From Leucosporidium creatinivorum (Eukaryota; Basidiomycota; Microbotryomycetes; Leucosporidiales; Leucosporidiaceae), in NCBI GenBank assembly GCA_001600635.1, contig BCKL01000042.1, forward strand, positions 62,001 through 126,000: a DNA stretch of 64,000 nucleotides. Reading direction: 5' to 3'. Each line of letters begins with the position of its first letter. Within the stretch, counting starts at the first letter, position 1. The notes beneath the pieces are model-generated. The model saw only the letters and a program-made list of their open reading frames with translations, was not told where the DNA came from and did no database searches. Of this stretch, positions 1 through 64,000 are shown in pieces. The translations under genes were made by a program, and so were the position numbers.

Positions 1-1035
1 GTGCCCATGGTAACATCCGCCCTGCGGTTCTGGGACGAAACGAGGTGGACGACCAGCAACTCGAGCTTAACGCCCAAAGATCCCTGGCTGTTCGAGTACA
101 GTTCGCTGGAAAGGGCGGTCGAGATAGGAAGAGGGCTCAGTAGAGGGGTGGATCTGAGTGACCGAGCCCCGAATGAGCAGCGAGATTGTAGAGCAAGAGG
201 GCGTTGAGGGAGCAAGCGATGAGCAGGAAAGGCCGGCTTGTAGGGCGGTGGTGGTCGCTTTGGATGGCCAAGTCTCTCACGGGAGATCTTGTGCTGCACT
301 TTGCGCGACCGCCTCTGCTCTCGCTGATCTGGTACAGCTCTCGCTCGCTTGAGGTTCAAGACTCGCGGTGGGAGGGCAGCGGGCGGAGCATCAACGAGCG
401 AGCTGGGCACGCCTATCAACTCGATCAACACGCGTCACGATTTGTGCGATCAGCACATCTACATCTACGACGACTAATCCACATCAAGACTATCAAGAAC
501 GACGCCGAGCCTCGGGGATCTCGCTTCTCCCGCTCCGTATCAAGCCTTTACTCACCGCTATCATCCCTCGTACCACATTCAGGCGTCCGCCTCAAGAACA
601 TGGCAAGAACTCCGAGTCACCATCAAGCACCCAAGCCGAGGAGTACGCTCAAATGCGAGCACTTCGCCGAGGAGGATCCCACCGAGGAGGATACTACCGA
701 GGAGGCTACCGAGAACATCTGGCTACCACGAGAAGATTAAGTCCTTACTCAAGAGCTCACGTGGTTGAGCTCGCATTCGTTGCAGCTCCTGCGGGGGCGT
801 GAGGCAACGCACGGAGCTCGCCGAGAAGGCAGCTCCACCGACCGCTCCTCCTAGCTTCACTCGGGTGTCTCTCGGGACTGGTGACCTTCTCGTACACTCA
901 GTACAGAAGGTGGTCTGCTACATGATGATGGCGGGCGTCTTGACATGGCTGACGCCCTCGAGGAGAATCCAGCGAGACCAACGCCGAAGTCGACCTTCGC
1001 TTGTCGAAGCGGCGCTTCGCTTCTGATCAAGCAGC
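1..1035. repeat. Dispersed repeat R, copy 1
   Basis: This stretch is homologous over nearly its whole length to about 23,696-24,735, with the best conserved block at about 410-775. The left edge lies at or beyond the window start and the right edge fades around 1,030-1,060. Reading frames exist (for example an acidic tail reading EEDPTEEDTTEEATE around 660-715), but the frames of the two copies differ by small indels, so coding is doubtful. A GAGCTC-acgtggtt-GAGCTC inverted motif lies at about 750-770 and is kept in both copies. I see no terminal repeats, target duplication or transposase, so the family is unknown. It could be a non-autonomous element or an old segmental duplication. Confidence 0.75.
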
Positions 1036-1280
1036 CCCGGTAGTGTGCAAGCAGCCTCTTGATCTTCCTCAGGTGTCACGATCGAGCTGCTGAAAGTCGA
1101 GAGAGCGAGCAGCGTGGCGAGAAGGGACCCGCCGAGATGCGAGCCGAAACATCGTCAACCGCTCGTGGCCTCTTCATCAGCCGACATGACCCTACTCGCT
1201 ATTGAGATGTTGGAAGAGTACTCGACTTCCATTTTGACTCTATCGCAGCCCCTCTATGTCTATATGACTCCTCCCTCCGC

Positions 1281-2761
1281 CTAAAGCAAGCTCGCCCAGC
1301 TATCCTCGCTCTTCCACCTTCCGCTCTTTTCCATCCGCTCCTTGACATCCTTGAGCATCGGTACGCTCTCCATGGCTCCTTCCTTCTCGACGCACATGGC
1401 TCCGGCTTGCGAGGCAATGTGGAGGATGGCGGCGAGCTTGGAGGAGGAGAGAGGGGAGGAAGGGGGGAGGGAGGAGAGGAGGGTGGCGAAGTAGCCCTGT
1501 AGTAGTGACGACGAGCAGGAGAGTCAGCGATGCATTTGGAAAGACGTAACCTCGACCCGCGAGGAAGACGAGACCAGAGCGAAGGAGGACAGAACGCCGA
1601 GCTCACGGTGAAGCAATCTCCAGCGCCAGTAGTGTCGACCACAGCGCCCTCTACCTGTCCAGCACCGACATGAATGGTCTCTCCATCAGGTCCTCCCAGC
1701 GCAGCCACGACTCCCTCTCCACCACGCGTCATGAGAATGCCCGTCAAGTCCTTGAACACCTCGAGCTTCCTCAGCGCATTCAATACCTCACTACTCTCGA
1801 CCTTCTTTCCACCGAGGAACTCCACCAGCTCCTCTGCCTCTCCCTCATTGACTAAGAGCCAGTCCAGGGCGTTCCACTCGAAGGAAGCGAGCTCGGCGGT
1901 AGTGAGCATCGGCGAGGGGTTGAAGATGGTGACGAGGCCGGCGTGGTGGCCTTCGGTGAGGAAGGAGCGAGTGGATTCGAGGGGGATCTCGTTTTGGAGG
2001 AGGAGGTGGGTGTACCCTGCTGATGCGAGGGAGGAGAAGGGGAGAGGCTGGCTCGAGTAGTTGGCGCCTTGAAGGAGGACGATCGAGTTGTCCCTTGTTT
2101 CGGTGGAAAGTTGGATCATGGCGCGACCGGTAGGGACCTGTAGTAACGTAGGAGGCATGTCAGTGGGCAGCTCGACGGCCCGACTTGAAAGCCGAAGGGG
2201 GAATCGGGCGAACCGTCGGATCATCTTGAAGCTGGGAGGTATCGACTCTGTAGCCCTCCAAGAGCTGGCGGAGCCAAGCTCCATCGCTTCCAATGTGCCC
2301 AGCGAACGAGACGGCGGCACCAGCCTACAGAACACAGTGGAAAGTGGACGGAGAAGCGGGTGGGTGAGCACGGAAGTCGAGCAGCTCGCCAGCGACGATG
2401 GGACACACCTTGGCAGCAGAGACGGCTTGGTTGGCGCCCTTTCCACCTGTAGTACGTGTGTGAGCTCTTGTGGGTCCGTACGAGGCATGCGAAGCGCTAC
2501 GCACCGGCTCGCTTGGAGTAGTCGGTCGAGGAGATGGTCTCGCCTGACCGGACGATGCTGCAGTGAGGTAGAAGCGTGAGCTATGTCTAAGCGTATTGTG
2601 CTACCCCTGGAGCTTACTGGGGCAGCACAAAGAACTCTGTAGGGCGCAGAGTAGCTGTTGTTAGCTGGGCACTCGGCCAAAGAGCTGAGGAGTGATGGCT
2701 TACCGTCAACATTGATACTACCACGCACAAGGAGCTTTCCCTGAGTAGCCGTAGAGCTCAT
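1281..2761 (-). CDS. RBK1: Ribokinase (PfkB family)
   Basis: Phosphorylates D-ribose to ribose-5-phosphate with ATP, feeding the pentose phosphate and nucleotide pathways; expected in the cytosol. On the minus strand, exon 1 starts MSSTATQ and carries the N-terminal GSINVD sugar-binding motif. Later short exons give SGETISSTDYS and the glycine-rich GGKGANQAVSAAK. A long exon encodes VNEGEAEELVEFLG, and the DTTGAGDCF motif with the catalytic Asp lies near 1,605-1,640. A last exon ends KSEDSWASLL with its stop at 1281-1283. About seven introns split roughly 340 codons, close to the usual size of fungal ribokinases. The 1199-2938 open frame runs through several introns and is not the real protein. 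It is divergent from the F-box gene at 3209. Confidence 0.9.
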
Positions 2762-3208
2762 CCTGTTTTGTAGTCGAGTCGAGAAAACAAAGGCGAAGAC
2801 GTCGAAAGGCAAGCTCCGAAACTCGACGAGCGGGGGGAGGCTTCGAAGTGAGAGAGGCTCGAGCGTTGGCTTCCTGCAACTCGCTCGCTTCTCGACATAT
2901 CGACCTACAGGAGTCGCAGGGAGCGTCCCTGCTTCCACGGCTAATGTGAGTAACAGTTCCTACTCCGCTTCCGTTACCCCAGGCCTGCGCTATCGCCTCG
3001 TCAAGCGACTCGAGCCTCAGTCGTCGGTCTTCGCGCGCCGATGCAGCAAGACAAGACTACAGAACACTACACGATGAGTCCATGCTAGTCCGGAAAGCTG
3101 TGGCCAGTTAGCTCCCTCTCCCGTTCGGCCTTGAACTGCAGCACGAGCGAGCGGCACGCGCCACCTGTCCAGCTCGTCAGCTAACGCATCCCGCTACCTC
3201 GCTACAGC
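2762..3208. other. Intergenic, divergent promoter region
   Basis: This 447-base gap separates the starts of the ribokinase gene (minus) and the F-box gene (plus), so it must hold both promoters and 5' UTRs. I see no convincing ORF, RNA gene or repeat in it, and no single regulatory site I would name. Confidence 0.5.
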
Positions 3209-5390
3209 ATGGAGACCTCCGCGCCGAAACCTTCAACGACTGCCATCGCCATTCCCGCCGCTTCCTCCTCCTCTTCATCGCAAACCGCCCGGCGCCGCAC
3301 ACCCCCTCTCGGCCGTGCCCTCCAGAGAACGCCTCGTCGACGACCACCTCTCTTCTCGCCTGCAAGCCCGCCGAGCCAACCTTTGTTCACCCCGATACTC
3401 GCTACTGGTGCCGCGTTGAAGCAGAAGGATGTCTTTGACTTTAGCGAGATTGGGTCGGCGCTGGCGGAGTTGCTGGAGGAGCAGACCACCACCGAAGAGG
3501 CCGAGATGGAGGTTGACGAGCGGGTCGATATGTTCAGCTTGATGCTAGGCGAGAGGGTGAACTCGTCTCGGAAGGCTTCGACCAGCATCAACGTGAGTCT
3601 CGGCGTTTGCGCGATCCTCGGTCGAGGGCTCAGGCTAAGCCCACCCTCTCTTCGGCTACAGGACCTTCCCGACGAGCTTTTGCTCAAGATCTTTGGCATG
3701 CTCTCGGACCACTACGGCTTCCGCGTCAAGATTCGAGGAGCTCGGTGGTATAATCCGCCGTCGACCATCATGCTCGTCTGTCGGCGATGGCTGCCTGTAA
3801 GTCGGCAGAGCTCTTTCTGCCGACGCCCGAAGCTTTCAGCTAATCTCTGGCACCCTCCAGATTGCTCGGGGCCTCATCTACCGCGACATCGCCATCCACC
3901 ACCTCGGCCGAATCCCGCTCCTCCATTCGGCGCTCACGACTGGCTCAGCGTCATCGACCGCCATTCGCTCGCTGTGCATCACTATCCCACTCGCTTCAAT
4001 TCCCAAGCTCGACATTCCGGTCCCATCCACGACCTCGGAACGCACCCTGTCGCGGCAGAGCTCGTCAAGCTCGCTCGCCGAAGCCGATGGCTCCGCGTTC
4101 GGTGGCGGGACATCAGCAGCAAGGACGCCTGAGGACATCCTACGACTCATCGTACTCCACTCCGCCCCTCATCTCCAACGACTTTCCATCTCGGGCGTCC
4201 CACCCTCCTCCCTTTTCACCACTCCCTCTCCCTTCGCCGACTCGTTCGCCCACCTTCGCCTCTCCCAATCTTCGGCCCTCACCTCCCTCGCCCTCATCGC
4301 CCCTTCCTCGACTGCACCCCTCACCTCAAAGGCGATCCGCAGCGCTCTACTCGCCACGAGCGGGCTCAAGGAGCTGAGCATCAAGGGCTACCGCTCGCGG
4401 CGGTCGCAGAAGCTCGATTTCGACCCTCCCAGCAAGACGGCGTGGGGCAGTCAGACGAGGCAGCTGCCTCTTCGTGCGCGCACGATAGGCTTGCGGAGGC
4501 TGAGACTCGAGGACTCGAGCTTTAGCGAAGAGGATTTGGTCGCGCTCGTTCGGCATGTCACGCCAGGGTCTCTCGTCGAGCTTGTCGTCGAGGAGGTCTA
4601 CCACGTAAATGCTGGAGACGAGGACGAAGAAGATGAGTTCAGGGCTATCAACGATGACGGAGAGATCGAATGGGTGACGGACTCGAGCAGCGATCCGACG
4701 ACCCTCCACCTCGGCAAGATCTTTCCTCTCGTCGCGGGATCGCTTCGTCGACTACAAGTCGGACTGTGGAACTACCCAGCTATTATCAGGTCTGGACCTC
4801 TCCCCACCACCATCTCACCGCAGCCCCCCACCACCAACAGTAACGTCCCCACTTTCGCCGAGCACCACCTCGACCCTCATCTCTCTCACCTCACCGCCCT
4901 CGAATCCCTCGACCTCGGCGGCACCTGCTGCAGCTCCAAACTCCTCGAACACTTTCCTCCGACAGTGACGAGGCTCTCGCTCCGAGGCTGTCCCGCTCTC
5001 GAAGCCAAGGGCGTCTCGAGCTGGCTGAGAGAGCTCGCGCAACGACGGCTGGACTGGGGCGTCAAGATCCCTACACCCTCTTCATCACGCCCTCGACCTT
5101 CAACCACCTCCTCATCTCCTCATCGCGCCTACGCCGCCCCCCAACCACCTCTTCGGCGCAAGGCCTTCACCTCCCTCTCCCTCTCAAAGCCTTCCACCTC
5201 CTCCCCCTCAGCCGGCTGGGAATCCCTCCCCGTCCTCCGCCATCTCACCGTCTCGGGAGGCTCAACAGCAGGCTGGCAAGATCCTCAAGAGAGCTGGGAG
5301 GTGCAGAAAGCTTGTTGGGTCGCTGGAGTCGTTTGGAGGGGACCAGGCGTCGTGGGAGGAGGGTTGGGAGCGGCGGGTGGGGCGTGGTGA
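3209..5390 (+). CDS. F-box protein with leucine-rich C-terminal region
   Basis: Likely a substrate adaptor of an SCF ubiquitin ligase. Exon 1 encodes a Ser/Thr/Pro/Arg-rich N-terminus. After an intron at about 3592-3660 comes the F-box: DLPDELLLKIFGMLSDHYG, continuing to MLVCRRW (residues about 128-172). A second intron at about 3795-3859 is followed by one long exon with irregular leucine-rich segments (LQRLSISG, LTSLALIAPSS, LKELSIKGY, LRRLRLEDSS, LESLDLGGT, VTRLSLRGC), typical of fungal F-box/LRR proteins. Total is about 680 residues. The 3' end is uncertain: beyond about 5,060 all three frames stay open, giving alternative stops at about 5390, 5393 or 5399, and an undetected intron could switch frames. 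The substrate is unknown. Confidence 0.75.
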
Positions 5391-5590
5391 TATGAACTAG
5401 CTTTCAGAATGGGTTTACCGTGCTTTTTGAGTTGACTGTTTACACCTTTTGCAACGCCTTTCGTTCTCAGAGCGGGCGCCGAGAGTTTGAGGGCCGAGAG
5501 GTAGCAGAGCTGACGGTGCGGAGCTTCTATTCCGACGAGACGATAAGTGACGACCTGCTCCCCTCTACTGCTCCTCTCTACTACTCCTGT

Positions 5591-7997
5591 CTACTCCAAC
5601 TGCACTCCCCTAGCTCCCGTCGTCGCCTTCCAAATCTTGTAAATCAGCGCCGAACTGGAAAGGAATCCCAACACAGTGAGAGTGATGTCGACGGGTAGGA
5701 AGTTGCTCTTGAGAGTTGTCTTGACGAAGACCTGTGAGCGAGCGGAGAGGGAGGTCAGCTCGGCGTTCGAAGCGAGTGGAGCAGATACTTGTCGACGGAC
5801 GTCTAGAGGCGCATTGGCGAGTCCGACGAGACCGGATAAGGTCATAGCGCTGCCGTAGACGGTCCCTATAGAGCGAGACGAGGTCAGTGAAGGCAGTTCA
5901 GAGCGCTTCGACGCATCGCCGAGCAGCGCACCGAAGGTTTGGAAACCAAAGATCTGTAGAGGGCAGGCCGTCAGCGGAGCCCTTTGCAGCATCGTCACTC
6001 AATCTCACCTTGGCGAAAGCGTCCGAGACCGAGGTGTCTGTGCAGGGCAGATTGAATCAGCTCTCGATGCGCCGAGAATTGTCGAGCGGATACGCTACAA
6101 CTCACACATCAACGGCCTGAAGAGGCAGAAGAAGACGATGCCAGCTACTTGGGCGCCGAACGAGGGAAGCATGCCGAGAATCCCGAAGAGCAAGCCCATG
6201 GCCGCGAGGACAGCGCCGACATCGAGCCAAGGGCGGTAGTCGAGAAGGAAGCCGACAAGAGGGATTCCTGAAGACCCCCAATATCAGTGAAGATTCGTGA
6301 AGCTTGATTTCGGTTCGCCCTACCGACAAAGCCGCCGAGTGGGAGAAGGAGGGTGAAGATCCTGGTCAAGCTCTCCGCCGAGATGATGTCGCCGGTGTAG
6401 TGCTCGAGCTGGGAGAAGCACGAGAGGATGTAGTAGTTGATACGGAGCATCTGTGGGAGTCCGAGAGTCAGCTGCTGGCTTTGCTTTGGGTAGAGAAGAA
6501 GAAGACCCACATGAATGCAGACAAAGGCGGCGAGCACGCTGTTCGGCCAGGATGGTCAGCCGAGTTTGCTACATGCGACGATACCGAGGAGACGTACAAG
6601 TACCACGAGCTCGAGATCTGCTCCCAAGCAGTCTGACCGTACGTAGTCCCCACCACCGGATCCTTCTCCGAGTGGGTCTTCACCATGCCTTCCTCGTTGT
6701 CGTGGTCCTCGCCATAGTGGATCCTCGAGAAGGCCGAGGCAGTCATCGCGAATTGACTGCTTTCGGGATTGAACGAGGAAGGGTTGTGCGTGAGTTCGGG
6801 GCGAGTTGCTTGCGTTTCCTCGTCGGAGGTGACGGCGAGGCGGCTGTAGATGATGGACGGCGCGATGAAGAGCTGTTCGAAAATGACGCTGGAGAGCATT
6901 GAGGGGATTAGTACCTTTCCACACACTCTCCGAGAGCCCACTCACATCACGGGAAAGATGAGGTAGCCGAAGAAGAAGATCCTCGGCGTGAGAGCTCCGT
7001 TTGTCGCCTTGTAGGCAAAGCCATAGAAGACGTAAGGCAGCGACGAGGCGTCAAAGGCTCCCGTGACTGCCGACAGAATGAGTCCCGAGTAGGCTGGGAA
7101 AGCATTGGCGAGGTGGAACGAAGGGAGGAAGATGAGGGGACCGCCGAGGGCGAGGAAGACGAAGCCGAGGACGTAGGTGTCCATCCCTGTGGCCCAGGAC
7201 AGGTCAGCAATCGATTCTGAGGTGCAGCAGTTCCACTCACTCTCCGAGCGGTAGCCCAAGCCAAAGAGGAAGTTGCCGATTGCGAAGAGGACAGCCCCGA
7301 GGATGGACGTCTTCTTAGGACCTGCGCGGGACTGGTCAGCTTGCGGGAACGAATGAATAGACCCAAGGCCCTCGTACCGAGCGTGTCGAGAGTATAGCCG
7401 ATCGGCAAGCAGGCGATCTGGGAGAGAAAAGCGGTCAGCTCGGCGCTCGCTTCAACTCGTCGCTGCGGCTTACATTCGTCACTCCAGCGGCGATGGTGAA
7501 GGCGAGGTTGAGGCGAGTGTCCTGTGAGGTAATCTTTTAGTTGGTGAGCTCTCTGCAGGTTGTCTCGGACTCACCTGGCCTTCACAAACCCTCCATCCTC
7601 CAGTCGCCGAGTCCTTCCTGCGTTCTCCAGGCTCGCAGTAGTCCGAGTAGACACCTGTAAGATAGCGATCAGCTGCAGCACTACAGCTTGCGCCCCAAAA
7701 CCGCTCACCTTCAGCGACCAGGACCGGCTTGAGAGCTGGCGGAGCAAAAGCAAGATCAGATCCCACTTTCCTGCAGCCTGAAAGCAGCCACAGCGAGCTA
7801 GATACTCACCTGCGAATCCAAAGATGACTCCAGCGCAGGTTAAGCTGAGTAGCGAAATTCGGATCAGCTTCGAGAGGCTCACTGATAACGCGCTGATAGC
7901 CCTCGAGCTGCAGACGAAGAGGTGCAGCTCACCAGAAGAAGACGGCAAACACGATCTGCGTGAGCTTCAGAGCTGTAGACGGAACGAGTCGTGCCAT
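5591..7997 (-). CDS. MFS transporter, FMP42/SLC43-like membrane protein
   Basis: A multi-spanning transporter of the major facilitator superfamily. About ten exons on the minus strand join into a protein starting MARLVPSTALKLTQIVFAVFF, followed by a loop YSDYCEPGERR and the segment TLDTLGPKKTSILGA (the MFS loop 2-3 region). Next comes GMDTYVLGFVFLALGGP-LIFLPSFHLANAFP, characteristic of the fungal FMP42 group related to SLC43 amino-acid carriers. A long hydrophilic middle loop (EEGMVKTHSEKDPV) precedes six more hydrophobic segments, and the protein ends TTGARGVQLE. About twelve membrane segments are visible. The substrate cannot be read from sequence; SLC43 kin move neutral amino acids, but FMP42 itself is poorly characterised. 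It is convergent with the F-box gene at 3209-5390. Confidence 0.82.
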
Positions 7998-8306
7998 GTT
8001 GGACTGCAAGATGAGCGCGGGAGGCAACCTTCGAGGGCGCGAAGCTTCAAGTTCGAACTCGGCTCCGTCTTCGCCCCGCTGGGAGAGAGCTATTTAGCAG
8101 GCTACAAACTACAGCTCTGAAGATCACTCGCAGTCTCCTTCCTCTGCTTCCCACTAATTTGCAGCTCATGAGCGAGATTGTGATTGCCCCTCACGCTCCG
8201 AAACGCCAGCATAGTTCTATGTCACAAACCGAGAGAAAGAAGCCGTATGTTCAAGATACCGAATAGCTTACAACCCATCCACCCATCTCTCCAGCAAGCT
8301 CCTCGG
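7998..8306. other. Short intergenic region
   Basis: This 309-base gap lies between the start of the transporter gene and the stop of the cold-shock-domain gene, both on the minus strand. It should hold the transporter promoter and the upstream gene's 3' UTR. I see no gene or repeat here. Confidence 0.45.
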
Positions 8307-10244
8307 TCACGCCGCAACGGCGGTCGGCGCAGGAGGAGCACCTCCCTCGGTGTTGATACCCTCGCCCTTCGATCCCTCCTGGTGGTCCAGCTCATGCTCA
8401 TCCTGCTCGACAGGGTTCTCATCCCATCCTCCGACGGCTCCCATCCCGGTTGGAAGAGGGAGAGGGTACGGCTGCCCCGGCGAAGAGAAGCCTCCGCCGA
8501 AGCCAGGCTGATAGCCATCGTACCCCGCTGGAGGAGGAGGGTAGTAGCCCTGCGTACCCCCTCTGCTCGGGATAGGGTAGTAGCCTTGCATGTTTGGTGC
8601 TACCCCTAGACCTCCGTGCAGAGGAGGCGGAGGGCCCGACTGGTAGAAGGCGCTCCGCGGGAGAGGTCGGTAGGGAGAGTTCGGGTCGGTCTCCTCAGGC
8701 GGGGCGTTCGGGTTGATGTTGGGGAGGAGAAGGGTTCCGCTGGGAGGAGAGGCGCCGTCGGGACCGGCGAGAACGGTGTGAGGAGGAGGAGGGGGAGAAA
8801 GGAACGAGTAGGCGTTGCCGTGGTGGAGAGCGAGGGGGATGCCGACAGGCGGGGGACCGTACGAGGCGTGGGGAGAAGGGTGGGCATAAGGAGGGTATTG
8901 TGGAGGTGAGTAGAGTTCTGTTGGACGTGAGTCGAGCGGTCAGCGAGCGATGTTCGAAGCGAGTCGAGGCGCCGAGGACGAACGGTGAGGCGTCTGAACG
9001 GGCGAGGTCATCGCCGAGCTGTAATAGCCCGAGTCCATTCCTCCTCGACCATTCCGCTTCGCGCTGTAGCTTCCTCCGCCGTAAGGACGGAAGTCGTCGC
9101 TGCCCATGCTCCCGACGCTGAACTTGCGATGGTAGCTATCGGGCGCAGGGCCGAGGTTTTTGGTCATGTTGGAGGGAGAGCCGATGCAGGGCAGTCCTAG
9201 AAGGTGAGAGAGGGTCAGATGGAGTCGATGTGAAGGCGGGAAGAGAAGACGAACCATTCGGGCCCGTCACAGACTGAGCTTGCCATCCCTTCGGACCTTG
9301 CATGATGGTGTACTCGACCTGTAGAGTAACAGAAACGGTCAGCGATACTCGCAAGACGGTCTTGACACGACACAAGCGCACCTCTTCACCCTATAGGCGG
9401 TAAACAGAGAAATTAGCTCCGAAGCCACGCTCGGCGATCACTCGTCGCAGCTCACCTCTAGAAGCGAACGGAAGCCTCCGCGACCGCTCTGAATCGAGTC
9501 AATAGCGGTGTAGTGCACGAAGACTGTGATGGAGAAGGACGGTCAGCAGTCGGTTGATGCTCTTCCTCCGCTCCCCAACGCGCGAATGAGCGTGAATGAG
9601 CAAGCGCACCTTCTACATCGTTGCCGAGCTCCTCGCCGTGGTGGTCAATGATGAAGCCGAAGCCCTGTAGGGTGATGCAAACGATAAACTGTCAGCTTCT
9701 CGTCCTGCTGCTTGTTCGCTGCCCGCGATAACAGAAGGCGCGAGCGAGCGAGGCGAAAGGGGGAAGAGCGACCGACCTTGAGAGCGTTGAAGAACTTGCA
9801 CTTGCCCGTGCGCTTCTCGCTTCTGCCTGGCACAGGGTACAAGGGAGGATTCTGCAGCTGATGTCCTCCTCCGCCCAAACGGCGCTGAGACGGCGGCGGC
9901 CCCCACTCGGAGCTGAACTGGGACGGCGGCGCTGCTGCTGGATAGGTGGCCGAGGGACCGCCAATAGGGTAGTAGGGATGCTGCTGCGCCTGCACCGGTA
10001 CAGAGTTGATGGCGTTGTACAGCGAGTCGAACGACGCGAGGGATTCCCGTGCTCCTGCTGGGGCCGGGCGATCCTGCTCTTCGGGGCTGTTGCTCGGTGG
10101 AGCCTCTGTAGGTTCCCCTGGCAGTGGTAGGCCGTCGGTCGAGGTCGGCGAGGTCGTATGTATCGAATGACGGCGCTGAAGCGGGGCCGAACCGGCAGCG
10201 ATCTCTGACTGCTGCTCCGGCGCCAGTTGAGACTCTGTTGACAT
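8307..10244 (-). CDS. Cold-shock-domain protein, copy 1
   Basis: A probable single-stranded nucleic-acid-binding protein. The N-terminal ~150 residues are low complexity (Ser/Pro/Ala/Gln). The cold-shock domain follows: GKCKFFNALK, then KGFGFIIDHHGEE (RNP1), then VFVHYTAI (RNP2), then LLEGEEVEYTIMQGPKGWQAQ. The domain is cut by four introns, and GEE is encoded by a 9-nt exon at 9382-9390. The C-terminal ~250 residues are Pro/Gly/Tyr-rich (PPQYPPYAH, QGYYPPPPAG), as in RNA-granule proteins, and the protein ends PAPTAVAA. I start at the ATG at 10244 (MSTESQ). An upstream Met at 10328 lies across a likely acceptor (cggctgacc...ctacag) and is rejected. A 5' UTR intron is therefore likely. A paralog lies at 32892-34867 with matching intron positions. 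Confidence 0.85.
9382..9390 (-). other. 9-nt micro-exon in cold-shock gene 1
   Basis: On the minus strand the nine bases GGTGAAGAG (Gly-Glu-Glu) lie between an acceptor ending ctatag and a donor gtgcgc. Including them gives LLEGEEVEYTI, a normal cold-shock beta-strand. Omitting them keeps frame but shortens the strand-loop by three residues, so alternative inclusion is possible. Confidence 0.7.
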
Positions 10245-11316
10245 GGCCAAGGTCGAGGCAGGGCGGGCGAGAGCGGTGGTAGGGCTGGGCGTAGCAGCAG
10301 GAGTCGGTAGAGACCTGTAGAAGAGCAACTTATGGGTCAGCCGCTGAAGCGCGAGGGCTGAGGATCAAGGCGTGCTGCTGACATGCGGCGCGAACGGCAG
10401 GGGAGGGGCAGTAGAAGTCCTGTGGCAGAAGGCGCTCCTTCGGTCGAGACAGGCGAGGCTGTAGTCGAATAGACTTTGCGCGACGAGCGAGAGGCAAGAG
10501 CGAAAGCTCCAAAGTGGCCGCTCCCGTCTCCCTTTCCCTCCGCCGCGAGAGGGCTCCAAGGTTCGGCTGATAACGTCGATCGTCCTGCTGAAGGGTGCTC
10601 TGGCGCTGTAGGTTGTTACAGCTCTCCATTTCTGTAGCTCTTTCGCTTCGATTCGGCCTCTGCACTGCTACGTTTCCATCCGATGCTTCTCTCCCGTCGC
10701 TCTCTCCTGTTCGCGCTTCGCAATACGGGGCCTGCAGGAGATCGAGCACGGTTCGCTTTTCGAGGACAAAGAGGTCAGCTGCAGGGATGAGCCATCGCCG
10801 AGCGGATGTCCCGGGCTGATGGGGAGCAGGATGCTGGATGCACCTCAACAGAACTCGAGAAGGGATCAGCAGCTTCAAGGTTATTGCTAGTTCCAAGGCT
10901 CCCGAAACCCGGGCCAAGTGTGGAGGCAGCAATTGCCGCTTTGGACAGAGGGAAGAGCTCGGCGCTGGGGGAGAGCAGAATTCAGCGGCAGGGGAGGGTC
11001 CTGCAGAGCTGAGTACTCATAGAGCAGCTGCAAAGATACGCTGCTCCTTGAGACACCGCCGACAAGCCTTTGAACTTTGAAGCTGTCTGACTGCGCCTCA
11101 CGAGCAGCCGGCGCGAACGCCGAGCACATCGCCGAGAGCTGCAAGGTCGGCTCTTTCGGCTCAAACGCACTTTTCAACGTCCTTTTCCGCGACTCTTCCG
11201 CTTTCCTGCAGCCCACCGAGCTCGCTGCTACCCAGCCGGACGCCGCCACCTTCTGCACTCAAGAGCCAGAGCAGGCGATCGGTCATCCTTTCCCTCCGTT
11301 CTCCTCCTGCTTGAAC
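10245..11316. other. Divergent intergenic region with 5' UTR introns
   Basis: This stretch separates cold-shock gene 1 (minus, start 10244) from the first MYND gene (plus, start 11317). A likely 5' UTR intron of the cold-shock gene ends just after 10,320 on the minus strand (gctgacc branch motif followed by ctacag). Several other tacag/gtgagt-like signals suggest further untranslated exons, which I cannot place. The ORFs here have no recognisable protein features. Confidence 0.4.
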
Positions 11317-12417
11317 ATGTCTACCGACCCCGACCTGTACCCGAGCGTGTTGGACCATGCAAGGGGACGAATGTTACACTGTCAAGCATGTGGTACGTGG
11401 TCGCTGTCACGCTTCTCGACGCGCAAGAACTAACGCCTGCGACGAGGCAGGTTCGGCGAGGGAGAAGATGTTTCAATGCAGCAGATGCAGGACGGTCAGA
11501 TACTGCAGTGCTGCTTGTGAGCTTTCGTTTCCTGCCTTTGCCTGCAGTCCTACAGCTTCAACAACTGACTCTCGGCTCTGACCTCTCGCAGGCCAAAAAG
11601 CTGGTTGGAAGGCCCACAAGGCAGACTGTGACCTCCAGTTTACTCGTGCGCAGACTTCTATTTTCTGTGCGTGCCAGTGCACTGACCTTGTTTTTTCCCA
11701 GGCTATGAGGAGGAGGAAGCCATGACTCTCACTTCGCCAACCTCCCGGCCGTTCGCGCTTCGCGAGGCCTTCTCCAAGTGGGAGCTTTTGGCTCGCCCGC
11801 TAGTCACTGTACTGCTAGCAAATGCCTTCCGACTGTACGAGGACCAACCCCTCAACAAATCTCTCCTGTACAAGAGCCACTTCATTGGAATCACCCTCAC
11901 GTTCAACCCCCGCTACCGCGACAGCCCGACCTCCGACATCTCAACCTCAATGCTCTGCCCGCGCGTTTTATTCCTCTCTTATGCCCAATTCGCCGCCGCT
12001 TCTCCCGACGATGTTGAGATGCAGGAGAATCTCGCCTGGCAACCGAGCTCGATCCCGCCGGATGAGCTCGTGCTCCCCGTCATCTTCCTTACCTCCACCG
12101 AGTACAACAACGGGAAGGTCGGCGACGATTGCTTGACTAGTATCATGCACACGTCAGTCAAAGTACATCGGGACGGCTTGTCGTGGGCTGCGCTGCGAGA
12201 GGAAGGGAACAGCCCTCGGCTGCAGAGAGAGCGTGGGACGGAGAAGTGGTGGGAGACGAAGAAAGACAGATCTTGGGAGGACTCCTTTCGGAGGCGGGTG
12301 GCTGTCTCGGCGCTGGTGAAGAAAGGCGAGAAGATTTCGCCTCGAGTGAAGATGAGCTTGGAGGAGTGCATTTACAACAAGACCTACACTAGTTTAGTTA
12401 TTGACTCGACTCGTTGA
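11317..12417 (+). CDS. MYND zinc-finger protein, paralog 1
   Basis: Four exons encode about 310 residues. The MYND finger is assembled from the first three: CQACG, CSRCRTVRYCSAAC and QKAGWKAHKADC give the Cys/His pattern of this zinc-binding protein-interaction domain (residues about 22-75). Introns lie at about 11393-11451, 11517-11592 and 11667-11701; the last is only about 35 nt. The long final exon has no family I recognise. It ends in a charged block (SPRLQRERGTEKWW, RRRVAVSALVKKGEKISPRV) that is nearly identical in the next gene. Fungal MYND-only proteins of this kind are numerous and mostly uncharacterised. It is the intact member of a tandem pair. Confidence 0.8.
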
Positions 12418-12724
12418 GGTTGTAGCTCTCTGCGATTGAACGATGTTGTATTACTGTTTGTCCGAGCATGAGCAGCGTTGGGACACGCGAGAAGCGAGCT
12501 GAAAATCGCCGAGCTGCTCCTCTTTGGCGTTTCGGCCACTCTTCACGCATATAATCCCACGCACTTGGCTTTATTCTTTCTTCTCAGCCATTCTCGACGT
12601 TCTGTAGCTCATCGTCGAGATGAGGCGGTGGACGCTCGCCACCCCTCTGCCTGAGTTGGGCGTGGGCGCCACTTCGGGCTCTTTCTCCTTCGCTCTTCTC
12701 CTGCTTGATCGTCTGACACTCAAC
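12418..12724. other. Spacer between tandem MYND genes
   Basis: This 307-base gap lies between the stop of MYND paralog 1 and the start of paralog 2, and should hold the 3' UTR of one and the promoter of the other. I see nothing else that I can support. Confidence 0.4.
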
Positions 12725-13800
12725 ATGGACGTCTTCGCCGCTGTCAGAGGAGTTATGTTTACTTGTGATGCATGCGGCAAGTCCTTTTCTCGCGTATCGA
12801 GCTGGTAATGTGCGAAACTGACCACTCGTTTGAAAGCAGACAGGACGACACAGCAGGCGCTTCGCTGTAGCCGGTGTAGGAATGTGACCTATTGTAACGC
12901 TATCTGTGAGAAGATTCTTCCCCTCATCTGCCCGAGTTGACGCGTAGTCGCTCATCCCTTCTCCTTCTCTCTGCGCGCAGGTCAAAAGGCTCACTGGAAA
13001 GCCCACAAGGCTGACCGCTGTGCGCAACGCCAAGGTTGGTGATCCCGACCTTTCTCACCATGCATATGAACCGCTGCTGACCCTGACCCGCCGAATCTAC
13101 AGTCAACGAACGAGAAGAGGCGAAGATGCTCACTGATCCGAGTGCGCGCACTTCGGGTCTTCGCGACACGTTCGACCAGTGGGAGAAACTTGCCAACCGG
13201 CAGTTCGCAGTAATCCTGTCCACCGCCTACTAGCTGTGGGACGACCCTCCCGCCGGCTCGCTTCCCCTCTACAAAACCCACGTCCTCCTCTTCGACCTCG
13301 AGTACAACCCTCTCCACCGCGACGTATCTACCTCCATCACCGCTCCCAGTATCCTCCTTCTATCCCTCGACCAGATTGCCGCCTGCTCCCCAGACTTGGT
13401 CAAACCGCTCGCGCCGAAGCCGAGCCATACGCCGGACATGGTCTCCCTCCCCGTGGTCATTCGACTATCGACGGCGGGGTGCAAGGGGAAGCCTGGTGAG
13501 GACGGTACAATGACTGTGATGGACGAGGAGATCTCAGTGATTAGGGATGGCCTCACCTGGGCCGAGCTACGAGCAGAGGGGAAGAGCCCTCGGCTGCAGA
13601 AGGAGCGGGGGACGGAGAAATGGTGGGCAGTGATGAGGCATAAAGACTGGCAGGGCGAGTTCCGGAGGCGGATAGCGGTTTCTGCGTTGGTGAAGAAGGG
13701 CGAGAAGATCTCGCCTCGAGTGAAGCAGGGCCTGGAGGAGGGAATCTATAGTAAGGAGAACACCGCAAAACTGTTGGCAGAGCTCAAGAATAGCAAATGA
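12725..13800 (+). pseudogene. MYND zinc-finger protein, paralog 2, with in-frame stop
   Basis: A tandem paralog of the gene at 11317. Exon 1 starts MDVFAAVRGVMFTCDACG. A short intron (about 12806-12844, using the second of two nearby AG acceptors) joins it to TTQQALRCSRCRNVTYCNAIC. A second intron joins that to QKAHWKAHKADRC, and a third leads to the long C-terminal exon. All MYND Cys/His positions are present. In that exon a TAG at 13231-13233 interrupts the frame (STAY, stop, LWDDPPAG), where paralog 1 reads NAFRLYEDQPLN without a break. The frame stays open for another 188 codons and ends with the same conserved block. So the gene is either a young pseudogene, a truncated protein, a stop read through in translation, or a base error. 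Splicing away the stop would need a 26-nt intron, which is implausible. Confidence 0.6.
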
Positions 13801-14903
13801 ACTCAAGAGGACATTATCATTCTACCAGCTCGAGCGTGGACCACCGCGAGCCGAGCAGAGCGGGTCCGAACATCGCCGAGCTTCCACCTGAGCGACGATT
13901 GAAGGGCAACTGCACCACAGCGAGACTAACATCATCTAGCCGAGCTGACGATCATATTGCACTGCACTCCATCGGCTCAGCTGCCTTCGTCAACAGCCAT
14001 CCAACTGCTCGCGATTCTCGGCCGAGCCTCGAAGGGGGGGAAAGGACGACGCCGACACCACCGAAGAGAGCCGAAAGACTTGCAAGAGCTAGACGCGTGT
14101 GATAGAGCAACACGAGATGCTGCCATTCGGAGCTGCACCTGCAAAGCCTCGAGAGATGAAGTCAAACATTGCAGCCGAAGGACGAGATGAGCAGCGAGGA
14201 GGGGAGGTCGAAGCGTTCGCCGACGCGGAGCAAGCAACGAATTTCCTGCAGCTCAACGACTGGTCAGTTGATTCGCAAGCAGCGGGCACTCAGCTGACCG
14301 TGCAAACAACCACGATCACGAGCGGCGGCTATCAAGAACGGGGGCTCGCTGGGGCAAAGGGGAAAGAGTTCGGCGATGGCAGCAGGAGCGGGCGCGAGGA
14401 TCCTATAGCACTTGATACCCGTCTGCAGCTGTGTATCACTGCTCTGGCTCACTCTCGGAGTGTTGTACAAGATCAGAGGCGGAGGCAATCGGGAAGGGCA
14501 GCTGAAAGCGGAGACGGGGGCCCTTCGTCTTTCTGGCTTCAACCACTCGCTCGTTTCAGCCGCCCATCGTTTAGTCGTCAGCCTTTACCAGCCTACAAGT
14601 CTACAAGTCTACAGCAACTCGCGGCACGCGCGCCCCCCCTTTGCTCCCTTTCCTCCTCGCCCAACTTCGAGCGCCCCACCAGCTCCCCCTCAGCGGCCTA
14701 GTTTTCTTGCGCCTCTTCTACTGCTTTACAGGACCCTTTGTTAATCGCAGTACCTCCAAGGTAAGCCTTTACACGCCGGGCAGGACTACCTGCACCTTAC
14801 TAGTTCCCTACTGACGAATCTTGCCCTTATCTCTGAAACTCCGCCCTCGCTCTCTCGCGCTTCTCTCATTCGTCGCCGTCGTCTGCACCTCAGCGCCAGT
14901 CGA
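13801..14903. other. GLT1 upstream region with probable 5' UTR intron
   Basis: This 1.1-kb region separates the MYND pair from GLT1. The last part looks like a 5' UTR: a donor GTAAGC at 14761 and an acceptor ending cacctcag at 14893, with a ctgacga branch motif at about 14811, define a likely 133-nt leader intron just before the GLT1 start codon. Pyrimidine-rich runs lie at about 14,640-14,720. The rest shows no gene. Confidence 0.45.
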
Positions 14904-17900
14904 ATGGCCATCACCTCGCTCAGCACTCCCAGCAACAACAAAAAGCACGTCTCGTTTGAGCTCGACTCGGACTGCCATGGCCAAACCGCTGTGCTAGACG
15001 AATCCAAGGAGGAGGACGACGGCGACGACCGCCTGCCGCACGCTACAGACGTCGCTCGCGACGAGTTTGGCTCGCTCCCTGCTGCACAGGGATTGTACGA
15101 CCCTGACAATGAGAAGGACTCTTGCGTAAGTCGGTTGTTAGGCTGCAGCAGACGCGAAAGCCGATGACGCTCGGAGTTTAGACCGCTAGCTTACTCGTCG
15201 CTCTTGATGGGATACAGGGCGTCGGATTCGTCTGCCACATCAAGGGAAAGCCCTCGCACAAGATTGTATCGGATGCCAAGGCCCTCCTCTGTACGTGGCT
15301 GCTCTCGGAGCAGGGCGTTTGGACGCGCCTACCTCTCCACCGAACTCTGCCCAAGCTCCAGAGCTAACATGCACCCTTATCGCAGGCAACATGACCCACC
15401 GTGGAGCTACTGGAGCCGACTCTCGCGATGGTGACGGTGCCGGCATCATGGTCGGCATTCCCCACGCTTTCTTCGTTCGCGAGAGTGAGCGTGAGCTCGG
15501 CGTCAAGCTCCCCAAGGAGGGCGAGTACGCCGTCGGCAACGTCTTTTTCAAGAAGGGCAACGACGACCTCCTCGCCTCCCACCGCGCCACGTTCGAGCAG
15601 ATCGCCGAATCGCTCAACCTCCGCGTCCTGGGCTGGAGGCCCGTCCCCACCGATGGAACCATCCTCGGCCCTGCCGCCCTCAGTCGCGAGCCCCTCATCC
15701 TCCAACCCGTCGTCGTCCTCGCCACCTCCTACGGCCATGGCTCCGAGCCCGACCCCAATTCGACCTTCGACGAGAAGTACTTTGAGCGCCAGCTCTACGT
15801 CCTTCGCAAGCATGCGACCCACACCCTCCTCCTCTCGTCGGGCTTCTACATCTGTTCGCTCTCCAACAAGAACGTCGTCTACAAGGGTCAACTCTCCCCT
15901 TCCCAAGTTTACAACTACTACCACGACCTGTGAGTTTCGGTTCGGGAGCCAGCGCCGAGAAGGCGACACGGCGCGTTATGCTTAGCGGTGTAGCTGACTT
16001 GTCTACCACCACAGCAACCACGTCCTCTTTGCTTCGCACTTCTGCCTCGTCCACTCGCGTTTCTCGACCAACACGTTCCCTTCGTGGGATCGCGCTCAGC
16101 CGATGCGATGGGCCGCTCACAACGGAGAGATCAACACGGTGCGCGGCAACAAGAACTGGATGCGCGCTCGCGAGGGGAATCTCCAGTCGTCGCGCTTCGC
16201 CGACGAGCTCGACCTCCTCTACCCCATCATCGAGACGGGAGGATCCGATTCGGCCGCCTTCGACAACGTCCTCGAGCTCCTCACCGTCAACTCGGTCATC
16301 ACCCTCCCCGAGGCCGTCATGATGCTCGTTCCCGAGGCGTGGCAGAACAACAGCGACATGGAGAAGGAGAAGGTCGCCTTCTACCAGTGGGCCGCCTGCC
16401 TCATGGAGCCGTGGGACGGACCCGCCCTCTTCGCCTTCGCCGATGGACGCTATATTGGAGCCAACCTCGACCGCAACGGACTTCGCCCTTGCCGCTGGAT
16501 CACCACCACCGACGATCTCATGATCTGCGGATCCGAGGTGGGCACCATCTTCGTCGAGCCCGAGAAGGTCACTCGCAAGGGTCGCCTCCAGCCCGGCAAG
16601 ATGCTCCTCGTCGACACGGAGGAAGGTCGCATTGTCGACGACAAGGAGCTCAAGATGAAGACGGCCGCCAAACAGCCCTTCGCCTCGTGGCTCGAGAGCC
16701 AGATGCTTCGCCTCCCCAACATCATCGCCAAGGAGCGCGCGAAGGGAGCCACCCTCAGTACCGTCCTCGACTCGACCACCGTCTCGACCGATCCCAAGCT
16801 TCTCGCTTTCGGCTACTCGTTCGAGCAGCTTGATCTCCTTCTTCGTCCCCTCGTCAACGGTGAGTTCCGAACTTCTCGGCGCTTATTCGTTCGGCGCTGA
16901 CATTCGTTTCTCGTCTCACTTCGCAGAGGGCAAGGAGGCTCTCGGATCGATGGGAAACGATGCTCCCCTCGCCTGCATTGCCACCGCCCCTCGCATCACC
17001 TTCGACTACTTCCGCCAGCTCTTCGCCCAAGTCACCAACCCTCCCATCGACCCCATCCGCGAGGCCATCGTCATGTCGCTCGAGTGCTACGTTGGAGCTG
17101 AGGGCAACCTCCTCGAGATGAACCAGAATCAGTGCCACCGCCTCCTTCTCACCTCTCCCGTCCTCTCCATCGAGGAGGCCAACGCCCTCAAGAAGCTCGA
17201 CTCGGTCCACCCCGACTGGCCTTCGCGCACCATCGACATCACCTTCGACAAGGCCGAAGGACTCGCCGGCTACCAGGCCTGCCTTGACCGCGTCTGCGCC
17301 GAGACGTCCAAGGCCATCGCCGAGAACATTCGCGTGATCGTTCTCTCCGACCGAACAGTCGGCGCCGACCGCGTCGCCATCGCCTCCGCCGTCGCGACTG
17401 GAGGAGTTCACCACCACCTCGTTCGCAACAAGCAGCGCTCCAAGGTCGCTCTCATCGTCGAGACCGGCGAGGCTCGCGAGGTGCACCACATCTGTGTCCT
17501 CGTCGGATACGGAGCCGATGGAGTCTGCCCCTACCTTTGCTTCGAAGCGATGCTCAAGCTTCGTCGCGAGGGCCTGCTCAAGGGCGGCCTCACCGAGGAG
17601 AAGGTTATCGAGAACTACATGTACGCCACCAACAACGGAATCCTCAAGGTCATGTCCAAGATGGGTATCTCGACTCTCCAGTCCTACAAGGGAGCACAGA
17701 TCTTCGAGGCGCTCGGTCTCGCCGAAGAGGTCGTCGACCGCTGCTTCGTCGGTGAGTAGCTCGCTCTGGTCTTCGGTAGCATCGAGCTGACCTCTTTCAC
17801 TCTACAGGAACCGCGAGCCGAGTCTCTGGATCCAACTTCGAGCTCCTCGCCATCGACGCCTTCGAAATGCACGAGCGTGGCTACCCTTCCCGCGACACCG

Positions 17901-20900
17901 TCATGGTCCCCGGTCTCCCCGAGACTGGAGAGTACCACTGGCGCGACGGAGGAGAGGCGCACATCAACGACCCCACCGGCATCGCCCAGCTCCAGAACGC
18001 CGTTCGCGAGAAGAACCAATCCTCCTACGACGCCTACGCCGAGAACGCTCGTCGGCAGGTTCGCGCCGTCACCCTTCGTGGTCTCCTCGACTTTGACTAC
18101 GAGAAGGTGCACGAGATCCCTCTCGAGCAGGTCGAGCCATGGCACGAGATCGTCAAGCGTTTCGTCACCGGCGCCATGTCTTACGGATCTATCTCGATGG
18201 AGGCCCACTCGGCACTCGCCATCGCCATGAACAGGATCGTGAGTTCTGCCTCTTCTTCACTCGACGAACTACGCTGACTCGGCCTTGGTTTCCTTCTCGC
18301 AGGGCGGCAAGTCCAACACCGGAGAGGGAGGAGAGGACGCCGCGCGCTCCGAAATCATGCCCAACGGAGACACGATGCGCTCTGCTATCAAGCAGATCGC
18401 TTCTGGACGTGAGTATTATCTCGAGTCGACCTCCTTTCTCTGCGCTGAGCTGACCTACTCCCCTTGCGCAGGCTTCGGAGTCACCTCGAACTACCTCGCC
18501 GACGCCGACGAGCTCCAGATCAAGATGGCGCAAGGAGCCAAGCCTGGAGAAGGAGGAGAGCTTCCCGGCCACAAGGTCTCCAAGTCGATCGCCCGCACCC
18601 GTCACTCGACCGCCGGAGTCGGACTCATCTCGCCTCCTCCTCACCACGACATCTACTCGATCGAGGACCTCAAGCAGCTCATCTACGACCTCAAGTGCTC
18701 CAACCCTCGCGCTCGCATCTCGGTCAAGCTCGTCTCGGAGGTCGGTGTCGGAGTCGTCGCCTCGGGAGTCGCCAAGGCCAAGGCCGACCACATCCTCATC
18801 TCGGGCCACGATGGAGGAACGGGAGCCTCGCGCTGGACTGGTATCAAGTACGCCGGACTCCCTTGGGAGCTGGGACTCGCAGAGACTCACCAGACGCTCG
18901 TCCTCAACGATCTACGCGGCCGAGTGACTGTTCAGACCGACGGACAGATCAGGACCGGTCGCGACGTCGCTGTAGCGTGTCTGCTCGGTGCAGAAGAGTT
19001 CGGATTCGCCACTACTCCTCTGATCTCGATGGGATGTATTATGGTAAGTGCTTGTTTTGACGTCTCTTCGTCGTCGTCTCGGCTCGGCGCTCTCTCGTCC
19101 CGCTCTCTCGCTCCGCTAGAGGTCGAAGCTGACCAAGCTCTCCCTTCTCTCCACAGATGCGCAAGTGGTACGTCTCTCGAGCTGATCAAGGGTATCTCAG
19201 CGCGAGTCCTCGCTGACCTTGCCCCTTCTTTCTCAGCCACCTCAACACCTGCCCCGTCGGAATCGCCACTCAGGATCCTTCTGTGAGTTACGCTTGCACA
19301 TGACACAGGAGCTTTCGCTGATTCTTCTACTCCGCCACAGCTCCGCGCCAAGTTCACTGGACAACCCGAGGTGACCTCCGAGCCGAGGTCGACTTCCGCC
19401 GTCGCTTGGCTGACCCCTTCTTCCTCACGTCGCAGCACGTCATCAACTTCCTCTTCTACGTCGCCGAGGAGCTTCGAGCTATCATGGGCAAGCTCGGCTT
19501 CCGCACCATCAACGAGATGGTCGGACGCTCCGACCTCCTCAAGGTCGACAACGCCCTTCGCAACCCCAAGACGGCTCACCTCGACCTCTCGGCGATGCTC
19601 AAGCCCGCTTGGCAGATGCGTCCTGGAGTCGCTACCTACAAGTCTCGCGCTCAAGACCACAAGCTCTACGTTCGGCTCGACAACAAGTTGTGAGTATCGC
19701 CGCCGAGCCGCCGATCGAGCTCGAGCTGACTATTTCTGGTCCACTTCAGCATCGACGAGTCGGAGGTTAGTCTCGCATTTTTTTACACGGCTCCCGAGCT
19801 TTCTCGGCCTCGATGAACGAGGGAGACGAGGAGCCGCCGACTGCCGACCCGAGCTGACCTGGCCCCCGTCTCCTCGTCTCGCAGCCCGCGCTCCTCAAGG
19901 GCCTTCCCGTTCGCATCGAGTGCGACGTCGTCAACACCGACCGTGCTCTCGGCACCACCCTCTCCAACCACGTCTCGAAGCGATACGGCGAGGAGGGCCT
20001 GCCGAAGGATACGATCCACATCTACGCCAAGGGCTCCGCCGGCCAGTCCCTCGGCGCTTTCCTCGCTCCAGGAATCACGATCGAACTCGCAGGAGATGCT
20101 AATGACTTCGTCGGGAAAGGTCTGAGCGGAGGGCGGCTGATCGTCTACCCTCCCGAGAAGTCGACCTTCAAGGCCGAGGAGAACATCGNAAGTCGTCCGC
20201 CGCTTTGATTTGCGAAAGGGTGTACTTCGAATACAAGTTCTCTCAGAAGCTTCAGCTGACTCTGCTCTACACTCCCTTCCTTCAGATCGTCGGCAATGTC
20301 TGCCTTTACGGAGCCACGAGCGGTCAGGCCTACTTCCGCGGTATCGCCGCCGAGCGCTTCGCTGTGCGTAACTCAGGCGCTATCGCGGTCGTAGAAGGTT
20401 GCGGAGATCACGGCTGTGAATATCAGACTGGGGGTCGTGTCGTCGTACTCGGACCCACTGGCCGTAATTTCGCCGCCGGAATGAGCGGAGGAATCGCCTA
20501 CGTCTTCGACCAAGCCAAGGACTTCCGCGACAAGTGCAACATGGAGATGGTCGAGCTGGACACCGTCAACGACCCGCACGAGATCGCCGAGCTCCGTTCG
20601 ATGATCGAGGACCACCAACACTGGACCGGTTCGCACCTCGCCGCCAGCATCCTCAAGAACTTCAACCAGATCCTCCCTCGCTTCGTCCGCGTCATGCCCC
20701 TCGACTACAAGGCCGTCCTCGAGGCCGAAGCCGCCAAGGCTGCTGCCGCCAAAAAGACGAAGCCCGTCGAATTCGTCCAGGCGACCCCCCGCCCCGCCTC
20801 GCCTCCCAAGGTCGCCGAGCCCGCCCTCGTCGATCTCGAGGACGCCTTGGTCGACGATGCTACCGCCAAGAAGCGTGTCGAGACGCTCGACAAGGTGCGC

Positions 20901-23086
20901 GGCTTTATGAAGTACAAGCGCCTCGCCGAATCGTACCGCAACCCTCGCAAGCGCGTCAAGGATTGGGCCGAGATCTCGAGTCGTCTCAGCGAGGACGATT
21001 GCAAGGTGCAGGCCGCTCGCTGCATGGACTGTGGAGTTCCCTTCTGTCAGTCAGACTCGGGCTGCCCCATCGGCAACATCATCCCCAAGGTTTGTCTCGC
21101 GCTTCGCCTTTCTCGGCGCCGACCATCGCTGACCGCCTCACTTCTCCACATCTCGCAGTGGAACGACCTCGTCTTCAAGGGACAATGGCAAGACGCTCTC
21201 AACCGTCTTCTTATGACCAACAACTTCCCCGAGTCAGTCCTCGCCGCCTCTTCTCGTTCGAGCGCGAGCTGACTTGAACGTTTCGCAGGTTCACCGGTCG
21301 TGTCTGCCCTGCTCCTTGCGAGAGTGCTTGCGTCCTCGGCATCAACGAGCAGCCTGGTATGTCGCTCTCGCGCTCGACTCGCTGTACCTCGCTGATCCTC
21401 TTCTCCTTCGCAGTCGGCATCAAGAGCATCGAGTGCGCCATCATCGACAAGGGCTTCGAGATGGGATGGATGAAGCCTCAGCCTCCCAAGGTTCGCACCG
21501 GCAAGAAGGTCGCCATCATCGGCTCTGGACCCGCTGGACTCGCCGCCGCTGATCAGCTCAACAAGGCTGGTCACTCGGTCACCGTCTACGACCGCCAGGA
21601 TCGTTGCGGAGGTCTCCTCGTCTACGGAATCCCCAACCCGTGCGTTTGAGCTGCTGTCGTAGCTTACGAACTCGCTCGCTAACTCCTCGCTCATCTTACA
21701 GCAAGCTCGACAAGCGAGTCGTTCAGCGCCGTCTCGACCTCATGGCCGAGGAAGGAGTCGACTTCATCCCCAAGTCGCACGTCGGAGTCAACGTTGATGC
21801 TGGCGAGATTCGCAAGAACAGCGACGCGGTCATCATGGCTACTGGAGCGACCTGGCCTCGCGACCTCAAGATCCCTAACCGCAACCTCGACGGCATCCAC
21901 TTCGGTGAGCTACAACGTCGGACTCGGGTGGTCGATGAGCCGCAGCTGACCTCGGCGTTCTGCTTCACAGCCATGGAGTTCCTTTCGCTCAACACCAAGT
22001 CGCTGCTCGACTCGAACCTGGAGGACAACGCCTACCTCTCGGCGAAGGGCAAGAACGTCATCGTCATCGGAGGAGGAGACACCGGAAACGGTGAGCACTC
22101 TATCTTCGTCTGCAGGACATCGAGCTGACCTCTACTCGCACAGACTGCATCGGCACTTCGGTTCGCCACGGCGCCAAGAGCGTCACCAACTTCGAGCTGC
22201 TGCCTCAGCCTCCTGCTACCCGCGACCCTGTCTCGAACCCGTGGCCCACTTTCAACAGGGCGTTCAAGATTGACTGTACGCTCTTCTCTCTCTCCGCCGA
22301 CTGCCTTAGCTCATCCCATCTCCCTTTCGCAGACGGTCACTCGGAGGTCGCGACCATGTTCGGCAAGGACCCTCGCGAGTACTCGATCAACGCCAAGGAG
22401 TTCGTCTCGGATGGCGATGGCAAGGTCAAGGGCATCAACACCATCCGCGTCGCCTGGGAGAAGGACTCGCTAGGCAACTGGAAGATGAGCGAGGTGCCCG
22501 GATCCGAAGAGTTCTTCCCTGCCGATCTGTACGTTCTCTAACCTCGACAGCGCTCGAGCACGCTCGCTGACCTCTTTACTCACTTACAGCGTCTTGCTCT
22601 CAATGGGATTCCTGGGACCCGAGGACGCCGCCATCAAGGCTTTCGGCATTGACCAAGACGGCCGCTCGAACATCAAGGCGGCGTACGGCAAGCACGCCAC
22701 CAATGTCGAGGGAGTCTTCGCTGCTGGAGATTGTCGTCGTGGCCAGTCTCTTATCGTCTGGGGTATTGGTGAGTCGCTGCTCGCCTCTCGAGAGTGGAAG
22801 GTCGGAGGTCGCTCTCGCCCCTTCCGCTGCTTCCTCGCCTTCAAGTAGCCCTAGCTGACTGTCCTTTCTCTTTCACATGTATAGCCGAAGGACGAGCGGC
22901 TGCCGTAGCTGTCGACAAGTTCCTCGTCGGAGACACTCGTCTCCCCTCGGCCGGTTCCATCAAGGAGCGAAGGTGAGCGGGCTGTTCCTCCCCTCCGTCC
23001 CCCGCAATGCTGACCCTTTGCTCGACACTCACAGCTTCACGCTGGCGCCCTACAAGGCTCCCGTCGCCATCGCCGCTGCTGCTTAA
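14904..23086 (+). CDS. GLT1: Glutamate synthase (NADH/NADPH GOGAT)
   Basis: Makes two glutamates from glutamine and 2-oxoglutarate, the GOGAT half of ammonia assimilation. The roughly 2,150-2,200-residue protein is the fused large plus small subunit form usual in fungi. A 73-residue leader precedes the catalytic Cys74 of the type II amidotransferase domain (C, then [10 protein letters not shown] after the intron). Then come the central and FMN domains ([33 protein letters not shown]), the 3Fe-4S cysteines ([16 protein letters not shown]) and the GXGXG-type C-terminal domain ([10 protein letters not shown]). The small-subunit part has [10 protein letters not shown] and CPAPCESAC for 4Fe-4S clusters, [13 protein letters not shown] for FAD and GGGDTGND for NAD(P)H. 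There are about 23 introns and very small exons at 19157-19167 and 19750-19765. Confidence 0.96.
19157..19167 (+). other. 11-nt micro-exon in GLT1
   Basis: ATGCGCAAGTG lies between an acceptor ending ccacag and a donor gtacgt. Together with flanking exons it gives GCIM-MRKC-HLNTC. It therefore carries the codons around the second 3Fe-4S cysteine, and skipping it would destroy the cluster. Confidence 0.75.
19750..19765 (+). other. 16-nt micro-exon in GLT1
   Basis: CATCGACGAGTCGGAG lies between an acceptor ending cacttcag and a donor gttagt. It joins the upstream RLDNK exon to the downstream [12 protein letters not shown] exon, giving RLDNKFIDESEPALLKG. Confidence 0.7.
20188..20286 (+). other. 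GLT1 intron with ambiguous donor, probably GC-AG
   Basis: The intron joins KAEENI to IVGNVCLYG, matching the conserved GOGAT sequence. Its donor reads g-N-aagt, with the ambiguous base N at 20189. The duplicated copy at about 25145 reads gcaagt, a GC-AG donor with an otherwise perfect consensus. Hence the GLT1 base is probably C or T. The acceptor is ccttcag at about 20286. Confidence 0.65.
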
Positions 23087-23695
23087 AACCAAAAACGAGC
23101 CGCTTCTCGCCCTCGCCCTTCCTTTCTGTGTATAGATCTCGGCTTGCTCTCTCTCTCTATCTCTCGTATATCTCCACGTACCGCCTTCCTGTCGTGTCGT
23201 CTATGATTCGAGCTCTTGCTTGCTGGCGATGTAATAGCGTTGTTTCCTCCCCCAGCGCCGAGCTGATCCGCACAGATGAGAGCACCAAGAGATCAGAGCA
23301 GAGTCGCTCCGGCGGAGCCTGATGGAGTAGGACAACAGAACAGCTGGCTCCTTCTCGCTGCAACTTTGAGCGCAGCTCGACACCCCTGCGAACTCGACAG
23401 AAAAGGGAGCTGCTCGCCCTTCTCGCTTCTTTCTCTTCGCCCACGCCAGCCTCGAAGGCCGCGACTCGTCGTTACGCACAGCCAGCTCCTAGGACGGCTC
23501 TTTCTTCACGACGCAGCATGCACCCGAGGACCTCACCTCTACAGACCCTAACCGGTCGCGCTACAGCAGCGTTCGAGCGCCTCTCATCAGCAGCTTCTCT
23601 CGCCTCGAGTTTGACCTCGGTGCTCGCTCTCCCTCCTGCATACGATGACTGGAGCTTAGATGTGCTCGCTGAGCTACATGTCTGCCTCCGCTCGG
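23087..23695. other. GLT1 3' flank
   Basis: This is the 3' UTR and downstream flank of GLT1, ending where repeat R copy 2 begins. A pyrimidine-rich tctctctct run lies at about 23,148-23,165. I see no gene here. Confidence 0.45.
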
Positions 23696-24735
23696 GCTCA
23701 CGGTAACACCCGCTCGGCGGTTCTGAGGCGAAACGAGGTGGACGACCAGCAACTCGAGCTTCAACGCCCAAAGATCCCTGGCTATTCGAGTACAGCTCGC
23801 TGGAAAGGACAGCCGAAATAGGAGGAGGGTTCAGCGGAGGAGTGGATCGGAGCGATCGAGCGTCGAACGAGGGTGAGATTGAGAGCAAGAGGGCGCCGAG
23901 GGAGCGAGCGATGAGCAGGAAAGGCCGGCTTGTAGGGCGGTGGTGGTCGCTTTGGATGGCCCAGTCTCTCAAGGGAGAATTTGTGCTGCACTTTGCTTGA
24001 CCGCCGCTGCTCTCGCTGATCTGGTACAGCTCTCGCTCGCTTGAGATCCAAGACTCGCGGCGGGAGGGCAACGGGCGGAGCATCATCGAGCGAGCTGGGC
24101 ACGCCTATCAACTCGATCAACACGCGTCACGATTTGTGCGATCAGCACATCTACATCTACGACGACTAATCCACATCAAGACTATCAAGAACGACGCCGA
24201 GCCTCGGGGATCTCGCTTCTCCCGCTCCGTATCAAGCCTTTACTCACCGCTATCATCCCTCGTACCACATTCAGGCGTCCGCCTCAGGAACATGGCAAGA
24301 ACTCCGACGTCACCATCAAGCACCCAAGCCGAGGAGTACGATCAAGTTCGAGCACTTCGCCGAGGAGGATCCAACCGAGGAGGATACTACCGAGGAGGCT
24401 ACTGAGAACATCTGGCTACCACGATAAGACTAGATCCTCACTCAAGAGCTCACGTGGTTGAGCTCGCATTCGTTGCAGCTCCTGCGGGGGCGTGAGGCGA
24501 CGCACGGAGCTCGCCGAGAAGGCAGCTCCACTGACCGCTCCTCCTAGCTTCACTCGGGTGTCTCTCGAGACTGGTGATCTTTTCGTACACTCAGTACAGA
24601 AGGTGGGCTACCACATGATGATAGCGGGCGTCTTGACTTGGCTCACTTCCTCGAGGAGAAGCCGGCGAGACCAACGCCGAAGTCGCCCTTCGCTCGTTGA
24701 TGAGGCGCTTCGCTTCTAAGCAGGCAGCTCAGCAA
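23696..24735. repeat. Dispersed repeat R, copy 2
   Basis: Homologous to the repeat at the left edge of the window, in the same orientation. It keeps the same order of blocks, including the acidic-tail frame at about 24,345-24,410 and the GAGCTC inverted motif at about 24,445. Small indels shift frames relative to copy 1. The right edge fades near 24,720-24,740, only about 110 bases before the duplicated GLT1 fragment begins. No terminal inverted repeats, direct repeats or transposase are visible. Confidence 0.75.
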
Positions 24736-24850
24736 TCAAACTAGCATGCAAGGTGATCACTGACTTGCGCTTTGTGTGCGAATGAGGGAGAAAAGAGCAA
24801 GAGCGAGAGCCAGAGCGAGATGAGCGAGAGTGCGCAAGGGCGCCGAGAAG

Positions 24851-25420
24851 CTCAAGGGCCTTCCCATTCGCATCGAGTGCGACGTCGTCAACACCGACCG
24901 TGCTCTCGGCACCACCCTCTCCAACCACGTCTCGAAGCGATACGGCGAGGAGGGTCTGCCGAAGGACACGATCCACATCTACGCCAAGGGCTCCGCTGGC
25001 CAGTCCCTCGGCGCTTTCCTCGCTCCAGGAATCACGATCGAACTCGCAGGAGATGCTAATGACTTCGTCGGGAAAGGTCTGAGCGGAGGGCGGCTGATCG
25101 TCTACCCTCCCGAGAAGTCGACCTTCAAGGCCGAGGAGAACATCGCAAGTCGTCCGCCGCTTTGATTTGCGAAAGGGTGTACTTCGAATACAAGTTCTCT
25201 CAGAAGCTTCAGCTGACTCTGCTCTACACTCCCTTCCTTCAGATCGTCGGCAATGTCTGCCTTTACGGAGCCACGAGCGGTCAGGCCTACTTCCGCGGTA
25301 TCGCCGCCGAGCGCTTCGCTGTGCGTAACTCAGGCGCTATCGCGGTCGTAGAAGGTTGCGGAGATCACGGCTGTGAATATCAGACTAAGGTCGTGTCGTC
25401 GTACCCGGACCCGCTGGCCG
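24851..25420 (+). pseudogene. Duplicated GLT1 fragment
   Basis: A DNA-level copy of GLT1 from about 19894 to 20463 (constant offset 4957), including the intron with its gcaagt donor and ccttcag acceptor. It starts inside an exon (LKGLPIRIECDVV) and ends inside the next exon. From 24,851 to 25,386 I see only a handful of differences, after which similarity decays. It has no promoter or start of its own and covers less than a tenth of the gene, so it cannot make a glutamate synthase. Retention of the intron rules out a processed (RNA-derived) copy. Confidence 0.93.
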
Positions 25421-25841
25421 CCTTTCTGACGCCGAGCGGCGAGATCCTTGGGCAAGAAGCCAGGGCAGGATCAACGCCGAGATCGCGGCTCAGTCCGAGG
25501 GAAGGGCGTATCGCCTCACATGGACCAGTCTAGGGCACAACTGAGGTCTCTGAACCTCGAACGCCCGCCAGAGAGATGATGCACGAGGGTACAAGCAAAG
25601 CCGAAGAGACGAAGCTCTCGCTCTCGGCACTTTTTCCACGGCCGTACCAACGTGAACCAACCTTGCAACAACAACTTCACCGACGAGCTGCACAAGCTTA
25701 CTCATCTTCTCGCGCTCTTTCGGTGTCCTTCGCCTGCAGCCAGTGCCAAGTGATGCTGCGTCATGAGCGCCTGCAAGCCCTTCCCCTCAATTTCGCCAAC
25801 TCTTCGCTGCTTCTCTTCCTGCTCCTGCACACTGCTCGACG
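25421..25841. other. Upstream region of the amidotransferase gene
   Basis: This stretch of about 420 bases lies between the GLT1 fragment and the class I amidotransferase gene. It probably holds that gene's promoter and leader. No ORF here has recognisable features. Confidence 0.4.
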
Positions 25842-27115
25842 ATGACTCCTCCACCACAGCCACGAGAGCCGGACAACAAGCTCACTATCGCCTTCCTGAA
25901 GTGCGATATGCTCCCGAATGAGGTTAAAAAAAAAGGTATCACATACGAGGACGTTATTCACCACCTGTTCGAGCCGATGCTGCCGGAAAGGCTCACTCTC
26001 GAGACTAAAACGTACGATGCTGTAGCACGTCATCTTCCCAGTGAGTTTCTCTCTCGAGTAAGTTCTCAGCTCTCGGCGCCGAGACCCTCTCTTCGCAGCC
26101 GAGAAAGAGCTGGAGGACATCGATGCCATTGTCATCAGTGGCTCCTTTGAAGACGATGCGCACGAGGATGCTACATGGATCTTACGGCTGGCTGGTGAGT
26201 GATTTGCTTCAGCCGAAATTGGCGCCGAGAGCGTGTCGAGGCGAGACGAAGAGCTCATTCTCATCTATACTCCTCCACAGGCCATCTCATCAACGTGAGG
26301 GACAACTACCGTCGGATCAGGATCATCGGCATCTGCTTCGGCCTGTAAGCTCACCGAGAGAGACTAGCCGAAACGACACTCGCCGGAAGCTAATCTCTGC
26401 TTGCCCTCACTCGCAGACAAGTCATTGCACGAGCCTTTGGTCCATCTCAGATTGTCAAGAATGAGAAGGGCTGGGAGGTGGGAAGCACGAAAGTCAACTT
26501 GACGCCTCTCGGTCGAGAGCTGGTCTGGGGCGATGAGGCTGAGTCGAAGGATTACATCGTGAGTGGAGCATTCTCGAGCTCGGTAGTGAGCTCATGTAAT
26601 TCTGCTCCCTCACAGATGACCCAACAGATCCACGCCGACATCGTTTGCAGCGTCCCCGAAGGCTTCGAGCTGCTCGGCTCCTCCGAGCTCACCCCCGTTC
26701 AAGGTCTGGCGGCGATGTACGATGAGGAGGAGCGTCCTGCCTTCTACCACTCGCACGAGAAGAGCCTTCCCGGCGACCCGTGGCGGAGTGTGCACATCAT
26801 TGCGTTTCAGGGTAAGTTCTCGCTTCTCACTCGTCTTCCTTGCTCGGCGCTGACTTGCTCCCCTTCGCTTTAGGCCATCCCGAGTGTTCGTTGCGCTACC
26901 TCGCTGACGGAGATCACAATCTTCTTCCGTGCTGACCTTCTTCAACACCCACAGGGGACGACCGCATCCTGTGCCCTCTCATCGACGGCTGGGAGGCCGA
27001 CGGAGCGTTCGACGCCGAGTTCGCTGCTGGAGCCAGGAACCGGGCAAAGGATCATCACGATGGCAAAGTATTGGGACGAGCATTATTGAAGGTACTAGGA
27101 GTGGGAGTGGAATGA
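25842..27115 (+). CDS. Class I glutamine amidotransferase-like protein
   Basis: A stand-alone class I amidotransferase domain of about 300 residues, like the GMP-synthase-type proteins of fungi (yeast YLR126C group). Key features are DAIVISGSFEDDAHED (N-terminal strand and loop), RIIGICFGLQVIARAFG with the nucleophile Cys, and GHPEW with the catalytic His in the usual C-terminal motif. The last exon ends LGRALLKVLGVGVE with its stop at 27113-27115. GHPEW is only formed if the last donor is GTTCGT, a weaker site than its neighbours. Introns lie near 26041, 26194, 26345, 26558, 26811 and 26892. A run of nine A at 25,925-25,933 encodes part of EVKKKG. The substrate receiving the ammonia is unknown; such proteins may act as glutaminases or peptidases. 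Confidence 0.82.
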
Positions 27116-27193
27116 ACTACTGCGGCTTCCTCACATCTACGTCCGCCTCAGCCGAGTCGAAGCCTCCTCCTCTCCTCGCGCTCCCAGCGAAGC

Positions 27194-27751
27194 CTACGCT
27201 CTTCGATCGACATTGTGGTTGCAATACTGGCGGTCCTTAGTCTCCGTCCTGTGTTGCTGCTCAGACGTCTTGCTGTCGGGAGGCGGACAGATGTTGTCCT
27301 GGATGAGCTTGCGCCGAGCAGGGATGACTTCGTAACCCGTGCTGAAGGCGACGAAGCTAGGATTAGGCTGGATAGCGGGGTGGTTGGTGATGTCAAAGTT
27401 GTGCTGGACACGGTGGGGCTGCTGCTTCCCGCGTGCGACGAGCTGTCTGCCATTCAACGAGTGCTGAGCCGAGTCCTGCGCCGAGGAGGGAGTCTTGGAG
27501 CGTCCAATAAGGCGGCTGAGGGTTTGTCGAGCCTTCGGGGAGGAGATTGAAGAGACTCGGAAGGGTTGAAATGGCTGAGAGGAAGGTGGAGCGAAGTGAA
27601 GGGGCCCGAGAGGGGAGGCAAAAGTTGCGCCGAAGATTGAAGCCGAATCGGCAGCGTGGGGAGAGGCTCCAAGAGGTCGGCGCGCAGAGTAGCTGGAGCT
27701 CTTACTCGAATTGTGCTGCTGAGAGATAGAGGAAGTGGGAGCTGAGCTCAT
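27194..27751 (-). CDS. Small Ser/Pro-rich unknown protein
   Basis: A single-exon frame of 185 codons starting MSSAPTSSISQQ and ending CNHNVDRRA. It is rich in Ser, Pro, Ala and Gln with scattered basic residues, and has no signal peptide, membrane segment or domain I recognise. Its end lies 78 bases from the stop of the convergent amidotransferase gene. Support is codon continuity and position only; it could also be a chance frame in a GC-rich region. Confidence 0.4.
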   Translation of the reverse strand: MSSAPTSSISQQHNSSKSSSYSARRPLGASPHAADSASIFGATFASPLGPLHFAPPSSQPFQPFRVSSISSPKARQTLSRLIGRSKTPSSAQDSAQHSLNGRQLVARGKQQPHRVQHNFDITNHPAIQPNPSFVAFSTGYEVIPARRKLIQDNICPPPDSKTSEQQHRTETKDRQYCNHNVDRRA

Positions 27752-28484
27752 GGTGATTGACGAAGAGCGAAGGGAATAAAGAGCTCGGAGAAAGAGTTTG
27801 AGCTACAGAGAGCTCGCAAGAAGATGCTCCGGGGTCCGCTGAGTAGCTGATTGAGTCTTGAGCGAGTGAGATCAACCGACAAAGGAGGAAAAGGAGCGAT
27901 TCCGAGAAAGGAGCGGCGCCGAAGGGGATGACTCGTCGTCCGAGTCGACGACCGAGGACAAGCGTAGAGATGGGCAGAGGAGCTGGGAGTTATACAGAAG
28001 CTAGGCTAGAGCCTTTTGAGACCTGCTGATGCCAGATGGGCGACGCACAAGGTTAGAAATGCTTGTCAAGCTCACCCTTCGGCGATGCTCCGAGTCCGAG
28101 TCACTCGCTCGGCGCAGGATTTCATGATCCTCTTACCCTATACAGAGCTCTTTGAGGCTCTTTTATACACTACATGAAGCACCTGCGAGACTGAGGACTC
28201 CTCTGTAGCACTAAGCCTCTGTATTCGACCTCTCCCTCTCCTCCCCCTTTCCTCTTTCCTCCCACCTTTGCCGCCGGCCTCGGTCACTGCAGATCGCTTT
28301 TCGGTGATTTTGTCGAGTACCGCGAGGCTGTAGCGCTGTTTCTGCATTTTCCGACAATCAGCGCAGCCGAAGTTCGGGCCTTAGTAATTGGCGCACACCT
28401 TGAGGCCTTCTGTTTCCTCACGCTCACCTCGTTCTGCACCTTGTTCTGCACCTCAACACCAAACCTCAACACCGAACGCAATAA
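27752..28484. other. Upstream region of the peroxiredoxin gene
   Basis: This 733-base region separates the small minus-strand frame from the peroxiredoxin start. The proximal part holds the stress-element pair listed at 28367-28387. Nothing else clear is present. Confidence 0.45.
28367..28387 (+). promoter_or_regulatory. Yap1-type site next to a GAA/TTC palindrome
   Basis: CCGAAGTTCGG (28367-28377) is an 11-bp palindrome with GAA and TTC facing each other. TTAGTAA (28381-28387) is a perfect match to the Yap1 response element. Both lie about 100 bp upstream of the peroxiredoxin start codon. In budding yeast TSA1 is controlled by Yap1 with Skn7, so an oxidative-stress element here fits the gene. 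Function in this organism is inferred. Confidence 0.5.
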
Positions 28485-30143
28485 ATGTCTGCCCGCGTCC
28501 AACGCCCCGCCCCCGACTTCGAGGTGAGTCTCCCCTGAGCAGCAGCTCGACGACAGAGCGCGTCCGGCGGAAGATAACACTCGTTTGGTTCTGTAGGCTA
28601 CCGTCGTCACCGATGGCTTCTTCGAGACCGTCAAGCTCGAGCAATTCAAGGGAAAGTGGCTCGTCCTCTTCTGTAGGTCTTTCATCCCTTCAAAGAGCGG
28701 CGTTTTCAGATTTCCAGTCGCGCCTCCGCGGCAACTCTTCTGTAGCCTTCTATCTGAAGCTGTAGCTGACAACAGAATCTCCCTATACCACAGTCTACCC
28801 CATGGATTGGACTTTCGTGAGCTCCTGCCGCTCCTTCCGACCCTCGCCTGCTGACCCCTTTGCATCCCCTCGCCGAACAGGTCTGCCCCACTGAGATCCT
28901 TGCCTTCAACGCCAAGCTCGAGGAGTTCGCCGCCCTCAACACTGAGGTGCTCGCCGTCTCCTGCGATTCCGAGTACTCTCACCTTGCCTGGGCCAACACT
29001 GCTCGCCAGGACGGAGGACTCGGCCCCGACCTCAAGCTCAAGCTCGTCGCCGACAAGAACCAGAAGATCGCTCGCGATTACGGTGTTCTCCTCGAGGTGT
29101 GTACTGCTCTCTATTGTGCGGCTTTCTGAGACCTCTGAGGCCTGCGTGGTCGCCGCCGAAGCACCGAGCCTTGGGCGCCGAAGGCTGATCTTGTACTTCG
29201 CTTGATCCTACAGGATGAGGGAATCGCTCTTCGTGGTCTCTTCCTCATCGACCCCAAGGGAACTCTCCGTCAGATCACCATCAACGACCTCCCCGTCGGC
29301 CGCTCGGTCGAGGAGACGATTCGCCTCGTCAAGGCCTTCCAATTCGTGAGTTGAGGTCCCGGGATGCTGCAGAATGATTCTGTAGTGTATTTTACGCAAC
29401 TTGAAACAGCCGCTGACCCCGTTATCGCCGCAGACTGACGAGCACGGTGAAGTGTGTCCCGCGAACTGGGATAGCGAGCGCAACAACGCCACGATCAAGT
29501 GAGTTGAGCCGTTTGCCTCGCATACACATCCCTGCATCTCTTCTGAGCTACCCCGATTTCGCCCTGACTCGGCTGGAGTCGAGTTGGGCGGCTCTCTCTC
29601 CATCTCGGCGTTCGGCGCTGACCCTTCTCTCCTTCTGCTTCCCTCCCTCCTCCCCTTCCCTTCTTACCTCTACTACAGGACCGACCCCAAGGCCAAGCTC
29701 GAGTACTTCAAGGAGCAGAAGTGAGTGCAACTCGCACAGCAAGCGGCCTCGTCGCCTTCGTCCAGCTCGCAGTGTCTAGAGCAGCTGGGTCGGGGTAGGC
29801 GAGGGGAGTAGAGGAGAGGTTACTAGCAGTGATATACATCGAGATTTCTTAGACTAGTCTACGCCTCTCGAGGTCAAGTCGGAGCAGTGCTGCCACGGAG
29901 GAGCGAGCGAGCAGTCTGCTAAAGGCGACCGAGCAGCACTTCGAGTCGCTCATAGTAGGCTACAGTGACAGCAGGAGCTCGCCCATGTCGCTCCAGCATC
30001 TCGGGCATCGGGCACCAGTAGCTGACCGCTCTCTTCCCCTCCTCTACAGCCCCGAAACCGCCTCGACCGCTCGCAAAGATCCTCCTTCGCCTCCCAACGG
30101 TGCTGTCGACGGCAACGCCAGCAAGAAGGCTCGTACAGCTTAG
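28485..30143 (+). CDS. TSA1: Typical 2-Cys peroxiredoxin
   Basis: Reduces hydrogen peroxide and peroxynitrite using thioredoxin; abundant in the cytosol. Eight exons encode about 225 residues. The peroxidatic Cys is in TFVCPTEI and the resolving Cys in GEVCPANW. The resolving-Cys region resembles animal and plant enzymes (VCPANW) more than yeast Tsa1 (VLPCNW). Both features linked to sensitivity to over-oxidation are present: GGLG (in RQDGGLGPD) and a YF motif (in LEYFKEQN). The tail [31 protein letters not shown] extends past the usual end and resembles a basic nuclear-type signal (KKAR), so some nuclear location is possible. An intron splits TF from VCPTE right at the active site. A fragment of this gene lies at 56941-57206. 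Confidence 0.95.
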
Positions 30144-30746
30144 GATGCTCGTCGGAGAGCGACAGCTTGGCGCAAAAGACGCAATGAGTCGCTCGAAAGG
30201 CGGGGGAAGAAGCTGGAGGGGAAAGGGAGGCTTCGGCGATGAACCGCGGCGACGGGAGGAAGGAAAGAAGGACTGGTCCGGGCTGGCAGGACATTAATAG
30301 GGTGGATGCTGCATTCGAGCAGACCCAACAAGATATATGAGCGTAGGTGAGGGACTGGGGACTCCACACACGAGAGAGCAGCTCGGCCGAGCTTCGCAGC
30401 TGATCTCGCGAGGATTTGCGAAGATTGGAAGGTGTCAAGTACAGAGAGCCCTTGCCAGATTACTTGCAAGACTGGCTGAATCGGCTCTGGCGAGCTGAGC
30501 GAGCCCCATCCATGCCAACAGCGAGCCTCCTTCACGCTGGCGCCCCGGCTTCGTCTTTGCCCCTAACCTCTTCGCTCGCTTCTGTCGACCGCCGCTGGGC
30601 TCGTAGCTGGACAGTACAGCATATCGGGAGACTGCTCAACACCACGTTACGACTCACCTACATCCTCCAGCACCCTCACCTGCTCCCTCCGCTTGACCCC
30701 GCACCTTTCGGATCGCTTCCTCGTGCAGCTGGCGAGAGAAGTCGAA
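30144..30746. other. Intergenic region between peroxiredoxin and F-box gene 2
   Basis: This 603-base gap holds the peroxiredoxin 3' UTR and the promoter of the F-box-like gene. Frames here show no protein features. I see no repeat or RNA gene. Confidence 0.4.
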
Positions 30747-32196
30747 ATGGCAGCGCACGAGCCGACATCACTCTACTCACTCCCTCCCGAGCTGCTCAGC
30801 AAGATCGCCCTGCTCACTTCCCCCTCCTTCGCCTCCCCGACTCATGGCGACAAGCGACCTCTCGCCGTTCTCCGCCTGACGAGCCGGCTGCTGTACGAGG
30901 TAGCGTCGCCGCTGTTTTGGAATACGGTCAGAATACCGGGGAACGCTAGTCGAGGATAGCTGGGTCATAATGAAGCTTTTGCGAGGCTGTTTAAGATGGA
31001 GGAGCGTGGAGAGGTGCCGAAGCCGAGGAGGATGGTCAAGGAGATGCTGTACGTGGTGAGTGGGGCTCTTCGAGAGAACTCTAGCTCTGCCGCTGATCGA
31101 CAACATCCTTCCAGGTGCCAGACGGGACCTACCAGCTCTCGGCGGCGCTGTTGGGGCACTTCACGGCACTTCGCACGCTGCACCTCGTCAGTCGTGCATC
31201 TCGCTTCTCGGTTCAGAACATAGCTAACTCCCCTCTCCTGCAGGAAGTGACCCGACCCGACCGGCATAGCGTTGCCTTCGACCGCTCTCTCGCCGAAGGT
31301 CTGCTCGACCTTCCTCAGCTCACAACCCTCCACCTCAGCGGCTTCAGCTCTCTCTCCACTTCCTCCTCCTTCACCATCGCCAGCATGCCCTCCCTCCGCA
31401 AGCTCACCTTGGAAAACTGCGAGTCCCTAAACCGCATGCTCGGCCTCGAGAGGATGGTCCCCCATTTGAAGCTGGAGGCGGATGCGGCGGATCGGCCTAT
31501 CGATAATTGGTTGACGGATAGGCAGTGGGATCAGGTCGAGACGCTCGAGCTCGGGGGAGCTACGTTCGCCGATATCTTGTCGGATCCTGGGGCGCTGCCG
31601 AGGGATTTGGTCGACTCGCTGGTGGTGAACCCCTCCGAGTCTCGTTTTCCTTCTCACTTTGAACTGACAGAGTACTTCCGTAGGCTATCGGGCATCCTCC
31701 CGCCAAGCTACGGCATCTGCATCTCGAGTCGTTCGTCCTCACGGAAAGCTCTCGCGCAGAGGAGCTCTTCGCTGCTCTCAAGGGTGGACCTCTCGTCTCG
31801 CTCTGCTTTGCCTCTCTACGAAGCCGCTCGGCACTCAAGGAGCTCAGTGCTGTATCCGCTCTCTTCCCTCAACTCGAGACGCTGCAGATCGACGACTTTG
31901 AGTGGACGGCGGAGGTGAGCTCGAGGCCGAGCGAGAGAATCAAGGCTGACCTGACCCACCTGCAGACGGCCTCCTTCACACCCTTCTCGCCACTACTGGA
32001 CAACTTCACCGTTCTTCGCAGGCTGAGAGTGGTCTCTCGGCCATCCAGCTCGCCTTTCCCACTCAACGCCAAACTCATCGCCGCCGCCGCCGACTCGACC
32101 GAGCTGCTTCGGATCGACATCCTGGACGCTCGAGGAGTAACTCTATTCAGTCTGCTACGTGCAAGCTGTGAGGAGAAGTTTGTGGTATACGAGTGA
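30747..32196 (+). pseudogene. F-box-like/LRR protein with in-frame stop
   Basis: The N-terminus reads SLPPELLSKIALL, then AVLRLTSRLLYEVASPLFW, a fungal F-box-like motif. After RIPGNASRG the frame meets TAG at 30957-30959 but continues open (LGHNEAFARLFKMEERGEV) into exons with leucine-rich segments: LRTLHL, LPQLTTLHLSGFS, LRKLTLENCES, VETLELGGA, LRHLHLESFVL. Introns at about 31057-31114, 31188-31243, 31622-31684 and 31914-31971 all have good signals, so the rest of the gene looks constrained. The frame ends at TGA 32194-32196, but an intron-like segment (about 32201-32260) and a further open stretch in the same frame lie beyond, so the 3' end is also doubtful. It is probably a recently broken gene, or else one that needs read-through or contains a base error. 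Confidence 0.55.
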
Positions 32197-32891
32197 AGCA
32201 GGTGAGTCGCAGGGGCAGTCTTGCGTTCGCTTGCGCCGAGACTAACTTTTTTGCTTCTCAGGCTACATCGCTCGCCTGACACGGAGCTGTACGTGAATAA
32301 TACGCTCCTCCTCGATCCCTGTTGCTCACTCTCTATTTCACAAGCAGGTTGTCGGCGCTCTCGTTCGGGAGGGTTCCTGAAGTCGGCCCTGCTGCTGAGC
32401 TTCTGCAAGACATCAAACCTTCGCCTTTCCATCCGTATCAACGAGAGAATGTATCGCTACGCGATCGAGCTTCTTACGGGCCCGTAAAGGTGCACCAGAG
32501 TCGTTCGCGGGTCTTTGTGGGGGGGAAAGGGTTACGAAGGCAGACGAACGGTGGCTCTTGTTGAGGACTGGAGAAGCCGGAAGGGTCGCGGTAGGGTTCA
32601 ACAACTAGTCTAGTACATGCTGAACCCCTTTGAGCCGGAAGATTCAGGAGAGAGCAGGAGAGGAGGGCGATCCGCTGTGGGGGGGCTCGCGGAGCTCGTT
32701 CGAGCTGAGCCAACTTCACGTCCAACTCTCAAGTCGTGACTTGGCTTCCTTCCTCTTCCTTTGTTTGGGGTTACAAGCTCTTTTCTCTCTCTCTTTTCTG
32801 TGCCATCCTACAATCCTACAGCTCGTACACCTCTTTCGCCCTTTCTCTCTCTCTCTCGCCCTCTCGTGTGACAGACCTCCCAGCTTCCGCC
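32197..32891. other. Intergenic region with possible stray exons
   Basis: Intron-like segments at about 32201-32260 (gtgagt to ttctcag) and 32292-32347 (gtgaat to caagcag) flank short open stretches, one reading LHRSPDTELYVVGALVREGS. These may be 3' remnants of the F-box gene. The last ~150 bases before 32892 are pyrimidine-rich, as expected for the leader of cold-shock gene 2. Confidence 0.35.
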
Positions 32892-34867
32892 ATGGTGTGC
32901 GTCCTTCGGAGCCCGTTTCAGAGCTCTGTGAGCGACTAAACATCTAACGCCTACCTCTGTACACCTACAGGAGCTCCTTACCAGGCAGCCCCCGTCGCGC
33001 CAACACTCCTACAAGCTCCAAAGCGACCAAGCGCATCTCCATCTCGACTCACCGTCGTCACTCGTTCTCGGGCGCCGGACTCGAGGAGGCGCTCACCAAG
33101 GAGCTGACCAACCTCGTGCGCTGCACTCCACGCAACACTACCGTCACCCTCGTCGTCGAACTCCAGCCGGGAGAGGAAACGCCGAGCGGAAGCAGCGGCA
33201 GCGGCGAATCGGACGACAAGGCGGAGGGCAGTTCTTCGAGCGATGGCAGTCAAAACAGCATCGTCGAGCTCGACTCTACTAGCGAGGACAGTCTGCTGAG
33301 CGAGCCGTGCATCTCGAGGGTTGCCATGGAGAGGTCCGCGCCCATCGCCGAGGTCGAGCGCGCGGCGGCGCAAGTCGAGGATCGCTCGCTGCACCTGACT
33401 CGGGCTTCTTCGCCCCCCAAGACCTCCTCGGCTCCTCCAGCAATCCAGTTCAACCCCTACCTCGCCAGCAGCTACGGCATGGCCTCGCCCTACAGCGCCT
33501 ACCCTTCTTCGGCGCAAGACCCCTACTACGACTACCACCTCGGCTCGGCCTACCACACTCGTTTCCCCTCGTACGCCACCACCTCGGACGGCGACTACCC
33601 TCCGCTTTCTCCCCCTTCCTTCCTGCCCACCTCGCCCCCCTACTCGACCGTTGCGCCCTACGCTGCGCCGAACGCCGACTACCCTCCTGCCCCCTCGGCG
33701 AGCTCGCACTCTCAGGCGCCGCCCCTCCCCTGGACTCAGCACCACTACTCGCCTAACGATACTTTCGACTTTATCCCCTCGCATGCGCACCAGCAACAGC
33801 TTCACTACAACCCCTCCGCTCAAGCGACGGGAATGAGCACTCCTCCTTCCCCTCCCGACTTGCTCTTCCCGGGCCAGTTCCCTCGTCGTTCGAGCCATGA
33901 CTCGAGTGCAGACTCGGTTGGACCTTCACACTTCTCGCCCGTCGCTTGGGAGAGGCAGGAGATGTACCCCGGTATGCCTTCCCCGGGCAACTCGGTGCTC
34001 GAGCAGCTTGAGAGGGGAGAGGTCATGAGGAGGTCGGGCGTGACCAAGTTCTTTGATATGCAGAAGGTGGGTCGGTGCAGTTCGCTAGAGAGATGTCGAT
34101 CTGACCTCGAGCTTCTGAAGGGATTCGGCTTCATCGTCGACGACGCCATTGCCGAGATTGGAGGGCGCGACAGTGAGTTCGGCGCTCACTTCACGAACGC
34201 CGAGAGCTCACCTCTGCTGCCGCCAGTCTTCGTTCACTACACCGCGATCCTCATGAAGCAAGGCTTCCGCTGCCTTCACACCGACGAGCCTGTGCGTCTT
34301 CGCGCTACTCGCCTTGACTCCTCGCCGAGCTGACCTCTCGCTCGCAGGTCGAATACGACCTCGTCAAGGCGTCCAGCGGCGGCTTCCAAGCCTTGAACGT
34401 CAGTGGACCTCGTGGTGCGTATTCGTTGAGTCTATGAAAAGACGACGACTGACCGAACCGCCCTCCAGGTCGCTCGCTCAAAGGCATCGGCGACGCTCCT
34501 CGCTTCCAGCCCAAGTCGACCGAGCCTCGTCGGGACCGCCCTCCCACCGCGAGGCGCAAACACCAATCTCGCGCTCTCTCCACTGGTGGGCTCTGTCTCT
34601 CACGCCCCTAGATGAACTCCGTCGCTGAATCTCCATCGCCGAGCAGAACCCTTCCTCAACCCCCCTCAAACGCACTCGCACTCTCAATCGCAAGCCTCGC
34701 TCCCCTTCCCCCCTCCCTCCTCCTACAACGGTTCCATCGGCTCTCCCCCCGGCGGCGCCATCGTCTCGCTCCCTACTCCCAGCGCCAGCAGGGCCGGCTC
34801 GGGCACGACGACCCCTCAGCTCGGCGTCGGTAGGAAGGGAGGCAAGCTGCAGAAGGGTGGTGCTTAG
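32892..34867 (+). CDS. Cold-shock-domain protein, copy 2
   Basis: Exon 1 is only five bases of coding sequence (ATGGT). After an intron the protein continues SSLPGSPRRANTPT, KRISISTHRRHSFSG and a long Ser/Pro/Tyr-rich region. The cold-shock domain lies near the C-terminus: GVTKFFDMQK, KGFGFIVDDAIAEIGGRD (RNP1), IFVHYTAILMKQG (RNP2), EPVEYDLVKASSGGFQALNV. The tail is basic and Gln/Ser-rich, ending GRKGGKLQKGGA with its stop at 34865-34867; reaching it requires an intron at about 34586-34642, otherwise the frame stops at about 34612. Introns after MQK and after RD match those of copy 1 (8307-10244) in position and phase. Roles in RNA binding or translation control are likely but unproven. A 306-codon frame on the opposite strand is a shadow. 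Confidence 0.83.
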
Positions 34868-35404
34868 AGGTGGAGAGAGGTGGATGATGTGATACCCATT
34901 GTTGCTCTATTTATTGTTATGCTGCAGAAGCAATTGACTATTCGGATTTGCTACTCAAGTCGAGGAGCTCGGCGGAGACAGTGCGAAAGAAGGAAAACGA
35001 CGACGATCCTGCGGTCAATCTGACTCGACTAAGGCATTTCCAGATTGCTAGACTGTAGCTCTCTCGTACTAGCACGCAGTGCAAAACGAGAACCAGTGAT
35101 GAAGTGGCTTAGAGCAAAGACCGAGGTTGCACCTGCCTGGTCGAAGAAATTCGCGGTGGCCGGTGGTGAGGGTGAGCGGCTGGCCTTGGCCTCTTTCGCC
35201 GTCTCTCCGCACTCCTACAAAGGTGCGCATCGCTGCTCGCCTACACGACCGAACCTACCGCCCTATCGCCCTACACCCTCTTTGCTCGTCGGAACGGAAC
35301 TGGGAGCCGTGAGAAGAGGGCGAAATGCTGACGGTTTTTCCCACCTCTTCCTGCTCGCTTGGCCGCCCTCTTGCGCTCTTCCCACTACTACAGGTACAGT
35401 AGAA
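34868..35404. other. eL32 upstream region
   Basis: This 537-base gap between cold-shock gene 2 and the eL32 gene should hold the ribosomal-protein promoter and leader. I see no gene or named element; a ctactacag at about 35,385-35,393 may be the acceptor of a leader intron. Confidence 0.4.
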
Positions 35405-36411
35405 ATGGCCGCCACCACGATCCCCCGCATCAAGAAGAGGACCAAGCCCTTTAAGTGAGCCTACAGAGGCCCTCTCTCAGCCGAGCATAGAGCTGACCAA
35501 GTGCTGCCCTTTAACCCCTCCCTACCGACCTCGCTACACTTCGCACCACTTCCTAATCGACTCTACTACACTTTCCGACTACCCTCTCGTCAATTGCACC
35601 TCTCTACGACCCTCCGCTGCTCTCTCAATCGCCCCTCCCGAACCTACGCTCCTCCTGCACCCCTCACGACTCTCTAATCCACCTTATCTCACTCGCTATT
35701 CCACTACATCAGGCGCCACCAGTCGGACCGCTACCATGGAGTCAAGGAGGCGTGGCGCAAGCCTAAGGGTGCGTCGTCGTAATGCTCGAGCTTCGGAGAA
35801 CGGCCGGCTGACCTCGCTTTGGTGCTGCTTCACAGGAATTGACAACAGGGTGCGTGGGGAGATGTCGTAAAGCTATCGCTAGTCCGGACAGCTCGCTGAC
35901 CCTCCGCTGGATCTGCAGGTTCGTCGTCGATTCAAGGGACAGCTCCCCATGCCCAAGATCGGTTACGGTTCCAACGCCAAGACCCGTCACGTTCTCCCCA
36001 ACGGCTACAAGCGCTTCTTGGTCAACAACGCCCGCGACGTTGAGCTCCTCCTGATGCACAACGGCTCGTACGCCGCCGAGATCGCCCACGGTGTCTCGTC
36101 GAGGAAGCGCATCGAGATTGTCGAGAAGGCCCGCGTTGTACGTTTGGGGTGTGGAGCGAGGTGTAGTGGAGAGCCGAGGAGCGCAAGGTCCCATGAAGAG
36201 AGAGCGTAGGGCGGAGGGGACACGTCGCTGCCAGCCTCGGCGGAACCGAGGCCACCCTGCCGCTCTCGCCTCTCTCGACGACCTTCAACCCTCGGCCTCC
36301 TTGCCCTCAACGCTAAGCTCACCAACGGGTAGCTGACAAACCTCCTCGTACCCACAGCTTAACGTCAAGCTCACCAACGGCAACGCTCGCGTTCGCACCG
36401 AGGAGGCTTAA
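35405..36411 (+). CDS. RPL32: 60S ribosomal protein eL32
   Basis: Structural protein of the large ribosomal subunit. Five exons give about 130 residues: [36 protein letters not shown], a 14-nt exon, then [17 protein letters not shown] to EIVEKARV, and [17 protein letters not shown]. The length matches the family. The first intron is unusually long for this locus (about 258 nt) and pyrimidine-rich; I see no snoRNA box pair in it. The last intron is about 220 nt. The 3' half of this gene and its downstream region are duplicated at 39187 onward. It is convergent with a TEF1 fragment. Confidence 0.96.
35836..35849 (+). other. 14-nt micro-exon in RPL32
   Basis: GAATTGACAACAGG lies between an acceptor ending cttcacag and a donor gtgcgt and supplies GIDNR in RKPKG-IDNR-VRRRF, a conserved eL32 stretch. 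Skipping it would shift the frame. Confidence 0.8.
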
Positions 36412-37295
36412 TCGCTTCATTCGGAGTATGCTTCTCGCTGGAGGGATCTGTAGAATCTGTGTGTGCAAGGGAGGGAGTGAGACAGAAGAAAGGGCTTGCT
36501 CGGCTATCGCTTCGGTCGGGTTGGAGGGGACGAATAGGCGATGGCGACTAGGAAGGTGGGGAGGGAGGGGCACCTCTTCCCCTCACCTTCGGACGGGGGT
36601 TCATTTCCTTGCGCTGCAACGCTGCAAGGGCCCTCAAAATGATGTAGATATCGAAGGAGCTCACTGCGAAGCAAAGAATGAAACAGGAACGCGAGCAAGC
36701 AAGCCCTCGGCGATGCCCTGCTCTCCCGCTCTCTCCGCCGAGCAGCTGTCACAACCGCCTTCCATCGACCTGAACCCGGCTTGCAAGGCGTCTAGAGGTT
36801 TTTGTCGAGGTGTAGAACACTACTGCGCTTCGCAACGCAGGCGTCAAGAGCCTTGCTGGCGATTTGGCCCTCCCCCTCGAGCACTCGGCCGTTTCTCGGC
36901 GCAGAGCGCTGAGGCTCGAAGGGCGGGCGAGCTGGACGCACTCTCCTCTCGTTTGCTCGGCTCGCACTGGGGGCTATACACGCTCTCATCAAGCTGCACT
37001 GCACCAAACCATCGACTTTATTGGCTGCTCCTGAGCACGAAGCTGCTCCCTCTGCGCCGAGCTCGGCCTCGCTCAAAGTCGAGCTCGCTCTCTCGAGTGT
37101 TTGCGTCTCTCTGCTCGGACCGGTGCGCGAAAATGTATGAAGGCAAAACAAAACCTTCGCTTCAAGCACAACACAACTAACCCAGGGGCCTACACAAAAC
37201 GAGTCGGGATCCGCTGGGGTTGGGCTATACGAAACGGAGGGTTGAAGTGGCGGTATCGAAGACAACGAAGGGAACGAGGAGAAGCAAGGGCGAGT
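36412..37295. other. Intergenic part of duplication copy A
   Basis: This lies between the eL32 stop and the TEF1 fragment. It contains the shared block tgcaacgctgcaagggccct at about 36,620 and a longer shared stretch from about 37,020 to the fragment. No gene is supported; short frames here are low-complexity. Confidence 0.45.
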
Positions 37296-37744
37296 TTACT
37301 TCTTCTTGAGGGCCTTGTCGGCGGCCTGTGAGAGGAGAGAAGGGAGGAAGTCAGCTTCGGCTCGGCGAGGGTTGAGAGCAGCTCAAAGTCGAATTTACCT
37401 TAGTGACCTTGCCACCCTTGCCGTCGGTCTTCTCGACCGACTTGAAGACACCGACAGCGACGGTTTGACGCATGTCACGGACGGCGAAACGTCCAAGAGG
37501 AGGGTACTCGGCGAACGACTCAACGCACTGTGAGCGGGGAGGGAGAGGCGAGGTCAGCTTCGGTCGGCGTCGTCGAGCTCGGGATCGCTTGAGTACTCAC
37601 CATGGGCTTGGAGGGAATCATCTTGACGATGGCGGCGTCTCCAGACTTGACGAACTTGGGCTCGTTCTCGATCGACTTTCCGGAACGGCGGTCAATCTTC
37701 TCGAGGAGAGTGTCGAACTTGCAGGCAATGTGGGCGGTGTGGCA
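37296..37744 (-). pseudogene. TEF1 3' fragment
   Basis: Contains only the last three coding exons of elongation factor 1-alpha, from [16 protein letters not shown] through [16 protein letters not shown] to AADKALKKK and the stop, with their two introns and the preceding acceptor. It matches the full gene (40918 onward) at constant offset 3622. One coding change is seen: VGVFKSVEK here against VGVVKSVEK in the full gene. The homology ends inside the next intron (about 37760), so the GTP-binding domain is absent. It has no start or promoter. Confidence 0.94.
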
Positions 37745-38047
37745 CTGTGGGTGAGAGGGGAGAGAGCGCCACTTCAGATGCCAGCTTGCTGCGAGACGAC
37801 GAAGCAGGAAGGAGACGAACGCCGAGAGAGCTGAGCCTGAGCTCAAGGCTCCGCTGAGGAGCTCAAAATGTTGGATTGAACGCTGTAGGCGAGTCTTGAG
37901 AGTGTCCTACTCCCTTCTGCGCCTCGAGCTGCACTCTCAAGGATAGAGCGAGCGATCAAAGTCGAGCGAGCGCGAGCCTTCCTCTCTCTCCCTCCTGCCA
38001 CATTTTGCTCGTTTCTCGCTTCTTCGCCTCGGCTCTCAAATCGTACG

Positions 38048-38942
38048 ATGGAAGCAGGAAGCTCGTCCAAGACTTCTGCTAGCTCTGCTGTACCCTCGGC
38101 CACCGCTCCCGCCGACGAGGACGATGATGAGAAGTGGCCTCCTCTGGATCTCTCTTACATTATCCCTCCGCCGCCTCGCGTGCCCTCCTACTTCCTCAAG
38201 TGAGCTACAGACATGCTTCCAAATCTACTAGCGACTTTGACACGTCTTCATCTTGTACAGAGTGCCTCGACTCACTCCTCACGACCCGACGGCCATCGTT
38301 GACGATACCAATTACGATCCTCTCAACCCTCCTTCTCCGCCTCTTCTATCGGACTACAAGGGACAGCCCGACGATGCGGTTGGATATGGTCCTCCTCCTG
38401 GTTTTCACTTCGAAGGCAACGTTCTCGTCCGCGAAGAGCCAGTGGAGGGATCGGCGCTCGGTGGGTCTGGCTCGGTCGGCGCTCAGGAAGGATACGAGGA
38501 GTGGGGCGTGCAGTCGAGTGGACAGGAAAGGCGCCTGGAGCACGATGCTGCTGCTACCGGAGGGGTAGGAGGTGCTGCGACTGGAGAGGCGTCGCTCGCT
38601 GAGGCTGTGACCAGCGCCGAAGGTCAAGGTGAGCATTTCTACCCGACTATCGCAGACTCTTGCGACGATTGCTGGCTCAAGCAAGAAGACTGACTTCCTT
38701 TCGACTCGCTAAACAACCCGACAGCCCGCACGACGGAATCTCTCTCTCCCATCTCGGCGCCCTCCGAGTCCAACCCCTTCGCTTCTGTCATCTCTCCCTT
38801 CCAACCTCCCACCACCCCGCCCGTCGATCCTCCCGCCAAGCTACACAACCCGCAACTCGCTCCCTCCGCCTCCAACAGACCGTCTGCGACGTCGAAGGAT
38901 CCTTCGGCTCTCGACGCTCAGCAGGTCGGCAGCGCCGAGTAA
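38048..38942 (+). CDS. Unknown acidic, proline-rich protein at a duplication junction
   Basis: Three exons encode about 245 residues: MEAGSSSKTSASSAV, an acidic patch ADEDDDEKWPPLDL, YIIPPPPRVPSYFLK, then after an intron VPRLTPHDPTAIVDDTNYD and a Gly/Glu/Ala-rich middle, and after a second intron a Ser/Pro-rich tail ending DAQQVGSAE. Both introns have good signals and keep frame, which supports a real gene. I recognise no domain. It sits between the TEF1 fragment and the eL32 fragment, that is, exactly where the two copies of the segmental duplication should abut. Confidence 0.65.
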
Positions 38943-39186
38943 GCCCAAAGTCGAGCTGGAGGGGAAGGAGACTCGATGAGTGTGATAGTGTGCTTTAACC
39001 AGCAGTGTGGAGTGTGGGGGTGCTTGTGAAGCTTGCTGTTGTGTGCAGAGGGGAGACTCGAGGGCGGCTACGGCTCGGCGAAGGAGCCAGTCGTCAATTG
39101 CTTTCGATTTGCAAAAAGAGCCATCAGCTTGAACATTGAAAAGAAAGCGAAGCTAGCCTTCTTGTAATCCTCTTCGAGCTACAGCA

Positions 39187-39566
39187 AACAACGCCCGCGA
39201 CGTTGAGCTCCTCCTGATGCACAACGGCTCGTACGCCGCCGAGATCGCCCACGGTGTCTCGTCGAGGAAGCGCATCGAGATTGTCGAGAAGGCCCGCGTT
39301 GTACGTTTGGGGTGTGGAGCAAAGGGGCTGGGGAGTGTACCGAAGTGGAGAGGGCGTGAAGTCGAAGGAGAGGAGAGACCGCTGGCTGTCGTTCTCGGCG
39401 CAGCGGAGGCTCCCACCTTTCGGCCTTCGCTTCTCGACCTTCGGACCTCTCTGGCTCCCAGGCTCAACGTGAAGTTGACGAACCGATAGCTGACAATCCT
39501 TTATCTTCACAGCTTAACGTCAAGCTCACCAACGGCAACGCTCGTGTCCGCACCGAGGAGGCTTAA
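39187..39566 (+). pseudogene. RPL32 3' fragment
   Basis: Last two eL32 exons with the intron between them: [15 protein letters not shown] to EIVEKARV, and [17 protein letters not shown] with stop at 39564-39566. The first exon part is identical to the full gene over more than 110 bases. The last exon has only synonymous differences (for example gttcgc against gtccgc), while most of the intron is diverged. The first three exons are missing and no start is present. Confidence 0.94.
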
Positions 39567-40917
39567 GCCATCTCTCGGGATTTGTAGTTTCTGTGTGTGC
39601 AAGGGAGGGAGTGAGACAGACACGAAGCGTTCTGTTGGTCTTCGCTTGGGTTGGGCTGGAGGGAACGACAGGCGAGGGCAACTAGGAAGGAGGAAGGAGG
39701 AAGGGGTCGGAGACCCCCCCTCCCTTCCCCCTTCGGACGGGGGTTCATCCTTTGCGCTGCAACGCTGCAAGGGCCCTCAAAATGATGTAGATACCGGTGA
39801 AGCGTTTTGTGAGGTGTGAAGCCACCGGCAAAGAGCGTAGTGATGCCGCTCCGCCCCGCCCTCAGCGTTCCCTGCTCGACTCTTTTCGCTGGCTCGCCAG
39901 GCTGCGGCATCTCTGGCGACTGCGCTGCGACCTCACGTTCGTGCATGATTCTCGACCCGACTCTCGTCTGCCTGTTCGAGCTCTAAGGCGCTGTGACATG
40001 CGAAGAGTGCCTCGCCGGCCGCTTCGCCCAAGGCATGGCAGCGCTCACCCTCCTGACCCGAACCATCGCTCGACGCCGCTTGCCACTCTACAGACGCTCA
40101 TCACGATTTCATGCTGCATCCTATAGCTACTGGTTGCTATTCTGCGTCCATGGCCGCTCTCGAGCGACCTAGTTTGCCCGGCTACTGCTCCTTCGAGTGT
40201 TCGGCAGAGAGCTGAGAGGCGCCGCGATACGCTGCTGCAGCTCGAGGGGGTTTAGACGTGGAGGTGAATCAGTTGTATGAACGTGATTTTCCTGGGACGC
40301 GAGCTACGAGGACGTCTTTTGAGCTGTGAAGCTTTCGCTTAGTGGCTCACTCCCCTGCGCCGAGCAGTCGCTTCGGCGCGGTGAAATGGCCACCAGCTCG
40401 CCCGTGAAGCTCAGAATCGACTTTTGTGGGCCTGAAAATAGTTCCTAGAGCAGCAGAGGCTCACTTGAGGGCCTTTGTCACGACTTCGCCCTTCGCTTGA
40501 CCACTTGGGCGGTTTCTCGGCGCTGAGCGCTGAGGCTTGAACAGGCGAGCTTGTCGTTGCTCTGAACACGCTCGCGGCTGGTTGGAGAGGTACGTATGCT
40601 CGTATCAAGCTACACTACAGCCGCCACCGACTGTGATCGCTGCTGTCGTGCACTCTGCTGCTCCTTCTGCGCCGAGCTGCTGCAACCTCGCTCTCTCGAC
40701 TGTTTGCGTCTCTTTGCTTGCTTTGTGTCTCTCTGCTCGGACCGGTGCGCGAAAATGTATGAAGGCAAAACAAAACCTTCGCTTCAAGCACAACACAACT
40801 AACCCAGGGGCCTACACAAAACGAGTCGGGATCCGCTGGGGTTGGGCTATACGAAACGGAGGGTTGAAGTGGCGGTATCGAAGACAACGAAGGGAACGAG
40901 GAGAAGCAAGGGCGAGT
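39567..40917. other. Intergenic part of duplication copy B
   Basis: Spacer between the eL32 fragment and the TEF1 stop. Shared blocks with copy A lie at about 39,590-39,800 and from about 40,650 on. The middle (about 39,830-40,640) has only patchy similarity and contains no supported gene. Confidence 0.45.
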
Positions 40918-42946
<2,029 letters not shown>

Positions 42947-43200
42947 CTGAGTAGTAGTGAAGTAGCGAGTAGAGAAGAAGAGAGACAGAAGCGAAAGAAA
43001 GCAATCAGCGAAAAATTCTGGACGGTGGCGGGCTGGTTGAGGCCGCCTCGAAGCCGACGACGATGGCGGAGTAGGCCAGGCGGTACGAGAGGCTACTGGA
43101 GCAAGTCCTAGTAGTACCTAGTCGCCCTCATCGACGTCCAAAAGAGCGCCGAGAGGTGGCGCCTGAGTAAAGATGCTCGTGGCAGAGCTTTACTCGACGT
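42947..43200 (-). promoter_or_regulatory. TEF1: TEF1 proximal upstream region
   Basis: Leader and promoter-proximal region of TEF1, read on the minus strand. No TATA box or named site is obvious. Repeated ctacag signals upstream (about 43,270-43,285 on the plus strand as ctgtag) suggest a leader intron. Confidence 0.4.
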
Positions 43201-43522
43201 CCAAGCGCCGTTGGAAGACGAGATTGAAGGGGAGTAGCCGGTGATGCAGGTGGAAGGCCGGTAGAGCGTCCCTGTAGTGCTGTAGAGCGACGTACTTTGA
43301 TAGAAGTTGTTGACTGAGTGGAGTGGAAAAGCAAGAGAGGTTTCGCTGGGGCGAGGCCAGTTTCTTCCTTCAACGCGCGGCTAAGCTCGGACTACCTCAA
43401 GCTCTGCGATTCCTCCCTAGCGTCGACTCATTTGCACCAAGTCATGGCCGACTGCCTCGCCTTCGAACTCGGCTCTACTACGGTGCAGCTCGCCACTTGC
43501 CCCGAGCAAGTCGCTCGGTCTA
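43201..43522. repeat. TEF1 upstream-region repeat, copy 1
   Basis: About 320 bases repeated in direct orientation at 45678-45999 (offset 2477) with roughly 20 differences. It lies 255-576 bases upstream of the TEF1 start codon, so it probably belongs to the promoter or leader. Edges are sharp on both sides. No open frame is shared cleanly by both copies in a way that suggests protein. Confidence 0.9.
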
Positions 43523-44598
43523 CTACAAGGTTACATCTTTTCACCTCGGTTCCGATGCCATGCTACCCAGCTTTCTATGCATCCTCTCAGGCGAAGAAAG
43601 ACGGCTTCATGCGAGCAGCTCCTTCCGCCGAAGCTGGGGTTCAAGGGCGACGGAGATCACCGGCGATCGTGTAGCGCACCGTAAAGATGCTCGTGCTACT
43701 CGTGATGACCTAAAACCACTTCAGAAGCACCATCGTGCCAGCAGTCGTTGGCAGTGGCTCCGTCAACCTCATGTCCGGCAAGGGCCCTTTCGCCGAGAGG
43801 CAGATTAATCGCTGGTGGAAGTCTGTGGGAGATCAGATCGGCGCCAGTCATCACCATTAGACTCGCATAATATGCTTGAGCACCTTTTTCGCAAGTCTGG
43901 CACATCTCAGCTCTTCAAATTTGGGAAACAGCTGCTTCGGCGATGGCAAAAGGCTGATCTGTGACGGCAGCTCAATGTCAGCTCGCGTCTTCTCGCGCAC
44001 GGCCGGGGTTGCAGAGCTGCTTGCTCAAGCTCGGAACTCTCTGGAAGCTCCCTCGTCGCTCGAGGTCAACCACCTCACAATCCTCGGGCCTTGCGTCCGA
44101 CGGCCTCTGCCTCGCCGTTTCTCTTCTTCGGCCGACCCTTTGAGCTCAGCTGCAATTGCTGCATGAGAGCAGGAAAAGATTTTCGACGTAGCTTACACGC
44201 AGCCGCCGCATCGCCTTACGGCACCCTAATCAAGCTCAGCGACTTGAGTTGAAGCAGGTGCTCCTAGCTTCGCCGAACCGGGCAGACTTGCGGCGCTGAA
44301 GCTACGATCTGTGCTTTGCGTCCTATTGCACGTGCACTCCAAGGACTATGAGTAGACCGCTACCTTTCGAAAGGCTACAAGCTGGCCGGCTACAAGGAGA
44401 GGCTTCGCAGTTTGCTGTCACGGCGACCGACTTCAGCTCGCTTGCCACTGTTGGTGGAGAGCTACATCTCCCAGGTTCTCGGCGCCCAGATATCTACCCT
44501 TATACGGAACCTGCCTTCTGTGTGCCTCGTTAGGCATGTCCAGCGTCCCATGAGCCTGGATACTGGCGGTGAACCTCCGCCGAGCTCGGCTCTGCCGC
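43523..44598. other. Gene-poor stretch
   Basis: No supported gene, repeat or RNA. Short frames lack any recognisable protein feature, and I see no matching introns. Confidence 0.4.
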
Positions 44599-45203
44599 CT
44601 GGACTCCACAGCGTACAAGTACAAGGTCGGACTGTACTGTAATTTACTGCGGAAATTACAGCCCCTATCTTGGACCTGACAGTACAATCACAGCCTCTCG
44701 GATCCGTCAGGCGCGTAACCGAGTGTCGAAAGTAGCCAGCTCGGCGCTCGGCGAGTGGTCTACGAAGCTCGACTTGGTCTTCAAACAGCTCGGGAGGTCT
44801 CAATCGATGGCCAACTAGTCGAGTGGTTAACTTCAGTCTATCTCTGCTCATTCAGAGCTCTCGAGGCGGGTTCAATTCGCTTCGAGGTTCACCCTGTGTC
44901 CTTCGGCGTCAGCTTTTCTCGCCAGAAATCTTCTATCAACATNTACATCACGCCGAATCTTATACTTTTGCTACGCTTAGCGTATTACACAACTCTTCAC
45001 AGCCTCCATGTAGTGCAATACGTGAACAAAATGCGAGCTCGGCGTTGACCTCGCGACCTTTCCTCCCTTCTTCAGCCTCTACCGGCTGATACAGATACAC
45101 GATGTACCTGTACTGAGCTGTATCACGTAAAATTGCGGGGTAAACCGGTACGATACAAGTACAGAGGCCAAATCCTGCAGGTTTTGTACAGTGTGGAGTC
45201 CAG
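44599..45203. mobile_element. MITE-like element with terminal inverted repeats
   Basis: CTGGACTCCACA at 44599-44610 is matched exactly by TGTGGAGTCCAG at 45192-45203. The inversion continues imperfectly inward (GTACAA on both sides, then related blocks at about 44,612-44,662 and 45,085-45,185). TGCCGC lies just before the left end and again at 45207-45212, a possible 6-bp target duplication if the right end is a few bases further out. A nested 9-bp hairpin (CTGTAATTT with AAATTACAG) lies at 44637-44661. It is about 605 bp with no transposase frame, consistent with a short non-autonomous DNA transposon. It contains an ambiguous base at 44943. Confidence 0.6.
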
Positions 45204-45677
45204 CCAGTGCCGCTCTCTCAACGCGAGGCCAATGGCTCGCATGCAGATACCGCTTGCTCTCGGAACTTCTGAGGGGTCGCACTCTTCCTATCGGTAGCGA
45301 GTAGCGCCGTCTCGTTGGGGGTAGCTCCCTCCCTCGGCGCATCAGCCCCTCGGCGAAGGAAACCGGTAAGTAGGCGGGTCACCTTGCAGCTGTCCGAGGT
45401 CGAGACGTGAGTGAAGCAGTGTTGACATGTCAAAAAGCTGGACTACATGCCATACAAGCTGACAGCGCCGATACTGAACTTCTGCGGCTCGAGCGACTGC
45501 ACACCTCAGCTCTCGCAGGCTCTCAGTTGGCGTCGCTCACTTGGTGCAGCCGCAGCAACAAGCTGGGAGCGGCCAGAGTTCCTCACAGATATGCATGTAC
45601 TGTCAGAGACCATCTTCCGACACATCCTCGCTTCTGGACGTCTGCACTCAAAATCTCGGCGCTGAGCTCGGTGACTT
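45204..45677. other. Gene-poor stretch
   Basis: About 470 bases between the inverted-repeat element and the second TEF1 upstream copy. I see no gene, RNA or repeat here. Confidence 0.4.
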
Positions 45678-45999
45678 TCAAGCGCCGTTGGAAGACGAGA
45701 TTGGAGGGGAGTAGCCGGTGATGCAGGTGGAAGGCCGATAGAGAGTCCCTGTAGTGCTGTAGAGCGACGTACCTTGATCCAAGTTGTTGACTGAGTGGAG
45801 TGGGAAAAGCAAGAAAGGTTTCGCTGGGGCGAGGCCAGTTTCTTCCTTCAACGCGCGGCTAAGCTCGGACTACCTCAAGCTCTGCGATTCCTCCCTAGCG
45901 TCGACTCATTTGCACCAAGTCATGGCCGACTCCCTCGCCTTCGAACCCGGCTCTACTACGGTGCAGCTCGCTGCTTGCGCGGAGCAAGCCGCTCGGTCG
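45678..45999. repeat. TEF1 upstream-region repeat, copy 2 (orphan)
   Basis: Second copy of 43201-43522 in the same orientation. Here no TEF1 coding sequence follows: on the minus strand it faces into the gene-poor stretch and the inverted-repeat element. It ends about 180 bases before the YTM1 stop codon. It may still have promoter activity. Confidence 0.9.
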
Positions 46000-46177
46000 A
46001 CAGGTCGGCCCCGGAGCTCAAGTAGCCCACGCCAAGCTGTTGCAGCCCTGACGTGTAATAGAATGGACCCTCGAGTATCCTCGACATGCTGCGAGCTCTC
46101 ATCCCTCGCCCTCAGCGCAATGAACATGGATCCGACCCGAATCCTTTTACAACCGCCCTCGCCTCCCGTCTACTCTA

Positions 46178-47957
46178 CTACTCGACCATCGGCACCTCAG
46201 CCTCCCTGCCACTAACCTTCCACGCGACGATCCTAGCGCCCTCTCCACCAGCGACCAACCTCTCTCCATCCCAATCCACCGCCAGGATCTTCTCCTGTCC
46301 CTTACCCGCCTCGGCGCCCTCCTTAGGCGGCAGAGGCAGGACAAACAACGCCTGCTTCGGGCTCCTGGCATCCCAAATCCTGACGGTCGAATCGTATGAT
46401 CCGGAAGCGAGGAGGAGGGAGGAAGTAGGGTGCGCCGCGACGGAGGAGACGGGACCAGTGTGGCCCGGCATCGTGAGGCTGATGTTTTGGGACGACTCGC
46501 GGAAGTCCCAGAAGGAGATTAGGCGGTCTGTCGAGCCGGTGGCGAGGAGGTTGGGGGAGGCCATTTGCGTGAGGGAGAGGAGAACCTTGTCGGAGGTCTG
46601 TCGAGCGCCGAGGGGAGGGTCAGCGAGGGTGGGAGGGAGGGAGAGGGGGCTAGAACGAACCTTCATGTTGGTCTCTTCGGCGACCGAGAGATCCCAAGAG
46701 CGAACGGTGTGGTCCCAGCCGGCACTGTAGGCCTTGTCGGCGTCGGTGCGGTCGAAGAGGGCGCGCGAGACCTTTCCAGTGTGGCCCCTCAAGACGGAGA
46801 CGGGCGTCTGTTGGGTAGCACGAGAGAGGTTAGTACATGTAGCTCGACAGGACAGCTACGACAGAGACCCACCTTCATGATGACCGTTCCAGGCGCCTGC
46901 TTTCTCCGCTTCTTCTTCCTCTCCGAGCCGTCCTCCTGGGGCTCTCCCTCGTTGACACCAGGGGTGAGGTCCCAGACACCGACAACGCCGTCCCATCCGG
47001 CCGTTAGAAGGTGAGGTGAAGAAGTGGGAGTCGAGGCGGTGAGGGGAAGGGTGCGCGAGCGGACCGAGGAGATGGGCGCGGTGTGGAGGTTGAGGGTGTA
47101 GAGGGTGGTGGGGATGGGGAGTTCGGTGGTAGGGTTGGTGAGGGAGATGGAAGGAGTCTGTTGAGTAGTAGCAAGGTTAGCGGGCGGCCGTAGAGAGCGA
47201 TCTCGGCGATGAAGGAACGAACAGAGTACTCCCAAACCCGACCGACGCGGTCCATTCCTCCACTAGCGACCCACTGCTTGCCCTCGGCACCGAGAGGGTG
47301 CGGGACGTAGCATGCCGAGAGGGCCGACTGGTCGTGGCCGCTGAAGGTGATGTTGGAAGGGGCGGGGAGGGCAGAGGAGTGGAGCGAGAGGGTTCCGGCG
47401 TAGGAAGAGGTGAGAATGGCTCTGCGCGGGTCGAAGAAGGGTCAGACGATATCTGAGAATGCTACAGAACTGCTACGACTCACCCTCGGATAGCCAACGA
47501 GACATCGCTGACCCAGTCTTCGGAAGGAAGGGTGCTTTCGAGCTGAGGCGGCAGAGTCGAAGGCAAGTACTCGATTTCGAGGGTGACTTCCTCGCTGGTT
47601 CCAGTCTGAGCGCAATAGGCTCCCAACGACGAGCGGAGCAGGCTCGAGTTGATCAAGAAGTCGAAGGGAATGGGCGAAGCTGCAAAAGAAGTGAGAGAAC
47701 GCAAAAGAGCCGAGAGTCAGCTCTGTACCGCATAGAGCCCTATTAAAGCTGCACTTACAGTTCTCCAATACCTTGTTAATGAGCTCGGACAAGTGAAAGC
47801 GGCGCCAGTTGGCGGGGACAAGGAACTTGGTCGAGGGGATCGAGTAGGCGGAGTCCTTCGTAGTCAGGCGAATGGCCAGCTGCCGCTCCTCGCCGCCAGC
47901 GGGAGCATCCGTAGCAGCGCTAGTACTGGGAATAGGTGCCTCTTCTGTGAGCGACAT
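46178..47957 (-). CDS. YTM1: Ribosome biogenesis WD-repeat protein Ytm1/WDR12
   Basis: Part of the Nop7-Erb1-Ytm1 (PeBoW) complex needed for 60S subunit maturation in the nucleolus; Ytm1 is removed by the Rea1 ATPase. The N-terminal part is the ubiquitin-like NLE domain (AIRLTTKDSAYSIPST-KFLVP, then RRFHLSELINKVLE). WD repeats follow: GHDQSALSACYVP, VASGGMDRVGRVWE, LTAGWDGVVGVWDL, LRGHTGKVSRALFD, AYSAGWDHTVRSWDL, LATGSTDRLISFWD, GHTGPVSSVAAHP and LASGSYDSTVRIWDA. A basic KKKRRK patch sits between repeats. About six introns split the gene, and the length (about 440 residues) fits the family. The protein starts MSLTEEAP and ends REAEVPMVE. Confidence 0.93.
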
Positions 47958-48497
47958 GTTGTAGCGAGGTGAAGTGATGAGGGAGAGCCGCACTTGGACG
48001 CTCGCGAAAAGGCGCAGGCCTGCGAAAGAAGGGGGGCACTAGGCGGCACTTCGGCTTTATCTGGAGTGGGTGGAGCTGAGCAGAGCTAATCCTAGATATG
48101 TTCCCTGATATTCCAACTGCTCCCTCGCCGACTTTTGGACTTCTACGATGAACCGAACCTGCGCCGAAGCGTGCGAAGCTGAGCGCCGAGCGACGGAGGC
48201 CAGCGGCGCCGGTAGAGGCGAGACTACGCTAAAGTAAAATTCCTTTCACTCTGATCCTACCGCGAATAGTCTGTGCTCCGAATCAAGTTGCCCGAGCTCT
48301 CTTAGAAGAGACAGACGGCTCGAGCTCCCTTTCTCCCTTCAACCAACTCGCTCGCTTTCGGCTCTCTTCTCTTCGACACGACAAGGCTGTGAAAGGGTCT
48401 TCGCCTGCAGCTGTAGTCTCGTGTGCTTTTGTCCGCCTTTCCGCCCTACAGGCCCCTTCTCTCCTTCGAAGCGGCTCAACTCGACGCGTCTCATCGC
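47958..48497. other. Divergent region between YTM1 and the helicase gene
   Basis: This 540-base gap contains both promoters. A possible leader intron of the helicase ends at ccctacag near 48,451. Nothing else stands out. Confidence 0.4.
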
Positions 48498-51400
48498 ATG
48501 AGCGCGCTCTCCGGCCGTCAAGCATGGCCTACAGCAGCGCACGCCTTCGCTAGGGCTAGTACCAAGCTTCAATTCCTCCCTCCATCAATCGCTGTACCCT
48601 CTTCGTCCCGCCGTTCGGTGCACGCCCCATCGACAGCCCGACGCGCCGCCGTCGCATACTCCATCAAACCCTCGATCTCGCGCTACGGAGGCTCCTCCCA
48701 GCACGACGACTACATCGAAGGAGACGAGTTTGACGAGCCGTTATCGGCTGCAGCAAAGGAGGATATGGAGCGAGCGCTGCATCCGGCTTGGGAGGATTTG
48801 GGGGCTCAAAAGCATTGGGAGGACGAGGATGTGGATGCGAGGAGGGAGAAAGATGAGGTGTATCATGATGTGGAATTGGAGGAGGATCATAGCGAGTGGC
48901 GGGAATGGATGGACGAGCTTAGGAAGGAGGCGATGGGCAAGCGCGGAGCGGCGGCGGCGACCAAGGAGAGGCGGAAGGCTGCAGAACCCAAGGCAGCAGC
49001 ACCGAAGATCAAATTCAAGAAGGTCGTATCCACACGACCTGCGCCACAGCCCCTTCCTATCGCCGAGGAGCTCATCCGCTCCCGAGCAGCGCTCTCCCCC
49101 TCCCCCATCAAACCCTACTACCCACCACCAATCCCCTCTTCCTCCTCACCACAAACGCACCATTCTCCCCTCCTCTCGCGCAACGACTGGCGCCTCTCCT
49201 CCCCCGTTCGGCATCCTCGGCCGACTCCTCGTAAGCGCCCACCATCGCTCGGCGTTCCAGTCGATATGGCCAGGCAGGGTCATAACAAGCTCATCGGAGT
49301 GGGAGTAGAAGCGGCCAAGGTCGGCATTTGGAGTACCGAGATGGCGGTGCAGGAGCAGTGGGGGTGGAAGGTCAAGGTGCCCGAGAGTGAGAAAGGCACT
49401 TGGATCGCTGCTGATGTGCATCGGAAACGGTTCGTTGTCTCATTCTCCATCTATAGAAGTCTTACAGATCCTCCTTCCTCTCGTTGAACAGACTCGAACG
49501 CCTCCTCACCCTCACCGCCGAAGCCGACGAGATCTCCTACCTCGAGCAACTCAACCGAAGCGGCACGCCCGAAGAGCGCGAGATGAAGGGCGTGACCGTT
49601 GGCCATGCTCTTGGTCGATGGTTGACGGATGTCAAGAAGGCGGAGCAGATTGCGAGTTTGCCGGAGGAGGAGCGGAAGGCGTTTAGAGAGGATGTGAGGA
49701 AGGGAGGAGGGAAGGCGATTGCCGAGTGGAGGCATGCAGAAGGGGTGGGGTTGGGTGAGGAGAATGGGTACAAGTTTACGTGAGTGCTACACTTATCCCA
49801 GGGCGAGGAAGACGCTGACCCTCGACGCCTGCAGCAACGGCACCATCCTTCGCTTCACACCGCTCGCCGACGAGGATCCCTCGAGGCGAAAGCCGCCCGT
49901 CAAGTCCACCGTCAAGCATCCTCAGGGAACTGTCCTCGATGTGCGAGAAGGATGCCTCATCGTCGCCTTCAAGGAAGCCGATATGTGGCTGCTCGGCGAT
50001 GAGGAGTATCGGTGAGCTTCCCGTCTCTCCCTTTGCCTCCGCGTCTACTGACTTAGCTCTGCTCCTAGCATCGACCTCGGCAACGATGACTCTTCCTACG
50101 CTCTCCAACATATGGCCATCAACAACCTCTACTTCGACCCCTCGCGTCAACGCGCTCGCAACGCCCAATACATCCATGACGCTCAAGAAGCTCACGCACA
50201 AGGCCACCTCTCCATCCTCCGCGAGTGGTCACTTGTCGGCACTGGAGTCCGCGAGCTCATCGTCCCCGACTTGGACGCCGCCGCCGAGGCCGAAGCAGCG
50301 AGGTTTAAAGCCGACGACCCCTCCGCCGAACTGTTCGAAGTGGACGACAAGTCTCCGGCTGCGGAGCTCGCTCATCTACCGCTACCGATCCTTCCCATGC
50401 CTGGACGACCGAACGAGCAGCTCGAGCGCAACCCCTCTAGCTTGTTCACAGACAACCAGCTCATCAACTCGTGGATCAAGAGGCATCAGAGGGACAACCC
50501 AATGAGCATGACGGGTGATCCGATCCTTCGTCTCAACGCCAGTCAGACGAAAGCTGTAGCTATGGCCATGGGCGAGCGACTGAGTTTGATCCAGGGGGTG
50601 AGTTCTGCTTCTCCTCGTCTGTCTCGGCGCTGGCTGACCTCTCCCTCCTCAGCCCCCCGGAACCGGCAAATCCCAAACCATCGTCTCCATCATCGCACTC
50701 CTCAAACTGCACTTCCGCATCCCACAACCCATCCTCCTCGCCGCCCCAACGCACGTCTCAGTCGACCATCTCCTCTCCCTTATGATCAACGCCGGTCTCA
50801 ACCCCCTTCGCTCGGGCAAGGCCTCCAAGGTTCGGGAGGAGCTACAGGCATGGACGGTGGAGAAGAGGAGAGAACAACACCCTTTGTGGCCGAGGTTTGA
50901 GAGGGTTAGGGAGGAGAGCGAGGAGTGCAGGGTTAGGCTGCAGGAGCTGAAGGAGAGGGGTGGGAAGAAGGATACGCCGGAGCTGGTGCAGCAGGAACGT
51001 GAGTCTTCGATCTCTACCTCTGATCTCGGCCGACCGCTCACTCGTCCTTCCGTTCTGCAGTCGACCTCGAAGCTGCCTACCGCAAGTCGTGGCGCAAGTA
51101 CATCGCCCTCGAGCAGCGGCTGTACTCGAGCCTCTTCGCCACCGCCGACGTCTTCTGCGGAACAGCCCTCGGATCAGGTGCGAGCAAGGTCATGAGCGTA
51201 AGTCGTCCCCGTGTTGAGGTCTGCGAGCGCCGAGCTGACTCGGCTTTGAGCCTTCGCAGATGGTCGACTTCCCCATCGTCTTCCTCGACGAGGCGGCTAT
51301 GTGCACCGAGGTGAGTCTTGAGCTAAGCTGCTCCAACTTTACCGAAGGCTGACCTCGCTCTCGTGGCAGCCCGTCACTCTTGTCCCGCTGATGAAGGGCG

Positions 51401-52417
51401 CCGAGCACGTCTGCCTGATTGGCGATCACAAGCAGCTGCCAGCCGTCGTCAAGGTGACCTTGAGTCTGCTTCGTATCGAACGCCGCCCAAGAACTAACTC
51501 TGAACTCCAACAGTCCCGCGAGGCCGTCAAGGAGCGACTGCACGTCTCCCTCTTCGAACGGCTCATGGCGCAACGATGTGAGCTGTTCGCTGTCTCTCGT
51601 CTTCGGAACCCAAACTCACTCGCTCTCCTACATCACAGCCGTCAAGAGCGTCCTCCTCGACACACAATATCGCATGCGCCCGGCCATCTCGGCCTTCCCA
51701 AACCACGCCTTCTACAAGTCCGCCCTCGAAGACTCGACCACCGTCTCCAAGCGACCACCCGCGCCCGTCTCCGCCTACCTCGACCCCTCCGCCCCCTCCA
51801 TCTTCATCTCGCACTCCCATCCCGAAACGACATACCGCTACTCTACTCGCAACGTCCCGGAAGCCGAGATTATCGTCCAAATCGTCGGCGACCTCCTTCT
51901 TCGCAACCCTTCGCTGGACCCAGAGGAGATTGGCATCATCTCGCCCTACTTTGCGCAAACGAGGCTGCTGCAGGAGATGTTCTCCAAGGGCGAGGCGGGG
52001 AGGACACTCCGCCCTCTACTCGGCTGGAAACGAGCAGCCGAGGTCGAACGAGTGGAAGTCAACACCGTCGACGGCTTCCAAGGCCGCGAGAAGGGGATCA
52101 TCATCCTCTCCACCGTACGCTCCAACGCACGAGGGTCCATCGGTTTTCTGACCGACCAACGGCGGTTGAACGTCGCGTTGACGAGGGCCAAGGATGCGCT
52201 GTTTGTGGTGGGGGATCAGAGGACGTTGAAGAGGGCTACGATGAGCGAGTGGATGATGGCTGATGAGGAGGCGGATGGGGATGTGTGGAGGAGGTATATG
52301 GGGTGGATGGAGGAGAGAGGGTTGGTTAGGGAGTGGAAGGAGGTTGATGCCGCCGAGGTGAGGGAGGAGCGGCAGGAGGTTCAGGAGGAAGAGGAAGAGC
52401 AGTCACAATACCTGTAG
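48498..52417 (+). CDS. UPF1-like superfamily 1 helicase, probably mitochondrial
   Basis: Ten exons encode about 1,130 residues. All SF1 helicase motifs are visible: GPPGTGKSQT (I; the intron falls between G and PPGTGKS), FLDEAAMC (II), GDHKQLPAVV (III), LLDTQYRMRP (IV), VNTVDGFQGREKG (V) and VALTRAKDALFVVG (VI). The layout with a beta-barrel-like insert (GTILRFTPL, GTVLDVREGCLIVAF) matches the UPF1/SMUBP2/IGHMBP2 group. The N-terminus is Arg/Ser/Ala-rich and almost free of acidic residues for about 65 positions (MSALSGRQAWPTAAHAFARA, RRSVHAPSTARRA), like a mitochondrial targeting peptide; the organelle location is inferred. An upstream in-frame Met at 48423 exists, but a likely acceptor follows it. 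The C-terminus is Glu-rich. The nucleic-acid substrate is unknown. Confidence 0.87.
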
Positions 52418-53341
52418 CTATATCATTAGAGCGGTACTGTATCAACACTTCGCAACTTCCATGAGCTAGTGGAAGATTGCGAAGGAGCGGGGCTGCTCGG
52501 CGCCGAGGTTGCTCAATTGGCTCTCCCGGCACGCTCGCGAGGTGCTGGCGCGCCGTAATGATGTATTGTAGCACAGCCAATGCGCTCTATAAGCCTCTCG
52601 TATTAAGTTTGCAGTGGTGTGCAGCAGCAGTGGCGCGTGAAGGGTTCGGAGCAACTTCGGTCGAGGGCTGAGAGTCTGGACCAGCGCTGTAGAGCTGCAG
52701 AGGAGTCTGAGAGCTCAAAATCTGACCGCCGAAGCCCCCAGCTCGAGCTGTAGGCTGACAGAACAAGGTGCATCGGCCTCGCCCTTCACAATCTTCGCGC
52801 TCGCGCACGCCGCCTCGCTTACAACCACATTCTCGACTTCGCCCGCCTCGCTCAGCGTGGGCTACAGGCCGAACTAGAGAGCTACACGCGCTCAACTCGA
52901 CCCCCCTCGCCTTCTTTCGCCACTCTCATCGAGGCTAGCCAGCACAACAGCGCGACTCGCTCCTCGGATCCTCGCGCTCTCGGTCTCTGTAGGCCAGCAG
53001 CCGTAGTCTCGAGCTCAGGGTACTCCAGGTGAGTCGTCTCATAGTCTGCACAAGTTGGTACAGAAGTAGGCACGAGCTGTAAAGGAGCAGCGAGCGCAGA
53101 GTGGAGGCGACGGGACTGCCTTTCGCTCTTAAAGGGCTCGTGGGAGGTGCTCTGCTGCAAAAGAAACAAGCTGTAGCTTAGCAGATAGCTAGGAGCACGT
53201 CGCTGCTGCTCTGCAGTTGTACAAGAGCAGGTCGTGTGCCGCTGCAGGCCTCTCAGCCGGTGGCGATCAGAACGCGAGCTGACCCTTTCGTTTCTGCACC
53301 TAAGCAGCTCGCCCGCGCGCTCTTCGTCTTCACGACTGTGA
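52418..53341. other. Intergenic region upstream of the SUMO ligase gene
   Basis: These 924 bases contain no supported gene. Many ctgtag/ctacag hexamers occur, so leader introns of the downstream gene are possible. No repeat of other window sequence is seen. Confidence 0.4.
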
Positions 53342-56300
53342 ATGCAGCCGAACCTTTACTGGACTCAGACCTCCCAATACCCTCAAGAACAGCTTCCAAA
53401 CCCGTCGGCCTCGAACCCCTACCCTTCTGCCGCCGCCGCTCAGTACCAGGCTGCACCTCACTACCCGGATCCAGCCTACAGCTCCTTCATCGCTCAACAA
53501 CAAGCTCTTGCTAGTCAGTGGCCGCCCTACGTCCAGCAGCTTCAGCAACCTCAGCACTTCGCTCCGGCCGCCTACCAACAGCCGCCTCTCCTCGGCGCAC
53601 CTCAGAACTCGACAGGCTACACTCCGCCAGTCTTCTTCTACTCACCAGAAGCTCCTCCGAACCCTTTACCAACCCCCGGCCCTTCGACACTCCCCCTTCA
53701 GCCCGCTCCGGCGCTCGTAGCTTCGATCAACTCGCAAGGCCAACTCCTCCATCCTCTGCCTTCTCGTCCTCTGAGTCCCATCAGACTCAGTCCCATCTAC
53801 TGCCCGGCGTCCATCGTCGCGCCTGCACCTCTTCGCGTCGCTTCGGCCGACCCAACCCACCTCGCGACCCCGACTTGGTCGCCGACTCTCAGCAACTCGC
53901 CCATCGTCGACCAGCACTCAACCAACCCTGCTCCTCCTCCTCTGATCTACTCGTACAGCACCGAGTCGACTACACCTCGTCCCGTTTACCCCCTCCCTCC
54001 TCGGCCTCGCTCTCCTACCCCTCCTCCTTTCACCGAGACTTTCTCCGAGCAACTCGACAAACTCAACATGTCGGCCGATACGAACGTGAGTATTGTTGAG
54101 AGCGATTCAGAAGCTGTGTGTTGACCTCATACTTCTCTCTCGGCCTCTTCGCAGACCATGATCGCCGAGCTTCAGGGCATGAAGGTCGACCAGCTCAAGC
54201 TCACCATTCGGCGCTTCAACGAGACGTGCATGATGCACCTTCGCATCAGCGGCGTCAAGTCTGATCTCGTGAGTAACTTGCAGCTGACATCTTCGTTCAG
54301 TGCGGTCGCTGATCGGCGCCCCCTCGCTCAGTACGGCCGATGCCGAACTGCTGTCTACGAGCTCGCTGCTCAGCCCGACAAGACTCGCTTCAACCAAGCC
54401 AAGCGTATCATTACCGAAGCCAGCAACTAGTGAGCCTCGTCACCGTTGTCTCCGTCGTCTGCAGAGTAGCTAACTCTCACCCTCCCACTCGCAGCCACGG
54501 AGGCTACTCGCCGTCCTCGTCCTCCGCCTCCTACGGCTACCAGTATCAAGCCCCTGCTCAACCCGCTCGTCCCGCTGCCCCTGCCTACGGAGGAGCTGCC
54601 AGCTACACAGGCTACGGAGGCGCCGCTCTCCCCGCCAAGCCAGCTCTCCCTGCGCCTCGCTTCGGCGCCGGCGCCGCCAACGCCTACGCCTCAGGCTCTG
54701 GAGCCAACGGCGACTACGGCTATGGAGCGGGAACGAACGGAACGCCGGCGGTCGCTCCTGTGGTGCCGGCGAGGAGCGAGGAGGTCCCCTTGCTCTTCCG
54801 ACCGAATCCCTTCTACAAGGTCGAGAGGAGCTTGTGCGGAGTGACGACGCTTCCCAAGGCGGGCCAGGGGGATAGGAAAAGCGTGGTGTGCAACTTCGCC
54901 CTCACCGAGCCGCAGAGGACGGCGTTGGCCAAGTCCAAGTGAGTTCAGCCCTCGTCGTCGACTTTGAGGATCTCTTCATCGCCGAGCATGGTCGCTGACC
55001 TCCTTTTCTCCTCATCAGAGCTTCGGCCGCCAATCCTCAATTCCAAGTCCGCCTATACTGCACCAACGAGGACTACTTCAACCCTCACCGAGCTTCGAGT
55101 AGCCAACCGCCCGCTCCCATCGACTTTCCCGCCACCTGCGAGATCAAGCTCAATTACATCAACGTCCCGGCCAACACCAAGGGTATCAAGAAGCAAGTCG
55201 GTACCGCCTCGCCCGTCGATCTCGCCAAGGGAGGCAAGCTCGACATCACCGCCGGCGCCATCAACCGTCTCGAGGTCATCTACGTCAACACCGAGAAGGC
55301 GCAGACGAGGGTAAGCATCTCGTTCGAGTTCGCTGCCCCTGCGAATGACCGAACTAACGCCGTTCTTTTGCCTTTGCGCCCCCCTCTTGTCGTCGGACCC
55401 GCCTGTCTACCAGCGATACTTCATGGTCGTCTACCTCGTCGAGGTGACGACGATCAAGCAGCTCGTGGACCGCGTTAGGACGGGAAAGCAAAAGACCTCG
55501 GAGGAAGTCATCCAGAGCAGTGAGTCTTAGCTAGCCGGCTCGGTTGAAGGAACGCCGCTGACCTGCTCTCGCTCGCTGCCACAGTCGTCAGGATGAACTC
55601 CGACCCCGACATGGAGGCTTCGGCGCTCACCGTATCACTAAAGGATCCTGTGCGTTGCTCGCCGAATCGATGCCAGCTCATACGCTATCGCTGACCCGTC
55701 GCCTTTCACTTCGCAGCTCACCCTCGCTCGCATCAAGACGCCCATTCGCTCCAACGTCTGCACTCACGTCTCTTGCTTCGACGCCGAGGTCTGGTTCATG
55801 ATCAACGAGCAGACGCCGACGTGGAACTGCCCCATCTGCAGCAAGGTCCTCCGAGTCGACGACCTCGTGCACGACAAGTGAGCTCAGCCTTCGAAACGTC
55901 TCATCGCTCGTCCGCTGACCTCTCATCTCTTCCAGCTTCTTCGCCGACGTGCTCAAGACGATCGGACCCGCCGAAGTCGACGCCATTAGCGTCGAGCCCG
56001 ACGGCACCTGGCGCTCGGACAACGACAAGTTTGGCACCGCCACGCCCAAGTCGGTCGTCCCTTCCCGCGCTGGCTCCGTCAAGCCCGACATCAGCGCCCT
56101 CAACAGCGCCGACGGCTCGGCCGCCCCCGAAGGCAAGGGCAAAGGCAAGGCGATCGTCACCGAAGCGTTGACGTTGGACTCGGACGACGACGATGATGAT
56201 ATGCCGTTGGCTAAGAGGCCGAGGCTGAATGGAGCGGGAGGATACCGCATGAGCTTGGGAGGGACGCTTTCGATCAATAGCTCGCCCGCTCCCAACGGCG

Positions 56301-56743
56301 CAGGAGGAGCGCCACCACCACCAAGGAGGATGGAGACGATCGACCTCACCCTCAGCGACAGCGACGATGATGCTCCCCCTCCCCCTCCTCCCGCTGCTGC
56401 CGCTCGACCACCACCCGCCGCTCACTCGGCCTACGTCCCCCCACCACCTGTCCCTCGACCCGCCTCCTCCGCTAGCTCTTCGAACGGAGCTGCAGGAGCA
56501 GGGTACGGCGCCTCGGATTTCCAGGCGCAAGAGACGTTGAGGAAGCAGTTGGCCGAGCAGGCGCAGAGGAGGCAGTTGGACGATATTCGGAGGAGGAGAG
56601 AGGAGCAGGCGAGGAATGGAGGGAGTGGGGCGGGGAGGCCGTCCTGGGAAGGTGGGTCGTCGTCTGATGAGTGGAGGAAGGAGCAGCGTGAGAAGAGAGT
56701 AGGGGAGCTGACTTCGGACATGTGGGATTCGCTTCGCAGGTGA
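53342..56743 (+). CDS. SIZ1: PIAS/Siz-type SUMO E3 ligase
   Basis: Promotes transfer of SUMO from Ubc9 to targets in the nucleus. Nine exons give about 940 residues. A 250-residue Pro/Gln/Ser-rich N-terminus precedes a SAP-like helix pair (MKVDQLKLTIRRF, LRISGVKSDL), unusually far into the protein. A Gly/Ala/Tyr-rich linker leads to the PINIT region (FYKVERSLCGVTTLP, FPATCEIKLNYINVP). The SP-RING follows, IRSNVCTHVSCFDAEVWF then WNCPICSK, with its zinc ligands intact. SUMO-interacting motifs are likely at LTLDSDDDDDD and ETIDLTLSDSDDD, a hydrophobic run followed by acidic residues. A coiled, Gln/Arg-rich C-terminal segment ends LTSDMWDSLRR. It is the only candidate for this activity in the window. 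Confidence 0.92.
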
Positions 56744-56940
56744 TGGATGGTGATGCCGAGGCGATGAGGGAATAGTCGGTTTGCTTGCTTTTCGAGCGTA
56801 GGGGAGCTATAATAACGATCGAGGTGTGGGATGATTCGTAACGCTTGATGTACCTTTCTACGCGTCAGAAAGCGGCCATCGTGAGTCGGCGAAGGCGAGT
56901 TCGTCCTTCCGGCGGGCTGAGAGTCACCTCTGAGCGTTCG

Positions 56941-57206
56941 ACTTGCACTCACTTCTGCTCCTTGAAGTACTCGAGCTTGGCCTTGGGGTCAGTCCTGTGA
57001 GTGAGGAGAGGAGAGAAAAGAAGAGGGAGGGAAGCAGAAGGGAGAGAAGGCTCAGCGCCGAACGCCGAGATGAAGAGAGAGCCGCCCAACTGGACTCCAG
57101 CCGAGTCATGGTGCACTCGGGGTAGCTCAAAAGAGATGCAGGGATGTGTATAGCTCTGCTAGCGTAGCGAGGCAAACGGCTCAACTCACTTGATCGTGGC
57201 GTTGTT
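56941..57206 (-). pseudogene. Peroxiredoxin gene fragment
   Basis: On the minus strand this matches the TSA1 gene from about 29480 to 29733: the end of one exon (NNATIK), its whole following intron, the complete small exon [13 protein letters not shown] and the start of the next intron. The intron carries a short insertion and other changes, while the exon that encodes the YF motif is intact with its splice signals. All catalytic exons are absent. Retained introns show a DNA-level copy. It lies about 27 kb from its source and in opposite orientation. Confidence 0.9.
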
Positions 57207-57593
57207 CTCCCCTTGCTGTTGAGTCGGCCGAGTCTCAAGGCGCTTACAGTCGACCAAGGCTGTCGGAGACAAGTGCACCAGCTCGTGAGGAGCGATCAAG
57301 ATCTCATCCTGCTCTATGCTGCTCGGAGCGAGCTGTTGCCAAGCAGGAGGCCGCGACTTTGAAGCGCGCTTCGACTCGCTCACCTCTTCGTCTCCTGCTC
57401 TTCGCCTCGTCTGCTCGCTTTCGCACCGGCTGCTTACAGTGAGTGCTCTGCACGACTGCAGACTTCTGGCGAACCTGCTGACAGCTCTTCACGGACTACA
57501 GCTCCCTCGCCGTCGGCCGCCCAAACGCACTCCCTCGTTCCAGCAGCTGCACCTCGCTTTCCGCCGTCTCGAAATCACCTACAGCCCATCAGC
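57207..57593. other. Upstream region of the histidine phosphatase gene
   Basis: About 390 bases between the peroxiredoxin fragment and the next gene, expected to hold its promoter and leader. No other feature is seen. Confidence 0.4.
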
Positions 57594-58510
57594 ATGATTG
57601 AGACGATGTACCTCGCTCGGCACGGCTTCCGCATGTCGTGGGAGAACCCCATCTGGCCCAACTACACCGGCACCCCTCGCGATCCTCCTCTCGCTTCGCA
57701 CGGCGTCGACCAGGCCAAAGAGCTAGCAGCATGGCTCAAGACTCAACCAGACGCTCCCGAGGCTATCTTCTCCTCGTGCGTTCAGCGCTTCGAACGAGCT
57801 TGAAGCCTCGAGCTGACCTGACCGACCTTCGCCAGACCGCTGTACCGCTGCCTGCAGACCGCTACACCCGCCTCCGAAGCGCTCAACCTCCCCATCAACG
57901 TCGAACACGGCATCTCGGAATGGTACCTCCCCGTCGGGCGCGGTCTACACCCTCGCTCCCTCCCCGCCGAGCGCCTGACCGAATGGTTCCCTCTCATCTC
58001 CACCTCGCATCAATCCCTTCTCTACCCCACCCAACGAGGAGAGACGGAATCCGAAGTGCATGATCGGGCGGAAGAGATCCTAAGGCTGTTGTTGAAGAAG
58101 CTGGATGAGGAGGGCAAGGTCAAGAGCGTGGTGCTGTATTCGCATGCTGCTACGGGGATTGCGATGGGCAGGGCTTTGATTGGGGATAGGGAGAAGGAGG
58201 TCAGAAGCGCGACTTGCTCCGTCAGCAAGTTCAAGAGGATTGGAGGGGGGGAGAACGAGCGGGAGGGGCTCGGGAGTTGGGAGAGGCTGCTCAATGGCGA
58301 TACGAGCTTCTTGTCTCGGGGCGAGGAGGTGAGTAGTATGCTCGAAGCTAGCTTATCCGATGTTGATCCCTCCAAATACCACAGCGCCACTGGGACTTCT
58401 CGTACGTCGAGGCCTACGAGGAGGATGGAGTGCTCGAGGACGGCACCGAGCTGCCTACGCTGTCCGACAACTACAAGACCGTCGAACCTTCCGCCGGTGG
58501 AAAGCTATAG
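57594..58510 (+). CDS. Histidine phosphatase family protein, Tfc7/YNL108C-like
   Basis: A phosphoglycerate-mutase-like protein of about 260 residues in three exons. It starts MIETMYLARHGFRMSW, with the RHG catalytic motif near the N-terminus. Then come LASHGVDQAKELAAWL, SPLYRCLQTATPASEAL, HGISEWYLP, GETESEVHDRAEEIL, YSHAATGIAMGRAL with the second active-site His, and the C-terminal NGDTSFLSRGEE plus RHWDF. This order matches yeast Tfc7 (the tau55 subunit of TFIIIC) and its paralog YNL108C. The size fits the short, YNL108C-like form, so a role in RNA polymerase III transcription cannot be assumed. Introns lie at about 57777-57835 and 58330-58388. Confidence 0.85.
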
Positions 58511-59711
58511 ATCATGTTCGGTAGACGACTAGAGGTCCTACTATTCCCCTTCGGACTCACAAAGAGGATTAGCGACCAGCTCGGCGCCGAGAGATGCGAT
58601 AGGAAGGCCGATTCGCCGCGCAGATGCGTGCGGTGGACGTTGCGCTGCCAACACAGTACGCTATCTAGCATCTCAAGCCTTCCCTGCAGCTTGTGCTCCT
58701 GACCGAGCTTCCCAAGAACAACCGCCTTCGCAGCCGACCCTTCGCGGGCTTCGCACGCTCAATGCTCGTGCTCGTGCTCGGAAGTGCAAGTCTGATTACG
58801 GGAAGCATCGAGCAGTGTACAGCAGATACATCCAGGGCTCCTGCCCTCGCCGACAGCGTATTCTAGAGTCGACCCTGCCAGCAGTCTGTTAGCTCAGGGA
58901 AGGCAAACAGGTCGCGCCGCTCCTTGCCTTCCGCCCCTCACCGCGCCTTCTTCGCTTGTCGACAGCCGACCACTTTGCTGCAGCGGCAACTTGTCGGATT
59001 CGCCTACATCAGGCAGCCTACGCTCCTCCCGTCTCCGTCTCGAGTCACTCGCCTGTTCGCCGAAGGGAAGTCCAGACCAGCAGCGACTCAGCCTCACAGC
59101 AGCGCCTCTCTCGAATCGCGCTCAAGGAGGACGCATAGCAGCTCCATCGACCTATAGAAGTAGCTCAAGCGTATATCCACCGTCTTACCGACTCTAGAGT
59201 CGATCTCCCACATTTCAGCACTCTCAACGAGACTCCCTCTTCGTCGACCCACCTCTTCAACTCGGCCTCGGCGCAATCGAGTGCAGCACAGAGCTCCTAG
59301 GAGCAAGAAGACGACTCGAAGGACTACGAGAGATTACCACAAGCTGCTGAGCGAGCTACAGAGCGTTCCGCTGCTCTTTCAGAGGTGAGCTCGATTGCCG
59401 TCGAATGGTTGGCTTCGCGGGGGATCGCTAGGCGTACAGAAGGGCTGAGGGGAGGTAGGGGGGTTTCTTGGCGTGTCATATGTGGTACAGCAGCTTCTGT
59501 AGCTCTGCAGCCCGCTTCGACTTGGTCTGGCAGACGCGGCTGGGGTAGCCTTGATTCTCGCTCCTAGCGGACAACGGACCTCGGCGAAGGACTCACTGGC
59601 TGTTGAGTAGCAATATCGAGCTGCAAAGTCACGATAGCTGACTGTCTTCCCACTCCCTATCAGCTGACCTCCCTCCCCGCACCCTTTCTGCCTCCTCCCC
59701 CGCGTCCTTCG
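58511..59711. other. Long intergenic region upstream of the kinase gene
   Basis: 1.2 kb without a supported gene. The last part (from about 59,380) looks like a leader with an intron: gtgagctcg at about 59,382 and ccctatcag at about 59,663, with a tagctgac branch motif at about 59,636. A short frame at 58,991-59,197 has no features. Confidence 0.4.
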
Positions 59712-62611
59712 ATGGCGCCTCCCTCGCCCGACCAGCGGCCTTCCTTTCCGCCCATCACTCGCCAGCACTCGCGCTCCTCCTCCCAGCTCGCCACCTTCGG
59801 CTCCCTCGGCCTCACTTCTTCGCTATCGCCGTCGCGGCGGACAGGCGGAGGAGCGGCCACCCCACCGCCTGGAGCAGGGACTCGCTCGCCTCGCTACACT
59901 GCTAGGAGTCTGACGGGCAGCCCTGAGCGGAGGGATGGAGGACTACAGCTCAAGAGCGAACCCATGTTGGTGATGGGCTCGTCGGAGGGCGAGGGTGGGA
60001 AGGAGGGCTCAAGCAGCGACGATTCGGATGAGGAGATTTCGACGAGGAATGGGCTGCAGATCCACAACGGTCGGTCGAGCAGCAGCCTCGGTACTCGTCG
60101 AGCAACATCACCATCACTTGCTCGACTCGACACCCGCGAGGCGGCACTCCTCCCTCCCACCGACCCTTCCACTCCCGCGACCATTTCCTTCCCCGACACC
60201 TCGACCGGCCTCGCTCAGCTCATCCAGCAGAAGCGGCGCCAGGCATCGGCACCGTACTTCGCCAGCGCACGGAGTAACTCGCCCTTCTCGCCAGGCGCAG
60301 GCTTTGGCTTTACGGGGCCAAGCAGCGCTACGCATAGCGGTGAAGGGAGGACCGGTTGGGTTGGAGGATGGGGCTCGGCGGCGCCGGGCGAGGAGCGACG
60401 GGCGAGGAGTCGGGTCGCTAGTCGACGAGGAACAGTTAGCGGTTTGCATCTCGGTGGATTGACTGTGCCCGAGTCGTTCGAGGAGGCAGGGATGGTCATG
60501 ACTCCGACGACCGAGGTGAGGTCTTGCCGCACTCTGGCTAGGCAGCGCTGATGCTCTTCACCGCAACAGGAATGGCGACAACTCGGTGGTCAGCTCACCG
60601 CCCTCGCCGACTCTCGAGCACGAGAAGCTCGCGACGCCTCCGAGAAGCGCAACGGCACTCGTACGCCAACCTCGGGCCACTCGAGCGGCCTCAACTCGGT
60701 TTCTACATCCTCTTCCTCCTCCTCCATCGACCTCACACACGACATCCCTGCGATCCAACCCTCCATCCACGCCTCGCAACCTCTCCCCAGCACACCGCCA
60801 CAGGCCGGCTCCCTCTCCCTCGCCGACCCTCCAACACCACCACCAGAGCAGGTCAAATCCTCCTTCTCGTACCAGACCTCTCGCTCTGGGTTCTCGCACC
60901 ACACCCACACCCACCAACCTCCCGTCAGTATCCAAATCAACACCCCATCAGCACCCGCCACCGCCCCCATCCCCTCCACCTCGACCTTCACCCCCGGCCA
61001 CCGTCCTCAGCTCTCCGAGTCCTCCCTCCGCCCGAACCTCTCTCGAGGCTCTCTCTCCACACCGACCGGCACACCCGTCGAAGGTACCCCTGCCTCAACT
61101 TCGACCGACACGGGCAACCCTTTCGACTCGGTCCCCCTCGAGCAACTGATCCATCAAAGACCAGTCAGCCCCGTCAAGCTCGATCGGATGCATAACCTTG
61201 GTCCGGTGGATCCGAGATCGTACAGCGCTGTTACGGGGCTGAGAGACATCTCGCACTTTGTCATTGAGAGTGAGGCGGGCAAGGGAGCTTATGGAACGGT
61301 CGTCAAGGCGAGGGAGAAGGGCGAGGATGGTCAAGCCGTTGGTGTGAGTAGTTCAGGTTTGCTCAATGACGAAGGCTGCGCTAACGCTCAACTCTCAACA
61401 GCCCGAGCTCATCATCAAGTACATCATCAAGCAGCGCATCCTCGCCGACTGCTGGAAGAAGCACAAGATCCTCGGTCCCATCCCCATTGAGGTACACGTT
61501 CTCGACCATCTTCGTCGTGTACCCTACATGCCTCGGCCGCCAGGGAGGAGGAGACCAGGAGGAGGCTTCATGCGACCCGTGGGGCTGATGCCGAGGAGAG
61601 ATAGCGCGCCGTCCATCAAGGAGGGGACGATTACGGGCCATCCTAATATCTGCGGCATGCTCGACTTCTTCGAGGATGGGGAGTTCTACTACCTCGTGAG
61701 TTCGGCGCAGGTTCTTCGCCTTCTCTCGGCTTTCGCGCTAACCTTCTTGTCCCTTGCGCAGGTCATGCCCCAAGCCGGCGCCGACCCCGACAACCCCTCC
61801 TCCCCCGGCGGTCAGGACCTCTTCGATTTCGTCGACATCCATCCGGACGGCCTCTCCCCTCTCACCATTCGCCGCATCTTCTCGCAAATCTCGGACGCCA
61901 TCTTCTTCCTCCACGAGCATGGCATCGTCCACCGTGATATCAAGGACGAGAATGTCGTCCTCGATCATGATGGGAATGTGCAGCTCATCGACTTTGGCTC
62001 GGCGGCGTATGTCAAGGATGGGAAGAAGTTTGATACGTTTTCGGGGACTCTCGAGTGCGTTTGATCGGCTCGGGACTTAGTCGAGGCGTGTCGCTGACTT
62101 TCGCTATTCGCTTCACGTAGCTTCGCTGCACCCGAGGTCCTTCGCGGGGCTCGATACGGAGGCAAGGAGCAAGATCTTTGGGCGCTCGGCGTTCTTCTCT
62201 ACGTCCTCATCTGCGGTGCGTGACCTCATCTTCTGATCATAAGAGCTTCACCGACTCTTCTCCCCATCGACAGGCGAATGTCCCTTCTGGTCTCCCGAAG
62301 AAGCCATGACCGGCCTCGTCGAAGGCTCTCGCGCCCTCCAATCCCTCCGCGCCAAATTCCCCTCCTCGCCCTCCTCCACCTCCTCCACCGACGCTTCCAC
62401 CCCTCCAAACGGCGCCATCGAGACTCGTAGCGAGACAGAGCTGCTGGACGACGCCATCGACCTCGTAATGCGCTGTCTCGAGATTGAGCCTTCCAACCGA
62501 CCGTCGGCGGGGCTGGTGTGCGATCATCGGTTTACGCTTGGTGCGGGTGGGTGGAAGGGTTACAGAGGATGGGAGGACGCCGAGGAGGATAGCTCGACTG
62601 AAGGGGAGTAA
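59712..62611 (+). CDS. PAS-kinase-type serine/threonine protein kinase
   Basis: About 865 residues in six exons. The first ~480 residues are Ser/Pro/Thr-rich and I see no PAS domain. The kinase domain starts ISHFVIESEAGKGAYGTVVKA (glycine loop), then LIIKYIIKQRILADCW with the ATP-binding Lys and PIPIEVHVLDHL. An Arg/Gly/Pro-rich insert before GHPNICGMLDFFED is not typical of kinases in general. Catalytic motifs are GIVHRDIKDENVVLD, LIDFGSAAYV, GTLDFAAPEVLRG and DLWALGVLLYVLICGECPFW. The IIKQRILADCW and GGQDLFDFVDIHPDGLS blocks are those of PAS kinases (yeast Psk1/Psk2, human PASK), which tune glucose partitioning and translation. Loss or divergence of the PAS sensor would be unusual. Confidence 0.88.
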
Positions 62612-63009
62612 CGTGGCGAGGAGGAGAGCGGGCCGATGGAGAGGGAGATAGCATTCGACAGGCGAGACCACTACTTAGCATATTACGGTACATAGGCCTC
62701 CACGAGGGTAACTAGTGAGCTATAGAAGCTCTTTTATCGAGTCGGACTGCTGGTCGAAAGCAGCAAGCTTGCCTACTACCGGCCCTTCCTCGTCGGAGGT
62801 CCTGCCTGCTCTACACCGTTTGCGCCGAGTCGAGTTCAGCCACACTCATCGACTGCCTCAGCCGTCTGGGATTAGGAGTAGGTGTCGTTTTGCTGAGCAC
62901 GCTCAGTACGTCGTCTGCTCTATTTTGCTCAGTTGCTCGAGTTCGCCGAGCGCTGGCTGACTTCGCGTTTCGTAAAGCGAGCGTCTCAGGGTGACAAGTC
63001 TACCAAGAC
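62612..63009. other. Convergent intergenic region
   Basis: These 398 bases hold the 3' ends of the kinase gene (plus) and the next gene (minus). I see nothing further. Confidence 0.4.
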
Positions 63010-63783
63010 CTAAAGTCCCATCAGCCTCAACGCATCCGCCGTCTTTTGCTCCACCTGCACCATCCGCTCAGTCGTCTCGAATCCCTTGGCCTGCTCGGCG
63101 CGCTTCCACTCCTGCACCTGCCGCTCCCATTCTCCCGCACCACGCATCCCTGCCTCTTCAGGGAGCTCGATGTATCCTAGCGCACCACTCTCTGTCATAG
63201 AGTCCGACCCCACCAAGTCCTGCGTAGCCCCTTGAGCCCTCCGTGCCGCACCGCCGAGCTGCTCTCGCTCCTTCCTTGGTCGCAGTAGGGCCGAGCTGAG
63301 GCGTCGAAGGGTTTGAGCACCGTGGGAGTTGCGCGCACTATTGCTCTTCGTGCTGTCCAAGGCTGCACTGCCCTCCTGGCCGCTGGTGTTAGAGGGGACG
63401 TGGATCGGCGCAGGTGACCCCTCCCAAGGCTGCGCGAGGAAGGGGTAGGTGGGGGGGAAGGACCCGATGGATGGTGCATGGGACGAGGTGGCCGAGTTGA
63501 GGGTGGTGGTGGAGTGGTGCTCGGCGAGGTAGGGGAGTGCGGAAGGGCTTGAGGGAGCGATGAAATGCACGGGTGAAGGAGAGGGCAGCGCCGAGGTGGT
63601 ATAGGCGGGCTCCGAGACGAGTGGAGATGGTACAGCAGTGGTGAACGGGATCCACTCGAAAGGGAAAGGTGTGGGTACGGCGCCTCGGGGAGTGAGGAGG
63701 TCGGAGAAGGGAGCTGGTGGAGCGGAGGAGACCTTGCTCGGCGAGTCGGCGACGGAGGGAAGAGTGCTGGTCGCGGTCGACAT
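63010..63783 (-). CDS. Ser/Pro-rich unknown protein
   Basis: One open frame of about 257 codons from the ATG at 63783 (MSTATSTLPSVADSP) to the stop at 63010-63012. The N-terminal two thirds are Ser/Pro/Thr-rich. The C-terminal part is charged and helical (RRLSSALLRPRKEREQLG, GEWERQVQEWKRAEQ, MVQVEQKTADALRLMGL) and could form a short coiled coil. I recognise no domain. The frame stays open to an upstream Met at 63882 with a possible splice signal between, so the start is uncertain and more exons may lie beyond the window edge. Confidence 0.55.
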   Translation of the reverse strand: MSTATSTLPSVADSPSKVSSAPPAPFSDLLTPRGAVPTPFPFEWIPFTTAVPSPLVSEPAYTTSALPSPSPVHFIAPSSPSALPYLAEHHSTTTLNSATSSHAPSIGSFPPTYPFLAQPWEGSPAPIHVPSNTSGQEGSAALDSTKSNSARNSHGAQTLRRLSSALLRPRKEREQLGGAARRAQGATQDLVGSDSMTESGALGYIELPEEAGMRGAGEWERQVQEWKRAEQAKGFETTERMVQVEQKTADALRLMGL

Positions 63784-64000
63784 GGAGGTGGGGTGCTTCA
63801 AGTGAGATGAGGGTGTGAAGAAGCTAAGCTGCAACCCTCTGAGCTCTTGTACCACGGCCTGTGAGCCTCGTAGCGCAATCAACGTCGCCCGGCTCCTCCT
63901 CTCCCTTTGTAGCGTCGAGCAAGAGCCAGCAAGGGATAGAGATGAAACGCGAGAAAGAGTTCAGAAGTGGCCATGCAGAATTNGAAGAGGACAAGGGCTG

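What the first reader, a model, noticed from the sequence alone, without database searches (positions are those of the whole stretch)
24851..57206. Recurrent local duplication of fragments of conserved genes, introns included
Five separate truncated copies occur in 64 kb: GLT1 (24851-25420), TEF1 3' end (37296-37744), eL32 3' end (39187-39566), the TEF1 upstream region (45678-45999) and peroxiredoxin (56941-57206). All but the TEF1 upstream copy keep introns, so they are DNA-level events, not retrocopies. Sources are conserved and mostly very highly expressed genes, and copies lie 2-27 kb away. The pattern suggests a replication- or transcription-linked patch-duplication process, or an assembly that laid divergent haplotypes side by side.
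Basis: partly seen in the sequence, partly recalled or inferred. Interest (0 to 1): 0.72.

Follow-up and report, generated by a model that had tools for sequence, protein, structure and literature searches.

The report
Local partial copies of housekeeping genes
A fungus-like genome carries short, intron-keeping pieces of ordinary genes (translation genes among them) a few thousand bases from the intact genes; they look like real local DNA duplications whose middles are kept alike by gene conversion, a known kind of event that is dense here.

Summary
The five copies are real and far above chance. They amount to four events: the eL32 and TEF1 3' fragments are the two ends of one duplicated block, copy - 1.4-kb spacer with a gene - copy. 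Genome searches list the copies only on the same contig, within 28 kb, and no second full-length source gene (GLT1's 3' half was not queried). This speaks against haplotypes laid side by side. Introns are kept, so they are not retrocopies. Identity is mosaic: identical cores, some spanning introns, with diverged edges, as ectopic gene conversion leaves. More examples exist: two oxoprolinase/hydantoinase fragments on C1, a uL3 3' fragment on C20 identical over 708 bp, probably an eS12 fragment on C26. A link to high expression is not shown: 2 of 5 uL3/L7Ae-family genes but 0 of 14 enolase, GAPDH and chaperonin-family loci had a visible local fragment. Best reading: ordinary DNA-level partial duplication by break or replication repair, then gene conversion. 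No reads, relatives or expression data were available.

The parts
19894..20464 (+). GLT1 (glutamate synthase) source segment: parts of two exons and the intron between them
   Evidence: self-BLAST; Pfam GATase_2 on window:15998-16900 and GXGXG on window:20106-21272; the gene continues on both sides
24851..25420 (+). GLT1 fragment copy, intron kept (donor reads GC), about 1.8 kb past the GLT1 stop codon
   Evidence: Pfam GXGXG on window:25063-25533; two places in the genome in all
29482..29737 (+). peroxiredoxin (AhpC/TSA family) source segment: end of one exon, intron, next exon and its donor
   Evidence: Pfam AhpC-TSA on window:28881-29098
56936..57206 (-). peroxiredoxin fragment copy, inverted, 27.5 kb away, intron kept
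36024..37761 (.). left copy of the duplicated block: 3' end of the intact eL32 gene (36024-36653) through a truncated TEF1 3' end (36847-37761)
   Evidence: Pfam Ribosomal_L32e on window:35919-36137
37762..39186 (+). spacer between the block copies with a predicted gene of unknown function (about 38049-38942, by eye)
   Evidence: no Pfam hit for window:38241-38693; other places listed only for pieces of 33-58 bp
39187..41383 (.). right copy of the block: truncated eL32 3' end (39187-39796) through the 3' end of the intact TEF1 gene (40468-41383)
   Evidence: Pfam GTP_EFTU on window:41740-42447:-
43196..43523 (-). TEF1 upstream region (source), apparently with 5'UTR and splice donor
   Evidence: splice donor read by eye
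44599..45204 (.). short repeated element with inverted ends (MITE-like) in the spacer between the TEF1-upstream copies
   Evidence: 12 other places in the genome, 73-97%; inverted ends read by eye
45673..46001 (-). TEF1 upstream copy

Best explanation
These are real partial gene duplications made at DNA level by break or replication repair that copied DNA from nearby. Two shapes occur. In the first (eL32-TEF1 3' block, TEF1 upstream) a short stretch is duplicated in direct order with other DNA between the copies. In the second (GLT1, PRX; outside the window the two C1 fragments, uL3 and probably eS12) a piece of an otherwise intact gene is copied, direct or inverted, to a site a few kb (PRX 27 kb) away. 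After formation, ectopic gene conversion between fragment and source keeps cores nearly identical, in several pairs introns included, while edges decay. Shown: the copies, their local placement, intron retention, mosaic identity. Inferred: the repair route, the conversion and its direction, the order of events.
For: The window's gene copies are listed only on the same contig. Introns kept. The longest identical run exceeds permutation in 7 of 7 pairs tested (P from 5e-5, the floor, to 0.022). In the TEF1 core 0 of 347 noncoding and 1 of 302 exon sites differ, while the adjoining intergenic stretch is about 65% alike. In eL32 2 of 168 exon but 125 of 429 other sites differ; by reasoning, a neutral unconverted fragment should lose exon identity about half as fast as intron identity. 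The uL3 copy is identical from C20:114683 to 115390 across four introns (introns by eye), has one exon difference, and differs in a cluster after the stop codon. Each block copy is continuous with a different intact neighbour (eL32 left, TEF1 right), as tandem duplication with DNA at the junction predicts.
Against: No relative could be consulted, so which copy is derived is inferred. Exon conservation in eL32 and PRX could come from selection on the fragments or late truncation of older full copies, and exon/intron contrast by itself lengthens identical runs there. The HyuB pair runs the other way: 18 of 160 exon sites differ, 0 of 38 intron sites. The two C1 pairs are only about 91% alike. 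The OPLAH and HyuB fragments were not searched genome-wide. The assembly had trouble with near-identical copies: 20 of 20 undetermined bases on C42 lie in the repeated stretches I listed, so some identity could be over-called.
Confidence: 0.62

Rival explanations
1. Remnants of older complete tandem duplications: whole genes were duplicated, then one copy was lost piecemeal, leaving the fragment seen today.
For: Several direct copies lie beside their gene; exons of the eL32 and PRX copies are much better kept than introns, as in former functional paralogues; the HyuB fragment has several amino-acid changes in a clear reading frame.
Against: PRX, uL3 and eS12 copies are inverted; TEF1 and uL3 cores are identical through introns; for the window pairs nothing aligned beyond the fragment ends in the flanks compared.
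Confidence: 0.2
2. A transcription- or replication-linked process acting preferentially on highly expressed genes, for example breaks at termination sites repaired from the neighbouring template.
For: Sources include TEF1 (twice), eL32, PRX, uL3 and probably eS12; three copies are 3'-terminal: eL32, TEF1, uL3. In human cells R-loops lie at promoters and terminators of highly expressed genes, and breaks gather at terminators when Top1 is depleted (PMC7414224, abstract and section list seen).
Against: GLT1 and the two C1 genes are not translation genes; 0 of 14 enolase, GAPDH and Cpn60/TCP1-family loci have a visible local fragment; 2 of 5 uL3/L7Ae-family genes against 0 of 14 gives one-sided P of about 0.058 by hand; GLT1, PRX, HyuB, OPLAH and TEF1-upstream copies are internal or 5' pieces.
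Confidence: 0.2
3. Assembly artefact: divergent haplotypes or mis-joined contigs laid side by side.
For: All 20 undetermined bases of C42 lie in listed repeated stretches, 18 of them at mirrored positions of two copies; enolase occurs twice with the same exon scores and spacing on two contigs, C47 and C48.
Against: No second full-length copy of the queried window genes is listed; identity within one pair ranges from about 55% to 100%; the spacer gene has no other listed place; cases on C1, C20 and C26 have the same character; some copies are inverted and sit in unrelated sequence.
Confidence: 0.1
4. Capture by a transposable element (Pack-MULE or Helitron type) or retrocopying.
For: A MITE-like element lies in one spacer and a member of a repeat family ends 122 bp before the GLT1 copy.
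Against: Introns kept; no dispersed copies of the window's gene fragments listed; no element ends seen at fragment edges by eye, though no dedicated search was made.
Confidence: 0.04

Closest known systems
DNA-mediated partial gene duplicates, as reviewed by Katju (PMC3449122; passages seen)
   Same: partial copy of one source gene, DNA-mediated, subject to gene conversion
   Different: its table gives 7% partial among 47 young S. cerevisiae pairs (but 63% among 30 spontaneous duplications in C. elegans lines); here four events lie in one 64-kb window and several cores are identical through introns
Insertions with tandem duplication by patch-mediated double-strand break repair in rice (Vaughn and Bennetzen 2014; known here only from passages of a review, PMC7407515; the paper itself is not held)
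   Same: tandem duplication together with insertion; short local or ectopic donors
   Different: the review describes rice insertions of 10-1000 bp; here spacers are 1.4-2.2 kb and the larger block is 1.7-2.2 kb
Truncated pseudogenes of hemiascomycete yeasts (PMC2876123; passages seen)
   Same: DNA-level truncated gene copies in fungal genomes
   Different: there the few pseudogenes of intron-containing genes do not span the intron site, with one exception that lacks the intron; here the GLT1, eL32, TEF1 3', PRX and uL3 copies hold introns

Membership tests
DNA-mediated partial gene duplicate | copy covers only part of one source gene | tested here: met
   the eL32-TEF1 block covers parts of two genes and the stretch between
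DNA-mediated partial gene duplicate | introns retained | tested here: met
   GLT1, eL32, TEF1 3', PRX and uL3; exon limits and by eye
DNA-mediated partial gene duplicate | derived copy identified by comparison with an outgroup | not testable with these tools
   no relative of this genome is held
ectopic gene conversion between paralogues | runs of identity longer than chance, crossing functional boundaries | tested here: met
   (7 of 7 pairs, P 0.022 or below); noncoding identity in TEF1, GLT1 and uL3 cores; the test does not by itself exclude selection or recent copying
patch-mediated tandem duplication with insertion | duplicated stretch flanking inserted DNA, each copy continuous with one native flank | tested here: inconclusive
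   shape fits the eL32-TEF1 block and TEF1 upstream; no empty site available
processed retrocopy | introns absent | tested here: not met
allelic haplotype duplicated by the assembly | full-length second copies with uniform divergence | tested here: not met
   read depth not available

The most novel reading that the evidence does not exclude
In this fungus many translation genes have a truncated copy close by, often the 3' end, that transcription-linked recombination both creates and keeps identical, so that the fragments act as standing local repair templates for the genes most exposed to transcription-replication conflict.
Probability: 0.12. Interest if true: 0.78.

Novelty: new member of a known kind. 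Interest (0 to 1): 0.42.

Why it matters
Partial duplicates are reported as scarce in S. cerevisiae (PMC3449122, passages). A yeast-sized genome where several persist near their sources, some with intron-identical cores, would be a natural system for measuring ectopic gene conversion and for testing whether transcription drives local duplication. It also warns that PCR or short-read work on TEF1, a common fungal barcode (recalled), may mix gene and fragment in such a species.

Tried and rejected
Two-haplotype assembly: rejected as the main reading because no second full-length copies are listed. Retrocopies: rejected, introns kept. Pair 3-1035 / 23696-24728 as a further gene fragment: rejected, it belongs to a repeat family also on C22, and no reading frame stood out by eye. 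C5 repeats as gene fragments: not counted; the two members read look F-box-like by eye. Similarity 12184-12366 / 13558-13740: looks like two related neighbouring genes, not counted. The Fisher test used 2 of 4 against 0 of 13; recounting searches gives 2 of 5 against 0 of 14, one-sided P about 0.058 by hand, which replaces it. The Poisson figure (P 0.007 for 4 or more events in 64 kb at the outside rate of 2 per 174.5 kb) is not a fair test, because the window was chosen for having them. Notebook entries hold slips that this report replaces: says 741+ bp and three introns for uL3 (one search shows 708 bp and four introns), '6 of 7 pairs' (one search shows 7 of 7) and 'RP 2 of 4'. Seven paper searches showed no title or abstract start reporting this pattern; the library lacks most subscription journals, and only four papers were opened.

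Full report
Setting. The window is G000:C42:62001-126000 in a 27.7-Mb, 63-contig genome; window GC is 59%, and the genes are eukaryotic with introns. C42 is 148,478 bp long and begins with AACCCT repeats, so it starts at or near a telomere. The tools hold no relatives of this genome.

Observation. Self-BLAST recovers all five copies. With one scoring scheme the weakest scores 321 bits and the best self-hit in 20 shuffles 35.6 bits. Source identities rest on Pfam: GATase_2 and GXGXG (GLT1), Ribosomal_L32e, GTP_EFTU (TEF1), AhpC-TSA (peroxiredoxin). The GLT1, eL32, TEF1 3' and PRX copies keep introns. The TEF1 upstream copy appears to hold a 5'UTR splice donor, read by eye only.

One event fewer. 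The eL32 and TEF1 3' fragments are the ends of one duplicated block. The left copy (36024-37761) runs out of the intact eL32 gene and ends in a truncated TEF1; the right copy (39187-41383) starts in a truncated eL32 and runs into the intact TEF1; the middle of the block aligns poorly. Between the copies lie 1.4 kb with a predicted gene without a Pfam hit. TEF1 upstream has a similar shape: 43196-43523, a 2.15-kb spacer with a MITE-like element found at 12 other places, then 45673-46001. GLT1 and PRX differ: the parent gene continues on both sides and the piece was copied elsewhere, PRX inverted.

Local only. Own-genome DNA searches with the GLT1 copy, 3-1035, 37042-37765, 43520-45673, 24700-44590, 45210-63000 and 1040-19890 list the gene fragments only at their partners on C42. 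Other matches: the repeat beside the GLT1 copy (C42, C22), the MITE-like element, 75-77% pieces of the TEF1 coding region on C23, pieces of 33-58 bp on C51, C28 and C4, a 46-bp match on C39, and a 68% match at C42:131823-131992 belonging to the duplication at the window's right edge. Limits: in the three long queries one candidate each went unscored and the query's own place is not listed, so copies inside a query's own stretch come from self-BLAST; only the best candidates are scored; 20465-24699 (GLT1's 3' half) and 63001-64000 were not queried as such. The result still speaks against a two-haplotype assembly.

Mosaic identity. In 7 of 7 pairs the longest identical run exceeds permutation expectation (P 0.0008 GLT1, 5e-5 eL32, 5e-5 TEF1 3', 0.0097 TEF1 upstream, 0.0017 PRX, 0.0002 HyuB, 0.022 OPLAH; an eighth row, the TEF1 core alone, has 1 mismatch and P 0.97, so it tests nothing). 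The runs take in intron sequence in GLT1, TEF1 and HyuB. In eL32 exons differ at 2 of 168 sites and other sites at 125 of 429; in PRX 1 of 59 and 32 of 197; in HyuB the contrast is reversed, 18 of 160 and 0 of 38. Conversion from source to fragment explains identical cores with decayed edges; selection on fragments or late truncation could add to the eL32 and PRX pattern.

Elsewhere. Outside the window I self-compared 84.5 kb of C42, 50 kb of C1 and 40 kb of C5 (results). C1 has two gene fragments, both about 91%: one matching the N-terminal part of an oxoprolinase-like gene (L022 2455-2925 against 5992-6463) and one matching part of a hydantoinase-B gene (L022 9639-9836 against 8255-8452). 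C5 has a cluster of related sequences. The other 84.5 kb of C42 has repeats, and an inverted 1.7-kb duplication at 89.7% crosses the window's right edge; I did not classify these further. Whole-genome Pfam searches: uL3 has an inverted 3' copy on C20, identical from 114683 to 115390 through four introns (introns by eye), with one exon difference at 115391 and a cluster of differences after the stop codon (816 bp aligned at 98.65%). One of four L7Ae-family genes, eS12 by its sequence (recalled), has a second inverted match 6 kb away on C26; in the 311 bp read of each, the stretch shared up to the end of the piece differs by one 1-bp indel and the upstream part is unrelated. Which of the two is the gene is inferred from a splice-site-like join. 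Enolase (two loci, same spacing, on C47 and C48), GAPDH (two loci) and Cpn60/TCP1 (ten loci, one of them a single hit in a 1537-aa frame) show no local fragment. Profile searches would miss noncoding, short or diverged fragments.

Assembly. All 20 undetermined bases on C42 fall in repeated stretches that I listed, 12.5% of the contig; the list includes the MITE-like element, which accounts for one of the 20. Eighteen of them are at mirrored positions of two copies. The assembler saw both copies but could not always tell them apart. It seems to mark such sites rather than erase them, so identical cores are probably real; reads are needed.

Literature. Partial DNA-mediated duplicates and their conversion are known (PMC3449122, passages). 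Repair insertions with tandem duplication are known in rice (through PMC7407515, passages). Truncated yeast pseudogenes are known, with intron-spanning ones exceptional (PMC2876123, passages). In human cells R-loops lie at promoters and terminators of highly expressed genes, and breaks gather at terminators on Top1 depletion (PMC7414224, abstract). Seven searches listed no paper whose title or abstract start reports this pattern.

Verdict. Real, recurrent and local, but of a known kind. The link to high expression is open and cheap to test with the whole genome and RNA-seq.

Noticed in passing
window 44599-45204: MITE-like element with inverted ends; 12 other places in the genome, 73-97% identical.
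   Followed up: partly
window 3-1035 and 23696-24728; C42 36198-40416 and 58796-63035; C22 394487-395694 and 471358-472516: Repeat family of unknown nature with an inverted pair on C42 (3.6 kb shared, 90.6%) and matches in opposite orientation on C22.
   Followed up: partly
C42 38470-38637, 60575-60742, 125983-126077, 129609-129703; window 20189 and 44943: All 20 undetermined bases of the contig lie in listed repeated stretches, 18 at mirrored positions of two copies: a trace of unresolved near-identical copies in the assembly.
   Followed up: yes
window 20189 and the matching base of 24851-25420: The undetermined base of GLT1 falls on the second base of a splice donor; the fragment reads GC there.
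   Followed up: partly
window 37963-38024: Just upstream of the spacer gene, pieces of 33-58 bp recur on C51, C28 and C4 at 83-97%; nature unknown.
   Followed up: no
   Followed up: no
window 62999-64000 and onward; partner C42:128980-130680: Inverted 1.7-kb duplication at 89.7% holding a reading frame without a Pfam hit.
   Followed up: no
L022 2015-2455: The oxoprolinase-like fragment on C1 abuts a reading frame that looks like the end of a membrane transporter (by eye), as if that gene had been cut.
   Followed up: no
G000:C5:609362-638881: Cluster of related sequences in both orientations, about 68-80% over the longer matches; F-box-like by eye in the part translated.
   Followed up: no
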